A DNA stretch of 64,000 bases from positions 22,477,097 to 22,541,096 of the forward strand of contig NC_077242.1 of NCBI RefSeq assembly GCF_947179165.1. The letters run 5' to 3'. Below the pieces are notes generated by a model. That model searched no databases and had not been told where the DNA came from. It worked only from the letters and a program-made list of their open reading frames with translations. Both the position numbers and the translations under genes were made by a program. Source of the stretch: Solanum dulcamara (Eukaryota > Streptophyta > Magnoliopsida > Solanales > Solanaceae). Below, in pieces: positions 1 to 64,000 of the stretch. Every line of letters begins with the position of its first letter. Positions within the stretch are counted from its first letter, which is position 1.

Positions 1-13
1 AAAAATTCAATAA

Positions 14-1912
14 ATGGAAACAAAGAATCGGTTTTACTGTCGAAAGAGGTCCAGGTTTCGTGGAATTTTCAATGGCCTTTGTTTGTCTGTATTGGTTGTT
101 TTCTTCTTCCGTCGACAAGATGTTGTTCAAAGTCCACTTTCCAAGAAATCTTTTTCCTTTCTTTCTACTTTCAAAATTAGTGCTGTTAGAAAGGAAATTG
201 TTGCTGAAAACAGTTTGAGTTATCATCATTTGGGTGAAAGCAGGAATATCAAACTCTGTGGAGGATTGTATAAGCATAATGGTTACACTACAAAATGTGA
301 CTACTTGAAGGCAAATCCTCAATGCAATTCAGGGGGTTTCTTGAATTATCTTTTCTTCTTTTACTGTAACTGTCAAGGCTTTAGTATTCTGGGATATGTC
401 ACTCTTGCTATTTGGTTGATTTCTTTATTCTATCTATTGGGGAATACTGCTGCTGATTACTTCTGTTGTTGTCTTGAAAAGCTATCCAATTTGTTGAAAT
501 TGCCACCAACGGTAGCAGGAGTTACTCTGCTTCCTCTAGGGAATGGGGCGCCTGATGTCTTTGCAAGTATTGCTGCTTTTATGGGCAGTGATTCTGGGGA
601 GGTGGGTTTGAATAGTGTTCTTGGTGGTGCTGTTTTTGTTACCTGTGTTGTAGTTGGTACTGTATCCTTGTGCGTTGCAGAACAATGTATACAGATTGAC
701 AAGAAATGCTTTATTAGGGATGTGTGTTTCTTTATTATAGCACTCCTTTCTCTTCTTGCTCTTTTGATTCTAGGAAAGGTGAGTGTTTTAGGTGCTGCTG
801 CCTTTATCTCTATTTATTTGGTGTATGCTGGTTTTGTTGCTGCAAATGAGATGCTTAGGAATCGCGATACTAGTTTGAAGTTGGATTTGATTGCTCCGTT
901 GTTACCGGTTACAGCGAGTAGCCTAGATGGAGAGAACGATTCTTCTTTAGGTGGGTCGGAATCCGCAGATGGATTGCTGCAGCTACAACCTCAGTTGCCA
1001 CATTGGATGTGGTCTTCAAATGTGGCAATCTTCTCTGATGAAGTTGTGAAGGATAATTCTGTAGAAAGTCCAATGGATTTGTGGGGTTGGAATGAACAGG
1101 ATGATGTCGATAACCAGTCTTCTTCCTTATCTTGTTCCAAGTTGTTAGCACTGCTAGAAATACCATTGACACTCCCAAGAAGGTTAACAATCCCCATTAT
1201 TGATGAGGACAGATGGTCAAAACTTTATGCTGTATTGAGTGTTTCTTTGGCGCCCCTGCTTTTAGCAATCCTTTTGAACACTCAGGACAATTTGAGTTGC
1301 CCTGCTACCACTGCATATGTTCTTGGTGCCGTAGTTGGTGGTATATTTGGAGGTGTTGCATTTGTCTATACCACAACTGATCATCCGCCTAAAAGATTCT
1401 TGTTTCCATGGCTCTTAGGAGGCTTCTTTATGAGTATCATTTGGTTTTATATCGTGGCAAATGAGCTAGTGGCTCTTCTGGTGGCATTTGGTGTTATTTT
1501 TGGTGTCAATCCATCGATTCTAGGGTTAACTGTCTTGGCATGGGGAAACTCTATGGGTGACTTGATGTCAAATGTTGCAATAGCAGGGAATAGTGCAGAT
1601 GGTGTGCAGATTGCCATGTCAGGATGTTATGCAGGTCCTATGTTCAACACCCTTGCTGGTTTAGGCATCTCCATGCTCCTTGGAGCCTTGTCGAGTAGGC
1701 CAGAATCTTATATGCTTCCAAGAGATGATAGCTTGTATTACACAATGGCATTTCTAATGTTGGCCCTGGTTTGGGCACTCATTGTTCTACCTTGGAACGA
1801 TATGCGCCCTAGCAAGTCGTTGGGATTGGGACTTATGACCATATATGTAGTTTTTCTATCAAGCAGGGCAATGCTAGCCATGGGAGATGGTTCACTTCAT
1901 GGTATAAGCTAA
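14..1912 (+). CDS. Cation/calcium exchanger (CCX family, NCKX-like)
   Basis: The frame is uninterrupted and gives a 632-residue multi-pass membrane protein with no intron. The CCX branch of plant CaCA antiporters is typically intronless and about 550-650 residues, so this looks full length. Two alpha-repeats are visible: [10 protein letters not shown] near residues 176-185 and [12 protein letters not shown] near 509-520. These hold the conserved acidic residues that bind cation in NCKX/CCX exchangers. Hydrophobic segments cluster in two halves, separated by an acidic, serine-rich hydrophilic loop (about residues 300-400), as in the family. The N-terminus has a basic stretch followed by a hydrophobic segment, which may be a signal or anchor. 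The expected role is exchange of Ca2+, Na+ or K+ across an endomembrane or the plasma membrane. Which ion and which membrane cannot be read from sequence. The ATG at 14 is the first in frame, with only 13 bases upstream, so the promoter is outside the window. Confidence 0.93.
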
Positions 1913-2283
1913 TTTAAAGTAGAAAAAATTCCAGAGCAACTCATCCCTTTTTTATGGGGCAGAGCTATTATGTGTAAGATGTGTTGCAAATGCTCTTTTT
2001 GGCAGTGTAGAAATTGTCTTTGTGTACTGTTGCAACACAAATTTGAAATATATCTCATGTATATACAAGAAAAAAGAATATAGGACTACTTAATTATTGA
2101 AATCTTTCCTTCTCATTTTGCAGAAACAAAGCTATTCTATGTTCTTGCTGTCCTCTTCCCCCACCCCTTTGCCTTGTCCAATATAAATGCTCAAGTCTAA
2201 TGTCCATGAATTAAATTGTTAGAGATAAAATGTTGCAATTCATTAACTCTTGATCCCAAAAAGATTTTGTAATATTCTTCAAA
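1913..2283 (+). other. 3' flank/UTR of the CCX gene
   Basis: This AT-rich non-coding DNA follows the CCX stop codon. It should contain the 3' UTR, but I cannot place the polyadenylation site. No other gene is seen. Confidence 0.5.
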
Positions 2284-3151
2284 GGAAAAAGACTCAAATA
2301 TGCCATCGAACTTTGAGAAAAGGCTCATTTATGTCATTGTCATTTGAGAAAAGGCTCATTTATGCCACTATTTTTTAACTCCGATTTTGCAAAACCACCC
2401 AAACAACTTTTAAAACTATTTTATTGGAGTTTTGAATCAAATATACCCTTTTTACTTCTTCAAAAATATCAAGAACACATGAAGAACATTAAGAACTCTA
2501 AATTTTCAACTTCTTCGATTTTTCGCGAAATCACCTCAAATTTCAATAGTAGCATCCCTTCGAGGTAGATATCAAAATCTAATATATTTTGAGCTCAAAT
2601 TCAATTTAACCTAATAAGACACTTAAAATTTCTTCAAAGTTTCAAAACTTTAACTTTCTTTTATGGTGGAATTTTCGCCGAAACTCCAAATTACATGAAA
2701 TTTTAAACGTAGACTCAAAAAACACTATGTTAAAATTCACTACGTCTATGTTCAAAATTCTATCATAAAAGGAGGTTAAAGTTTTGAAACTTTGAAGTAA
2801 TTTTAAATGTGTCTTGTTGGGTTAGGTTGAATTCGAGCTTAAAAGATATTGAGTTTTGATATCTAGCACGGAGGGATGCTACTATTGAAATTTGAGGCGC
2901 TTTCGTGAAAAATTAAAAAACTTGGACATTTGGAGTTTTTGGTGTACTTGAAGAAGGAGAAGCAAAAAGAGTACATTTGATTCAAAACTCCAGTAGAAAA
3001 GTGTTAAAAATTGTTTGAGTGGTTTTGCAAAATTGGAGTTAAAAAATAATGGCATAAATGAGCCTTTTTTTCAAATGATAATGACATAGATAAACCAAAC
3101 TTTTAACGAATAACATAAATAAGCCTTTTCTGAAAGTTGAATGGTTTTTCT
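2284..3151. mobile_element. Fold-back (long inverted repeat) MITE-like element
   Basis: The left half (2284 to about 2710) pairs with the reverse complement of the right half (about 2715 to 3151) over nearly its whole length. Paired blocks include GAAAAGGCTCATTTATG, TTTTTTAACTCC, TGCAAAACCAC, GGAGTTTTGAATCAAAT and TTTCAAAACTTTAAC. The left tip carries an extra segment of about 12 bases. There is no coding capacity. This is a non-autonomous fold-back or MITE-type insertion between the CCX and MADS genes. Its superfamily is not clear because I could not define a target-site duplication. Confidence 0.75.
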
Positions 3152-3194
3152 CTTCTTCCAAAGATTTGATCTATTACATATTGACAAGGTGAAA

Positions 3195-3216
3195 CCCCCC
3201 CCTTTTTTTTTTTTTT
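3195..3216. repeat. C8-T14 homopolymer tract
   Basis: A run of eight C is followed directly by fourteen T. This is a simple-sequence tract just outside the fold-back element. Its length may vary between individuals or be mis-assembled. Confidence 0.9.
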
Positions 3217-4867
3217 AAATTTATTGCTTTTCGTGACAAGGAAATATTCCAGCAAAAAACGACTCTTCATCTCCAACCATAATTTGGTTTTCAAGTCGCC
3301 CAACAGAACAAATTGATAAAAATCGCATGTGACTCTTGGTTAGGACTTGGGACTAAGCTAACATTTAATCATAAATTTTATTGAAGCTTCAAAAATGAAT
3401 TTTTGAAGTTTGTGTTGAAAAATAGTTTTTTGGAATTGGAAGTTTTGTTTGGATTTACATTTTAATTGGAAATAAATTAAAAAATTTTGAGTACTTGTTT
3501 TGGTCAGTTTTTGAAACTTCAAATTTAATGGACACAATTTTTTTTTTTTAAAAATCTATGGCCAAACGAAGGGGATCACGTTTACCATATAAACAACCAT
3601 TATAGTTGAAATCCCAATTTTCCTTTCCCGTCTTCCAAATAAACTACCGCGTAGTACCATGTACTTTCCAAGTAATAATAAATAAGTTAAATAAACACTA
3701 AACAGCTTCAATTACTAAAGCTAATTTATTTTTTTATCGGACATTGCACACGTAAAATGAGTACCAACACGATATTAAAGGAAACATAAGCCAATGTACA
3801 GAACCTAAAAAAAGGAAACACAACCAATTTAACAACCCAAAAAGGTAACAAATAAAATTTATTAAGACAAGAAAATATAACGAAAAAGGAAATAAAAAAA
3901 TCTTCTACTCAAATACAAATAAAAAATAAAAAACAGGAAGTATAAAATACCTAAAAAGGAGATAGAAGAGAAGCCCTCGTACAAAGTTGCAAATTGGCTT
4001 TGTCTGATTTGGTATCCCTTTTTTATATTTCAATTTCTCTCTTTCTTCCTTCTTTTGGGATACTCATGTCTTCAATTTTCTGTTTATAGTTTGGAACATT
4101 GCATAATTACTCATAATATAAGTAATTAAAAGTTCCATAATCACATATTATTTTTGCAATTATTCCAGAAATTGGCTTACGGAGCTTTTTGTCTACTTTT
4201 CTTTCAGGCTGACTAGTAACAGACGTCTCTGGCACATTATGGTGTTGTAGATATAAGTTACGAAGAGGTAATTAATTAATTGTTGTTAGTAATATTTCTT
4301 GGTTTTTTACTTCAATAAAGCAAACAAATTTCTTGATTTATATGTTGCCTATTAATTAATATGACTTTCTTATTAGTGTTGTCACAAGAAATTTTTTCTT
4401 CAACATCATGCACATATATATGCTTTCAATTTTTTACCCCTTGATGAAACTTGGGTGCTGCAGTATTATATAATCATCTTCCTTTTCTTGTCATTTTAAA
4501 ATAGGTAATTATTCTAACAATATGGGATTGGAGTGGTGGAGTGTTGCGTGTCTTAATATTAGCCCTATTCTTGAATTGTATCGCTTTTGATATCTATGAT
4601 CATATGTTGTCTATTATGTCTTGCTTATAGCATTATCCTTGATGATTTTACTGTTTTTTTTAATTAATTGCTATGTTTTATTCACTATAGGTAGATTTAA
4701 AGTCTGCATACATTACATCATTCTCAAACCCCACTTGTAAAATTTTAGTACGTATGTTGTTGTATTCTAACAATATGGGATTGAGGGTTGAAGGGTCTAC
4801 TTAATTACCAATTTTTTGTTTCTCGAAGAGATGAACAATATTTTTGTATACCTTCACTTGTTAACAG
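3217..4867. other. Intergenic region upstream of the MADS gene
   Basis: This is AT-rich DNA without a supported gene. It should include the promoter and 5' UTR of the MADS-box gene. The bases just before that gene's ATG read TTAACAG, which is a plausible 3' splice site. A 5' UTR intron ending at 4867 is therefore possible but not proven. Confidence 0.5.
4511..4783 (+). repeat. 20-bp direct repeat in MADS upstream region
   Basis: ATTCTAACAATATGGGATTG occurs identically at 4511-4530 and 4764-4783, followed in both by GAG-rich sequence. This is either a local duplication or a repeated regulatory word, about 85 and 340 bases upstream of the MADS start codon. Confidence 0.8.
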
Positions 4868-5907
4868 ATGGGTCGAAGGAAAATTGGTATGGAACTGATT
4901 AAAAACGAAAGATGTCGAAATTTGACGTACCAAAAGAGGAAAAAAAGTTTGGAGAAAAAAGCAGAAGAATTATCAATTTTGTGTCAAGTTAAACTTTGCT
5001 TGATAGTATACGGGGACAAGGAGCAAGAGGAACCTGCCACAGTGTGGCCAGAAAAAGACACCGTTCAGAACCTAATCGAATCATATAGAGGTCGATCGGA
5101 CGATGACCGGAGATTGAGGACCCATGATTTATCGTTTTACTTCAGAGAGTTATCAAAAAAAGTGGAGATGGAGTCTTCAAAATTAGGTAAAAGGAACCAT
5201 GAGGCTAAGTATCCAACGTGGGATGAATTCTACGATAATTTATATGCTGACCAATTGAAACAACTTGCTGTCTCATTGGAAGGAAAAATTGAGCTTATAA
5301 AGCAAAGGTATGTTGGTTGTTCCATACTTTGCACTAGCTAGTAATAAATATAAATATTTTATATTATAATTAAGAAAAAATGAATTTAAATATTAACGTA
5401 ATGGACATGTGTGTATTTTTTGCAAACAGGATGGAATACTTGAAGAGAATATCATTTGAGGAGATGCAGTCAATAAGTTATGTTGGAAAGCAAGCAGCAG
5501 CAACAACGACTGAGCCATGCATAATGCAGAATTTGGTTAGGAAAAGCAACTTACAAGTCGAAATAATCGAGCAGCCATTAGTTCCACCAACGATGAATTT
5601 CCCGGAGATGATGATCAATACTCATCACGTTGTTGGGACGTCCTTAAATAATAATAATAATAATGTTGAAAATCAACTAGGAATGATGATGAGAGATGAG
5701 AATATGTTGTTTGATCATCAATATCCCACTCAACCAATGTGCTATTTTGTGCCAGTGGTGACACCAACTAATTACTTTCATCACCATCAGTACCCTATGC
5801 TACCACCAAGTCATGCTGCTTATCAAATGCATGCTTCTCAGAGGGGAGAATATCATCAAATGCCTAATGATCACTTTCATCTACCAAATAATACTACTAT
5901 GAAATAA
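4868..5907 (+). CDS. Type I MADS-box transcription factor (two exons)
   Basis: Exon 1 is 4868-5307 and exon 2 is 5430-5907, separated by a 122-base intron with GTATGT donor and TTTGCAAACAG acceptor. Splicing joins AG|G into an Arg codon and keeps frame, giving 305 residues. Residues 1-60 form a MADS domain that starts MGRRKI and contains KRKKSLEKKAEELS. VWP at residues 59-61 is the signature often seen in the M-gamma type I group (AGL80/PHERES-like). A charged helical middle region takes the place of a clear K domain. The C-terminus is rich in Asn, His, Met, Pro and Tyr. Type I factors act as nuclear heterodimers, mostly in female gametophyte and endosperm; that role here is inferred from the family. 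Type I genes often lack introns, so the single intron is slightly unusual. M-gamma versus M-beta placement needs a tree. Confidence 0.87.
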
Positions 5908-6184
5908 CCATCTCTTTATATTCCTTTGCTTCTTTGTTTTCTTTTAAAATTTCTCTTAATTATGTTTAAAGTAATTAGCTACGTACGATTCTTTGATGGT
6001 TAGTCGTTAATTTTTTATTTTTTTTTGTCTATTTTCATCAAAAAATTATACGACTTTTTCCCCCGCTTACTTCCAAAGTCCTGCTTTCATTCTGGCCCAA
6101 GTCAACGTAGATTTTTTTTTCCGAACATATTATTCAAATGCTTCCGAGACTAATGTTTTATTCGATGAAAAGAATATGTATAAC
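5908..6184. other. 3' flank of the MADS gene
   Basis: This T-rich non-coding sequence follows the stop codon and presumably includes the 3' UTR. No other feature is seen. Confidence 0.5.
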
Positions 6185-6352
6185 ATTACTATATGTGGAA
6201 TGGGGTCCGAGCTTTGGGTATGAAAAATATTCTTAGAAAGGATCACTTTCCTTTGAATGGGGTCCTACGCGATGCGAATCTAGAATAGTCCCGCTTTAAT
6301 ACGGCTACCGGACACCGGGTAGAAGACCAATAACAACAACAACAAAAACAAA
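6185..6352 (+). mobile_element. SolS-like SINE, 3' portion
   Basis: The block contains GGGGTCCTACGCGATGCG, an AATCTAGAATAGTC segment and CTACCGGACACCGGGTAGAA. It ends in a CAA-rich tail (AATAACAACAACAACAA). These words match my memory of the 3' half of Solanaceae SolS-type SINEs. A clean tRNA-like head with A and B boxes was not found, so the copy is 5'-truncated or decayed. Confidence 0.55.
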
Positions 6353-6395
6353 AAGAATATGATAACATAAAGTAAAGAATAAAGATAGGAGCATA

Positions 6396-6974
6396 TGTTG
6401 GAAAATATATATCAAAAACACAAAATTTATATGAAGAAGAACACTGAGATGAAGGCTTGAAACATGAACAAAGAACACAAAATTGAAGGCTTGAAACATG
6501 AACAAAGAACAGAGAATTGAAGGTTTGAAACACGGTGCAAAATGCTTTCCTAAAAACGATATTCGCTCCCTCTCCTCCACGAAATTGCTATGGAATTGTA
6601 TGCAAATAGTTTTAGTGGATATGACAAGCCTATGAATTTCTGCACTAAGCAAATAGTGAAGAAATCCTATTGAAAAGCAAGAACTTGAAGACTTGATCTT
6701 TTAGAAAAGAAAATATTTCTTTGGAGAATGTTGTAAAGAAATGTATTCTGTAAAAAGTTATTTGTGAATCTATAGTAGTTGGATTTAAATAGAATTGGTG
6801 GTAACCAAAAAATGAAAAGACACGCATTTTCATTTATAAGACACCAACTAAAAAATAAAAAGATATACTATTTCAATTAAAAAACACCAACTAAAGAATG
6901 AAAAGATACTCTTTCATTTAAGAAAACTTATACTAATAATTTAATTTAAACAAAATTCAAACAAAATTCAAACA
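6396..6974 (-). mobile_element. LTR (3' LTR on minus strand) of the outermost retroelement
   Basis: The sequence runs from TGTTGGAAAATATAT to AAATTCAAACA on the + strand. It is repeated in the same orientation at 45134-45628, with shared blocks such as AAGAAGAACACTGAGATGAA and GAAGGCTTGAAACATGAAC. The flank GCATA (6391-6395) matches GTATA (45629-45633) at 4 of 5 positions, as expected for an old target-site duplication. On the minus strand the polypurine word CAAGTGGGGAAT sits immediately before TGTTTGAATTT. This fixes the element as minus-strand and this copy as its 3' LTR. The last 11 bases are locally duplicated. Confidence 0.75.
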
Positions 6975-7948
6975 ATTCCCCACTTGTTTAAATATAAATT
7001 AAGACACAAAGATTAAGTTATATTCATGCATAGAGTAATGTATCTTTCGATTTGAGCATTACCTTAGTATGATGTCACACAATGAAATCAAAATCTCATG
7101 TAGCATAATAACTTTGAACATGTTATTCCTTGTGATAACATCGGTGACATTACACACATAAACATTGTATTCCTGCTTTCCACTCAAACATGCTTAGCAC
7201 TTTAATGGCCATGTGTTATCCAAAATTCATGAACATTTATGAAAGTAAATCCAACTCTCATGAATCGAAGCGGCACCACTTCTATGTTCATATAAGTGAA
7301 GTTCTTGCAGTGTCTTTGTCATATTTGAGACACTTGTTCCTTGAACTGAACCTCATTAAGAGTATTAAAACTCAACCCTCTAATCTATGACAGCCAATAC
7401 TAGTATATCTCTTAATTTTGTACCGAACATCCACGTATCAATAACTTGTTGTTACTGTTTGAACCCATAACTATTCATTTCATAAGGTCGGGTACGGTTA
7501 CCATTATTGGTGGATCTAAATAAGGAGTTTTAACATCAACAAACTTGAAGTTACACTCGATAACTTCCTTTTAAGATATTTAGTAAATAATAAATAAATT
7601 AGTCAAATTCTTTGACTACATCAATGTGATAGAAGTCATTCCATCTTGAATTAACTTTCTCACATAATCATGTCAATGACTTAAGCATTTTAGCTTTTCC
7701 ATATATAATTTTAACATGCTTGAGTATCACAAAATTGAGCTCATAATTTGTGAAGTCAATGTACTTTCTAAAAGGATAGAAATCTCTCAACCACTCAACT
7801 CCTTTCCTTGATTTTACCAATGCAAGTTTATTTCTTTATTTTAAGGAATTGTACCTCCTCTCAAGTTAAATACCCATCATTTGATAACTTTATTTTGTCA
7901 CATATTCGATGTTTGATTGTCTTCGAAATATATCCTTATAAAATAGTA
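6975..7948 (-). mobile_element. Internal region (3' part) of the outer LTR element
   Basis: This DNA lies between the outer LTR and the inserted Tekay-like LTR. It holds the minus-strand polypurine tract AAGTGGGGAAT at its left edge. No frame resembles gag, RT or integrase, so the outer element looks non-autonomous (LARD-like) or heavily decayed. Assigning it to the Ty1/copia group rests only on the polypurine and LTR-start style. Confidence 0.55.
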
Positions 7949-8622
7949 TGTAATGACCCTGAAAGTCATTTTTTATAATTTTTACAAAATAACTATTTTA
8001 TCCCTCCCGATAGTTTTTCTGAGTCATATTTGATCAATATCCAATGTTGATTTTGTAAAATTCCTTGAAAAGTTGAGATTTTTGATAAGTTTTGAGTTTT
8101 AGAGGCTTAAGTTCCTTAAAAATGGTATTTGAGGTCATCCAGAGTTTCAGATCTAGAAATGGAATTTCATCAACTCCGGAATGTTTAATATAGTCAAGGA
8201 GAGTTGACGGAATTAAATTCGAGATCATATCGTGGATTTGAGGCATTGAGTTGGAAATCTTAGATTTTTTGGTCATAGAGTTGACTTTAGTCAACATTCA
8301 GTGATTGGATGCTCGAAATTGAATTTTGATGGCTTTGTTAGATTCGTGAGATGATTTTAGGTCTAGGGAAAGCTCCTGTGCATTTTTCGAAAGCTTTGAG
8401 GGTGTTTTGGTCTTTTGAGGCATAAAGTTATTTTAGTTGTGACTCTTTGAATTTCAGGTCAAGGAAACCTCAAATTTGAATTTGATAGTTCCATTGAGTC
8501 CAAAATATTGAAATTAGTATGGTAGCATATAGCTTTGTGTGCACTGGATTCTAAACGATTTCCGAGGGTTGATTCCGAGACTTTGGGACTTGAGTTAGTT
8601 ATTGTCATCTGGTGCCTCATAA

Positions 8623-8818
8623 TCTTCGCATTCACGGACCCTCTTGACTGTGTTCGCAAAAGGTCAATTCTTTGACCTTCACGTTTGAGGAGGGCCGTCG
8701 CGTTCACGATGAGATAGAGGCATTGGTCTTCGCGTTCGCGGAGCTCCTTCCACGTTTGTGAAGTTTCTGTCAACTCAGTCATCTTGATGGTGTGCTAAGT
8801 GAGCCGTGATCGCGAAGG
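8623..8818 (+). repeat. Cluster of TTCGCGATCGCGAA-type palindromes
   Basis: At least seven related words occur within 200 bases, including CTTCGCATTCACGGA, GTCGCGTTCACGATGA, CTTCGCGTTCGCGGAG (8728-8743) and CCGTGATCGCGAAGG (8804-8818). The best copies are near-perfect palindromes centred on GCGWWCGC. Most deviations are CG to TG or CA. The homologous stretch of the second LTR copy (42298-42367, 43765-43889) carries the same cluster in better condition, for example ATCGCGTTCGCGAT at 43768. Confidence 0.85.
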
Positions 8819-9654
8819 GATAAAAATCCCTAAACAGTAGACATTTTCCAAAAGTCATTTTAACTATTTTGGAATTTTGGGAGCTCGGGAAGGCCATTTT
8901 GAACAAGAATTTTTGTGGAGAACTATTGATTAAGTGATTTTATACTATAATATTGATTACTATCGCATATATCTCATTTTGGACACTAAAGTCAATGTTT
9001 TAATTCCAAAATTTGAGAGCTTTGTTCAAGAACTTGAGATTTGGTAAAAATGGTGATTTCAAATTGGTTTTAACTCTGTCTTTGGATTTTTTTAACCATT
9101 AAATTCCTAATGTTTTGAAGAAAATTTTCATCCAAAATATTTCAGGTTTAGACCTCGTTTACAGAATTGGATTTTTGAGCCGTTTTGACCCTTTTTCTCA
9201 AACTTCATATTTTTTGGTGTCATTGGACTCAATTTATGATTTTGAATCATTCTTTGACTAGATTGTGGATATTCAAAGTATATTCAGAAGGGGAAGGCTC
9301 AAGTTGATTGATTGATCGTGATTTTTGGCTGAGGCAAGTGAACTTCTAAAACTCTGTGAATCTTGTAGAATCCTAAATTTCCTTTCTTATATGTGTTGGG
9401 GATTAATGGAGATGAGGTTATGAGTTAAAGTATTTATGAACTAATTTTAATTGATCGATGGGGTTAATAAAAGGTAATATGTGCTATTGTAGTAATTCAA
9501 GTGTGACATATCGTGATCTTGATATCTATGTATATTTGTTGAAATACTTTGATAGTCTCATTATGATTGCAGAATATTTGAACTTGTTATATTCCTCATT
9601 ACTTGTGTGAATATGTTGATTGTATTTGTTCTGGAACACTGTGATGAGATGGAC

Positions 9655-10000
9655 ATGATTGTAAGTTCGAGGTCATTTCTGATGAGATTATGATGCCGAA
9701 GTTATTTTTGAAAAAGATATTGTGATGCCATGGTCATTTTTGGTAAGATTATGATATCGAGGTTATTTTTAACGAGATTATGATGCCGATGTCATTTCAG
9801 CAAAGAGATTGTGATACGAGGTCATTTCCAATGAGATTATGATGCCAAGGTCATTTTTGATGAGATTATGATGCCGATTTTATTTCCAGTGAAATTATGA
9901 TGTCGAGGTTATTTCCAATGAGATTATGATGTTGAGGTCATTTTCGGCGAGATTGTGAGGCTGAGGTTATTTCCAGTGATATTATGATATCGAGGTCTTT
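9655..10000 (+). repeat. Imperfect tandem repeats, about 28-bp unit
   Basis: Variants of ATTATGATGCCGAGGTCATT followed by TTTGATGAG or TTCCAGTGAG recur about ten times head to tail inside the Tekay-like LTR. Units differ by point changes and by one-base gaps. This is the usual look of a subterminal LTR tandem array. Confidence 0.8.
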
Positions 10001-10690
10001 GTTGGAGAATACGCACTTGTATGATCATTGAGTGTGTGTATACATTCCTACATATCTTATGTGGAAGACTTGATACTTGCACTTGACTTGTAATTATCTT
10101 TGTATTATGATTTGTGACATTGAGTTGCGATCTTGAACAATATTTGAATTGTTTAGTCTGAACTATTAGATTGGGCTAATTTTTTGTGCAGGTTGTAGTT
10201 ATGGAGGTTCGGTTGGGGTTATAAAGGAGTTTGTGTATCCCATTAGATTTACTTAGTTTTGTTGGTTGGCTTGCTGGGTACCGTGTTATTTGGTACTCAC
10301 CCCTTGCTTCTACACTTGTATAGGTTCTAAGCCCGGACTTTGATTATTCATCTTTCTGATCATCTGAGTCTTCCAAGTCTTCCAGGATATTGAGAGAGAT
10401 AACTATTGACATCCAGTGGATTCTCTTATTCCTGTATTTTATGCTTTACTCTATCTGAGAGTCAAAGACATACTTGAGACTTGTATTTACATTCTAGTTT
10501 TGTTGTAGTGGCTTATAAATGTGAAACCAATCTTTAGAGATTATTTAAGTTTGAAAGACTTTAGATTTTATTTATTTATGTACCTATTTAAACTATTTCT
10601 GCGTTATTTTCCATAAATACTAGGTTTTAGGCTGACTTGTATAGTGGTAAAGAACATGTGCCATCACATCCGAATTCAGGTCATGATAAA

Positions 10691-10702
10691 TGGTATCAGA
10701 GC
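10691..10702 (+). promoter_or_regulatory. Primer-binding site (initiator Met tRNA)
   Basis: TGGTATCAGAGC is the standard plant retrotransposon primer site complementary to the 3' end of initiator Met tRNA. It lies two bases after the LTR end and fixes both the 5' LTR boundary and the plus-strand direction. Confidence 0.95.
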
Positions 10703-10886
10703 TCTAGATTCATAGGTCTCATGTGTACAAGCCAAGTCTAAGTAGAGTCTCAAGGATCTGTATGGAGATATTTTTACTTATCTTCGGAAGGCTACAAAGG
10801 TTGTTAGGAAAACTTCCTTGATTTATTCTTTCTTGTCGTGCCGAGTTGTTATCGCTAGTGCTGAGTGTAGCGTATTATTTTGGCAG

Positions 10887-11889
10887 ATGCCAAGGAATAG
10901 AGCTATATCTATTGGTCGAGAAGAGGCAGTCCCTGAGGTAGTTGTTGAGACCCCAACTAGGGTTAGAGGTAGGGGATGAGTTAGAGGCCGAGGTCGTGGA
11001 GAAGTTGTTGGTAGAGGCCTTACCCGATGAGCGGCACCTACTCGAGGTCATGCTAGAAAGACCTCCCCAGATACACATATTGAGGTTGCTGAGGGCTAGG
11101 TTCCTTCGAGATTCACGACACCATTGTTTCAAGATACATTATTGAGGATGATGGGTGAATTAGAGAGTTTTACGAAGGGTGATGCAGGCACGCCACTAGG
11201 CTAACAGAATAGGGTCAGTGCATAGACTCCAGAGCAATATCAAGTCTTAGTAGTTCAGGATCAGGTAGGTCAACCATTATTGGTTCCCACACGAGTTGTC
11301 GATGTGCAGGTTGCTCTAGATATGGTTATGACTAGCAGATCAATAATGCTATGAGAGGTTTTAGAAGATGAAACTACCCTAGTTCCAGGGAGGTAGGAGC
11401 GAAGATACTCACATTCGATTTGTTTCACTTCAGCTCTGTGGGTCAGCCAAAGAGTGGTGAAGGACATTAATGATGTACAGACTATTGGATCCCCTCCAGT
11501 TAAGTGGGGATTTTTTTAGTGCTTTTGAGGATCACTTCATTCCGGGTAGCGTACGTTGAGGAAATCATATTGAAATTCAAGAGTTTGACTCAAGGTGGTC
11601 TGTATGTTGTTGAGTATGAGGCACGTTTCTGTCAATTGTCGAGGCATGCTATGACATTGATTCTAGATAAGGCGGAGAGAGTTTGCAGATTTGTGAAGGG
11701 TTTGAGTTTCAATATTCAATCTTATGTGTTCAGATCGGGTTGTGATGGGGCTTTCTTCCGTTCTATTATGAGCGTCATCGAGAAGGAGAAATTGATGGTC
11801 AGAGAGGAGATTGGGGACCCAATAAGTGCCCGTTCTAGTGGTTAGTTTTTAGGCACCTTGTCTGGAGGTAGGGGTTCGCGCCTCATTTC
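10887..11889 (+). pseudogene. Tekay-like gag, N-terminal part, broken
   Basis: The reading frame opens at an ATG about 185 bases after the primer site (MPRNRAISIGREEAVPEV) and is followed by an RG-rich segment. Several in-frame stops and at least one frameshift follow. The better-preserved stretch 11504-11845 reads YVEEIILKFKSLTQGGLYVV, then a segment about CQLSRHA, and KAERVCRFVKGL. This matches the capsid region of Tekay/Del gag proteins, which form the virus-like particle. The gene is cut at 11889 by another LTR and resumes near 20118. Confidence 0.8.
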
Positions 11890-12927
11890 TGTAATGACCT
11901 ACAAGGTCTTTTCATACTTTTGCATATTATTACCATTTTACCCCTTCCCGTAGATTTTTTATCACTCTTATGTGAGGTTGGGATAGGTGACACGCTTTCT
12001 AAGGTGTTCGATTGAGTTTTGAGGTGGTTTGGTCATTTTAGAGGCTTAAAGTTTAAAAGAATTGACTTTAGTCAACATTCGGAGATTCGAGTATCGTATC
12101 AGAATTCCAACGGATCCATCAACTCCGAAAGGCCCATTTTGGTCTAAAAGGAAGGTTGGTTTGGATTTTGGAGTCTTCATTTTGAGTTTAGGTGGTTTTA
12201 CCATTTTAACTTTAAATTTTGGCCAAGTTTGGCTTCGGTCAACAATTTGAGTTAACGCGCTCGAATGAAAATTTTGTTAACGCGGTTAGCTCCAGAACAA
12301 AATTTTTGGTTGCAACGACCTTTGATTTGGTTTCCAAGGTGATCAGAATGAATATGTTTGGCCGTTTGTGCATTTTAAGTGTTTTCTTTGAAAAATCTTT
12401 TGCTTGGTTCAACATTTCATCAAAATGACCTCCGTTGGAAAATCCATCAATTCCATTGCATCTGGAATGCCATTTCCAATTACGTAGCATATCTCGTTTG
12501 CGCACAGGATTCCGAACAAATTTGGAATACCCCATCGAAGAATTTGGCATGGCAAACTCAAATTGCACCAGCAATAGCTGCTGCCATCGCTAAAGTGACT
12601 CTTGTTCGCTAAAACAACTCTTGGTCGCTAAAGCGATCAGGTTGCAGGGCCGGGTGTCGCTAAAGCGTAAAGTTAACTGTTGCTTAAGCGGCCTGCTGTT
12701 GCTAAAGCGACCCCCTCCTCTCTGAGGTAGTCGCTTAAGCGAACACCGGGGGCTCGCTAAAGCGACATCAGAGACCTATTTTTGGTCTCTTTTTCAAATT
12801 TGAGATCAAACTTCCAACCTCGATTTTCTCTCTATATTTGGGCAATTTGGGTGATTCAAAGAGCTAAATTGCATAGATTTTTGAGGGGAATCCATTGATA
12901 CATTCATATTTAGGAGAAAAGGCTTCC
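11890..12927 (+). mobile_element. Second gypsy-type LTR, left part
   Basis: It starts TGTAATGACCTACAAGG, like a chromovirus LTR but from a different family than the host element. It is interrupted at 12927 by inverted Athila-like sequence. The matching right end is about 19753-20117, ending GTCGTAACA. Neither gag, pol nor a primer site for this family is present, so it is probably a solo LTR. Flanks ATTTC (11885-11889) and GTTTT (20118-20122) agree at only three of five bases, a weak target-duplication match. Confidence 0.6.
12587..12765 (+). repeat. Eight copies of the palindrome TCGCTWAAGCGA
   Basis: Copies start at 12587, 12606, 12625, 12657, 12680, 12699, 12731 and 12754. Two are exactly TCGCTAAAGCGA (12625, 12754) and one is the perfect palindrome TCGCTTAAGCGA (12731). 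The others differ by one to three bases, mostly CG to TG or CA. Spacing is irregular (19-32 bases) and the DNA between copies is unrelated, so this is not an ordinary tandem repeat. Confidence 0.92.
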
Positions 12928-14139
12928 TTGAGTTTATTTATATCTAAAATAATTATACTAAATATGATATAAGAAAATGATTTAAAGATATTAGCAAAAT
13001 TTTATCAATTTAAGGAAAAGTCCCTGGATTGTAGCACTTATAGATTTCCGTTCTAACATCCTTTACTTTGGTATCCAATGGGTATTTCGATTACTAATTT
13101 ACAGGGTTGATTTTATAATTATGATCTTCTGACCTCTAATTACCTACTTTTATTGACAGCTTAACTACATTTTTGAGCTGGAATAAACATGAACAAACAA
13201 AAATGCATTAATCATATCATCTTGTTAAGTAACCAAGCATGGTATATAGATATGTGTCACAGTCATTCCATACATGAATTATTCTTGGAAATTCTAAAAC
13301 AAACATGCTCCCTATATTCTAGTGTTATATTCCCTTTCCATCTTCCGAGTTCCAGTGGATAACAAAATTGTTCTAATGGTGATCTAGTATTAAAATAATC
13401 AAAACAAGAATATAGGAGTAGTCACATACAAAAATCCATTTTCGATCAAAGCAAATAAGATTTAAACTTTCATCTTGTGGCTCCAACCCAAGAACAAGGG
13501 GATTTAGCCACTCATAGTTTGTAACATAATTACATAAATTATTAATACCATAAAACTTGAATTCAATTGAAAGAATAGAAGAAAATATCACCCAAAAGTA
13601 GTTCTTCCTTCGTCTTCTTCAGTCCAAATCTGACAATTTGATCTATTTTTTAATAAAATATGTAAAGGTAATATTTATAGCACAAAAAATACAGAGTTAA
13701 AGTAAGCGCAATGAAGTCCATGACGCGGACTTGGTTCAATTTCGTGTAATTTTCCATTATTTGTATCGATGAAAATTTATTCTACCCAGAACCCGATCCG
13801 CGACGCAGACCTGGCGCGCACCATCCTGTTGAGTGAAATAAATTCCAAGTGTTGAAATTAAATCACTGAAGCATAGTGCGCGACACAGACATACTTCAAT
13901 ATGATGCATTTTCTTTGCATTTTGTTCCCAACTTCTCCTTTGAGCTCCACTTTCAATCCGATTATGTTTTGAATGTCCATTCTTTCTCAATTAACCCTGA
14001 AAGTGTCTAATCATGTTGGTTGGTTACAACAATACACAAATATGCAAAAATATGAGCTAAACTCTAGGAATTTGCTCTAAACTTGAATATGAATTGTGGG
14101 TTTTATTTTCTATTGGGCACATAAATGTACCCAAGATCA
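12928..14139 (-). mobile_element. Athila-like LTR fragment, inverted copy
   Basis: This 1.2-kb stretch is the reverse complement of 18399-19612. Matching landmarks are the LTR start TGATCTTGGGTACA (minus, ending at 14139) and the words GACTGTGACACATATC, GAGAAAGAATGGACATTC and TTTAGATATAAATAAACTCA. Three GTCCGCG-type palindromes lie at 13716, 13795 and 13876. Together with the + copy it makes inverted arms 4.3 kb apart. Open frames within it are mirrored in the other copy but are broken there, so I do not call a gene. Confidence 0.85.
13716..13890 (-). repeat. Three GTCCGCGWCGCGGAC-type palindromes in the inverted LTR
   Basis: The sites are GTCCATGACGCGGAC (13716-13730), GATCCGCGACGCAGAC (13795-13810) and GTGCGCGACACAGAC (13876-13890). 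Homologous sites in the + copy are at about 18660, 18727 (GTCCGCGTCACGGAC) and 18807. The same positions are palindromic in both copies with different point changes. Confidence 0.75.
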
Positions 14140-15733
14140 CTATCCAAAATACAAAATATATGTCAGAGCAAAGAGGGAATGTATCAAGTCTCTGAACGCT
14201 GGGAGCTCACCACAATCAGAATCAGGCTCAGCTACGGATGATCAGGCGCGTGCTGAGGGTGGCTCGAACTGGGAGCTGCATCTAAAAGATGCAGAAATAT
14301 AGTATGAGTACCAAAACATGGGGTACCTAGTAGGAATCATAGACCGACCGAGCTCATAAAAAATAAAATATATAATAAGCAGCACGATGATACTAATAAT
14401 AAAAAGAGAAGAGCACAAACTATAAATAAGGGGAAAGAGGGCATGTAAATAATCATACGGTAGTCAAGTAAGCGCGACCAATCATGTAAGCACATCAATA
14501 ATCCCAAACTGATAAAACACCGAAAAAATACATAATTTTAAATTCATAGCTAAGGATCAATATCCTCCAAAAGTATCATGAAGCATCCGAAATTTACGCC
14601 TCGAGCTTCCCAATAGTAGTAGTAATAATAGTAACCCAAATATGTATCATGGGCTACCCAGAATTCACACCTTGAGCTTCTCAATATTATTATTATTATT
14701 ATTATTATTAATAATAATAATAATAATAACCAAAAATATGTAGCAATAGGTCGCTCGAAAATCACGCTTTAAGCTTCTCATTAAGAAATGTCATAGTTAA
14801 AATATCACCGGTAACCTTCAAATCATTATACTTATTCATCAATCAAAAATCATCATATCACCATTTTATTCTTTAAAAAGGGTTTTTAACACCGGCGAGG
14901 CAATTCAAATAAAGTAGAATATCAAAACCACATATGACTCCAACTGAGTAAATCAATCCCATCTATAATTCCAAATCACTAACCTGAGACTCCGATATAC
15001 CAAAAACACGGCTATAGGCCTAACATTTCAATATTAAAAATAAGTAAGATATAGGCACACACAAAAATCACATCAAGCGGCAACCAAAACCAAGCAAGTC
15101 TAGTAACCAGCATCCTATGTTCAAATCACATAGGATCAAGCTCCAAGGATTCTAATCGATGCAAACAAGTCAAGATATCACCTAGGCTAAGAATACAACG
15201 ACTAAAATATCAAACTAGTTACTATCGATGATCATCAACTCATAATTGTTCACTGGATATCAACACTTAAATCATCGACCTAATCATGCATTACTACTCA
15301 AAATATACCAATTATAACCAAGTCAAACCTAACAAGAGTAAACCATAACCTACCTCAAAGATGAAACTGCATCCGAACTGCTAAATTTGAGTCTTTCCAT
15401 TTTGGGACACCTCTAAATGATGACACTCTATCAAATTATCGAAGAACACATCAAAATGAGGCCAACGATACCTAAAATGAAACTAAAATCGGGTCAAAAT
15501 TTGATATTAGGACCCACGCATGAAATCATAAAACAAACTCTATCATAAGGTCCCAAGTAGGTTAAGGAACTTATGCTCCAAAAATGAGCACATTCCAAGC
15601 ACCGAAAGAGCTCAAATAATTCCACCATATTTAAGCCCTAGAACACTCAAAAATATAAGAAAAAGGGACAATGTACCTTATACCACCTGCCCCACCTATG
15701 CTGCGAGGTAAATCTCATCGATTTGTCTGAAGA
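14140..15733. other. Degenerate LTR-like DNA, no gene
   Basis: This is AT-rich repetitive DNA without a coding signal. The stretch about 15300-15720 reads, on the minus strand, like the leader half of a chromovirus LTR. I could not define termini. A palindromic microsatellite lies at 14686-14729. Confidence 0.45.
14686..14729. repeat. (ATT)n(AAT)n self-complementary microsatellite
   Basis: About eight ATT units are followed directly by about seven AAT units. The 44-bp tract is therefore its own inverted repeat and can form a hairpin or cruciform. Confidence 0.95.
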
Positions 15734-16816
15734 GTGGTACATCCAACAAGAAAGAATTGGTATAAGCAACACACCGAATCTCGCTATCTATCAGATATGC
15801 CCATTAATGAAGAAAGATTGGCTAGAGACTACCCAAAAATCAGGAGAAGAATAGAGGAGCTTAATGTGAATTTCTTGTTCGCTGACCTGAAGCCGTGCAA
15901 TTTGCATATAGTGCAGGAATTTTTATGTAAATTATCAATTGGATCAGCACACTCATTATATTACAGTGTGAGGGATTGATGTTCCTCTATCTCCAATGAC
16001 CATCAATGAGATATTGGGAACTCCTGAGTTGCCTACCACCGTGCTGTCTGAGTTGAATATTCAACCACTATATAGGGATATTCGTCATACTTAATGTGGG
16101 CTCAGGTCAACAGCAAAGTGGGTATGTCACGGGCTATGGGGCTACCATAACACATTTCCATATGCTCATCTTAACAAAGAAGCACGCGTGTGGGTGAAAA
16201 TTATCATACAAAGCCTTATTCCAGGCCTCCACTACACCAAAATAACGCGGGACAGAGTGTGTTTGGTCTATGCCCTTATAAAAGAGATAGATGACAATGT
16301 TGGTGTTGTTGTCAAATCAACCATCCATAAGTGTAGAGTCCATCAAGGTAGAGAGTACGCATTCAGAGGCCTCATTATGGAGATATGCCAAAGGGCCGGG
16401 GTCCTCGAGGACTAATATGATTATATGGCCCCCTTACCTCGGAGTCTTATGATGTCACCAACATTAAGGGGGTAGACTACACTTACGGCCCAGTCCTCAC
16501 TACTCAAGAGTGTGCAAGGCGTGATGATATAATAATAACCCGTATGTTTGTCCTGGAGATGCTTCAATACTGCACCAGATGGCGTGCCTCAAATGAAGAA
16601 GAACTCTGTGAGTTAGAAAGACAATATCCATTGAATGAGCATGCTATGGCTGTCCTAGTACTTGGGCCTGATTTTTATGAGCCTACTAAAGATGACATTC
16701 CTACGAATGAGGATAGGAGGAAGACATGCTTAGACGTGGATTCAGATTTAGAGGCCACAGAGTTTGACCCTTTGGTGGTTGAAGATCCGGCTGTTGGAGG
16801 ACTGACTGATAAGTAG
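15734..16816 (+). pseudogene. Athila env-position ORF remnant (putative plant transposon protein domain)
   Basis: Readable pieces are WYKQHTESRYLSDMPINEER with EERLARDYPKIRRRIEEL (15734-15979), then 16188-16415 in a different frame, then 16544-16816 back in the first frame. The words NWYxQHxESR and EERLARDxP are what I associate with the plant transposon protein domain often encoded downstream of pol in Athila-like elements. At least two frameshifts and several stops break it, and the region just before 15734 belongs to something else, so it is truncated at the 5' side. Its biochemical role is unknown. The C-terminal part is acidic (DSDLEATEFDPLVVED). The copy at 30480-32520 occupies the same place in a more complete element. 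Confidence 0.6.
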
Positions 16817-18398
16817 ACAGGAAAGTCTACTACATTATGCTCCTGAGGACAGTGCCCAACTTTAAGTGTGGGGTGGAATGTCTATTTAATTTAAACTTTA
16901 TTTGTTTATCTTTGTTAGTATTGATGTTTTAGTTTATCTGTTTATTTTTATTAGTTTGATATTTTGGTTTATCTTTGTCGGTATTGATGTTTTGGTTTAT
17001 ATTGAATGTTTGATGTCGTTTAATTTTTTTATTAACTGACTTTGGATTTCATGGCATTTATTTTTGAATCTTTGTCCATGGATAGTCCCTTTTGAATCGT
17101 ATATAAGAAAAGAGTTTTTGTTAGATATTTGTAATATATATAAAGTGTTTTGCTAAACTATCAAATTGCATAGGTAGCAGATAAAATGGTTGAAAAATAT
17201 TGAATCAAAAACTGGCTAAATTGAGACATCTAAGACTCATTTGTTAGATTTTGAATAATGTTGAATTTATGTGATTGTGGTTGAAATTTCTTAAGAATTG
17301 TCCTAAAATTAAACATGTGCAGTATGAGTAAGGTTAATTGTATAATCCTTATTGATCTTGATTGCTAGAACTTGCCCCGTGTGTATGAGTAGTGAAAATA
17401 AAGGAAGTTTAGAATTTAGGGAAAGGATCTAGGCAATTCTTTGGTAACCTCAGTTTCAAACCACTTGTGGTTACCCACCTTAATGTAAATCTATAGTTAG
17501 CCCTTTTGAGCCTTTGACTTAATTCTTTGACAGCCTAGTTTGAAGCCTATTCCCATTTTTTTCTGAGATCATAATTTTGATCCAAAAAGTCAAGCGCTTT
17601 GGAAGAGAATAAGCGGAGAAATAGGGGGGGGGGGGAGTTTACAACCATGTGTTACTAGGAGTAAAATCATTGGTGAAAATAATTGAAATAAAATCTTGTG
17701 TTAGGGAAGACAAGCATATGGAAAGTGAAAAGAAAGCCAACCACATTATGGTTGAAGAGAGTAAAGATAAAAAGGAATCCCTTACACAGATAAATGAATT
17801 GAGAGGGTAAGCTAAAGAAAGAACAAAGTAGTGAGAATAAGGTTATGAATTACTTGCATGGAATTACTGAATGTAGTGTATTGAAAGCGCTTAGGAACAG
17901 AGTAACTATACATGTCCACATTACTACCAACCCATCCCCTAGCCCACATTATAACCTGAAAAAGTACTAGGTGATCCTTAAGTCTTAGCTGCCTTAATAA
18001 AACTACATAATACACTCATCTTGAGCAACTTGTGACTTCATATGAGAGAGTGAGCGAATTTTGTTTAAATACCCATTGTTGTTGACAAGGAGTGTAACTG
18101 TGAGAGTATGGGTAATTCATCTTGGTAAGAGCACATGTTTAATGAAGAAATGGTAATTTTGCATGAATTTTAATTTAACAAGCCATATGAGTTTGTTTCA
18201 TTACAAAGTCAACTCTTGAGTTTATTTGGTGTTAACTTAGTCAGTCGCGTGAACAAAATTTGACACGTGTGTGTAATGTAAGCTACTTGTGCAATCACTG
18301 TGGTTTGGTATAATTTCTTTATATATCATGTGTTTGGTACTTTAGGAATAAGACTGGGAGTTTGTTCGATGATGAACAAAGCAATAAGTGTGGGGTGG
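16817..18398 (+). mobile_element. Athila-like 3' non-coding region with polypurine tract
   Basis: The stretch has no supported gene. It begins with a CTTTAAGTGTGGGGTGGAAT-like phrase and ends with AAGTGTGGGGTGG (18386-18398) directly against an LTR start, the position of a polypurine tract. A G13 run lies near 17624-17636. This links the ORF remnant at 15734 to the LTR at 18399 as one truncated element. Confidence 0.65.
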
Positions 18399-19752
18399 TG
18401 ATCTTGGGTACATTATGTGCCTAATAATAAATAAAACTCATAATTCATACTCAAGTTTAGAGCAAATTCCTAGAGTTTAGTTAATATTTTTACATATTTC
18501 TGTATTGTTGCAACCAACCAACATGATTAGACACTTTCAGGGCAAATTGAGAAAGAATGGACATTCAAAATATGATCGGATTGAAAGTGGAGCTCAAAGA
18601 AGAAATTGAGAATAAAATGCAAAGAAAGTGCACCATATTGATGTGTGTTCGCATCGTACACTGAGCTTCAGTGATTTAATTCCAACACTTAAAATTTATT
18701 TGACTCAACAGAATGGTGTACGTCAGGTCCGCGTCACGGACCTGGTTCTAGGTAGAGAAAATTTTCACTAACACAGATAATGGAAAATTGCACGAAACTG
18801 AACCAAGTCCACATCACAGACTTCAGTGCGCTTACTTTAACTCCACATTTTTGGTGCTATAAATATCACCTTTACATATTTTATTAAAAAGTAGATCAGA
18901 TTCTCAAATTTGGACTGAAGGAGACAAAGGAAGAACTACTTTTGGGGTGATATTTTCTTCTTTTTTTTAATTGAATCTAAGTTTTTATGGTATTAATGAT
19001 TTATGTAATTATGTTACAAACTATGAGTGGCTAAATCCTCTTGTTTTTGGGTTGTAGCCATAAGATGAAGGTTTAAATCTTAATTGCTTTGGTTGAAAAT
19101 GGGTTTTTGTATGTGATTACTTCTATATTCTTGTGTTGGTTGTTTTAATGCTTGATCACCATTAGAATAATTTTGTTGTCCACTCAAAACTCGGAAGATG
19201 GAAAGGGGATAGAACACTAGAATATTGGAAGCATGTTTGCTCTAGAATTCCCAAGAATAATTTGTGTATGGAATGACTGTGACACATATCTATACACTAT
19301 GTTTGGTTACTAAATAGGATGCTATGAATAATGCATTTTTGTTGGTTCTTGCTTATCCCCGCTCAACAATGTAGTTAGGATTTCAATAAAATTAAGCAAT
19401 TAGAGGTCGAAAGATCATAATTGTAAAATCAACCCTATAAATCTGTAATTGAAAGACCCATTAGATATCAAAGTAAAGGATGTTAGACCAGAAATCTATA
19501 AGTGCTACAATTCAGGGACTCTTCCTTAAATTGATAAAATTTCTCTAATATCTTTGAATCCTTTTCTTATATATTTTTTAGTATAATTATTTTAGATATA
19601 AATAAACTCAACTCTTTGCAAACACACACGAATAATTTGATTCATTGAAAAGCTAACTAATGCCTATTTAAACTTTTCAGTGGATTCGATATCCAGCTCT
19701 TAAAAAGGGTCACTATATTACTTTTGAGTTGCGTGTACATTTGGACGTAACA
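18399..19752 (+). mobile_element. Athila-like 3' LTR, plus-strand copy
   Basis: It starts TGATCTTGGGTACATT immediately after the polypurine tract and probably ends GGACGTAACA at 19752. Near its end is TGGATTCGATATCC, which resembles the TGGATTCGACNCC phrase usual near the 3' ends of Athila/Tat LTRs. Its first 1.2 kb is the inverted partner of 12928-14139. Confidence 0.75.
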
Positions 19753-19771
19753 GACAGTTAGTTTTTTGTTG

Positions 19772-19810
<39 letters not shown>

Positions 19811-20117
19811 TTGTGTTTATATATGCTGTCAACTTTTGTACTTAGTAGCTCCTATATAGGTGACATCAGATACGGAGTTTGGTCTAGTGTCAGTTCATCA
19901 TTTTTTGTCACTATTGGTACTTTTGTATATTTTATTTTGTATTTATATATTTATACCCTGTCCCGACTATTCTTTTGTTATATTCTATTTGCTTCCACCT
20001 TCTTATGTTATTTATTATTTAATTAAATTAAGACTTGACTTCCGCTTGAATTAGGTTTGTCTTGTCTACTCGGGGGTTATAGTAGATGCCATCATGGCTC
20101 AAATTTGTGTCGTAACA
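19753..20117 (+). mobile_element. Second gypsy-type LTR, right part
   Basis: The stretch ends ATCATGGCTCAAATTTGTGT followed by CGTAACA, the typical last 30 bases of a chromovirus LTR (GGCTCATTTTGGGTCGTGACA-like). It is taken as the right end of the LTR that begins at 11890. It contains a (TA)n(TG)n microsatellite. Confidence 0.55.
19772..19812. repeat. (TA)n(TG)n microsatellite
   Basis: About nine TA units run straight into about eleven TG units. The apparent open frames over it are low-complexity artefacts. Confidence 0.95.
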
Positions 20118-21310
20118 GTTTTAGCGGCAGAGTCCTGTTAATGCTTCTATGCCAGAGGCTGAGAGTGGACAAGTAGTTTGAGGATCCCAAATCTTGGTAT
20201 GAGGTGGTTATGGTATTCTATCAATTTTTTCGCAGCAACCCTTCAGCCCGAGATCTTTTGTTAGTTGTGGAGATCTGGGTCATTTGATGCGATAGTGCCC
20301 TATACAAACTTATTTAGGTCCCAACACACTTATTCAGTACCTCTAGAGAGAGATTCGGTGCCTCTAGTTAGAGGTTGAGGAAAAGCTCCGACAGGTAGAG
20401 GTGGTAGAGCCTCTGGTAGTAGTGTTTTGGTTTTATAGGGTAGAGGTATGGTTCAGGTTTTTAGTGGTAGAGGAGCTCAGTGCTATGACTTTTTGGGGAG
20501 ACCTAAGGTTGAGGCTTCCAATGTAATATTACAGGTATCACCCCAGTTTTCCATTGAGCTGCATCTATTTTATTTGACCCTGTATCTACTTGCTCTTATG
20601 TGTCTACCTATTTTGCATCTGTATTTGATTTAACTTATGATTGCATGCCCATTCCTGTTCATGTTTTACACCCGTGGGTGATCCCCTAGCGGTGGATCGA
20701 TTGTATCGATTCTACCTATTTTCTTTAGCTGGGTATGATACTTAGATAAACATGATTAATTTTGGGATGGTAGAATTTGATGTGATAGGGCATGGATTGG
20801 CTTTCTCCGTATCATGTTATTCTTGATTGCTATGCCAAGATTGTTACTTTAGCGGTACCTGATGTCCCGAGAATTGAGTGAAAAGGTGCTAGTGATTTTT
20901 ATCCTTGTAAGGTCATCTCTTATATGCACGTCCATAGATTGATTGATAAGGAATGCATGTCTTATTTGGTTTTTATTCGGGATACTAGTGCTGAGTCACC
21001 TCTTATGGAGTCTAGCCCATGGTTAAGGAGTTTGTTGAGGTATTCCCTAATAATCTTCCGGGAGTTCCTCCAGATATGAAAGTTGACTTTGCTATTGACT
21101 TGGAGCTGAGTACTAAGCCCATTTCTATTTCACCTTGTCGCATGGCTCCGATAGAGTTGAAGAAATTGAAGGACCAGTTGCAGAATTTGCCGAGTAAAGG
21201 ATTTATTTGCCCTAGTGTGTCACCTTTGGGTGCATCAGTTCTATTTTTGAAGAAAAAGTATGGTCTATGAGGGTGTGCGTTGATTATAGACAACTAAACA
21301 ACGTAACTGT
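20118..21310 (+). pseudogene. Tekay-like gag zinc knuckle, protease and start of RT, broken
   Basis: This continues the element opened at 10887. A zinc knuckle is recognisable near 20250 (SCGDLGHLMR, stop, CP) but its first Cys is Phe and a stop sits before its last Cys. An RG-rich tail follows. A protease active-site region near 20575 reads DPVSTCSYVS where family members have DPGST. Further on are MDWLSPYHVILDCYAK and the RT N-terminal part 21019-21270 (VKEFVEVFPNNLPGVPPDMK; then LFLKKK). Stops and frameshifts are numerous. The frame is cut at 21310 by the Athila-like insertion and resumes at 35602. Confidence 0.85.
21306..21310 (+). repeat. Target-site duplication ACTGT (5' copy)
   Basis: ACTGT precedes the Athila-like 5' LTR, and ACTAT (35597-35601) follows its 3' LTR. 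Removing the insertion and one copy rejoins the RT reading NNVTV to KNKYP, as in chromovirus pol. Confidence 0.85.
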
Positions 21311-22788
21311 TGATGTACTGTGTAATTACTGTACTTTTAATGCTTTAAAACTTAATCATGTGCATGTCTTTTAATCATGTGTTAGCATAAATCATGTTGG
21401 TTGTGCATATTTTGCAGGAAACTAAGTCAAAGAATTGATTGGGAAATCATAGCACCGAAGAAAGGTAATTTTTGAGGTCTACGAGGTCAAACTATGACCT
21501 GTCATTGGATATACGGGTCGTAGGTGTTAGTCATCAGAGAAACAGTAAAGGAAGGAAGGAACAGTGAAGGAAACGATCAGGTTATACGGCTCATTTACAT
21601 TTAACCAATGCGTAAAATGCAGTCATAGCTAGAGTTTGGAAATGGTGAAAGAAGGACAGTGTCTACGGTCATAATTGACGAGTTGTCCTTATGCTAATGA
21701 GTCGTAGACAATAGCCGTGTAGAAGAAGAATTTCTCAGTGTGATATGAAAGAGTACGAGTTGGGTCTATGGCTTATTTGAAAGCTTACGACCCGTATAAA
21801 TGAGCCATAGACCCAATCAGAATTTTAGTCTCCTATGGTTTCCAAATCCATATTTATTTAGGAAAGTTAGACTATAAATACACTTCTTAGGTCAGATTTT
21901 TGTATGTACGTTTTTGGGTTTGAGAATATAGCTTAAATTATTTTTGAGCTTTTATTCTTAAATTTGGATTTTTGTTATCAATATTTTACGTTTGGATTTT
22001 TTTTGAAGATTTTTGGGTTCTCATACTTCTCATTGTATGCTTAGGATTTCTTTTAACTTGAATACTATTAAGTGTGAACACGTAGTTATCAGTCCATGAA
22101 GAATTAACGACGTAGAACCTAATAAAAAGTAATTCTTGAATAGTGTGCATGCATGTATTGTTTTTCCCTTTGGTTTGATTGCTTTTTAACGATGGCCAAT
22201 GTTAGAACTCACCTTATCCTTACTTGTCGGATCAAGGAGGTAATGGATGGGAAAAGGGATTAAACAACGAGATTTGGGACTAATCATCCTCATCTAATTA
22301 GCTTGAACGGATCAAGGGATAGGTAAATCTGGGATAATTGGTAAGGGTTAGTAAAGCAAACACTCGTAGACGGATCAATTTACGTAGCGAAATTCACCTA
22401 TTTACCATATCAAGGACTTATGGGAAATTAACTTACCGATTCTACATGTAACACACTAGGAAAGAATTACTAATAAAAAAGGGTCTACTTAGTTAAGGAT
22501 TCGTGAGAAAAACATAAAACCCTAGTTTCACTTCTTAATTATTTAAATCACATTAAACCATACTTTTGTTCATGGACGTAAGCTATTTGATTTATTGATT
22601 AGTTTATAAAAGTTCCCCCCTTGTTTTTTATTTTTACGAGAATAACTTGATTACTAGGCAAATAATAAATGATTAATCTAATGTCTAAACCATATTCCTC
22701 GTGGAATCGATCCTAATCTTAGTTAGGTTCTATATTTGATTAACGATCTCTTTAAGCCTTTTTAGGGATGTGTAATTTGAGCGTATCA
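21311..22788 (+). mobile_element. Athila-like element, 5' LTR
   Basis: This 1,478-bp LTR starts TGATGTAC and ends GCGTATCA. It is repeated at 34090-35596. It lacks a 29-bp segment present in the 3' LTR (34873-34901) and in the related solo LTR at 42368. It carries CTACGACCCGTAG-type words (21512, 21785) and a long hairpin at 21762-21814. TGGAATCGATCC near its end is usual for Athila/Tat LTRs. Confidence 0.93.
21762..21814 (+). other. Stem-loop in the Athila-like LTR
   Basis: GGGTCTATGGCTTATTT (21762-21778) pairs with AAATGAGCCATAGACCC (21798-21814) with one G-T type mismatch, enclosing a loop that contains the motif TTACGACCCGTATA. The 3' LTR has the same arrangement at about 34541-34595 but with more mismatches. 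Confidence 0.85.
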
Positions 22789-22790
22789 AA

Positions 22791-22812
22791 TTTTAGCGCC
22801 GCTGCTAGGGAA
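22791..22812 (+). promoter_or_regulatory. Primer-binding site of the Athila-like element
   Basis: TTTTAGCGCCGCTGCTAGGG follows the 5' LTR after two bases. It is a decayed version of the TTGGCGCCGTTGCCGGGG-type primer site that marks Athila/Tat elements. Confidence 0.85.
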
Positions 22813-22924
22813 TTTGGCTTCTGGATTAAGATTAATTTTATTATTTGATTGGTAGTCATTCTTTTCCTTATTATAAGTTACTTTTTTTTTTGTTTGTGCT
22901 AAAACAGGTTTTGATTCCTAGTGC

Positions 22925-24780
22925 ATGCTAAATACGAGAAGTCAAGGCATTCCCTTAATTTCATTCAATCCCGAAATTGAAAGAGCATTATGTAGGATGA
23001 CAAAAAATAACAATAATATCGAAGGACACGAACTTGTGGATGGCACAGAACATCTTGCAGAGAAATATCACAATGCACCACAACACCCTCCGCAACATCA
23101 ACCGCAGAATGTCCTTAATAACCCACAAGTAGCAAGACAATGTACTCCACCTAGACAACTCCCTGAATTTGGCATATGGAATAACTTTGGGGTCCATCCT
23201 AACGCTATCAAAACTACGGGTGCGATTGTGTTACCTCTATTGCCGCTAGGAACAAAGTTTAGCATCACTAGTGGGCAGATTCAAATGCTTCATAGTAGAG
23301 GACTGTTTTTGGAATTGCTATCCCAAGATCCACACATTCATCTCCAGAATGTTGCATACGTTTGTCAAAGAAGTGTTGGCAACCCAGGCTTGAATATGAA
23401 TATAATTGAATTGCGCATTTTTCCCATTATCACTTACTGGCGAAGCTTCAATTTGATTTTCTAAACTCCTATATAACTTCATCACAACTTGGGATGAATT
23501 ACATCTAGCATTCACAGAGAAATATTTCCCATTATCCAAGAAGTTGAAACTGACTAATAGAATGAATAATTTCCAACAGTTGCCTGGAGAGTCAATTTGC
23601 GGAGCTTGGGAGAGATTTGTAAAGTATCTACGAAGCATTCCAAATCATAGGATAGCGGACGAGTCACTTCTTGAGCTATTCTACCATGCACTTGATGATA
23701 ATGGAAAGTCTCTTGTTGACACCATCACCGGTGGAGCATTTTTGGCTAACACTTTCCAAGAGGCCATAGAGAGACTTTATCGTGTTACAAAGACCAACAG
23801 AGCTTGGAGTACAAGGGATACTGAAACTTCAAAAATTTCTTTTTCTATTCGCACAAATCAGAATCCCAACTTAGAAAATAAAGAGATACTTCAAGAGCTC
23901 GCTCAATTAAAGACTGACATTATATTGGTAGTCAAAATCATGGGACAAGTGAAAGTTAATATAATTGACCATCAAAATAGGGCACCAAGTTACGACAATT
24001 ATGGATATGAGGAAGATGTCTATTATGTGAATGATCAAGTGGGGAGTTTCCGGACCAACACCCAAGCATCCAATAAGGATTCTTGGCGCCAAGGTCAAGG
24101 AAATCAAGATCGAAACTATAACAACTTCAATTGAGAGGGCCATTACAACTGCGACAATAATTACAATCATGATGAAAACTACAATCGCGAGAGCAATTAC
24201 AACTAAAATGGATATAATGATCAAAACTGCGGTCAAGACAGAGAAGGTGATTAGAGAAGAAGAGACAACAACAGTGGTGGTGCATACACCCCTCTCGAAA
24301 ACCGAGATGGAGGATCCGAACTTGTATGAATCGAAGAAATGATGGCTAGGATGATGAAAAAGTATGATGTAATAGAGGATAATGTTAAGGAGATATGCAA
24401 TGATCTTTTCAGAATGAATCAAAGAGTTGAATCACATTCTATATCCATAAAGCTTATTAAGCAACAATTGGGGCAGATTTCATCATCTTTGAACCCACGC
24501 TAAAAAAGGAACTCTCCCAAGTAATACAATTCAAAATTTAAAGAATGACGGGCAATACATGGCGGTGACCACCCAGAGTGGCATTCAAACTGTTGATCCA
24601 CCTATGTCATAACTTGAGGATGATGTACACGACGTGGTTGTTAGTGAGGATGAAACCAAAAGAAAAATTGAGAAAGAAGCAATAGGTGAAGATCCAAGCA
24701 CCAAATAACCTAAAAAAGGAGATGCAAAGCGTGATGAGAAAGTATACAATACAAAAGATGCTGATCCAACTCCAATTCCA
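22925..24780 (+). pseudogene. Athila-like gag, broken
   Basis: The frame opens MLNTRSQGIPLISFNPEIER and continues through a Pro/Gln/His-rich stretch to 23464. It shifts frame and resumes at 23544 (ESICGAWERFVKYLRSIPNH; FYHALDDNGKSLVDTITGGA), the capsid core typical of Athila gag. The tail is Asn/Asp/Gly-rich up to 24134 and then fragmentary (MMARMMKKYDVIEDNVKEI near 24340). A QYMAVTTQSGIQT segment near 24555 marks the usual gag-protease junction. Gag would form the particle core. At least one frameshift and several stops make it non-functional. Confidence 0.85.
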
Positions 24781-25392
24781 ATGCCAAGACCTCCTCCTCA
24801 TTTTCCGCAAAGATTGAAGAAAAAGGCTGAAGATGGATTCCTTAAGATTATTTCCATGTTGAAACAACTTTCAGTGAATGTTCCTTTATTAGAGGCGCTA
24901 GAACAAATGCCGGGATATGCCAAGTTTATAAAGGATCTTGTCACAATGAAGAGAACGGTAAGCTTTAAATCGGCCGACAACTTGCATCATTATAGTGCAA
25001 TCACCACTAGCTCCCTTGAGCAAAAGAAAGAAGACCCAGACACATTCACTATACTATATACCATTGGGGTATTCAATTTTGCAAAATTATTGTGTGACTT
25101 GGGTGCTAACATTAACTTGATACCGCTTATGGTGTTCCAACAATTGGGCTTGAGAGCCCCCAAATCAACATCAATGCGGCTCTTGATGGCAAATCGTATT
25201 GTGAAGAAGGCCGTAGGAATTATTTATGATGTTCTAGTGAAGGATGAATTATTCATATTCCCTGCTGACTTCATTATTCTTGATTGCGACGTAGACTTTG
25301 ATGTTCTTATCATTCTGGGTAGACCATTCTTGGCAACTGGATGTGCTTTGGTAGATATGGAAACTGTACAAACTGAAATTTTGACTAAATAA
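24781..25392 (+). pseudogene. Athila-like retropepsin region
   Basis: A continuous 203-residue frame contains LLCDLGANINLIPLMVFQQL near residue 110. This corresponds to the aspartic protease active site LxDLGASINLMP of Athila elements, with the catalytic Asp retained. It is followed by FIILDCDVDFDVLIILGRPF, the flap-distal ILGRPFL motif. The upstream part carries the PFPQRLKK-like linker as HFPQRLKKKAEDG. This is the best-preserved piece of the element, but it is cut off from gag and RT by stops. Confidence 0.82.
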
Positions 25393-25456
25393 TGAAGAGG
25401 CGATCTTTAATGTATGCTGAGCAATAAAGCATCATAAAGATCTATGAGTTGTATCC

Positions 25457-27180
25457 GTGATTGATGTTGTCGACGATTTGCAACAAGACATATCTATTGA
25501 AGAGAGGTTGGGCATTGAAGCTTTAGTTGCCGTCATCATGAACATTGATAAATATCACATTGAAGAGTATGATGATATCGTTTGTGCACTAAACGGCCTT
25601 AGGACTTTCAATCATGCACCCAAGAGACTTGATTTAGACTTGAAGAATAGAGCAACTCCACCTACGAAGCCATCCATCGAGGAACCTCTAACTTTAGAAC
25701 TTAAAGCACTACCAGCTCACTTGCAATATGCATTCTTGGGACCCAACAACATGCTACCGGTCATAATAGCTGCCGATCTTCATCATAAGAAAGTAAAAGT
25801 TATTACATCTATCTTGAGGCATTTCAAAAGAGTAATAAGGTGGTCTATAGCTAACATCATTGGTATACCATTGGGCTTCTGTACTTATAAAATCCAACTC
25901 ATGCCAGATTTTGAACCAAGCATTGAAAACCAACGATGTCTTAACCCACCAATGCAAGAGGTAGTTAAAAAGGAGATCATTAAATGGTTGGATGCTGGAG
26001 TTGTTTATCCAATCATAGACAGTAATTGGGTAAGTCCTGTCCAATGTGTACCAAAAAAGGTGGTATTATTGTGGTGCCAAATGTAAAAAATGAACTCATT
26101 CCAATGAGGCCTGTCACTGGTTGGAGAGTGTGTATGAATTATTGCAAACTCAACTCATGGACTGAAAAAGATCACTTTTCAATGCCCTTCATGGATCAAA
26201 TGCTCGATCGTCTAGATGGAAAAAATTACTACTATTTTATTAATGGATATTCAGGCTATATATAGATCTCTATAGCACTAGAAGACCAAGAGAAGACCAC
26301 TTTCACATGCCCATATGGGATGTTTGCTTTCAAAAGAATGCCATTCAAATTATGTAATGCATCGGCGACCTTTCAACGTTGTATGATTTCTATCTTTTCG
26401 AAAATGGTGGAAGATACAATTGAGGTTTTCATGGATGATTTTTTAGTGGTTGGTGACTCATTAGAGGATTGCTTGGCTTATCTCTAAGACATACTAAAAA
26501 GGTGTGAAAAGTGCAATCTTTTACTAAATTAGGAGAAGTGTCACTTTATGGTGAAAGAGGGAATAGTGTTGGGTCACAAGATTTCAAATAAAGTCATTGA
26601 AGTAGATCGAGCAAAGATTGAGGTAATCTCAAACTTACCTCTTCCCATCTCCATAAAAGGTATTCGAAGCTTTTTGAGACACATCAAATTTTATCATTGC
26701 TTCATCAAAGACTTCTCCAAAATAGCACATCTTTTATGCAAACTACTAGAGAAGGAGACAAATTTTGTTTTTGATGAAACCTATCCAGAAGCATTCAAAA
26801 AGTTGAAGAAAAGGTTAGTATCGACTCCTATCATTATTGCCCCGGATTAGGAGTACCCCTTTGAATTCACGTGTGATGCAAATGGAGTAGCACTTGGCAT
26901 AGTATTGGGACAAAGGCGCGAGAAAATTTTACATTCAATATACGATGCTAGCAAAGACCTTAATATTGCTCAAAGAAACTACACTGTGACCGAACAAGAG
27001 TTGCTTGCCATTGTGCTCGCTTTCGAGAAGTTTAGATCTTACTTGTTGGGCACCAAAGTCTTTGTACATACAGACCATGCTGCATTGAGATATCTTATGG
27101 CAAAAAGGATGCCAAGCTAAGACTCATTCGTTGGGTATTGCTGTTACAAGAGTTCAACTTTAAAGTAAAAGATCGAAAAT
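25457..27180 (+). pseudogene. Athila-like reverse transcriptase and RNase H, broken
   Basis: RT begins within 25457-26086 (IKWLDAGVVYPIIDSNWVSP) and shifts frame to 26026-26265 (GWRVCMNYCKLN; FMDQMLDRLDGKNYYYF). It then continues with CPYGMFAFKRMPFKLCNA and EVFMDDFLVVGDS near 26430, where the catalytic MDD is intact. After a stop it reads KCHFMVKEGIVLGHKIS and FYHCFIKDFSKIA. RNase H follows: EFTCDANGVALG near 26870 (first catalytic Asp), TVTEQELLAIVLAFEKFRSY and VFVHTDHAALRYL. FMDDF and GIVLGHKIS are characteristic of the Athila lineage. Stops at about 26265, 26487, 26532, 26849 and 27120 disable it. Confidence 0.88.
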
Positions 27181-27231
27181 AGACAAAAAAAACAAGTAGC
27201 GGGCCATCTCTCTAGGCTTGAAGAAGAGGCG

Positions 27232-28457
27232 ATGTTAAAGTTAGAAGATGGAGTTGAGATAAATGACACATTTCCATATGAACAAATATTAGCAGCATCA
27301 CATGACTTAATTCCATGGTTTGCCGATGTTGCCAACTATTTGGTTAGCGATATAGTGCCATCTGATTTAAATATTCATCAACGCCAAAAATTTATGTCCG
27401 ATGTAAAAAAGTTCTTTTGGGAAGAACTATACTTGTTCCATGTTTGTGCAGATGGGATTATTCATCATTGTGTACCTGAAGTAGAGATAATGAGTATTTA
27501 AGAAGCATGCCATTCGTCGTTAGTCGGCGGATATCATAGTACTATTCAGACAACATACAAGATCCTACAATGTGGGTACTACTAGCCAACAATTCATCAA
27601 GACGCTCATGATTTTGCCAAATCTTGTGATCGTTGCCAAAGGGAAGGAGGAATTTCAAGGATACATGAACTCCCACTCACCCCTATTCTAGTAATTGAAT
27701 TATTCGGCGTATGGGGAATTAACTTCATGGGACCTTTTGTGAGTTCAAGTGGAATGAAATACATCCCCATTGCGATTGACTACGTGTCTAAATGGGTTGA
27801 AGTTGCTGCACTTCCCAACAACGAATCAAGGAGTGTCACTACCTTCCTCAAGCGTGACATCTTCTCAAGATTTCGTACACCAAGGGCAATAATCAGCGAT
27901 GGAGGTTTCCTCTTTTGTAATCGATTATTCAAAGCGTTACTTGAAAGTATAGGGTTTGACATAGTGTAGCAACTACTTATCATCCACAAACTAGTGGACA
28001 AGTTAAAGTCTCAAATCGTGAAATTAAATAAATACTTACAAAGATGGTGAGCGCAAATAGAAAGGATTGATCAAGGAAGCTTAATGACGCTCTATGGGCT
28101 TACCACACTGCATTCAAGATGCCTATAGGTATGTCGCCTTATCAACTTGTCTTTGGGAAATCTTGTCATCTTCTCGTAGAGTTGGAACACAAAGCTATGC
28201 GGGCATTGAAGAAATTGAACATAGATTGGGACCCGCATCAAAGCAAAGGATGAATCAAATAAATGCTTGATGAGTTTTGCCTAAATGCATATGAGAGCGC
28301 AGCCTTGTACAAAGAAAAAATGAAGAAATATCATGACCAAAAGATTGAAAAGCAAATATTTGTGCATGGAGATTTGGTCATTATTTTCAACTCAAAGATG
28401 TGTTTATTCCCTGGCAAACTCAAGTCTAAATGGCTAGGACCACTTAGAGTGAGCTAG
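27232..28457 (+). pseudogene. Athila-like integrase, broken
   Basis: A zinc-binding region with HSSLVGGYHSTIQTT and CDRCQ is followed by the core: GINFMGPF (first Asp replaced by Asn in INFMG), KYIPIAIDYVSKWVE, and SDGGFLFCNRLFKALL with the second Asp as SDGG. A frame break at 27968 precedes the third acidic residue. The C-terminal part (28263-28457) reads GDLVIIFNSKMCLFPGKLKS and KWLGP, the usual end of Athila integrase. Integrase would insert the cDNA, but several breaks rule out function. Confidence 0.85.
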
Positions 28458-30479
28458 AAAAGAAGGATGGTACGAAGTTCAAAGTTAATGGTCAATGAAT
28501 CAAAGCATACATGGGCACAGAGGATGAAATCAAAACCGTGGAAGCATGGAAGCTTAGTGAAGTCTGAGTAACTAAGTATATCTACGTCATGCCGTAACGT
28601 TAAATAAAGAGCTATTTGGGAGGTAACCCAATTTAGTCATGTACTTTTACCTGTTAGCTTTTAGGATAACATAAACTTTGTCAAGGTCCGTGTTAAATTA
28701 GAGTCACAAAAAGCATAAAAAAATAGGCCAAAGGTTGAGTACTTGCCCATGTAGACTTGAAAATACTGGATGAAGTCCTGCCTCCAGCATCTCTTCCAAA
28801 TTTATGTTCCAATATCTTAAAACAGAAGAGGATTTAGAAAGATATATGAGTCCAGTGTACAGGTCAGAGTAAATTCTACGGATTATACACTTGACTCGTC
28901 CAACTCCAGACTTAATACACGAAGCAGTTTTAAGTCTACGAGTCTACTCTATGACCCATAGAAACTTCTACGACTCATAGCCTACACTTGTAGACTCCAG
29001 GTATGTTTTCTTTTCTTTGCGATAAACTACGATGCAAGCCTACAACCCGTATCTACTTTTACAGGTCGTAGCTTGTCTATTTCACGGATAGTATCACTGG
29101 CCCGACCCGCATAACCGCAAGGCATAAAAAAAGTCATTTGAAACGTTACAATCTATCATCAAAAGAATTTTTTTCTCTTCTCTTCCAAATTAACCTCACC
29201 AAATTCCATCATCAATGCACACAATTTGAAGCTCAAAACTGTCCAAAATCCAAAAAACTCAACTCATTGAGCATCTAGGAATATCAATACCTAAATTCAA
29301 TCTCAGTTTAATATTTAGAGGATTTACTTCTCTCCTGTGGTAAGTTGTTCTTTCAATGATACATTTCATATTGACCTTGCTTAAATAAGTTTGATACGAC
29401 TTCAAAAATAGTCAAAATGAAACTTTGAGATTGCACTAAATCGAGCTAATGCATTAATTGAGTTTCTGAGTTGCAACAAATTTTAAGTTTAATTGACTCA
29501 ATAGGGGTGATTGAATCTGACTGTTAGGTTGCCTGTGTAAGTTCACCTTCTGAACTTAGAAATCTCCTAGGCGGGGGTTTTCTATGAGTCATAGATAATT
29601 CTACGAGATGTAGTTACCCCTTATCAAAGAAGATTTAAAGTCCAGTTGGGAACCTTCCCAAGTAAAGACCAGTATGAGCCTACTTACGACTCGTATACTA
29701 TTCTACGTCTCCTTCGTATGGCTCGTCAATAGAATAGGCCAACTGTTAGAGTGTGGGGTTATTTTGTGACTTCGGGTTTTTGATTTGTTGAAATATGAAT
29801 TAGGAGCACTAGGTTTTGTTGAAATTGTGTGTATGATTTAATAACAAGAAACGAGCACAAAATCCTTCTTTTGAAATATACTTATCATCACTTAATCTTG
29901 CATGGTTCAAACGAGGGTTTTTTATGATTCATAGATCAGTCTATGGATCGTAGTTATCCCTCATAAATGAGACCTCCTGATAAGTGGCTAAGTCTTCACA
30001 TTCACCAAGGGACATGAGTCTAATGATGGGTCATAGGTTAATCTACGTCTCGTGCATTGGACCCATCTAAAATAAATTGATAAATTCCAGTAGTATAGCA
30101 CTGATCCTATGACTGAACCTTACCGGCCGTATAAACCTCTATGGGTCGCAAAGTCCTTCCGTAATCAAACGTCAGAGACTATAACCTACAGTTCTAAGTC
30201 TACGACTCAACCTTATGATCCGTACAAACTCCTATGGGTCGTAAGGTTCTCTCATAAACAAACTTCGGAGACTCAACACTTGCAGGTCTGCATCTACGAA
30301 TTGAGTATGCGGGACATGTACTCCTCTACGACCTATAGATTCACCCTCGTAAGACCATAATACTGTGACTATCTAGTATTTTTTTCTTTACCTATTTTCT
30401 TGTTATGTTTGTGTCCTAGCTCTCCCTTCACAGGTACATATCTCCAAAACAACCATTGAAGAAGGGTAGTGGAAAGAAA
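28458..30479 (+). mobile_element. Athila-like spacer between pol and the env-position ORF
   Basis: About 2 kb lacks a supported gene. From 28860 to 30360 it is crowded with variants of the word CTACGACCCGTAG, for example TATGACCCATAG (28950), CTACGACTCATAG (28968), CTACAACCCGTA (29040), TTACGACTCGTATA (29684) and CTATGGGTCGTAAG (30232). The same word occurs in both LTRs. Confidence 0.8.
28936..30345 (+). repeat. Dispersed CTACGACYCRTAG-type palindromic words
   Basis: I count more than fifteen variants across this 1.4-kb stretch in both orientations. Many are imperfect palindromes with an ACGAC...GTCGT or ACCCGTA core. Spacing is irregular and the intervening DNA is unrelated. Confidence 0.8.
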
Positions 30480-32520
30480 ATGCCATCCAAGAAGGAAGCC
30501 ATGGAAAAGTTTAGAAGATGCCTCAAACATGTGCCCACAGATGTTGAACTTAGTACTTCTGAGTAGAAGTCCTATCATGACTCCGTGGCACCATTCGGAG
30601 GAGATCCAAATCACATTATTCCAACCAAGTCTTTTCTTCACTAGCACCATGTGGAGTCTCCCTCACATACCTACACATTTGCAACATCAACACCCTCCCA
30701 CTCTCAAGAGGGAGATTCAGCAGAGGTGGAGGAGAGTGGTGTTGATTCCGTACCACCATCCACATTAGGATCCGAATCCCCTGTGGGTAAGGCAACGCTC
30801 GAGAGGACCTCTATACCAATCCACATAGGAGGTCAATTGAAGTGGTGATACATGCCCGGGCTTCTAGATTTCTACAAAATGGGGAAAGAGAGAAATAATC
30901 ATCAAAATTTGAGGAGACCCATTACTAAGGAGCCGCATGTGATCACAATCAGGTTGGAAGCAGTTCTTGAGATTCGTCGCCACCGACTAGATTGGATGGC
31001 TGAGCACCCTGAAAGATATGACAATAACATGGTCTGAGATTTCTACGCTTCATACGCGGACACAATCAAGTAGTTAGCTCCTTCCAAAGCAAAGAAACTA
31101 GAGCAGCCAGTCCTCTTAACCATGTTGGTTCGAGATATCCCAGTTAGTCTATCCGAGGAGACTGTCTGGCATATTATCCACGACCCTAAATCTCTACCAG
31201 TAGCCCTAATAACGGAGTTTGATAAAAAAATAAAGGTAGTTCATGATAAAAATTCTATGCGGGATCCGGTCCAATGTGGAGAGCTACTTAGATGGGTAGC
31301 GAGTTATAGTAGAGCATGTCATCGCAGAAGATTGGGTGTCACACCCAACCCCGATCAAGAAGGCATCACTGAACTTTGTGACTAAGTTTTGGTGGACCAT
31401 TGTTAGATACTGCATCTATCCGACCAATGTGAATAACCATTTGATGTTGGATCGGGTTATGCTCATAGCATGCCTGATGGCTGGTTATGAGGTAGATATG
31501 GTGAGTATCATTATTTCATAGATTTATGAGAGGGATATTCGGCGAAAAACCACGATCCTTTACCCATGTCTTGTGTTTTTACTATACAGGGATGTTATAG
31601 TTCCATTGATTTCTGGGGTCGATCCACTAATTAGAATGAACAGAACTACAGACTGCGGGCTCATTAAAGATGATACAAACCCGATCGGACAGCAGCGTGC
31701 TCTCTTTCCAGAGGTGCAGCTACCGGAGTTTGTGCATGTTTTGCCGCCTGTGTAAGATGATGCAGCAGCTGCTCCAGACCAGCAGATACTTTTCATAGAG
31801 CCTTCTGAGGCTGCCCCGACTATTTTGATAGCTCCTTCTACCAACATGCCATGACCACATCACACAAGCTTGTTTGTCATCCTAGTCGAGGCTCTAAACT
31901 CTGTGATGCAGCGGCAAGCATAGACTGAGGCTCAAATGGGCTAATTGATTCAGCAACTCAAGCCATGGGTCCATAAAGCCATCACTAAATTAGAGGAGCG
32001 TGTGGTAGAAAAATTTGAAGCTGTCTTGGCTTATTAAGAGCGACAGATACAGGAATGTATTAATGTCTTTGAGTTGAGGGTGAACGCAAGGTTACACGCC
32101 TCATCCAGTGCTGATGTTACTACCATTTAGACTGAGATAGGAGCACTCCGTGCAGAGATTACAACTTTGGCTACACCATCCCCTATGCCATTTGATTTAC
32201 CTGTTGTTCAGCCACAACAACTATTTGATTTATTTGTAGATGATGAGTTCGAGGTGGTCCAAGACAAAAGACCCCATATCGAGGATGCCACTTCGGACAG
32301 TGATAAGGCAAGGAAGAGAAAAGGAAGGGAGTGCTAGGAGGTTGAGGAGGCCACTCGGGCATCTATAGTGACTGAGGAGATATGGCAAGAGGAGGAGAGG
32401 CAACATTCTATTGAAGCTTCAAGCTCTTGTGTTGACACTCATGATGACGCACAGAATGTTATGGCAATATATGTTGCTGCATTAGGATCCACATTGACAG
32501 ACCCGAATGCCACCATATAG
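30480..32520 (+). pseudogene. Athila env-position ORF (putative plant transposon protein domain), broken
   Basis: The frame opens near MPSKKEAMEKFRRCLKHVPT and runs through an acidic Ser/Pro-rich leader. Next come WMAEHPERYDNNMV and DFYASYADTIK (about 30990-31070), a middle block with FWWTIVRYCIYPTNVNNHLM and DRVMLIACLMAGYEVDMVS (31390-31500), and RDVIVPLISGVDPLIRMNRT (31590). FWWxxVRxRxxPT and LIAxLMAGYEVD are hallmarks of the plant transposon protein domain I know from such elements. A coiled-coil-like tail (about 31980-32160) and an acidic end follow. Its position after pol matches the env-like ORF of Athila, but no signal peptide or transmembrane segment is obvious. Multiple stops and frameshifts are present. 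Confidence 0.7.
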
Positions 32521-34089
32521 ACCTCAGCGCTTAGGCACCACAAGTTCTTTTCCCTTTCCCCATTATGGTTTTTACTATTTATTGTACTGCATTGAGGAAA
32601 ATGCAAGGCTTTTCAAGTAGGGGTGTGGTGGTTATAAATGAATGCATGAGTATTTAGGCGAAGTCTGAGTACCCTAAACACTCGACTAAATCCTTGGGGT
32701 TTTCTTACCTGTGTTCTTTTTCCCCATAGGCCTTTTTAATTTATGTTGAATCGGCATGTTTAGGACGTAAAATAAGTGTAGGGATCTATGGCATGGAGGC
32801 TAGATTTTAAACAAAAACAAATAGACCCTCTCCAAAATTTTCTTGAATTACTGTGACTGTTTCTTTGATAGATTGACTATGTAAGATCTTTGTATGGCAT
32901 GATGTAAATCAGTATGAGAACACATGACTTATACTAAAACATGAACCAAAGATTGATGATTGACAATGAAACTTGTTGCCAAGTGTGTGTGAGGCATTTA
33001 TATATTCGGACTATTTGTGCAAATCTAGAACTTTCCCCATTGGTCATACTATGATGATTGAACTGTTGACTAGGAAAGGATCATAGGCCATTTATGACTT
33101 GTTCCACTTAGCCTTAAAAGAACCAACCAAAGATTGTTCTACCCTTTGAACCAAAGATATAAGCTTTTAAAAATCCTTTTTGATCAAATAAACACGTGTT
33201 TCAATGCCTAATCCAAATTGTAATCCCTTCTTTTATCCCCCATTCCCTCTTAAGATAATATGCACATCAACTCAAGATAAAAGCCTAAGTTGAGGGTGGT
33301 TACTATGAAAGGAAATCGACAAGACAAGGGGTGTGAGAAAAGAAAAATTAAAAAGAGAAAAGGTTTGAAAAAGTGACGTATGAAAAGGAAGAAAAAAGTG
33401 GTTGGCTAAATCGAATAAATGGTTTAGAAAGAGTTAGCAAAGAGAGGCACAAAGTATAAGAAAAACGTACAAATAAAAGCCACAGCTAAGGCAAAAGCAA
33501 CAAGCGAAGACAAAGAGTGAAACGAAGTATGGGTTTAAAAAAGTGGACTCAAAATTGATGTGGCATTTGAGGAGGGCCAAAAGTCACTAAAATCTAAATT
33601 CACCACACCTGCCCCCAAGCCTACGTTACAAGCCGCAAAAGTCCTAGTGATCCTAATTCAACGGTTCAAGAGTCTAAGTATTAAAAATAAGGGCAAGCCT
33701 ATGGTATTGTGCATAAAAGACTGAATTTTGTTTGTGAGCATGGGTGTTTTCCCACGTCCCCGAAATTTAAAGAATAAATGTAATTCATGAGTGAAAAAGG
33801 GACTTCTTTTCAGTGAGGGCATAAGTGGCATTGTCTAAATAGTCATGAAAATGGTGAATGTTGTTTTTGGCATGTTAATTGTTTATTGGTGTAGAAACGT
33901 CTAGCATTGATCTACATAAGTTAGTCTTATTTGAAATAATGGTTGCAATAGTATCATGAATGGAAATTGGAAAGGGTTGGGAGTTAATAGCCTATGATTG
34001 CTGTACATTCTTAAATCTTGTTTCGCATAGAGTCGTTGTAGTATAGTAGTGTCGCTTGAGGATAAGCAACTATTTTAAGTTGAGGGTGT
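32521..34089 (+). mobile_element. Athila-like 3' non-coding region and polypurine tract
   Basis: There is no gene in this stretch. It contains AAGTAGGGGTGTGGTGG near 32614, similar to the phrase that follows the related ORF at 16817. It ends TTAAGTTGAGGGTGT next to the 3' LTR, which is the polypurine-tract position. Confidence 0.75.
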
Positions 34090-35596
34090 TGATGTACCGT
34101 GTATTTATGATACTTTTAATTCTTTAAAACTTAAGAATGTGCATGTATTTTAAGCATGTGTTAGTATGTTTGATGTTGGTTGTACATATTTTGTAGGAAA
34201 CTAAGTCAGAGAATTGATTGAGGAATCATAGCACTGAAGGAAGGTAATTTTTGAGGTCTATGAGGTCAGACTACAACCTATAATTAGATATACGGGTCGT
34301 AGGTGTTAGTCATCAGAGCAGCAGTAAAGGAATGAAGGAACAGTGAAGGAAACGAGTAGGTTATACGGCTCATTTACATTTTAATGAGGCATAAAATGCA
34401 GTCGTAGCTATAAGTTGCAAGTGGTGAAAGAAGGACAGTGTCTACAACCCCAATTGATGAGTCCTAGTCAAGATAACGAGCCATAGACAATGGCTGTGTA
34501 AAAGGAGAATTCCTCAGTGCGATGTGAAAGAGTACGAGTTAGGTCGACGGCTTATTTGAAAGCTTACGACCCGTATAAACAAGCCATAGACCCAATTTGA
34601 ATTTTAGTCTCCTGTGGTTTTTAAATCCAGAGTTATTTAGGAAAGTTAGTGTATAAATACACTTCTTAGGTTCAAATTTTTGTATGTATGTTTTTGGTTT
34701 TGAGAATATAACTTAAACTACTTTTGAGCTTTTATTCTTAAATTTGAGTTTTTGTTAGTAATATTTTATGTTTGAATTTTATTGAAGATTTTTGGGTTCT
34801 CATACTTCTCATTGTAAGTTTATAATTTCTTTTAACTTGAATACTATTAAGTGTGAACACATAGTTATGAGTAGCTAATTCCACGACTAGGGTTGTGGGA
34901 ACCATGAAGAATTAATTACATAGAACCTAATAAAAAGTAATTCTTAAATAGTGTGCAAGCATGTATTGTTTTTTCCTTTGGTCTGATTATTTTTTAATAA
35001 TGGTCAACGTTAGAACTCGCCTTATCCTTACTTGTCGGATCAAGGAGGTAATAGATGGGAAAATGGATTAAACAATGAGATTTGGGGCTAATCATCCTCA
35101 TCTAATTAGCTTGAATGGATCAAGGGATAGCTAAATTTGGGATCATTGGTAAGGGTTAGCAAAGCAAACACTCATAGACGGATCAAGTTGTGTAGTGAAA
35201 TTCACCTATTTATTGGATCAAGGACTTAGATAAAACTAACTTACCGATTCTACATGTAACACAGTAGGAAAGAATTGCTAATAAAAAAGGGTCTACTTAG
35301 TTAAGAATTCATGGAGAACACATAAAACTCTAGTTTCACTTCTTATTGATTTAAATCATATTAAGCCATACTTTCGTTTGTGGACGTTTGCTATTTGATT
35401 TATTAATTAGTTTATTAAAATTCCCCCCTTGTTTTCTCTTTTGATAGGAATAACTTGATTACTAAGCAAATAATAAACGATTGATCTAAAGTCTAAATCA
35501 TATTCCTCGTGGGATCGACCCTAACCTTCGTTAGGTTCTATATTTGATTAATGATATCTTTATGCTTCTTTAGGGAGGTATAATTTGAGTGTATCA
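34090..35596 (+). mobile_element. Athila-like element, 3' LTR
   Basis: This 1,507-bp copy of 21311-22788 starts TGATGTACCGTG and ends GTGTATCA. It is followed by the target duplication ACTAT. It differs from the 5' LTR by many point changes, mostly transitions, plus the 29-bp segment at 34873-34901. The insertion is therefore not recent. Confidence 0.93.
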
Positions 35597-35601
35597 ACTA
35601 T
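35597..35601 (+). repeat. Target-site duplication ACTAT (3' copy)
   Basis: It is the partner of ACTGT at 21306-21310, with one transition difference. Confidence 0.85.
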
Positions 35602-37921
35602 CAAGAACAAATATCCTCTTTTTTGTATTGATGATTTGTTTGATCAGCTTTAGGGAGTGGGCTTGTTCTCTAAGATTGACTTGAGATCTGGGTACCATAT
35701 ATTGAGGATTAGGCCATCAGATATTCCTAAGAAGGCTTTTCGGACCCGTTATGGCCATTATGAGTTCCTGGTTATATATTTTGGTCTATCTAACGCCCCA
35801 TCAACGTTTATGGAGTTGATGAATAGGGTATTTTGGCCATATTTAGACTCCTTTGCGATTATTTTTATTAAGGATATCTTAGTGTACACCAAGAAAGTGG
35901 AGGATCATACCTGTCATTTGAGATTAGTGCTTCAGAAATTGAGAGAACAGAAGTTATATAAAAAGTTATCCAAATGTGAGTTTTCGCTTGATTCAATGAC
36001 ATTTATAGAACACGTGGTGTCCAAGGAGGTATTAGGGTGGATCCGGCCAAGATTGAGGCAGTTAAAGGCTGGATTAGGCCGATTTCCCTTTCATGATTTG
36101 GAGTTTGTAAGATTTGGCTGGGTATTACCGATGCTTCATGTAGGGATTCTCTACCATTGCAACTTTATTAACTAGGTTGACTGAGAAGGTAGTAGATTTT
36201 CATTGGTCCGATGAGCGTGAGGCGAACTTTTAAAAGCTCAACAATTTATTAACTATAACTCTTGTTGTGACCTTACCAGAGGATGGTGTGGACTTCACCA
36301 TATATTGTGATGCTTCCGATGTTTGCTTAGGTGGAGTTTTGATGCAGAAAGAAAAGGTAGTTGCCTATGCTTCTAGACAGTTGAAAGCCCATGAAAAGAA
36401 CTACCCCACCTATGACTTAGAGTTAGCAGTGGTGGTATTTGTGTTGAAGCTATGGCGTCATTACTTATATGGGGTGCATTGTGAGGTATTCATCGATCAC
36501 CAAAGTCTTTATTCAGAGGGATTTGAACTTGAGATAACGCAGATGGCTTGAGCTATTGAAAGAATATGACATGACTATCTTGTATTATCAGGGGAAGGCT
36601 AATGTGGTGGCCGATGCTTTGAGTAGGAAGGCTCCTAGTATGGAGAGTCTAACCACAATTCGTGTTGAAAGGAGGCCCTTGGCTAGGGATATTTAGAGGT
36701 TAGCCAAAAACTTCGTCTGATTGCTGGTTTCTGAGGAAAGTGGAGGATTTATTGCTTTCATTGAGTCTCGTTCTTCATTAGTTGAGCATATTCAGGAGTA
36801 ACAGTTTGATGATGAGAAGTTATGTCTAATTCAAGAAAAAAGTGTTTAGGGGTGAAGCCAAGGAGGCTAGACTTGATTCAAATGGTTTTTAGAGGATTAA
36901 GGTTAGGATTTGTGTGCCCAAGGTGGGTGATTTGATCAGATTGATTCTAGAGGAGGCTCATTATTCTCGATATTCTATCCATCTAGGTATGACGAAGATA
37001 TATCATAACCTTAGTCACCATTACTAGTGGTGTGGGATGAAGAGAGACATCACAGAGTTTGTGTCCAAGTGTTTAACCTGCCAATAGGTCAATTGTGAGC
37101 ACCAGCGGACTTGAGGTGTGACTCAAAAGATGCCCATTCCTGCTTGGAAGTAGGAGCGGATTACCATGTACTTTGTTGTGGGTTTTCCTTCCATCGTGAG
37201 TGGTTATGATTCTATATGGGTGGTTATTGATAGACTGACCAAGTCTGCCTATTTAATCCAGTTCAGGTGAAGTACATAGTAGAGAAGCTAGCCAGTTATA
37301 TATCAGTTAGATCGTTCGGCGTCATGGTGTCCCCGTATCTATCGCTCAGATCGGGGTTCACTATTTACTTCGCACTTTTGGCAGGTATTACAACATGGTT
37401 TGGGTACTAACTTGCTTAGAGATGCCATAGAGCAGGTTCTCATAATTCAAGGTAGGCTCTTGACTGCCCAGAGTAGGCAAAAGAGCTATGTAGACAGGAG
37501 AGTTCGACCATTAGAGTTCATGTAGGGTGATTATGTTTGGCTCTGAGTGTCACCCACCAAGGGCATGATGCAGTTCGGGAAGAAGGACAAGCTTAGCCCT
37601 CGATTCATTGGCCCATTTGAGATTTTGGGGCAAGTGGTAGAGGTGGCTTATAGATTGGCCTTGCCACCTAGCTTATTAGTGGTGCATCCTGTGTTTCATG
37701 TTTTCATTCTCTAGAAGTATGTTTTGGATGAGTCTCATGTGATCTCTCTTGGTTCGGTAGAGTGTGGTCTAGATTTAACTTTTGAGGAGGAACCTATTTC
37801 CATTCTTGATAGGAAGGTCAGTAAGCTTAGGACTAATGAGACTGCTTCAGTAAAGGTACAGTGGAGGCACCATTCAGTTAGAGAGGCAACTTGGGAGTCA
37901 GAGTATGACATGCGTGCCTAA
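35602..37921 (+). pseudogene. Tekay-like pol, right part (RT, RNase H, integrase, chromodomain), broken
   Basis: It resumes RT exactly after the insertion. The order is [16 protein letters not shown], the [19 protein letters not shown] block, and the catalytic box as FIKDILVY, where the family has FIDDILVY, so one catalytic Asp is Lys. RNase H follows (36267-36551: [18 protein letters not shown]). The integrase zinc finger is HYSRYSIHLGMTKIYHN with CLTCQ, and the core contains GYDSIWVVIDRLTKS. An internal deletion lies near 37400. The tail has [18 protein letters not shown], then KVQWRHHSVREATWESEYDM (37855-37915), a chromodomain-type end that places it in the chromoviruses. Stops are frequent. 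Confidence 0.9.
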
Positions 37922-38000
37922 TATCCCAAGCTTTTCGAGGGTCCAAGTACTTTCTTTTATGTTATGTTCGAGGACGAACATAATTTTTAGTGGTGGATGA

Positions 38001-38192
38001 TGTAATGACCCTGAAGGTTATTTTTGTTATTTTTTGCAAAATGACCATTTTACCCCTCTAATAGTTTCTCGAAGTCATATTTGATCAATATTCAATGTTG
38101 GTTTCGTGAAATTTCTTGAAAAGTTGAGATGTTTTTGTAAATTTTGAGTTTTAAAGACTTAAGTTGTTTAAAAATGGTATTTAAGGTCATCT
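38001..38192 (+). mobile_element. Tekay-like 3' LTR, piece 1
   Basis: It starts TGTAATGACCCTGAAGG and follows 7949 onward closely for about 190 bases (GACCATTTTACCCCTC, CATATTTGATCAATATTCA, CTTGAAAAGTTGAGAT). It breaks off at GGTCATCTGG, where foreign DNA begins. Confidence 0.9.
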
Positions 38193-41100
38193 GGCGAGGA
38201 ATAGACAATCAACTTTCATCACAAAACTAGGGTTCATCATCTACAAGCGTCGAGTTTAGAGATTCTACTAAGGTTTTTGTCTTTCAGGTATGTGGGATTT
38301 CATCAATGGGTAACCTTTCATCCATTGAGTCTCAAAGTGAACTCTATTATTCAGTTATTAACTTCTACAGAGTTTAGGGTTCTTATAAAAAGTGTGGACT
38401 TTAGTTCCTCCTCATGGATAGTCTATAGATACATATTTTCCATATAATTCAATAGCTTTACCTAGGTATATTTCATGAAGCCTCATAATATGAAAAATTC
38501 ATGCCTTTGAACTTGTGTTGTTTAAATTTCATATTATATTCAGAATATAGAAATTGCCATGATTATTTATACTCTTTGGAGTTGGTGGGTTATGAACATC
38601 CAATCCCTTAGTATTGCATAGATTTACAGTTTTACATTCAGTCTTTTGTAACACATGTTTTCCGATAAAGTTTCTATCATTCAATCTCAATTTTCAGTAT
38701 TATTGCGCTACTCAATTTATCAGCATAATTAAGTTGGGAGTATTACTAAGAACTGAGTAGACACAAGGATAAAGTCTCACCCATCAGTTATGCTGAGACT
38801 TTTAGTAGCAATCCATAAGTCTTAGACCTACATGTAAGGTACTAAAGGTTCACCGTCAGATCAGGCTTGAAACCTTAGTCCTTTTGGACATAAGTTTAAT
38901 AGATCTATGTCAATCAGTGTTTATACCCTTAGCAAGGTATATAGCGCCCTCTAGCTAGGGTACATGTTGGACTTTGTCTAGCTCAAATGGAGTATTTGGT
39001 TATAAATATCTCCCACAGTTCAAACTCTAATATTGAATGATCTCGTATTTAGTTTATTTAGTACAATATTGATCAGTTACATGTTTGTTACTTGGTTCTT
39101 GTATCAGCTCCTTATTCAGTTTAGCATCTTAGGTTCATCATGTTCAACTTTATAGATTATAATGCATCTTTCACATGCTTAATATATTCAAAGTACTAAC
39201 CATATACTTTTTTTTGCACTATATTATTTATAATATAGGTTCGGATGCTCAACATTCAACTCTTGGTATGATTCTATATCATCTCAGCACTAGAGTTTGG
39301 TGAGTCCTCATCCTTCAAAGACATGACCTTTTTATATTTTCTTTATTTTAGTCAATAAAGTTTCAAAAAATTAGAATTATCTGGGGGAATAACTCATCTT
39401 AGTAGAGGTTTTCAAAAAGATAGACAATAGTTTCTAGCTTTATGATTTGTTTAGATGATTTCTGTTTTGACTATTAAGTTTTGTTTTGAATTTACTTATA
39501 TCAATCATATTTAGCTTCCTCTCAGAGATTTTCAGCTTTATACAATTAAATCTTAGTGTCATGCTAGGCTATGGGTTAGTTTGGAGGTTATTTGTGACTT
39601 TAAGTACCGTGTTACGACTAGGGAGTAGTCTCATATTGTGATAAATTTGATATCAGAGCATTAAATTTAAAAGTCATGTTGAGTAGAGTCTTGTTCATGG
39701 GTATGAAGCGTGCCATATTTATGAATGAAAGGCTATGAAATATTTTAAGAATGTTTTACTCCTTTCATATTCATATCATGCGATAGAGTGAGAACTCTAT
39801 TTAGCCTCTTTCTAACCATGCTTTATGTGCTTAGAAAACCATGCCTCCCAGAAGAGCTTATAGAAGAAGAAATGGAAATGAAAATGAAAACTAGCAAGAA
39901 CAACCAGCTCAAATAGACCCTCTGAACGAATAAGTCTCTCATGCTGAGTTCATGGCTTCTTTCTAAGTGCTAGCTCAGCTAATGACAACTTAGGTCAATC
40001 AACAAGATGTTGCCCGGGTCAACTCAAATGGGAATACGGTAGCGACAAGAGTCCAGTATTTCACTTGGATGAATCTTCCTGAGTTTCATGGTTCTATGGT
40101 GGAGGAGGATCCACAAGAGTTCATTGATGACATTTAGAAAGTCACCAAATTATGGGTGTCACTCTAGTCGAGAGTGCAAAACTAGCTTCTTACCAATTGA
40201 AAAAAGTGGCTCAGACTTGGTATAAGTAGTGGAAGGAATATAGGGGAGTAAATATGGGTCCAATATTGTAGGATGAGTTTGGCACTACATTTCTAGATAG
40301 ATTCTTTCCACTTAAGTTAAGGAAAGCCAAAATTCAGGAATTTAAAAATCTGAAACAAGGTAAGAAGACCATGAATGAGTATTCTCTTAAGTTTAGTCAG
40401 ATTTATAAGTATTCTCCGATGATGGTGGGTGATTCAAGGGCCTGAATGAGTAAGTTTGTCTCAAGGTATTTCTAGGAACGTGGTTAAAGAATATAGAACT
40501 TCCATGTTTATTATGGAGATGGACATCTCTAGGTTGATGACCCATGCTCAATATATCAAGGAAGAAAAGGTCTATTTGAATAAAAGGGAGACTAGTCAGA
40601 AAAAAATTAGGAGGTGGCAATCATTCTCAGTTCCAGCCCCATCATCCCCTAGTTCCCAGTACCCAAGTTCAAGCCAAATCTTAGGGATAGAACACCGGGC
40701 TCTAAGTCCCATGACAACATCACAAGTGGTTGTGCCCATCCAATTTGCAAGAAGTATCATAAGAACCACCTAGAGAAGTGTATGGTCGGCAGTAATGGTT
40801 GTTTTAGATGTGGAAAGTCAGGTCACAGATGAAGGATTGCCTAGGGGCCTCTGAGAGGAGCAGAGATGTATGTCAACAAACTCAGTCCAACTCTTCACAG
40901 CTCTAGCAGGTCACCCGACTCAATAGGGTGGCACATCTAGTGTTAGTGGTGGATATAACCAAAATAGGTTCTATGCCTTACAAACTTGGCAGGACCAGAA
41001 AGATTCTCCTGATGTAGTCATTGGTATGTTGCATGTATTTTAGATTAATGTATATGCATTATTGAATCCAAGAGTCTCACTTTACTTTATGACCCTTTAT

Positions 41101-41626
41101 ATTGTAGTAAATTTTAATGTCAGCCGAAAATTTTATCAAAACCCTTCTGAATCTCTACTCATATTAGTGAGTCAATCGAAGCTAAACGAGTATATAGAAA
41201 TTGTGTAGTCTCAGTTTTTTTGAAATTCACCACAATTGATTTAGTAGAGTTAGACATGTTTGACTTCTATATCATTCTTGGCATAGACTGATTGTACTCT
41301 TGTTATGCCTTAGTAGCTTGCACTGTTAAGTTACAGTTAGCTAATAAACTAGTCATAGAATGAAAGGGTAGTACTTTAGTACCCATATGCCATTTGTATC
41401 TTACCTTAAGGCTAGAAAAATTATATCTAAGGATTGCATTTTTCATCTAGTCTGTGTTAAGGATTCTAGGTCAGAAGCCCCATCCCCTGCATCTGTTTTA
41501 GTGGTGAATGTATTTCCAAAAGTGTTTCTAGAAGATCTTTCCTAAGTCCCTCCCGAATGGGAAATTGACTTTAGAATAGACCTTCTTACAGAAACCTATT
41601 CGATCTCTATTCCTCTATATTGAATG
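38193..41626 (+). mobile_element. Degenerate gypsy fragment with LTR remnant, primer site and gag-protease
   Basis: The fragment interrupts the Tekay-like 3' LTR. From 38193 to about 39645 it looks like an LTR without its start. TTGATATCAGAGCATT (39648-39663) is a decayed Met-tRNA primer site. A gag begins at 39841 with MPPRRAYRRRNGNENEN, then continues MNLPEFHGSMVEEDPQEFID, DRFFPLKLRKAKIQEFKNLK and SLKFSQIYKYSPMMVGDSRA. A zinc knuckle follows as CFRCGKSGHR. Protease-like remnants (DLVELDMFDFYIILGID) run to about 41620. Stops and frameshifts are frequent. It is a chromovirus-type element cut off before RT. Confidence 0.75.
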
Positions 41627-41819
41627 TGTCACGACCCAAGCTAGGCCCTAGGTATGACACGATGATCAAAATTCAGAAGAAATCCAATCAAGCCTCTTAG
41701 CATATCATTCATGAGCATATATAAGGTAATTAAAGCAATAAGACTTAAGCGTAGGAGTGAAAATAAAGTCTCAACAAGAATAGTCTCAATAAAAGAAAAT
41801 AAATCTCAAAATCGAAAGA
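41627..41819 (-). mobile_element. Chromovirus LTR end fragment, minus strand
   Basis: TGTCACGACCCAAGCTAGGC is the reverse complement of a typical chromovirus LTR 3' end (GGGTCGTGACA). The fragment abuts the gag remnant and then returns to Tekay-like LTR sequence near 41820, so at least two events disrupted this LTR. Confidence 0.6.
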
Positions 41820-42367
41820 AAATAGAAATTCGTCAATTCCATTAGCTTCATAATGTTAAATTTGGTCTAAGAGAGTTGACGAAATCAAATTTGGGGTTAT
41901 ATCGTGGATTTGAGGCGTGGAGTTGGAAATCTTTGAGTTTTTGGCCATAGAGTTGACTTTGGTCAACATTCAGTGATCGAATGCTCAAAACCGAATTCTG
42001 AAGACACGTTGAATTTAAGGGATGATTTTATACCTAGGGAGAGTTCTTGTGTATTTTTTGGAAACTCCGAGAGCATTTTGATCTTTTGAGGCATAAAGTT
42101 AGTTTTGTTGTAAAGTTTTAAATTTTGGGTCAAGGAGACCTCGAACTCAAATTTTGGTGGTTCCATTGAGACATGAACGTCAAAATTAGTATGGTAGCAT
42201 ATAAGGTTTATGTGCAGGGAATTTCGAACGAATTTCGAGGGCTAATTTCAAGACTTTGAGACTTGAGTTAGTTGTTGTCATCTTGTGTCTCAATACTGTT
42301 CGTGTTCACGGAGCCTCTTGACCGTGTTCTCGAAGGGTCAGTTCTTTGACCTTCGCGTTCGCGGAGG
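41820..42367 (+). mobile_element. Tekay-like 3' LTR, piece 2
   Basis: It matches 8170-8695 of the 5' LTR (GAGAGTTGACG, TATCGTGGATTTGAGGC, GAGTTGACTTTGGTCAACAT, ATTAGTATGGTAGCATATA). It includes the left half of the CpG palindrome cluster and is cut at GCGGAGG by the solo LTR. Confidence 0.88.
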
Positions 42368-43759
42368 TGATGCGCCCAAACTTACACTTTAATTAAGAAA
42401 TATAAAGCGATCGTTGTCAAATATACAACCCAACTAGGTTGGGGTCGAATCCACAAAAAATGTGGAGGATATAAGTCTACTAGTACTTAAACTCAGATGT
42501 AATCAATATTTCCAAATAATATACATGCATAAAGTAAATTGGGGGATTTATTGTTTCAATAAGTAAAAGTTCACAGTAACAGCATAAAAAAAACTTAAGG
42601 TTGTTAACAATATGAGATGGTAACTAGGACTGCGTTCTCCATGGCATGTAACTCAGTAGTTGTTAGGTATTGGTGATATAGTATCAATGCATTGCATTCA
42701 AAATCTAGCAATTTATGTACATTTAAATACCTCCCGATTCTATTAAATATATTTCACTCATCTTCCCGTAGTCTCGGAGTGTATTGCCAACTAACCCTTG
42801 CTTTTGATCTTAGAAAACTATCTCCTCCCGGGCTCAAGTTCTTGGACGAAGGTTATGCTTTGAATCTCTGTTATAGTTTTATTTTCCTAATCACTGTCCC
42901 TCTTCCAAGCAAGTAATGAATACAGGCGAGTTTTAACGCGGACCCTCGTTAAAGCGAAAACAAGAGTAAGAAAACTACAATGTAATGCTAAACATTTACT
43001 AACAATTACCTATACGTTTGCCTACTTCATTATTGTGCCATGGTTCCCACAACCCTAGTTGTGAATTTAGCTACACATAATTTTAATATCACAATTTAAA
43101 AATTATAGATAAAATCTTAATTATGAACTTGCAAATTGAATAGAATAAATTCAAAATCTTAAATTCTTGAAGAAAATACAATAAAAATAAAGAAGAAAAG
43201 AATAATCGATTTTGTCCGATCTTCATGACGAATATTTTAAAATTTCCAATCTATAAAAATATAAATTCTAGATTAAAAGTTATTTCTTGTAGTAAGTCAG
43301 TTCTCTAGAAGAATTATTTTTATGAACTATTTATAGATGTAACAACAACCCTAAATAAAATAACTAAAACAAAACTAATTGAAAATCCAAAACCCAGAAG
43401 AATTGTACTTTACACGCTGTAGCCGACTTCAATTTGATTGTTGTCTTGGACATCTGACACGTGGCAGCAATAGTTAGGTTTTCTTTTAATTTGATTTCGT
43501 TGATTTCAATTCGTGTTACTTACGGGAATATAAGAAATATTACTATTAAATTAGAATCCTTCTATTAAGTTGTCTATTTGATTTTCTTTTTTAATTATTT
43601 ATTATTAATTTATTTTAGCTTCAATTTTTTTTATTTTTGCGTTAGATTAATACTACAAATAAAATATACTATTTAGCACAATTCACAAAATTTATGTTTA
43701 AAAAAAATTAAATATAAAGTAATTAATAATTAAAAATATTTATTTTTGACATTACATCA
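42368..43759 (-). mobile_element. Solo LTR of an Athila/Tat-like element, antisense
   Basis: This 1,392-bp insertion begins TGATGCGCCC and ends ACATTACATCA on the + strand. Its flanks GGAGG (42363-42367) and GAAGG (43760-43764) form a 5-bp target duplication with one change, and the uninterrupted site is seen in the 5' LTR near 8690. Read on the minus strand it ends GGGCGCATCA, and it shares CTAGGGTTGTGGGAACCATG with the Athila-like 3' LTR at 34886. It has no internal region, so recombination between LTRs probably removed the element. Confidence 0.88.
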
Positions 43760-44363
43760 GAAGGGCTATCGCGTTCGCGATGAGATAGAGGCCAATGGAC
43801 TTTGCGTTTGCAGAGCTCTTTCCGCGTTCGCAAAGTGTCTGTCAGCTCAGTTATCGCGATCGTGGGCTAAGTGAGCCGCGATCGCGAAGAGATAAAAATT
43901 CCTGAACAATAGACATTTCCCAAAGAGGGAAATAAGTCATTTTCACTATTTTGGGGATTTTGGAAGCTCGGAAAGGAGATTTTGAACAATGTTTTTTGTG
44001 GAAAAACTATTGGGTAAATGATTTTATACTATAATCTTGATTACCCATCGCATATATCTCATTTTTGATACCAAAATCAGTGGTTTTAACTCCATATTTA
44101 GATTGATTTTCGCCAGTAGATTCCTAATGTTTTGAAGAACATTTCCATCCAAAAAATTTCGGAGTTAGACCCCATTTTTGAAATTGAATTTTTGAGCCGT
44201 TTTTATCCTTTTTTCTCGAATTTCATGTTTTTGGTGTCGTTGGACTTGATTTATGATTGTGAATTATTATTTGACTAGATTGTGGCTATTTGGAGTATAT
44301 TCAGAAGGTGAAGACTCACGTTGATTGATTAATCGTAATTTTTGGCTAAGGCAAGTGATTCTT
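43760..44363 (+). mobile_element. Tekay-like 3' LTR, piece 3
   Basis: It matches about 8690-9345 of the 5' LTR, including the best-preserved CpG palindromes (ATCGCGTTCGCGAT at 43768, CCGCGATCGCGAAG at 43876). Homology stops at GGCAAGTGA, so the last 1.3 kb of this LTR is missing together with any 3' target duplication. Confidence 0.88.
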
Positions 44364-45133
44364 ACATATGATCTTTATACAAGAATAACGAATCAATGAA
44401 TCACATAAGAAAATATTATTCCTAAACGTATCAAGCATTTAAAGATCATCACAAATATATCATTTAACTTAATATTTATGAAAATAAATTTCAGGAAAAT
44501 TACAAAAGATAAACATTCATACTCAGTAAGTAAAGTTAAAAAGTAAGAACCCGTTTCCATAGCTTCTCTTTTCCTTGATTCAGTCATATCAAAATTATAA
44601 TCGTTGCTTGGAACTGATGCCCAATGGTATTACCGTTTGACTCATTCTCTGGATTGATTTAATTTGCACCGTCATATAACCTTCTGATCATCGTAGCCGC
44701 CTTAATATGCGTTCACTTTCAATTATCAGTCTTCTTTATCTTGATAAAATAATTTTTCAGCCTTCTCTAGTATCAATTTTTCAATACTAGACAAATTCTT
44801 CTCAATTATGACATCCATTTGGTATTGGCAAAGTGGATGAGGATATTTGACCAAGAGAATTAGGAAAATAAATCTATTTCCTAAATATCAATCCAATTCT
44901 ATTTTGTCTGTGCCCATCTCTCTTCTACAGATTGATCAAAAAAGGACATTAATTTCTTCTCTTCTCTCTAAATGCTTCAATACCCATAAAATTCATACGG
45001 AAAGATCTAATTTTATAAGCAGCGAATGTTCACTAGTGGCACTCTATATCGCTGTTTTGCTTGAATTATTCTGTGACTTCAATTTCCGTGTTTGAATATG
45101 AAGTGTCTTCTTCATGAAATATCATTTTTAGAT
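44364..45133 (-). mobile_element. Internal region (5' part) of the outer LTR element
   Basis: This non-coding DNA lies between the truncated Tekay-like LTR and the outer LTR. On the minus strand it would follow the 5' LTR, but no clear primer-binding site is seen. Assignment rests on its position between the paired outer LTRs. Confidence 0.5.
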
Positions 45134-45628
45134 TGTTGGAATATATATATATATATATATCAAGAACACAAAATTTATATGAAGAAGAACACTGAGATGA
45201 AGGCTTGAAACATGAACAAAGAACATAGAATTGAAGGCTTGAAACGTTTTTCTAAAAATGATATTTGCTCCCCCTCCTCCACGAGATTGTTGTGGGATTG
45301 TATGCAAATAGTTTAAGTGGATATGCAAGCCTATGAATTTCTATACTATGCAAATAGTGAAGAAATCCTATTGGAAAGCAAGAACTTGAAGACTTGATCT
45401 TTTAAAGAAGAAAATATTTCTTTGGAGAATGTTGAAAAGAAAAGTATTATGTAAAAGGTTATTTGTGAATCTACAATAGTTGAATTTAAATAGAATTAGT
45501 AGTAACCAAAAAATGAAAAGACACACTCTTTCATTTATAAGACACCAACTAAAGAAAGAAAAAATACATTCTTTCAATTAAAAGACACCAACTAAGAATG
45601 AAAAGTTAATTTAAACAAAATTCAAACA
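45134..45628 (-). mobile_element. LTR (5' LTR on minus strand) of the outermost retroelement
   Basis: It is the partner of 6396-6974 in the same orientation: TGTTGGAATATATAT at the left, ACAAAATTCAAACA at the right, followed by GTATA. It contains an (AT)10 run at 45141-45160 that has expanded relative to the other copy. Confidence 0.75.
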
Positions 45629-45633
45629 GTATA

Positions 45634-47390
45634 TAATTAATAGTACGTGGCCCAAAACTAATAGACAGTCCATAAATGTGATAAGCTAGAGACATTAAAT
45701 CCAAAACCATTTGGACAAAATGTAATCCTCTTAACTGTTGATAAAATTGAGAAATCGAATAATCTTTGATCCTATAGTCTTGTCTTAGTATATTGTCCTG
45801 AATTGCATGAAAGACGTAACGTAGATTAGCTATGAGCATTCTTTTCATGTTTACCTATCTTGGAACAAAAAACGTGTTGAAGTGACTTGATATGTAGAAG
45901 CAAATTTGAGCCAAGATTACAAATAATAACTAGGGATTGTCGAGAAAAAACCAATTTAAGTAAACATCCAACACTTTCTAATCGTAATACTCTCTTTAGC
46001 CAAGATTTGATTGATGAACAGGCATCATGATGGTCAAACCAAAAAGCCTACTAGTCCATTCAGTGTTACCTACAATTATCCGCATATTCCATTAAGTTAA
46101 ACTAATCATTTAGTGTCAATTTGATTTAGTTGACTAAAAGTAGTTGATAAGTATTAAGGGGTTGTTTGGTAGCTAGTTGTAGTTAATTGGGTATCAGTAA
46201 TACATAAATGTTGGTTCGTATGAATTCACCCAGAGTCAAGGGGTAAGGTCCTTGACTGAAAACAGTTAAAAACAATAAAGAACAATCTACGCCGCAAAAA
46301 GTAAAGGAACACAAAATGTTTACGTGAAAATCTTCTTGCTCAAGGAAGGAACAAACCACAATCTACCACATAGGATTCCATGACCTTCACTAACACGTGC
46401 CAAGATTCAGCTCACAACCCTATGCAATCTAAGAATGAAACACATAATTCCTCCCATTTGTGATACCTCTAATACAAGTAAACTAAGCAATATCCCTATT
46501 GCCCACTATATCAACTAACCCTAGCTGACATAGACTCCAACTACTACCTCTAGCCACAATAAACCATTGCTACTACTAGCCATAAGACACTATGGCTTCC
46601 TCTAGCCACTACTCAAATCTAGAAGATAAGAGATGAAACAATACCTACACAAGCTTCATAGAGAAGAGTAGGTTTACAATGTAAGTACAAAATAAAGATT
46701 CAATAACAAGGAATAAATGATTGTCTTCAGTGATAAAAGCAGGTCCCTTGCGATTGAGGTCTTCGTTGATAAGAGAGCGGAGACAGATTCAAGATTGAGA
46801 CAAGAGCAAATATTTTTCAAAATGCAAAAAACTAGGTTTTGCTCTTTGTCAAGTCTCCTTATCAATAAGACAAAGAGAGAAAGGGAAAAATCTTAACCTA
46901 TTCTCGTTGGTCGAGGTGTACAAGGACATTGCTGTCCTATTACCTCATCTATTGCTCTGTCGTACTGCGCAGACGAGGTACACTTTATAACTGAGTTGTA
47001 TCTTGCAAAAAGTACATCATAGGTACTAGGTTCATTCAGTATATTTGTCAATCATCATTACAACATTACAACATTTTAGGGTGCCCTTCATCTTCCCTAA
47101 GAGTTGGCCACTCGATGTTGTATATCCCTACATTAATCTTCATAATCCACTCTCTATTGAGCGAGACGTCCTCGGGCAGGACCTCCACACCATCCTCTCT
47201 CGCCTTAGTGGCAGATGATTCTTGGGATGTACATCGTTCGTTTGACTCAACTTTTTGTGGCACCTCATGGATCTTGTTGGCAACATTCTTTTTTTAATGA
47301 CCTTTATTGCCAATGAAATTTTGGATGACATTGTTCGGTGTTAGCAGTGTTGATTTCTCTATCATTTGTCATTTCCTTAGTTGCAATCTT
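45634..47390. other. Intergenic DNA with element debris, no supported gene
   Basis: A TTAAGGGGTTGTTTGGTAGC phrase near 46157 resembles the tip of a MITE. From about 46200 to 47390 the DNA lies on the internal side of a minus-strand copia-type primer site. Short minus-strand frames at 47066-47331 could be a decayed leader ORF, but they match no protein I recognise. Confidence 0.4.
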
Positions 47391-47902
47391 GCTCTGATAC
47401 CACATTGTCATATCTTTAGTTTTCAACTAAGCGCATGTGTGACACTTGACAATTCGCTCACGTTCTTGCACAATTTGCTCACGATCTTGTTATGTCAACT
47501 CAATCTAAAACACTAGAAATCGCTAAGGAAATGATAGATAGAACACGAGAGAATTGCAAGGCAGATTTGTATTGAAGAGAACTTGAATTATTTGTTTGAT
47601 ATTAAAAGTGAATGTCCCTATATTTATACTACTCACTTGGTAGGTTAATATACAAATAGTAATTATTATAAAAGTTTCTACATATTTACAAATAAGTTTT
47701 CTTTCTAGAATATTGTACAAGTCAAAATATTTCAAAGACCTTTTACACAAGTCTATGATATTCTAAGATATACCATGAGTAATCCCTACATGTCTCTAGA
47801 ATCATTCACAAGTGGTAACATCCTTTTTATGTAAGGTTCCACGTGGCAAAAAGGTATACCATGTGACGCTTATATAGCTAGATGACATGGAAGGTCATCA
47901 CA
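47391..47902 (-). mobile_element. Ty1/copia-type LTR with primer site, minus strand
   Basis: GCTCTGATACCA at 47391-47402 is the reverse complement of the Met-tRNA primer site. Just above it, on the minus strand, a candidate LTR starts TGTGATGACCTTCC (at 47902) and ends ATATGACA (at 47406), about 497 bp. A minus-strand TATTTATAGGGAC lies inside it. No second LTR was found, so the element is truncated. Confidence 0.65.
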
Positions 47903-48432
47903 TTTACCTATTTAGTTCCTACCTTTAATTTAAACTTTATAAAGCGAAAATAAGAAAATAATTATAATTAGTTGTTTTATGAATGTTGAAAGGGTAAAGA
48001 GAAGTTTCTAAGAATTTCCTGATTTACTGTGAAGACGAGGTAAAGAGGACACAGTGAAATGAAATGGTTCCTCTCTATCCTAGTCAATAGACACGTGTGG
48101 TCTGAATCATTTAATGTTGAGCTTTTTTGCCCTTCCAACAAAACCTACTGTCCCACTCTTTGCTAAGCTTTGCAAATACTACAACCCTTTCCCCCCATAG
48201 ATACCAGAAACAAAGCCCACCTCCACCCAGCCAAAAAATTTAATTAAAGAAAAATGTCCTTTGAACCAACACTAGTTGCAACCTCTTTTTACTATGTCCC
48301 ATCACAAGAGAAGAAGACTAATTATTACATTATTTTTAGCTCTATTCTTAACTTTTCACTTTCTTACTTTGAAACCAAAATAAATAAATATTTGTTTACT
48401 TATTAGAGGAACCCATTGAATGAAAACTTGAA
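47903..48432. other. Intergenic region, nothing identified
   Basis: This is AT-rich DNA without a supported coding or repeat feature. Confidence 0.4.
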
Positions 48433-48570
48433 TTTGTATACAACAACAACAACAACAACCACCTAGTGAAATCCCACAATGTGGGGTCTGGAGAGGGTAA
48501 AGTGTACGCAGACCTAACTCCTACCAAGGTAGGACAGCTGTTTTCGAGAGACCCTCGGCTCGATAAAAAC
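48433..48570 (-). mobile_element. LINE 3' tail of TS-SINE type
   Basis: On the minus strand it reads GAGCCGAGGGTCTCTCGAAA, a TAGGTCTGCGTACACTTTAC segment and CCAGACCCCACATTGTGGGA, and ends in (GTT)n. This is the 3' module shared by tobacco-type TS SINEs and Solanaceae RTE LINEs. It continues without a break into the LINE sequence at higher coordinates, and no tRNA-like head is present, so I treat it as the LINE's own tail. Confidence 0.82.
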
Positions 48571-51500
48571 ATAAAAAGAAGTCAAATACGACAGGAAGTA
48601 CAAAGCAATATGAGAAAAGCAAAACAAATAACGTAAGTGACACAGATAGAATAGAATACCGAAAGTACAAAGAGTAATAACTAATAACAAAAATTATAGC
48701 ACAAAAAATTTATAGTGCGCTAATGCGCCTTCTAATAAGGCGGAATAACACGACTTTGTATTAGCCTTCTACCCGAATATGAGCCCTCTACACCCTCCTA
48801 TCTAAGGTCATATCCTCGGTTAGATGTAACTGCGCCATGTCCTGTCTAATCACCTCTCTCCAATACTTTTTTGGTATACCTCTACCTCTTCTGAAACCAT
48901 TCATGGCCAACCTCTCACACCTCCGCACTGGGGCATCTGTGTCTCTCCTCTTCACATGCCCAAACCATCTCAGTCGCACTTCCCGCATCTTGTCTTCCAC
49001 CGAGGCCACTCTCACCTTGTCCCGAATAGCCTTATTTTTAATCCTGTCGTTCCTGATATGCCCACACATCCATCTCAACATTCTTATCTAGGCAACTTTC
49101 ATCTTTTAAAGGTGAAAGACCTTAACTGGCCAACACTCGGCCCCATATAACATAGCCGGTCTAACCACCACTTTATAGAAATTACCCTTAAGTTGTGGTG
49201 GAACCTTCTTGTCATATAGCACACCGGAAGCGAGCCTCCATTTCATCCACCCTGCCCCAATATGATGTGTGACATCATCATCATCAATCTCCCCGCTGCC
49301 TTGCATTATAGACCCAAGGTACTTGACACTATTTTTCTTTTGGATGGCCTGGTCACCAAGCCTAACTTCCGCGTCAACCTCCTGAGGTGACTCACTGAAT
49401 TTGCATTACTCTGTCTTCGTCCTACTCAGTTTAAACCCTTTAGACTCCAAGGTATGTCTCCAATCCTCCAGCTTAGCGTTAACTCTACTATGAGTCTTAT
49501 CGATCAGGACAATGTCGTCCATGAAAAGCATACACCATGGCACCTTACCTTGAATTTGTCGCATCAATCCATCCATCACCAAGGCAAATAAAAATGGACT
49601 AAGAGCTGATCCTTGATGCAACCCCATCACAACTGGGAAGTGCTCTGAGTCCCCTCCTACTATCTTTACCCTGGTTCTGGCACCCTCATACATGTCCTTG
49701 ATCACCCGAATGTACTCCATAGGTACACCTTTAGCCTCCAAACATCTCCATAGTATCTCTCATGGAACTTTATCCTAAGCCTTTTCTAGGTCGATGAATA
49801 CCATATGCAAGTCCCTCTTCCTCTCCCTATACTGCTCTATCAATCTCCTCATAAGATGGATGGCTTCTGTAGTTGAGCACCCCGGCATAAATTCAGACTA
49901 GTTCTCTGAAATAGACACGCCTCTCCTCAACCTCATCTCCACCACTCTTTCCTACACTTTCATAGTATGGCTTAGAAGCTTGATACCTCTATAGTTGTTG
50001 CAGCTCTGGATATCCCCCTTGTTTTTGTATAGAGAGATCATTACACTCGACCTTCATTCTTCGAGCATCGTTGCCGTGTTAAAGATGACATTAAATAACC
50101 TAGTCAACCACGCCAAACCTACCGAACTCGCGCTCTTCCAAAATTCCCCAGGGATCTCGTCAGGTCCGGTTGCTCTTCCCCATTGCATCCTACGCACAAC
50201 ACTCTTAACCTCTTCGACCATAATACTGCTGCAATATCCAAGATCGTGATACCTCCCTGTATTCTCCAAATCTCCCAACACAAAGTCTCTTTCCCTTTCG
50301 TCATTCAGTAATTTATGGAATTATGACTGCCATCTCTGTTTAATGAGAGTCTCGTCTACCAATACTTTTCCATGCTCGTCCTTAATGCACTTCACTTGAT
50401 CCACATCACGTGCTCTTCTCTCCCGCGCCCTGGATAACCTAAACAATTTACTATCCCCTCCTATCTCTTCTAGTTCAGCATAAATGCGTTCAAAAGCTAT
50501 CGTTTTTGCCATCGAAATTGCTGACTTCGCCTCTTTCCTCGCTATCTTATAAAGTTCCTTATTCGTCCACTTCTCTACCTCATCCGTGCTTTCTATCAAC
50601 TTCACATACGCCATCTTCTTTGCTTCCACCTTCCCTTGCACTTTTCTATTCCACCACCAGTCCCCTCGATGCCGACTATGACTACCTGTCGAGACTCCCA
50701 ACACTTCCCTTGCTACAACCCTAATATAGCTAGCCGTCTTATCCCACATACTGTCGCATCCCCACTACTTTTCCATGCCCCCATGTCATTCAATTTCTCT
50801 CCCATCTCCAGGGCACTAGCTGTGGTCAAATTCCCCCATCTGATCCTAGGTCGGTCATCCCCAACCCTTTTCTTCCTCGTCATCTTGATCCCTAAATCCA
50901 TTACCAAGAGCTTATGTCGGGTTGTAAGATTGTCTTTCGGAATAACCTTACAGTCTTTGCACAGATCTTTATCATTCTTCCTAAGGAGTAAAAAGTCTAT
51001 CTGAGTCTTAGCCACCGAATTACGAAAGGTTACCAAGTAGTCCTCCTTCTTTGAGAAACTCGAATTGGCTATCACCAACCCAAAAGCTCTTGCGAATTCC
51101 AAAAGTGAAACTCCTTCTCCATTTCTGTCCCCGAAGCCAAAGCCTCTATGCACATCATCATACCCTCCCGAAATAGACCCGATGTGCCCATTGAAATCCC
51201 CTCCCACGAACAGTTTCTCAGTAGGCGGTATGCTTCCCACTAACTCGTCCAAATCCTCCCAAAAGCATCTCCTCTTCCTTGGCTAGGCCTGCTTGCGGCG
51301 CATAGGCACTAATAGTGTTTAGAGTGATCCCTTCAACGACCACCTTAATCGACATCATTCTATCAGTGAGTCTCCTAACCTCCACCACCTGGTCCCTTAA
51401 ATCACTGTCTACTAAAATGCCTACCCCATTTCTATACTTCGATCTACCAGAGAACCAAAGCTTATACCTGTCTACCTCCTTAGCTTTAAGACCTACCCAT

Positions 51501-51960
51501 TTGGTCTCTTAGACACAGGCTATATTAATCTTCCTCTTCTTAAGAATCTTAATTAACTCTATGGACTTTCCGGTTAATGTGCCAATGTTCCAAGAACATA
51601 CTCTCAGTCTAGATGTTCTTTTAACCCACTCACCCCTCCTTATCCTCTTCCCCGTCCCCCGTCTCCGTCCCCAAGCGAGAACATGACCCTAGTCTATCAT
51701 AGCTATCCAAAGCCACAAAAACACGTATAAACTAATTAATTATTCAAAAGTCAACAGTCAGAAAATGCCACGACAAGTATATGAACAAAAAGTATATGTA
51801 AATCGGAGGTACCAACTCCAGTTGTAAGAACCTGGTTCACGCCAAAAAAATATTGTCACGCCGGAAATACTGTTCACGCTGGAAATACTGTTCACGCCAG
51901 AAGCCAAAAAATCACTGGACGACGCCGGAAATCAATAGATCTAGGCCAGATCTGAACAAA
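48571..51960 (-). mobile_element. RTE-clade LINE, near full length, broken
   Basis: Reading down the minus strand, an endonuclease comes first (about 51600 to 50760: CSWNIGTLTGKSIELIKILK; KLFVGGDFNGHIGS with the catalytic D/N motif; AKTQIDFLLLR). A linker follows (50321-50749: RGDWWWNRKV; YKIARKEAKSAISMAK). Then comes RT (about 50280 to 49400: [40 protein letters not shown] with the catalytic DD). A C-terminal region ends it (48788-49306: [20 protein letters not shown]). The domain set and wording match plant RTE elements, which databases often mislabel as craniofacial development protein 2-like. A stop in the VxETKW endonuclease motif and several frameshifts disable it. The 5' end at about 51840-51960 is approximate. 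Confidence 0.9.
51838..51917 (-). repeat. Short repeats in the LINE 5' region
   Basis: Variants of GTTCACGCCGGAAATACT occur three to four times in a row (for example GTCACGCCGGAAATACT and GTTCACGCTGGAAATACT). They lie just upstream of the LINE ORF on its strand and could be part of its 5' UTR. Confidence 0.75.
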
Positions 51961-52390
51961 TTTCTTCACTTTCGAATCAGAACAATCTTAAAAAGTGGAG
52001 CTTTGGAGTGCTAAGAGAGGAGATAAACGAACAGGTTCGTTGGAGTATTCGGGTTGATTTGAAAATCAAGTAACATCCATAGAGACATACTTTCTTTTTG
52101 TAATGGGATCAAAGCATTTTGTGATGTCGGATAACCAATGAAGACACATCTCACATCTCTAGGATCCAATATGGAGAGATTAAATTCAAGAAGCATTTAT
52201 TCCATTCCCATTGCAGCTACTTTTTTCTTGATTATTGGTATTTTACATTAGTAACTCAGTACAATAATTATTTTTCTCTTCTTCCTTAACTTTTCCCCAA
52301 ATTCTTTTCATTTCCAACTCCTAATCCTTTTATTTTTATTTTTAATGTTTTTATTTCCTGGCCTTCTGAGGAGGCCCTATTTTATGGGTA
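51961..52390. other. Intergenic region, nothing identified
   Basis: No gene or repeat boundary is seen. The minus-strand frame at 52011-52196 resembles a small fragment of copia-type integrase or RT linker (RDVRCVFIGYPTSQ) and is too short to assign firmly. Confidence 0.4.
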
Positions 52391-53667
52391 AAAAAAGTCA
52401 AATATACCATTATACTATAAGAAATGGTTTAAATATATTTTAGTTATACTTTCAATTCAAATATATCCCTTCTGTTATACTTTGACACGTATATATTCCT
52501 AATTTTAACAGAAGGAAACATGTTATCTTAGGAGTCAAATAACCCACCTCCATTTTTAAATACCCAATTGCTTTAAAATCCACCCACTTAACTCATTCCC
52601 TACGGTGACCTGATTTAAACCAAACTCATTTTCATTGTCATTTCTCTATTTAAGACTTCCGCAAAATCATAACTCTTCATAATTGCTTAATTTGAGAGGT
52701 TAATTATCATGGAACTATGTAATTTCTGAATCTCTTTGAATTGCTCGGAAGTTTATCTCTTTGCTCATTGCTTGAGAAATTGACACTAGAAATGTCAAAA
52801 GTTTCAAATATAGTAGAAATTAATGCCCCAACCTGAGATCCTTTATTTTCACACCCAGTATAAGTTCTATCTCTCTAACAAATGTCCCTCTTCTGGCAAA
52901 AGCATATCTGCACTGTGACGACAGTTCTTTTATGGAGGAAGACTATTTTGGTTTTGCAAAGTTTTTTGAGTCTTGTACTGTTCTCAAGGGACTCCTCTTG
53001 CTTTCAGTTTTGTTGAGGTAGATAATGCTTCGTTACTTCATTGTTATCCACTTTAACAGATGGAACTTTAAGGCTAACGCATCATTACAAATTTTAATGG
53101 AAGTTTTAAATATAGAAGATGACTATACATGAAAATGGGTTTGGTTCAAGTCAGGTTATCAGCGGGAATGGGTTAAATAGGTGGTTTTCAAAGGAATTGA
53201 TATTTAAAATTGGGGGTGAGTTATTTGATTTTTAAACTGAGATATGTTTTTATGTTAAAAAAGCATAATACATAAATATAACTCTGAACTTGGGTTCATC
53301 TCTAATTTTATTAATGCAGAAGTAGACACTTTAACTATTCAAAATTTGAACAAATGAGCACATTCATCCTACATGACAATTTTGTATTTTACGTGGCATT
53401 ATATGTGTATTATGCCACGTAGAACACGTGTATCTACTTGTTCAATTTTATACAGGTTTAAGTGGCTATTTGTGTACACCCAAAGTTAGAGGACATAAAT
53501 ATGAAATGAGGTCAAGTTAAATGACATATTTATATATTATGCCCCGTTAAAATTAGGGGTATATATGAGTCAAAGTATAACATGAGAAGTAAATTTGAAC
53601 AAAAGTATAATGAATGATATATTTAAACTATTTCTAATAGTACAAGGGTATATTTGACCCTTTTTCG
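52391..53667. mobile_element. Non-autonomous DNA element with about 125-bp inverted repeats
   Basis: The left arm (52391-52517) matches the reverse complement of the right arm (53540-53667). Shared words are GTCAAATATACC, GGTTTAAATATAT-like, GTTATACTTTGAC and CCTAATTTTAAC. The tips are AAAAAAGTCAAATATACC and GAAAAAGGGTCAAATATACC. The roughly 1 kb between the arms has no coding capacity. Long arms suggest a Mutator-like MITE, but no target duplication was confirmed. Confidence 0.75.
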
Positions 53668-53729
53668 TACATTTTTTGTGAATAAAAAGAAAGAAACAAA
53701 TTTTACATTTGTCAGCATAGACATAATTA

Positions 53730-54765
53730 GATGCGGAGCTATGTGGAGCTCGAAGGTTCACTCGAACCCATTTGTTGAAAAATTATACTATATATATAAG
53801 GTTAATTTCTGATTTTATAAATATATATATTATAAAGAGTCCTCTTAAAATTAAACAGAAACATGTCTTAGTGGCTAAGGGGTTCATTTTTGACCGAGAT
53901 GAGTTCGATCCTCACTTCATGGAATTGTTTTTAACCTTTTTTGTAAAAGGCCTTATTTTTGGGTTCAATGTAAAGCTTTATAATTTGTTTTCTGTCTATG
54001 CTGGGTTTTTTTTCTCAATTTGATTTTGTTTAAATTTATTAGACACATTTTAAATATTTTTGTATTTTACTCTTCTTATTTATATTGCTCTTGTTGTTTC
54101 TACCTCACGCTCTTTTCATGTACTAACGTGTAGAAAGCCTTTTAAAAAATGATGAATTATTATTAAATGTGAATTGAGTTAGAAAAATATTATATAAAAT
54201 AAAGTAAATTTTAAAATTAATTTAATGAAGAAATTTATAAGTCATATTTTCTTTAATAAAATCTATTTAATTGATTTTTTTCTTAATTTTATAGTATTTC
54301 TTATTTTATTCGATTCGATTCTAAAAAGATAGAAAACTAAACTTATTTGATTTGTTCATTATGTGTCTTTTTTACAAATAACAATCTAATAAATTAAATT
54401 AAATGCACTAACAAATTGACGATGTCATTTATTTATCTTTTAAATATAAATTATAATATTAGCAAACACAAAGAATTTTTAAAATATCATATAATTGAAT
54501 AGATACTAATTGATAATTTTAAAAAGTTTAAATTGAAGTTGAACTCTGCAAAATAAAAGGAAAAAAACACAAAAAATATATAGATATTCTGATGAGGAGG
54601 ATAAAAGGTGGAAAAATTTAAATATGATATATTAAGATAAATTAAATTTAGCGAGTTAAAATTTACTATTTTCCTCACATATTACTTTATTTTTTATTTT
54701 ATAATTTTTACATATTTATTTTTTTATATTTTGAACTGACCCAAAAATTCTGGTTCCACCACGGT
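53730..54765. mobile_element. Possible hAT-like non-autonomous element
   Basis: The left tip AGATGCGGAGCTATG and the right tip TTCTGGTTCCACCACGG look like decayed versions of GAGGCGGAGCCAG / CTGGCTCCGCC, a tip common to Solanaceae hAT-type elements. Inside, TTAGTGGCTAAGG (53869) and GAGTTCGATCC (about 53902) resemble Pol III A and B boxes about 20 bases apart, so a SINE fragment is an alternative. The interior is very AT-rich and non-coding. Confidence 0.4.
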
Positions 54766-55009
54766 ATACTGAGCCACTGGACATAACCACTCTTGTACTA
54801 GCAAGTCTGCAACTCTGCAACTATCAATATTATTACTCTGTGCGTGTCCTTTGGTGTTTGCCCATTTGCAAGTTCTGAACATTTTAGTAAATTCATTGTA
54901 TTTTGCAAGATTCTCAGTTGGGTAATTGGAGAAACCCTTTTATATGCAGAAACAGGGGGAAAAAAAGAGTTTGATAAACTATTGATGAAAGTGAAAAAAA
55001 AAGAGGAAA

Positions 55010-58000
55010 ATGGCAGGAGCTGGTTGTGGAGGAACTGCTTCAATGCCATCTATGCCACCACCCCGCCCAAAATCACCACCTCAGTATCCAGATTTGTATG
55101 GAAAGCGTCGAGAATTAGCCAAAGTTCAGATGCTTGAAAGAGAAATTGGCTTTCTTGAGGTGAGTTTATTGCCTATTTTCAAGTCTCAATTTTCATGTGT
55201 TGAGTTAAGAATGTCATGTCATTCTTGTTTATAATCAGTTTAGGTGTAAACCTGAGGCCACTATTTTGAGGTAAAAGTTTGTCACATCAATAGTATTTAC
55301 AGTTAACTTTCTGTTTTTAGACTCTCTTTTTACTTAGCCCTTGTTTTTAGTTTTTCATATGTGACTTGAGATTGGGGAAAAATAAAGTAGATTGCTTGCT
55401 ATGAGGGTTAAGGGCTGAATCTTTGTTTGATTTGGATTTTGTGTCACATTACCCTACTTAAATCTTTGCTGGGATATCAAATTGAGGAGTATATTTGCAA
55501 TATACTAATCTTCACTGTTGCCTCATGTTCATATGCTAAACCAGTGACTAGATGCACAGAATGTACACAATTTGAATTCTGAGCAGTTTAACTTTTAGAT
55601 TGACTAGACCATTTAAATTAGTTACTGTCATAAAGACATGGCATTGACATGCAATTTGAAGAATCAATTAAAAAGAACAAAATGCTCCAAGATTCTCTTA
55701 AATAGAGCTCTTAGACTTTCAGTCTGCTCATTTGCTTGTCAGTTGTGTGCTTGCTGGTGGAGGAATTACTTAGAGCCTGTTTGATTGCCTTATTTTAGGT
55801 GCTTTTAAGCCAAAGTAGCTCTTAAGCAATTTTGTAGTGTTTGGGTTTAATAAATAAGTGTTTTTAAGCACTTATTTTTAAGTTAAACAACAAAAATAAG
55901 TCAAAAGTCATACGTTATAAATCCTAACTTATCGCTTTCGGCTTATAAGCTATAACTTATAAGCTCCCATCCAAACAGGCTGTTTGAGAAAGTTGGATGA
56001 TGCAATATTTACTTGTTTAGATGCTCATGTATTTTTTACGTTGTCATCATGTCAATGAATTTACTTCCACCAGAATTTGTACATCTTGCACATGTAATGC
56101 TGCCCAACATTGAAACTTTGGAATCTCATTCTTTAAACTGCTCCATACTTTTGTGATTCTCTCCTCTTGAACTTGGGGACTGGAGACTTCCTGTCGCCCT
56201 TCCACATGGGAAACACAGAAAAGGATAAAGGTATTAGATTTGTGCTCACACTTTGGAGGTATCATACTGCATCAGGCTGGGAAGTTATCCTCCCTACTGC
56301 TTAATAAGCAGATCGCTTATGAATTTTATCTATGGAAAAGAAGCTTACTTCAGAGTTTGATAATTACTTATCTCGACCTATCCCTGACTCTTTGAGGCAT
56401 TTTCAAAATTTGATCCTAATATGTTTGAAGACAATTACTTCCGAGACTGATCTGAAAGCCGCGTAAGATCATCTTCAACTAACCTACAACCAATAAAGAA
56501 TTGTCGCAAAATAACCTCGATTTTGGCCTTGCATATATCCTTGACAGCATGTTATTAGTTTCCTTGTTGGGTTAAAGGAGATACAGGTAACAATTTAATG
56601 TGCTACGTTTTGATGATTTAAAATTTGCTAGACATTATATCGTATATTTTACCCTAAGCTTGTTTGTACTTTGTTGTGATGAATGTGCTGTATTTTTAAT
56701 GTTACAAAGGCTTGCTTCAGAGATTTTTGAAGTTATTTTCACTTTACGCTCTTCTCATTTCGATCCAATTCTTTTGAGCAGGAAGAACTGAAATCCATTG
56801 AAGGCCTTCATCCCGCTTCTCGGCCCTGTAAAGAGTATGAAGAGAACATATTTTCTACATGTGCATTTATTTCCACATGCTCTGTACTACGGAAGTCATG
56901 TGAAGTGAATTTAAGAATGTCCTTTAAAGTACCTCTGTATTGAATGATGTTGACAATTTTGCAGGGTGACAGAATTTGTATCGGAGCATTCAGATCCTCT
57001 TATACCAACGTAAGATAGTATTCAACTGTTTTTTTTTAAAGTGCATTTCCAGTATTATAGTTTACCCCTTCTGATTGCCTTTTTTCCCTCGTAGTAGAAT
57101 AAAGAAGACTCGTAGATCCTGTTGCTACTGGAAACGGCTCTGGTATGCTAAGTTTTAAGCATTTCTGTTTTGGGTTATACTGAGCATGAAATATGATTAC
57201 TGTTCAAGATTCGATATTGGTTTTATTAGAGTGAGATTCATACAAAAATTAAAGAGATAGAGAGTGATTATCTTAGCATTAACTGCATGAGAGGACTAAA
57301 CCTTAAAGATCAGAAACTTTTTATGCATAACTATGAAATGTTCTTAGGCTTAATGGATAATTTTTTTTTAGCATCCTGGTAGGCAATTTGCAAAATGTTG
57401 CACAGAAACTGTTCAGAGCTATAATACCTTTGTGGGTCATAAGCTAGAAGAGTAGACTTTCCCAAACTGAAAAAATAGTAAGCATAGACGTGACGTAGCC
57501 AACTTGATCCAACACAGCTTTTTATTTCTCACATTTTCAAGTATTAACATACTGTTAGGATACTTGCAAGAAGTGAATAGAGTTCTATGTTCAGAGAGAG
57601 AGAGAGAAAACTATTGGTGGTTCATAAGCTAGAAAAATAGATTGTAAATAGTAACCGAAGTTGGTGGCAATTGCGCTTCAGTGTGGCCACTATTCATATT
57701 TTTATGGATTATGTTTGTGCCCTTCCTTCGCCTCATAAGCTTCGTGAAATCTAGTTTTGGTGATGAATTCTTTTCAGTAGGAAACTTTTTGTTTTTTAAT
57801 AAAAATGAAAAGTAGGAAGTTATTTTTGTGCAATTATAATACATCTTCTTGTCGTACCCTCATCTGCATTGCTGCAGTCATGAAATATGTGCTCGAAGAA
57901 ATGTTTTTAAGCCTTGTAATCTGAGCTTTGATAAAGTGCAATTTTTTCCTTTAAGGAGGATGACAATTAAGAGGTTACATCTTTACATAGACTCATATAT

Positions 58001-58473
58001 TTCTACGTTTTGTCAAATTAGCATCTTGCAAATAGCTAAACAAATTTGCTGCTTTTCTCATTGGGGTTGTATGAGACTTATTCATGTTTAATCACTGTTG
58101 TGGCTTCTTCTATTGACATAAGTTTCTTACACATTGTAGTGGCTCTTCATGTTTCAATCTCTCGTGGATTTGTTGCTGGTGCCGATGTCCTAGAATGAAG
58201 ATGCCGGACTGCTGTATCTGCAATTTATGTAACTGCTGCCCATCTATCAGTTGCTCAATACCTAAGTGTCAATGTTTCTCCTGTCCACGGTCTAAATGCT
58301 GCAGCAAGCCTGTCTGCAAATGGAGTTGCTGTAGCTTAAAATGTCCTCCTTGCTTTCGCTGTTCCTCTTGTAGACCATGTACATGTACATGTTCTTATCC
58401 TAGATGTCCAAAGTTAAATTGTAGTTGCTGCTGTAAAAAGTGCTGCTGCTTCTGCCCTTGCTACTTTTGTTAG
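55010..58473 (+). CDS. Heterotrimeric G protein gamma subunit, type C (AGG3/GS3/DEP1 class)
   Basis: Exons are 55010-55159, 56782-56834, 56965-57009, 57095-57142 and 58140-58473. All introns are GT-AG and the phases agree, giving 209 residues. Residues about 25-82 form the gamma-like domain: a coiled coil ([20 protein letters not shown]), then [20 protein letters not shown] and the SDPLIPT end that contacts G-beta. A basic [12 protein letters not shown] segment follows. The last exon encodes about 111 residues with roughly 39 cysteines and no CaaX box, the hallmark of type C subunits. These bind G-beta at the plasma membrane and tune organ and seed size. In the family the Cys-rich tail often reduces the activity of the N-terminal domain; that role is inferred here. 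Exon 4 has a tandem GTAGTAG acceptor. Confidence 0.93.
55772..55985. mobile_element. MITE in intron 1 of the G-gamma gene
   Basis: The left tip AGCCTGTTTGATTG and the right tip CATCCAAACAGGCT are inverted repeats. Internal AAGTGTTTTTAAGCACTTAT and GGCTTATAAGC are also self-complementary. About 210 bp, non-coding, probably hAT-derived. A clean 8-bp duplication is not evident. Confidence 0.75.
57088..57097 (+). other. Tandem NAGNAG-type splice acceptor
   Basis: CTCGTAGTAG offers AG at 57094 and at 57097. Using the first gives PLIPTRIKKT, and using the second gives PLIPTIKKT. Both keep frame into exon 4. Confidence 0.8.
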
Positions 58474-59702
58474 TAGTCCTAATACTAAATCATGCAATAA
58501 TATTTCTATATGAAACTTCTATAAAATTGTGAATATTTTTGTCTGGAATAGCATTTGAAGTTACCTTGTTTCCTATCATTATGAATTTTGGGATGACAAA
58601 TGGTTCACAGCGGATTTTTTTTGAGAATTCAAGAGAAAGACAAGCCTTTTAATATTACGATAGATGTTTAAGTGGAAGTGAATATTTCAACCATACTATT
58701 TGTCTATTAGAATACTGTCGATTCTATTTCACTCGAAGTCATAATAGCAAGAGTTTTAACCTGTCCTCCTCTGTACAGCTTTGCATTATTTTTTCTCTAT
58801 TTTTAACTTGTCTTGCATCAACCTGTTTTTACTCCTGTTAAGTTTTCTTTTACCCCTTTTATTTTACTTGTTCATTTTCATTTAGTCTGCCTTGTCATGC
58901 CCCACATAATAACTTCTCTGTCATGTCCATCTCTAGTCTTTGTATCCATACTGGTATGATCCAAGGCCCATAAAACAAGGGTATGTAGGTCCATAGTTGA
59001 GCTTGAGTCAGTACCTCCTAATGAGGGAGCTAAACAAGGGATAGAAGTATATGTACTGTTCAAACTAAAAGTTTGGTAAAAAATTTATTGGTGTTTTATA
59101 TTGGTCGCTTTACAATATATGTCAAATTTGAACTCTATTTGGAATAGATTTTGATGCTCAATTTAACATAGTTCAGTCAACCCAAACATACATAAAAAAA
59201 ATAAAATGGTACTAAAACCTCATTTGTTTTTATTAATATTAAGATGTTTGAATCTGAATGCACATCTGAATATTAAGACGTGCATTAAGATTAGAGGTCT
59301 GCATCTGAATACACATCTAAATATTAAGATATTGCATTAAGATCTGAATACTAAATAGTTAAGATTGTTTGTTTTCTCAACATTTGAATGTATAAAATTG
59401 TCTTTGTTTAACAAAAGTTATATACAATTCAAATAAAATATTGAATTGATCTAATATTATATCAATAAAATATTTTAATTTTTTATATGAAATTTGGTGG
59501 TGGTAATAATTAATGATGGTGATTGTTTGTTGATTTATTTTTCAATGTGTGTGTCGATTTGGGATGGTGTTAATTGATGATAGTGATTGTGAGTAGTATC
59601 TTATGGTATAATGGTTGGCATTAGTGTTTAACTGTGGTTGTTGGTGTGACAGCTCATAAGTAATAGTAGAATGATACTGATAGCTAATAATTGTGATGAA
59701 TG
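58474..59702. other. 3' flank of the G-gamma gene, no gene seen
   Basis: This contains the presumed 3' UTR. At 59215-59400 repeated words such as CATCTGAATATTAAGA and TTTGTTTTTATTAATATTAA resemble a Solanaceae hAT-type MITE, but I could not pair the ends. Confidence 0.45.
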
Positions 59703-59940
59703 ATTGTAACGACTCGTTAGGTTATTTTGTGTACTAGAGTTTCTTATTCCATAAAAGACTCTTCCAGTAGATTCTAAATGGAGATTTTGGACTATTCGGT
59801 AACTCCGGTTATTTAGTTGACGGATAATTTTAGATAATTAATTTAATTTGTGGACTAATTTGATAATTTATTTAATACCCTATACCACTTGCCCATATTT
59901 ATTAAAATAAATTTGTAGGATTTGTCACTTTTCGTACATA
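59703..59940 (+). mobile_element. Chromovirus LTR start fragment
   Basis: TTGTAACGACTCGTTAGGTT followed by GTACTAGAG and TAGACTCTTCC-like words resembles the first 200 bases of a TGTAACGACCCG-type LTR. It is truncated and no primer site or coding region follows. Confidence 0.5.
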
Positions 59941-61619
59941 ACTAGTTTAGTTTACGTGCTTTGCACGTATACCTCACGTTAATCAATAACATTATATATA
60001 AGAAGAACAAAATTATTAGAAAGTAACAATTAATGTCTTAACTGTAAAAATAAATGTTAGATCTATCTAAAAGACAAGAATTTCATATATGAAGGTTAAA
60101 AACTTATTAAAAAAATAAGAACCTCTTCATTTTTAAATTCTTTTATTTATTTATCACAATTTAAGTAAAATTTATACAAGGTAAAAATATTAATTTTAAA
60201 GTCTTAAATATTTGAACTTCCAATATAGTTCAAATAAGGAAATACATATAAGAAGTGACAGCTATTTTCAAAGGGTAAAAGAGACAAACAACATTACGTA
60301 TATTAACCTTCACAAAACCCCTTTCTGGATATTAGGATTTCAGTTTAAATAATGAAGTAAAATGTCAAAACTTTCTAATTTTACTGCGTATATTAACCTC
60401 TAAGCTCCTCTCTAATTTATTTTTAATCCAAACACCCAATGGGACAATTTCTTAACAGAAAATCAACTGTACAAAATCAGCCCAAATGCTGACTCGATCC
60501 AAAAAATAAAATACCTGATGCAACAAAATTATTACACAAAGTCAATATAGGAAAGTGGAAAGACATAGCCCAGGAGCTTCTTCTCCCTTTATCTTCCGTG
60601 GATTTTGATGTCTGCATCTACTGCTTCTGTCCTCGAGACACCAGCAATGAAGATAAGCTATGCAAGGTGTATAACTTAATTTATGAAGAGGAACAACTCA
60701 AAAAAAGCAGCAACAGTGCAAAAAGGAAAGATAAAGAGTTTTCCTCTAATAGTGGTGCAAATCAGCAAAACCAACACCAAGCAAGGTAAATGCTCCATCT
60801 ACGATCCAAGAAACTATTTAATTTAGATGAATGGTTAAATTTTTCTGCGTAATTCTCAGAGATCAACTGGATCTGGACAACAACTGTGCTTAGTTCGACC
60901 TGTTCTAATGACCAACACCAACCAAGGTAAAGTTCTTTCAAATTTGAGATTATGAGACACAATCTCTATCAAAATAACTCTTCTTCAGCATCTGGACAGA
61001 AGTAGAACTGGTGGGTATTGAAAGACCACCACAGCTAAGCTTAACAACAAATAAGCACCAGTGATATCAAACGAACCAAGTAACACTAAATTTTAAAATA
61101 AAAATCAAGCTCATTATCCATCCTTCTATCGGTTGAATTCCTAACGAAATTACTACCACCATATAAAGTCTAGCTAATAAGGTTGATTTTACTTCAACTA
61201 AATTTAGAGTAGTGGAACAAAGCATCTGAAATTAAGGAAATATGGCTAATAAGATTAGTTTGCAGAAGGAAGTTAAGTGCTGGTTTAGTACCGGATAATA
61301 CCTCAAATCTCTCACCAGGTGCAAGGTAGTGACAACCAAACAAAATAGCTTCAAACTTAACTAACGCTTGAACAAATTATCACAAGTAGCCTTACTTGTA
61401 TCTCAGAAATAAAAATTGTAAATATACACTATCAAGTGGATGAACTCCTTTGTCTAACTCTCAGGTTGGGAATGCTAAGCTTGTCCAATTTTATAATCTT
61501 TTTGCCTTCTGTTGGAACTTCATTGAATGACTTAAATTAATATGTACCTGCAAAACTAAAAGTTAGATTAGCAAAATATTCAGCAAAAGTATATTTTCCT
61601 CCATTAAGGAGTGTTGTAC
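59941..61619. other. Intergenic region with an unassigned short frame
   Basis: A 63-residue frame at 60598-60789 (DVCIYCFCPRDTSNEDKLCK) is followed by a GCAAGGTAAATG donor-like site. A related phrase ACCAACACCAACCAAGGTAA recurs at 60910. It could be an exon of an unknown gene or debris. I recognise no family and no other gene in this stretch. Confidence 0.35.
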
Positions 61620-62100
61620 TCATACTATGATGGTCCTCTTGATTCTTTCAATTTCCTTAACCTCCATATCAATATTCCAAGGGCACATCCAATCACCATT
61701 GATAATGTTGACCATTGCTAATGAATCTGTCTCCACAATAATATTTGATTGTTGATACTCCAGACAGAAATAAGTCCCTCTCTAGTAGCCCCTAGCCTCA
61801 GCTACTAGATTAAAAGTATTAGCAATTTGGAAACCTTTTGCTACTATTAGATCACCTTCATGATTCCTTAAATAAAAAGCAGTAGCACTAGGCCCTGGGT
61901 TCCCTCTAGATGCACCATGACAATTACATTTCACCCAATCATAGGGAGGAGGACTCCACCAAAACACCTTGCAATGAAAAGTGGGTCTATACTGATCCAG
62001 TGAAGATACTATCATTGTCCAGAAACTAGGAACAGTTGCACTGAACTTCAATCTAAAAAACTTTATCAGAGTATCATTGATATCCCATAACACCTTGTTT
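61620..62100 (-). pseudogene. RNase H domain fragment of non-LTR type
   Basis: On the minus strand it reads WWSPPPYDWVKCNCHGASRG, NPGPSATAFYLRNHEGDLI, FNLVAEARGY, a stop, then NIIVETDSLAMVNIINGDW. This is the plant RVT_3-type RNase H found at the end of L1-like elements and in stand-alone host copies. The first catalytic Asp (normally NxDGAS) is His, and a stop splits the domain. It is joined in frame to the gypsy polyprotein tail upstream on the same strand. Confidence 0.78.
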
Positions 62101-64000
62101 CTAGAATAGAAACCACCATATAGAATAGTGTTTCTCTCCTCGTCAAAGGATAAATCCTGATCTAAAGAAATCGAGTCCCACCGAATCACATGAGAATCAT
62201 TATGTTAATATCGCTTAAGCATCGATACATGAAACATGTGATAAACTGCTGAAAGGTTTGGAGGCAAGGCTAATTTATAGGCTGACTCCCCATACTTCTC
62301 CAAAATCTCAAAAGGGCTAATAAACCTTGGATTGAGATTCCCTTTCCTCCCAAACCTCATCATACCCTTAGTGGGTGACACCAAAAGCAACACTCGCTCA
62401 ATAATGGCAAAGGACATATCAAAAATATGTTTGTCTGCATGGTTCTTCTGCCTACTTTGGACAGTCACAAGGTGCTGCTAGATCAACTTCATTTTATCCA
62501 TGGAGTCTCTCAACAAATTGGTTCCCCAAGGTTATACCCCAAAAGAATCAAACCACCTCACGGGAGATCTACACCTCCTCCCGTACAAAACCTCAAATGG
62601 TGCTATCTGGATGCTGGAATGGTTGTTGTTGTTATAAGAAAACTCCACAAGAGGTAGGGATTGGTACCAATGACCGCCAAAGTCCATGACACAAGCTCGA
62701 AGCATGTCCTAAAGCACCTGAATAGTTCGCTCCAATCGACCATCGGTTTGAGGATGAAAAGCGGTACTCAACTCAAGCTTGGTACCAATCTTCTCCTGTA
62801 TAAAACTTCAAAAATGAGAGGTAAACTACCAATAGAAATGGACACTCCATGCAACCGAATAATCTCACAGATGTAGATCCTATCCAACTGCTTCGTATTA
62901 TTGCTAGTCTTCAACAGAATGAAATGAGTCAATTTAGTCAACTGATCCACAATCATCCAAACTGAATCATGCTTACCTAAAGTCAAGGGTAACCCCGTCA
63001 CAAAGTCCATAGTATTGTGCTTCCACTTTCACTCGAGAATAGGCATCCTTTGCATAGAACCACCCAATTTTTTATGCTCATACTTCGCTTGTTGGCAATT
63101 CAAACACTTAGGTACAAAATCTACGATGTTTCTATTCATGCCACACCACCATTATGTTGTTTCAAATCATAAAACATCTTTGTTGTTCTTGGGTGAATAG
63201 AATAATTTGAACAATAAGCCTTCTCTGATATCATACGCACCTAATCACCAACCTTTGGCAAACAAATACAACCTCTAATCCTCAAAACTCCCTCAGGATC
63301 AAGGAAAGCCGATTTAGCTTCACCTCTCAATACTTTATTCCGAATCATTCTCAACTTGTCATTATCAAACTGATGGGCAAAAATTTGATCAATCAAGGTA
63401 GACCTAGCCTCCACGAAGGTCAAAATGCTATGAGCCATAGAGATATAAAGTCGGACCAACTATCTAGACAATGACTGAACCTCTAAAATGAAATGCCTCT
63501 CCTCTGCCTTAAGAAAGGCTAAACTATCCATACTAGGTGCTATCCAGCTCAGGGCATCCGCCACTATATTAGCCTTGCCCGGATGATAAAGAATGGTGAT
63601 GTTATAGTCTTTCAATATGTTTAACCACCTACCCTGCCTTATGTTCAAATTCGGCTGAGAAAAGATATACTTAAGGCTATAGTGATTGGTAAAGACCTCA
63701 CAACGCATACCATAAAGATAGTGTCTCTATAAATTCAAAAACAATACCACCGTTGCTAACTCCAAATTATGAGTAGGGTATTTATTCTCATGCACCTTTA
63801 GTTGTTGAGAACCATAGGCTATAAATCTCCCCTTCTATATCAAAACACCATAAAAATGGCACCCAAAGCATCACAAAATATAATGAAAGACACACCCTTC
63901 TCGAGTAATATTTGAATAGGAGCTTAGGTCAATAACTTCTTGAGCTTTTGAAAGCTCGCCTCACACTCATCATTCCACTGAAATGCCACGGTCTTTTTAG
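62101..64000 (-). pseudogene. Gypsy (chromovirus-type) pol, minus strand, partial
   Basis: The element enters from the right edge. In order on the minus strand: the RNase H start (VAFQWNDECEASFQKLKKLL; SFIIFCDA) near 63990-63850, RNase H end (63460-63708: [34 protein letters not shown]), the pre-integrase linker (63241-63459), and the integrase core (62768-63010: MDFVTGLPLTLGKHDSVWMI). It ends with the C-terminal part (62205-62468: GMMRFGRKGNLNPRFISPFE; VYHMFHVSMLKRY) and, after one stop, HVIRWDSISLDQDLSFDEE. The order matches a Tekay/Del-like polyprotein. Frameshifts and stops are present, and gag, protease and most of RT lie beyond the window. Confidence 0.85.

What the first reader, a model, noticed from the sequence alone, without database searches (positions are those of the whole stretch)
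7949..44363. Four unrelated LTR families each carry their own cluster of short CpG palindromes
Seen directly: the Tekay-like LTR has TTCGCGATCGCGAA-type words. The second chromovirus LTR has TCGCTWAAGCGA eight times in 180 bp. The Athila-like element has CTACGACYCRTAG-type words in both LTRs and its 3' spacer. The other Athila-like LTR has GTCCGCGWCGCGGAC-type words. The words differ completely, but all are 12-15 bp, near-palindromic, CpG-bearing, irregularly spaced and set in unrelated DNA. The shared architecture suggests convergent or modular selection, for example a repeated dimeric protein site, a CpG methylation switch, a packaging or dimerisation signal in the RNA, or hairpin-linked silencing avoidance. 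I do not recall a description of this as a general LTR feature, but I cannot search.
Basis: partly seen in the sequence, partly recalled or inferred. Interest (0 to 1): 0.78.

Follow-up and report, generated by a model that had tools for sequence, protein, structure and literature searches.

The report
Palindrome arrays in plant retrotransposon promoters
Some plant retrotransposon families carry, near their promoter, a small array of short self-complementary CpG words that look like paired protein-binding sites; this layout was known from one other retrotransposon group and is here seen in a different superfamily, with the words swapped between relatives.

Summary
The words are real, but the finding needs three corrections. 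(1) Two of the four "unrelated" families, the Tekay-like LTR and the second chromovirus LTR, are divergent members of one LTR lineage, and their words share one frame, TCGC-N4-GCGA. All 15 Tekay copies fetched have it, 53 sites within one 400-base stretch of the 1-kb pieces (shuffled mean 1.8). (2) From this window alone only these two arrays beat shuffles clearly. The Athila-like words (TACG-N3-CGTA) and family-4 words (GTCCGCG-N-CGCGGAC) need genome copies to stand out. (3) The general idea is in print: Sireviruses (Ty1/copia) carry family-specific CpG palindromes just before the LTR TATA box and again before ENV (PMC2829016). Added here: the layout in Ty3/gypsy elements. Family-4 words end 35-36 bp before the TATA box in 13 of 18 rows; Athila words recur upstream of a second ORF. 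Both word classes of the Tekay frame occur in two separated LTR groups, so words were swapped, or moved by recombination, at a fixed place. Best reading: promoter-proximal arrays of dimeric DNA-binding sites; the binder is unknown. RNA hairpins or small-RNA templates are the main rival.

The parts
7949..9341 (+). 5' LTR of the Tekay-like chromovirus (end as far as it matches the 3' LTR)
   Evidence: Matches 38000-38191, 41835-42367, 43759-44102 and 44081-44358
8625..8816 (+). Words of the Tekay 5' LTR, TTCGCG..CGCGAA type, 4 sites
   Evidence: 9/200 shuffles as high
38000..44358 (+). 3' LTR of the Tekay-like element, interrupted by about 38192-41834 and 42368-43758
   Evidence: RT 35654-36172, RNase H, SH3_Tf2-1 and a chromodomain piece 37715-37918 below the Pfam cut-off
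42299..42365 (+). Words of the Tekay 3' LTR, first part (2 sites)
43768..43888 (+). Words of the Tekay 3' LTR, second part (3 sites)
   Evidence: 0/200 shuffles as high
12100..12927 (+). Second chromovirus LTR fragment, same LTR lineage as Tekay; boundaries not determined
   Evidence: Match to L004 (70%, E 1e-8); tree group of 6 rows, 100/100
12587..12765 (+). Word array TCGCTWAAGCGA, 8 sites, spacings 19, 19, 32, 23, 19, 32, 23
   Evidence: 0/200 shuffles as high
21308..22789 (+). 5' LTR of the Athila-like element, which lies inside the Tekay pol (inferred from the flanks)
   Evidence: Pairs with 34087-35597 at 86%
21512..21796 (+). TACG-N3-CGTA words (2 at <=1 mismatch); TATAAATA at 21873
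34087..35597 (+). 3' LTR of the Athila-like element; words 34291-34575, TATAAATA at 34652
28868..30350 (+). Athila spacer between pol and second ORF, 20 words at <=2 mismatches, many in doublets 19 bp apart
   Evidence: like arrays in L102 and L103
31300..31518 (+). Piece of the second ORF, PF20167 Transposase_32
   Evidence: E 4.7e-14
12928..14140 (-). Family-4 (Athila-like) LTR; words at 13716, 13796, 13876; TATAAATA on the minus strand at 13672-13679
18398..19611 (+). Family-4 LTR; words at 18727 and 18807; TATAAATA at 18858
   Evidence: 88% identical to the copy at 13 kb
16095..16412 (+). ORF piece between the two family-4 LTRs, PF20167 Transposase_32
   Evidence: E 1.1e-18

Best explanation
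The words are arrays of binding sites for dimeric DNA-binding proteins, most likely host transcription factors, on the promoter side of the LTR; in the Athila-like element a second array lies upstream of its second ORF. Each site is two inverted half-sites at fixed spacing: TCGC-N4-GCGA (Tekay), TACG-N3-CGTA (Athila-like), GTCCGCG-N-CGCGGAC (family 4). Shown: the sites, their spacing, their confinement to one stretch in Tekay copies, their place before the TATA box in family 4 and the window Athila LTRs, and the presence of two word classes at one place in one lineage. Inferred: that protein binds them, that they drive transcription, and that relatives change word when the factor changes.
For: 15 of 15 Tekay copies, chosen with a query that holds no such site, have TCGC-N4-GCGA at <=1 mismatch: 53 sites, all at bases 500-900 of 1,021-1,031 fetched; shuffles of that stretch mean 1.8, max 6; gap 3 gives 2, gap 5 gives 3, gap 6 gives 6, GCGA-N4-TCGC 4, AGCG-N4-CGCT 0. 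Genome-wide TCGCTWWAGCGA 3099 against 25 for its reverse, also a palindrome with equal CpG. Family 4: last word ends 35-36 bp before TATAAATA in 13 of 18 rows. Athila: TACG-N3-CGTA 58 sites in 21 LTR rows, 43 in 7 spacer or other arrays, shuffled mean about 1.5 each. In 147 collapsed Tekay sites the innermost two bases are A/T in at least 140 and pair less than expected (40 against 70.4), while the next pair keeps symmetry (94 against 56.6); a single RNA hairpin could not use that pair (2-base loop). Another LTR family has CACGTG palindromes (a known bZIP/bHLH dimer site, recalled) with TATATAAG or TATATTAG starting 24 bp after the start of the last one in L010 and L027.
Against: No binding, expression or methylation data; no known factor matched to the three words. 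No clear TATA box after the Tekay arrays, only GATAAAAAT-like stretches by eye. The symmetric core pair may just reflect two inherited word classes (T..A and G..C); the collapse of related sites does not remove that. Flank symmetry slightly beyond the half-sites (flank 1: 60 against 41.0; flank 2: 57 against 44.4) is also predicted by structural rivals. Copies are related, so pooled shuffle tests overstate: a control region of the same 15 Tekay copies also beat its shuffles (6 sites against max 4; array 23 against max 4). The Athila control GCAT-N3-ATGC gave 22 sites in the 21 LTR rows (3 exact against 13). In the other G-box stretches looked at (4 of 6) the TATA pattern was not found.
Confidence: 0.6

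Rival explanations
1. RNA structure: the words make hairpins or word-to-word duplexes in LTR transcripts, used by the element or cut by the host into small RNAs, as proposed for maize Sireviruses.
For: 11 array regions fold better than their shuffles (sense z -1.0 to -5.9, 8 of 11 at or below -2; 200 background stretches mean -0.14, sd 1.31, 19 at or below -2). Maize Sirevirus palindromes are small-RNA hotspots (passages of PMC10760457 and PMC5311732). Word-to-word pairing would keep the core pair.
Against: The symmetric core pair cannot form within one RNA word. Athila words (51 collapsed sites) show no symmetric variation in core or flanks. [quoted passage not shown]
Confidence: 0.15
2. Mutational origin without function: template switching at fold-backs during reverse transcription makes palindromes, and tandem duplication or slippage multiplies them.
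For: Symmetry with varying letters at core 1 and flanks 1-2 in Tekay. Spacings repeat (19, 32, 23; 19, 84, 13, 70). In two of 10 arrays (L011, L026) the DNA between words is most alike at lags 102 or 204, multiples of the word period (0.38-0.40 against 0.26-0.27), a trace of old tandem units.
Against: Fixed half-sites and exact gap across diverged copies, in one stretch only; same place against the TATA box in family 4 (though those copies are 88-93% identical). The other 8 arrays show no clear tandem trace between words (short, so weak test).
Confidence: 0.1
3. Element-specific anti-silencing targets, like the VANC motifs of Arabidopsis VANDAL transposons: an element-coded protein binds its own arrays to undo silencing, and motif and protein co-evolve.
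For: Family-specific words in non-coding arrays, two word classes at one place, second array in the Athila spacer.
Against: No extra DNA-binding gene in the pieces scanned; the second ORF shows only PF20167, of unknown function. Of the VANC paper only the search listing was seen (PMC5735166).
Confidence: 0.07
4. CpG-methylation switch or CpG island made of words, whatever their sequence.
For: CpG observed/expected 0.83-1.56 in 11 array regions against a window mean of 0.55; array above 5' U3 in 14 of 15 Tekay copies. Sirevirus words border CpG islands (PMC2829016).
Against: CpG content alone does not ask for dyad symmetry or exact spacing; the reversed word with the same CpGs is rare or absent.
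Confidence: 0.06
5. Chance or base composition.
For: Window-only tests do not separate family 4 and the Athila spacer from shuffles.
Against: 3099 against 25 genome-wide; 53 against 1.8 in 15 copies.
Confidence: 0.01

Closest known systems
Sirevirus repeated motifs (RM), Ty1/copia (Bousios et al. 2010, PMC2829016)
   Different: Those are Ty1/copia, with a CGG-CCG core in 12 of 13 words and at least 8 copies per element, and the paper calls them Sirevirus-specific among the copia elements it studied. Here the elements are Ty3/gypsy, the frames are TCGC..GCGA, TACG..CGTA and GTCCGCG..CGCGGAC, and some LTRs have only 2-4 words
Arrays of cis-regulatory repeats in LTR U3 (Tnt1 boxes, retroviral enhancer repeats; recalled, and noted in passages of PMC10760457)
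   Same: Repeated short, sometimes palindromic, sites upstream of the LTR promoter that evolve fast
   Different: Here the word differs between relatives at the same place while the half-site frame stays
VANC target motifs of VANDAL transposons (PMC5735166, search listing only; details recalled)
   Same: Family-specific short motifs clustered in non-coding DNA
   Different: Class II elements with their own VANC gene; no such gene found in the pieces scanned here
Exchange of LTR parts between families, e.g. Quinta and a Copia LTR in einkorn (PMC11302176, passages)
   Same: A promoter-side LTR module acquired, possibly by gene conversion
   Different: That module is a 162-bp nucleosome-linked motif, not palindromic words

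Membership tests
Sirevirus with RM boxes | Ty1/copia pol (integrase before RT) | tested here: not met
   Athila-like element: RNase H 26851-27117 before integrase 27586-27966; Tekay: RT, RNase H, then SH3 and chromodomain pieces
Sirevirus with RM boxes | CGG-CCG core in the word | tested here: not met
   Frames are TCGC-N4-GCGA, TACG-N3-CGTA, GTCCGCG-N-CGCGGAC
Sirevirus with RM boxes | Palindromic words clustered shortly before the LTR TATA box | tested here: met
   Family 4: 35-36 bp in 13 of 18 rows. Window Athila LTRs: TATAAATA 76 bp after the last TACG-N3-CGTA. Not shown for Tekay
Sirevirus with RM boxes | Further copies upstream of the gene after pol | tested here: met
   Athila-like: array 28868-30350 before the PF20167 piece at 31300. 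Family 4: none at <=4 mismatches in 14141-16095
Tekay chromovirus | Ty3/gypsy pol with chromodomain | tested here: inconclusive
Chromo E 9.3e-5, 22.7 bits against cut-off 25.1; SH3_Tf2-1 5.7e-19.
Athila lineage | Ty3/gypsy pol followed by spacer and second ORF | tested here: met
   Gag, RNase H, rve, spacer, PF20167. Lineage itself not tested by a tree, so 'Athila-like' only
VANC-type anti-silencing target | Element codes a protein that binds the motif and removes methylation | not testable with these tools
   No candidate gene in the pieces scanned

The most novel reading that the evidence does not exclude
Palindromic CpG words before the LTR promoter are a convergent feature of plant LTR retrotransposons in both superfamilies. 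Within one lineage the whole array switches from one word to another while its place and outer half-sites stay, because the element follows the changing specificity of a dimeric factor (host or element-coded) that decides between silencing and transcription.
Probability: 0.2. Interest if true: 0.82.

Novelty: new variant of a known kind. Interest (0 to 1): 0.5.

Why it matters
Published work ties such palindromes to one Ty1/copia genus. Finding the layout in Ty3/gypsy elements, with two word classes at one place in related LTRs, makes the unknown binder testable: nearly the same LTR with different words is a natural pair for binding screens. The arrays are abundant (3099 exact copies of one word in one genome) and might also supply promoter parts to nearby genes.

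Tried and rejected
De novo scan without asking for CpG: palindromic motifs not in excess over mirror or direct controls (windows at score >=5, palindromic 100, mirror 110, direct 139, complement 57 of 1725); with CpG-bearing best motifs 19 against 2, 7 and 5. A first scan likewise showed only the second chromovirus array and an AT-rich stretch at the top.

Degenerate tandem repeat as the sole origin: a trace between words in L011 and L026, none clear in the other 8 of 10 arrays, so not adopted as the whole story.

Symmetric flanks as proof of structure: 66 uncollapsed sites suggested it out to flank 3; after collapsing related sites (147 of 211) it is strong only at core 1, weaker at flanks 1-2, not significant at flank 3 (45 against 37.8), absent in Athila.

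The set 'Ath LTR first 100 bp' was a badly oriented control and is not used. In one search L016 was not clear (6 of 100 shuffles as high), and the G-box stretches fall outside that test because their CpG spans the centre. The element that carries the words of L011 and L026 was not resolved.

Genome-wide counts for CTACGANTCGTAG, TCGCNNNNGCGA and GTCCGCGWCGCGGAC did not complete.
Full report
What is in the window. The region is a nest of LTR elements. A Tekay-like element runs from 7949 to about 44360; its 3' LTR is interrupted twice, and pol pieces match RT, RNase H, SH3_Tf2-1 and, below the curated cut-off, a chromodomain. An Athila-like element with LTRs 21308-22789 and 34087-35597 (86% identical) has gag, RNase H and integrase pieces in Ty3/gypsy order and a second ORF with PF20167 at 31300-31518. 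Family 4 has two inverted LTR copies (12928-14140 minus, 18398-19611 plus, 88%) with a PF20167 piece between them at 16095-16412.

The words. A search over all CpG 5-mer halves with gaps 0-5 and 200 shuffles per region gives clear excess in the window only for the second chromovirus array and the Tekay 3' piece; Athila LTRs and the Tekay 5' LTR are weaker; the spacer and family 4 are not separable from chance. The frame TCGC-N4-GCGA at <=1 mismatch occurs 16 times in the 64 kb: 6 in the second chromovirus array, 2 and 4 in the Tekay LTRs, 4 elsewhere.

One lineage, two words. I fetched 15 copies from near the top of the 54 match rows listed for the Tekay part downstream of the words (the rows include the window itself and second pieces of one copy; a few rows were skipped without looking at content). 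The query holds no TCGC-N4-GCGA. All 15 have it (<=1 mismatch), 53 sites, 1-7 per copy, none outside bases 500-900 of the 1,021-1,031 fetched. The pieces do not reach U5. Some copies carry TCGCTTAAGCGA-like words, some TCGCGATCGCGA-like, three a mix. The LTR in random piece L025 is homologous to the Tekay 5' U3 (65% over 633 columns, E 8e-27) and holds TCGCTAAAGCGA words. In a tree of the DNA 5' of the array (26 rows) the second chromovirus LTR groups with five LTRs that carry TTCGCGTTCGCG words (100/100), apart from the group with the window Tekay LTR; both sides hold both classes, so the tree forces at least two changes of class, or exchange by recombination. Cautions: classes were labelled by eye, L035 weakly; the five LTRs, like L001, L003 and L006, were fetched through the TTCGCG word, so the only TCGCTWAAGCGA row in that group is the window's own; 18 of 23 inner branches are open, and the labels are not clustered better than shuffles (89 and 129 of 500 as low).

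Genome counts. CCTTCGCGTTCGCG at <=1 mismatch: 858 against 78 for the reversed pattern. TCGCTWWAGCGA exact: 3099 places against 25. The reverse of the second word is itself a palindrome with equal CpG, so CpG content and palindromy alone do not explain the excess.

Athila-like words. 18 of the 40 listed matches (two of the 40 are the window) were fetched, plus the two window LTRs and L028: TACG-N3-CGTA 58 sites (13 exact) in 21 rows, 20 of 21 rows with at least one; the other gaps 0-8 give 0-5; shuffled mean 1.5, max 6 (60 shuffles). The control GCAT-N3-ATGC gives 22 (3 exact). Seven spacer or other arrays (window, L102, L103, L028, and L026, L011, L014, the last three taken because the scan had flagged them) give 43 sites (shuffled mean 1.45, max 4; gap 7 gives 13), with doublets 19 bp apart in all seven at <=2 mismatches, and steps of 13 and 70-84 bp recurring. 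The window spacer array lies between pol and the PF20167 ORF.

Family 4. 16 of the 40 listed matches (two of the 40 are the window), taken in order, plus the two window copies: words in steps of 78-81 or 159-160 bp in 13 of 18 rows; the last word ends 35-36 bp before TATAAATA in 13 of 18 rows; in the other five the third word or the TATA box is missing or changed, and one row has no word at all. These copies are 88-93% identical to the query, so fixed steps may simply be common descent.

Random sample. In 20 random 10-kb pieces (L009-L028) plus the window, windows whose best motif bears CpG number 19 palindromic against 7 direct, 5 complement and 2 mirror, of 1725. Of the 19, 14 are listed: 5 in the window and 9 in random pieces (8 clusters). 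These include L025 (Tekay lineage), L026 and L014 (Athila-type words), L016 8851-8980 (GGCGCG.CGCGCC, with TATATATA about 65 bp away on the minus strand side), a degenerate repeat in L016 at 6971 that looks unlike a promoter, and an LTR family with CACGTG palindromes (L010, L027, L012) that matches 7 of the 20 random pieces. One young pair of that family (97.6% over 900 bp, L012) keeps two CACGTG sites in each copy.

Mechanism. In 147 collapsed Tekay sites the two innermost bases are A/T in at least 140 and pair less often than expected; the next pair changes between T-A and G-C together (94 of 147, expected 56.6); flanks 1 and 2 vary symmetrically more weakly; further out nothing significant. 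This set includes sites fetched through the words (L001-L008, L044-L083). Exact half-site spacing points to a dimer on DNA. A single RNA hairpin cannot use the covarying core pair, but pairing between words could, and the two core classes may be inherited, so RNA is not excluded. Folding z is at or below -2 in 8 of 11 array regions.

Against what is known. Bousios et al. 2010 (PMC2829016; abstract, passages and section 9 read) describe palindromic CpG boxes in Sirevirus LTRs, shortly before the TATA box and again before ENV, and call them Sirevirus-specific among the copia elements studied. Their 2016 paper on maize was not held and is known to me from passages in PMC10760457 and PMC5311732 and recall. 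PMC10760457 finds no obvious hairpin peak in maize Ty3 elements. My searches listed no title or abstract start that describes such words in Tekay or Athila; of the listed papers I read passages of PMC3601003, PMC3212565, PMC11963269, PMC6911290, PMC11302176, PMC10794571 and PMC9780303 and found none there; the rest were seen as listings only. The library leaves out most subscription journals. The elements fail the Sirevirus membership test (pol type, core) but share its layout.

Limits. Related copies inflate pooled shuffle tests (one search shows this for a control region). No binding, methylation or expression data were at hand.

Noticed in passing
L010:6830-7010, L027:5980-6090, L012:458-490 and 7868-7900: LTR family matching 7 of 20 random pieces, repeat pair over 2.5 kb in L012, with CACGTG palindromes; in L010 and L027 a TATA box starts 24 bp after the start of the last one.
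   Followed up: partly
L016:8840-8990: GGCGC-type long palindromes in three places, upstream on the minus strand of TATATATA near 8770; a further word type, 6 of 100 shuffles as high.
   Followed up: partly
L011:6060-6400 and L026:470-820: Athila-type words with shared steps of 19, 84, 13 and 70 bp, in DNA that does not match the window Athila LTR or spacer.
   Followed up: partly
L022:5240-5482: Five family-4-type words (<=4 mismatches) in a random piece.
   Followed up: no
window 6405-6908 and 45153-45608: Repeat pair (83%) on both sides of the Tekay-like element, with 34-bp and 43-bp tandem units.
   Followed up: no
window 2327-3091: Inverted repeat, arms 81-90% complementary.
   Followed up: no
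window 9668-9997: 29-bp/87-bp tandem array about 330 bp after the Tekay 5' LTR.
   Followed up: no
window 14-1909 and 4865-5338: Gene pieces: sodium/calcium exchanger and a MADS-box (SRF-TF) domain.
   Followed up: no
window 62227-63983: Two minus-strand stretches 67% and 72% identical to the Tekay pol region, probably another chromovirus.
   Followed up: no
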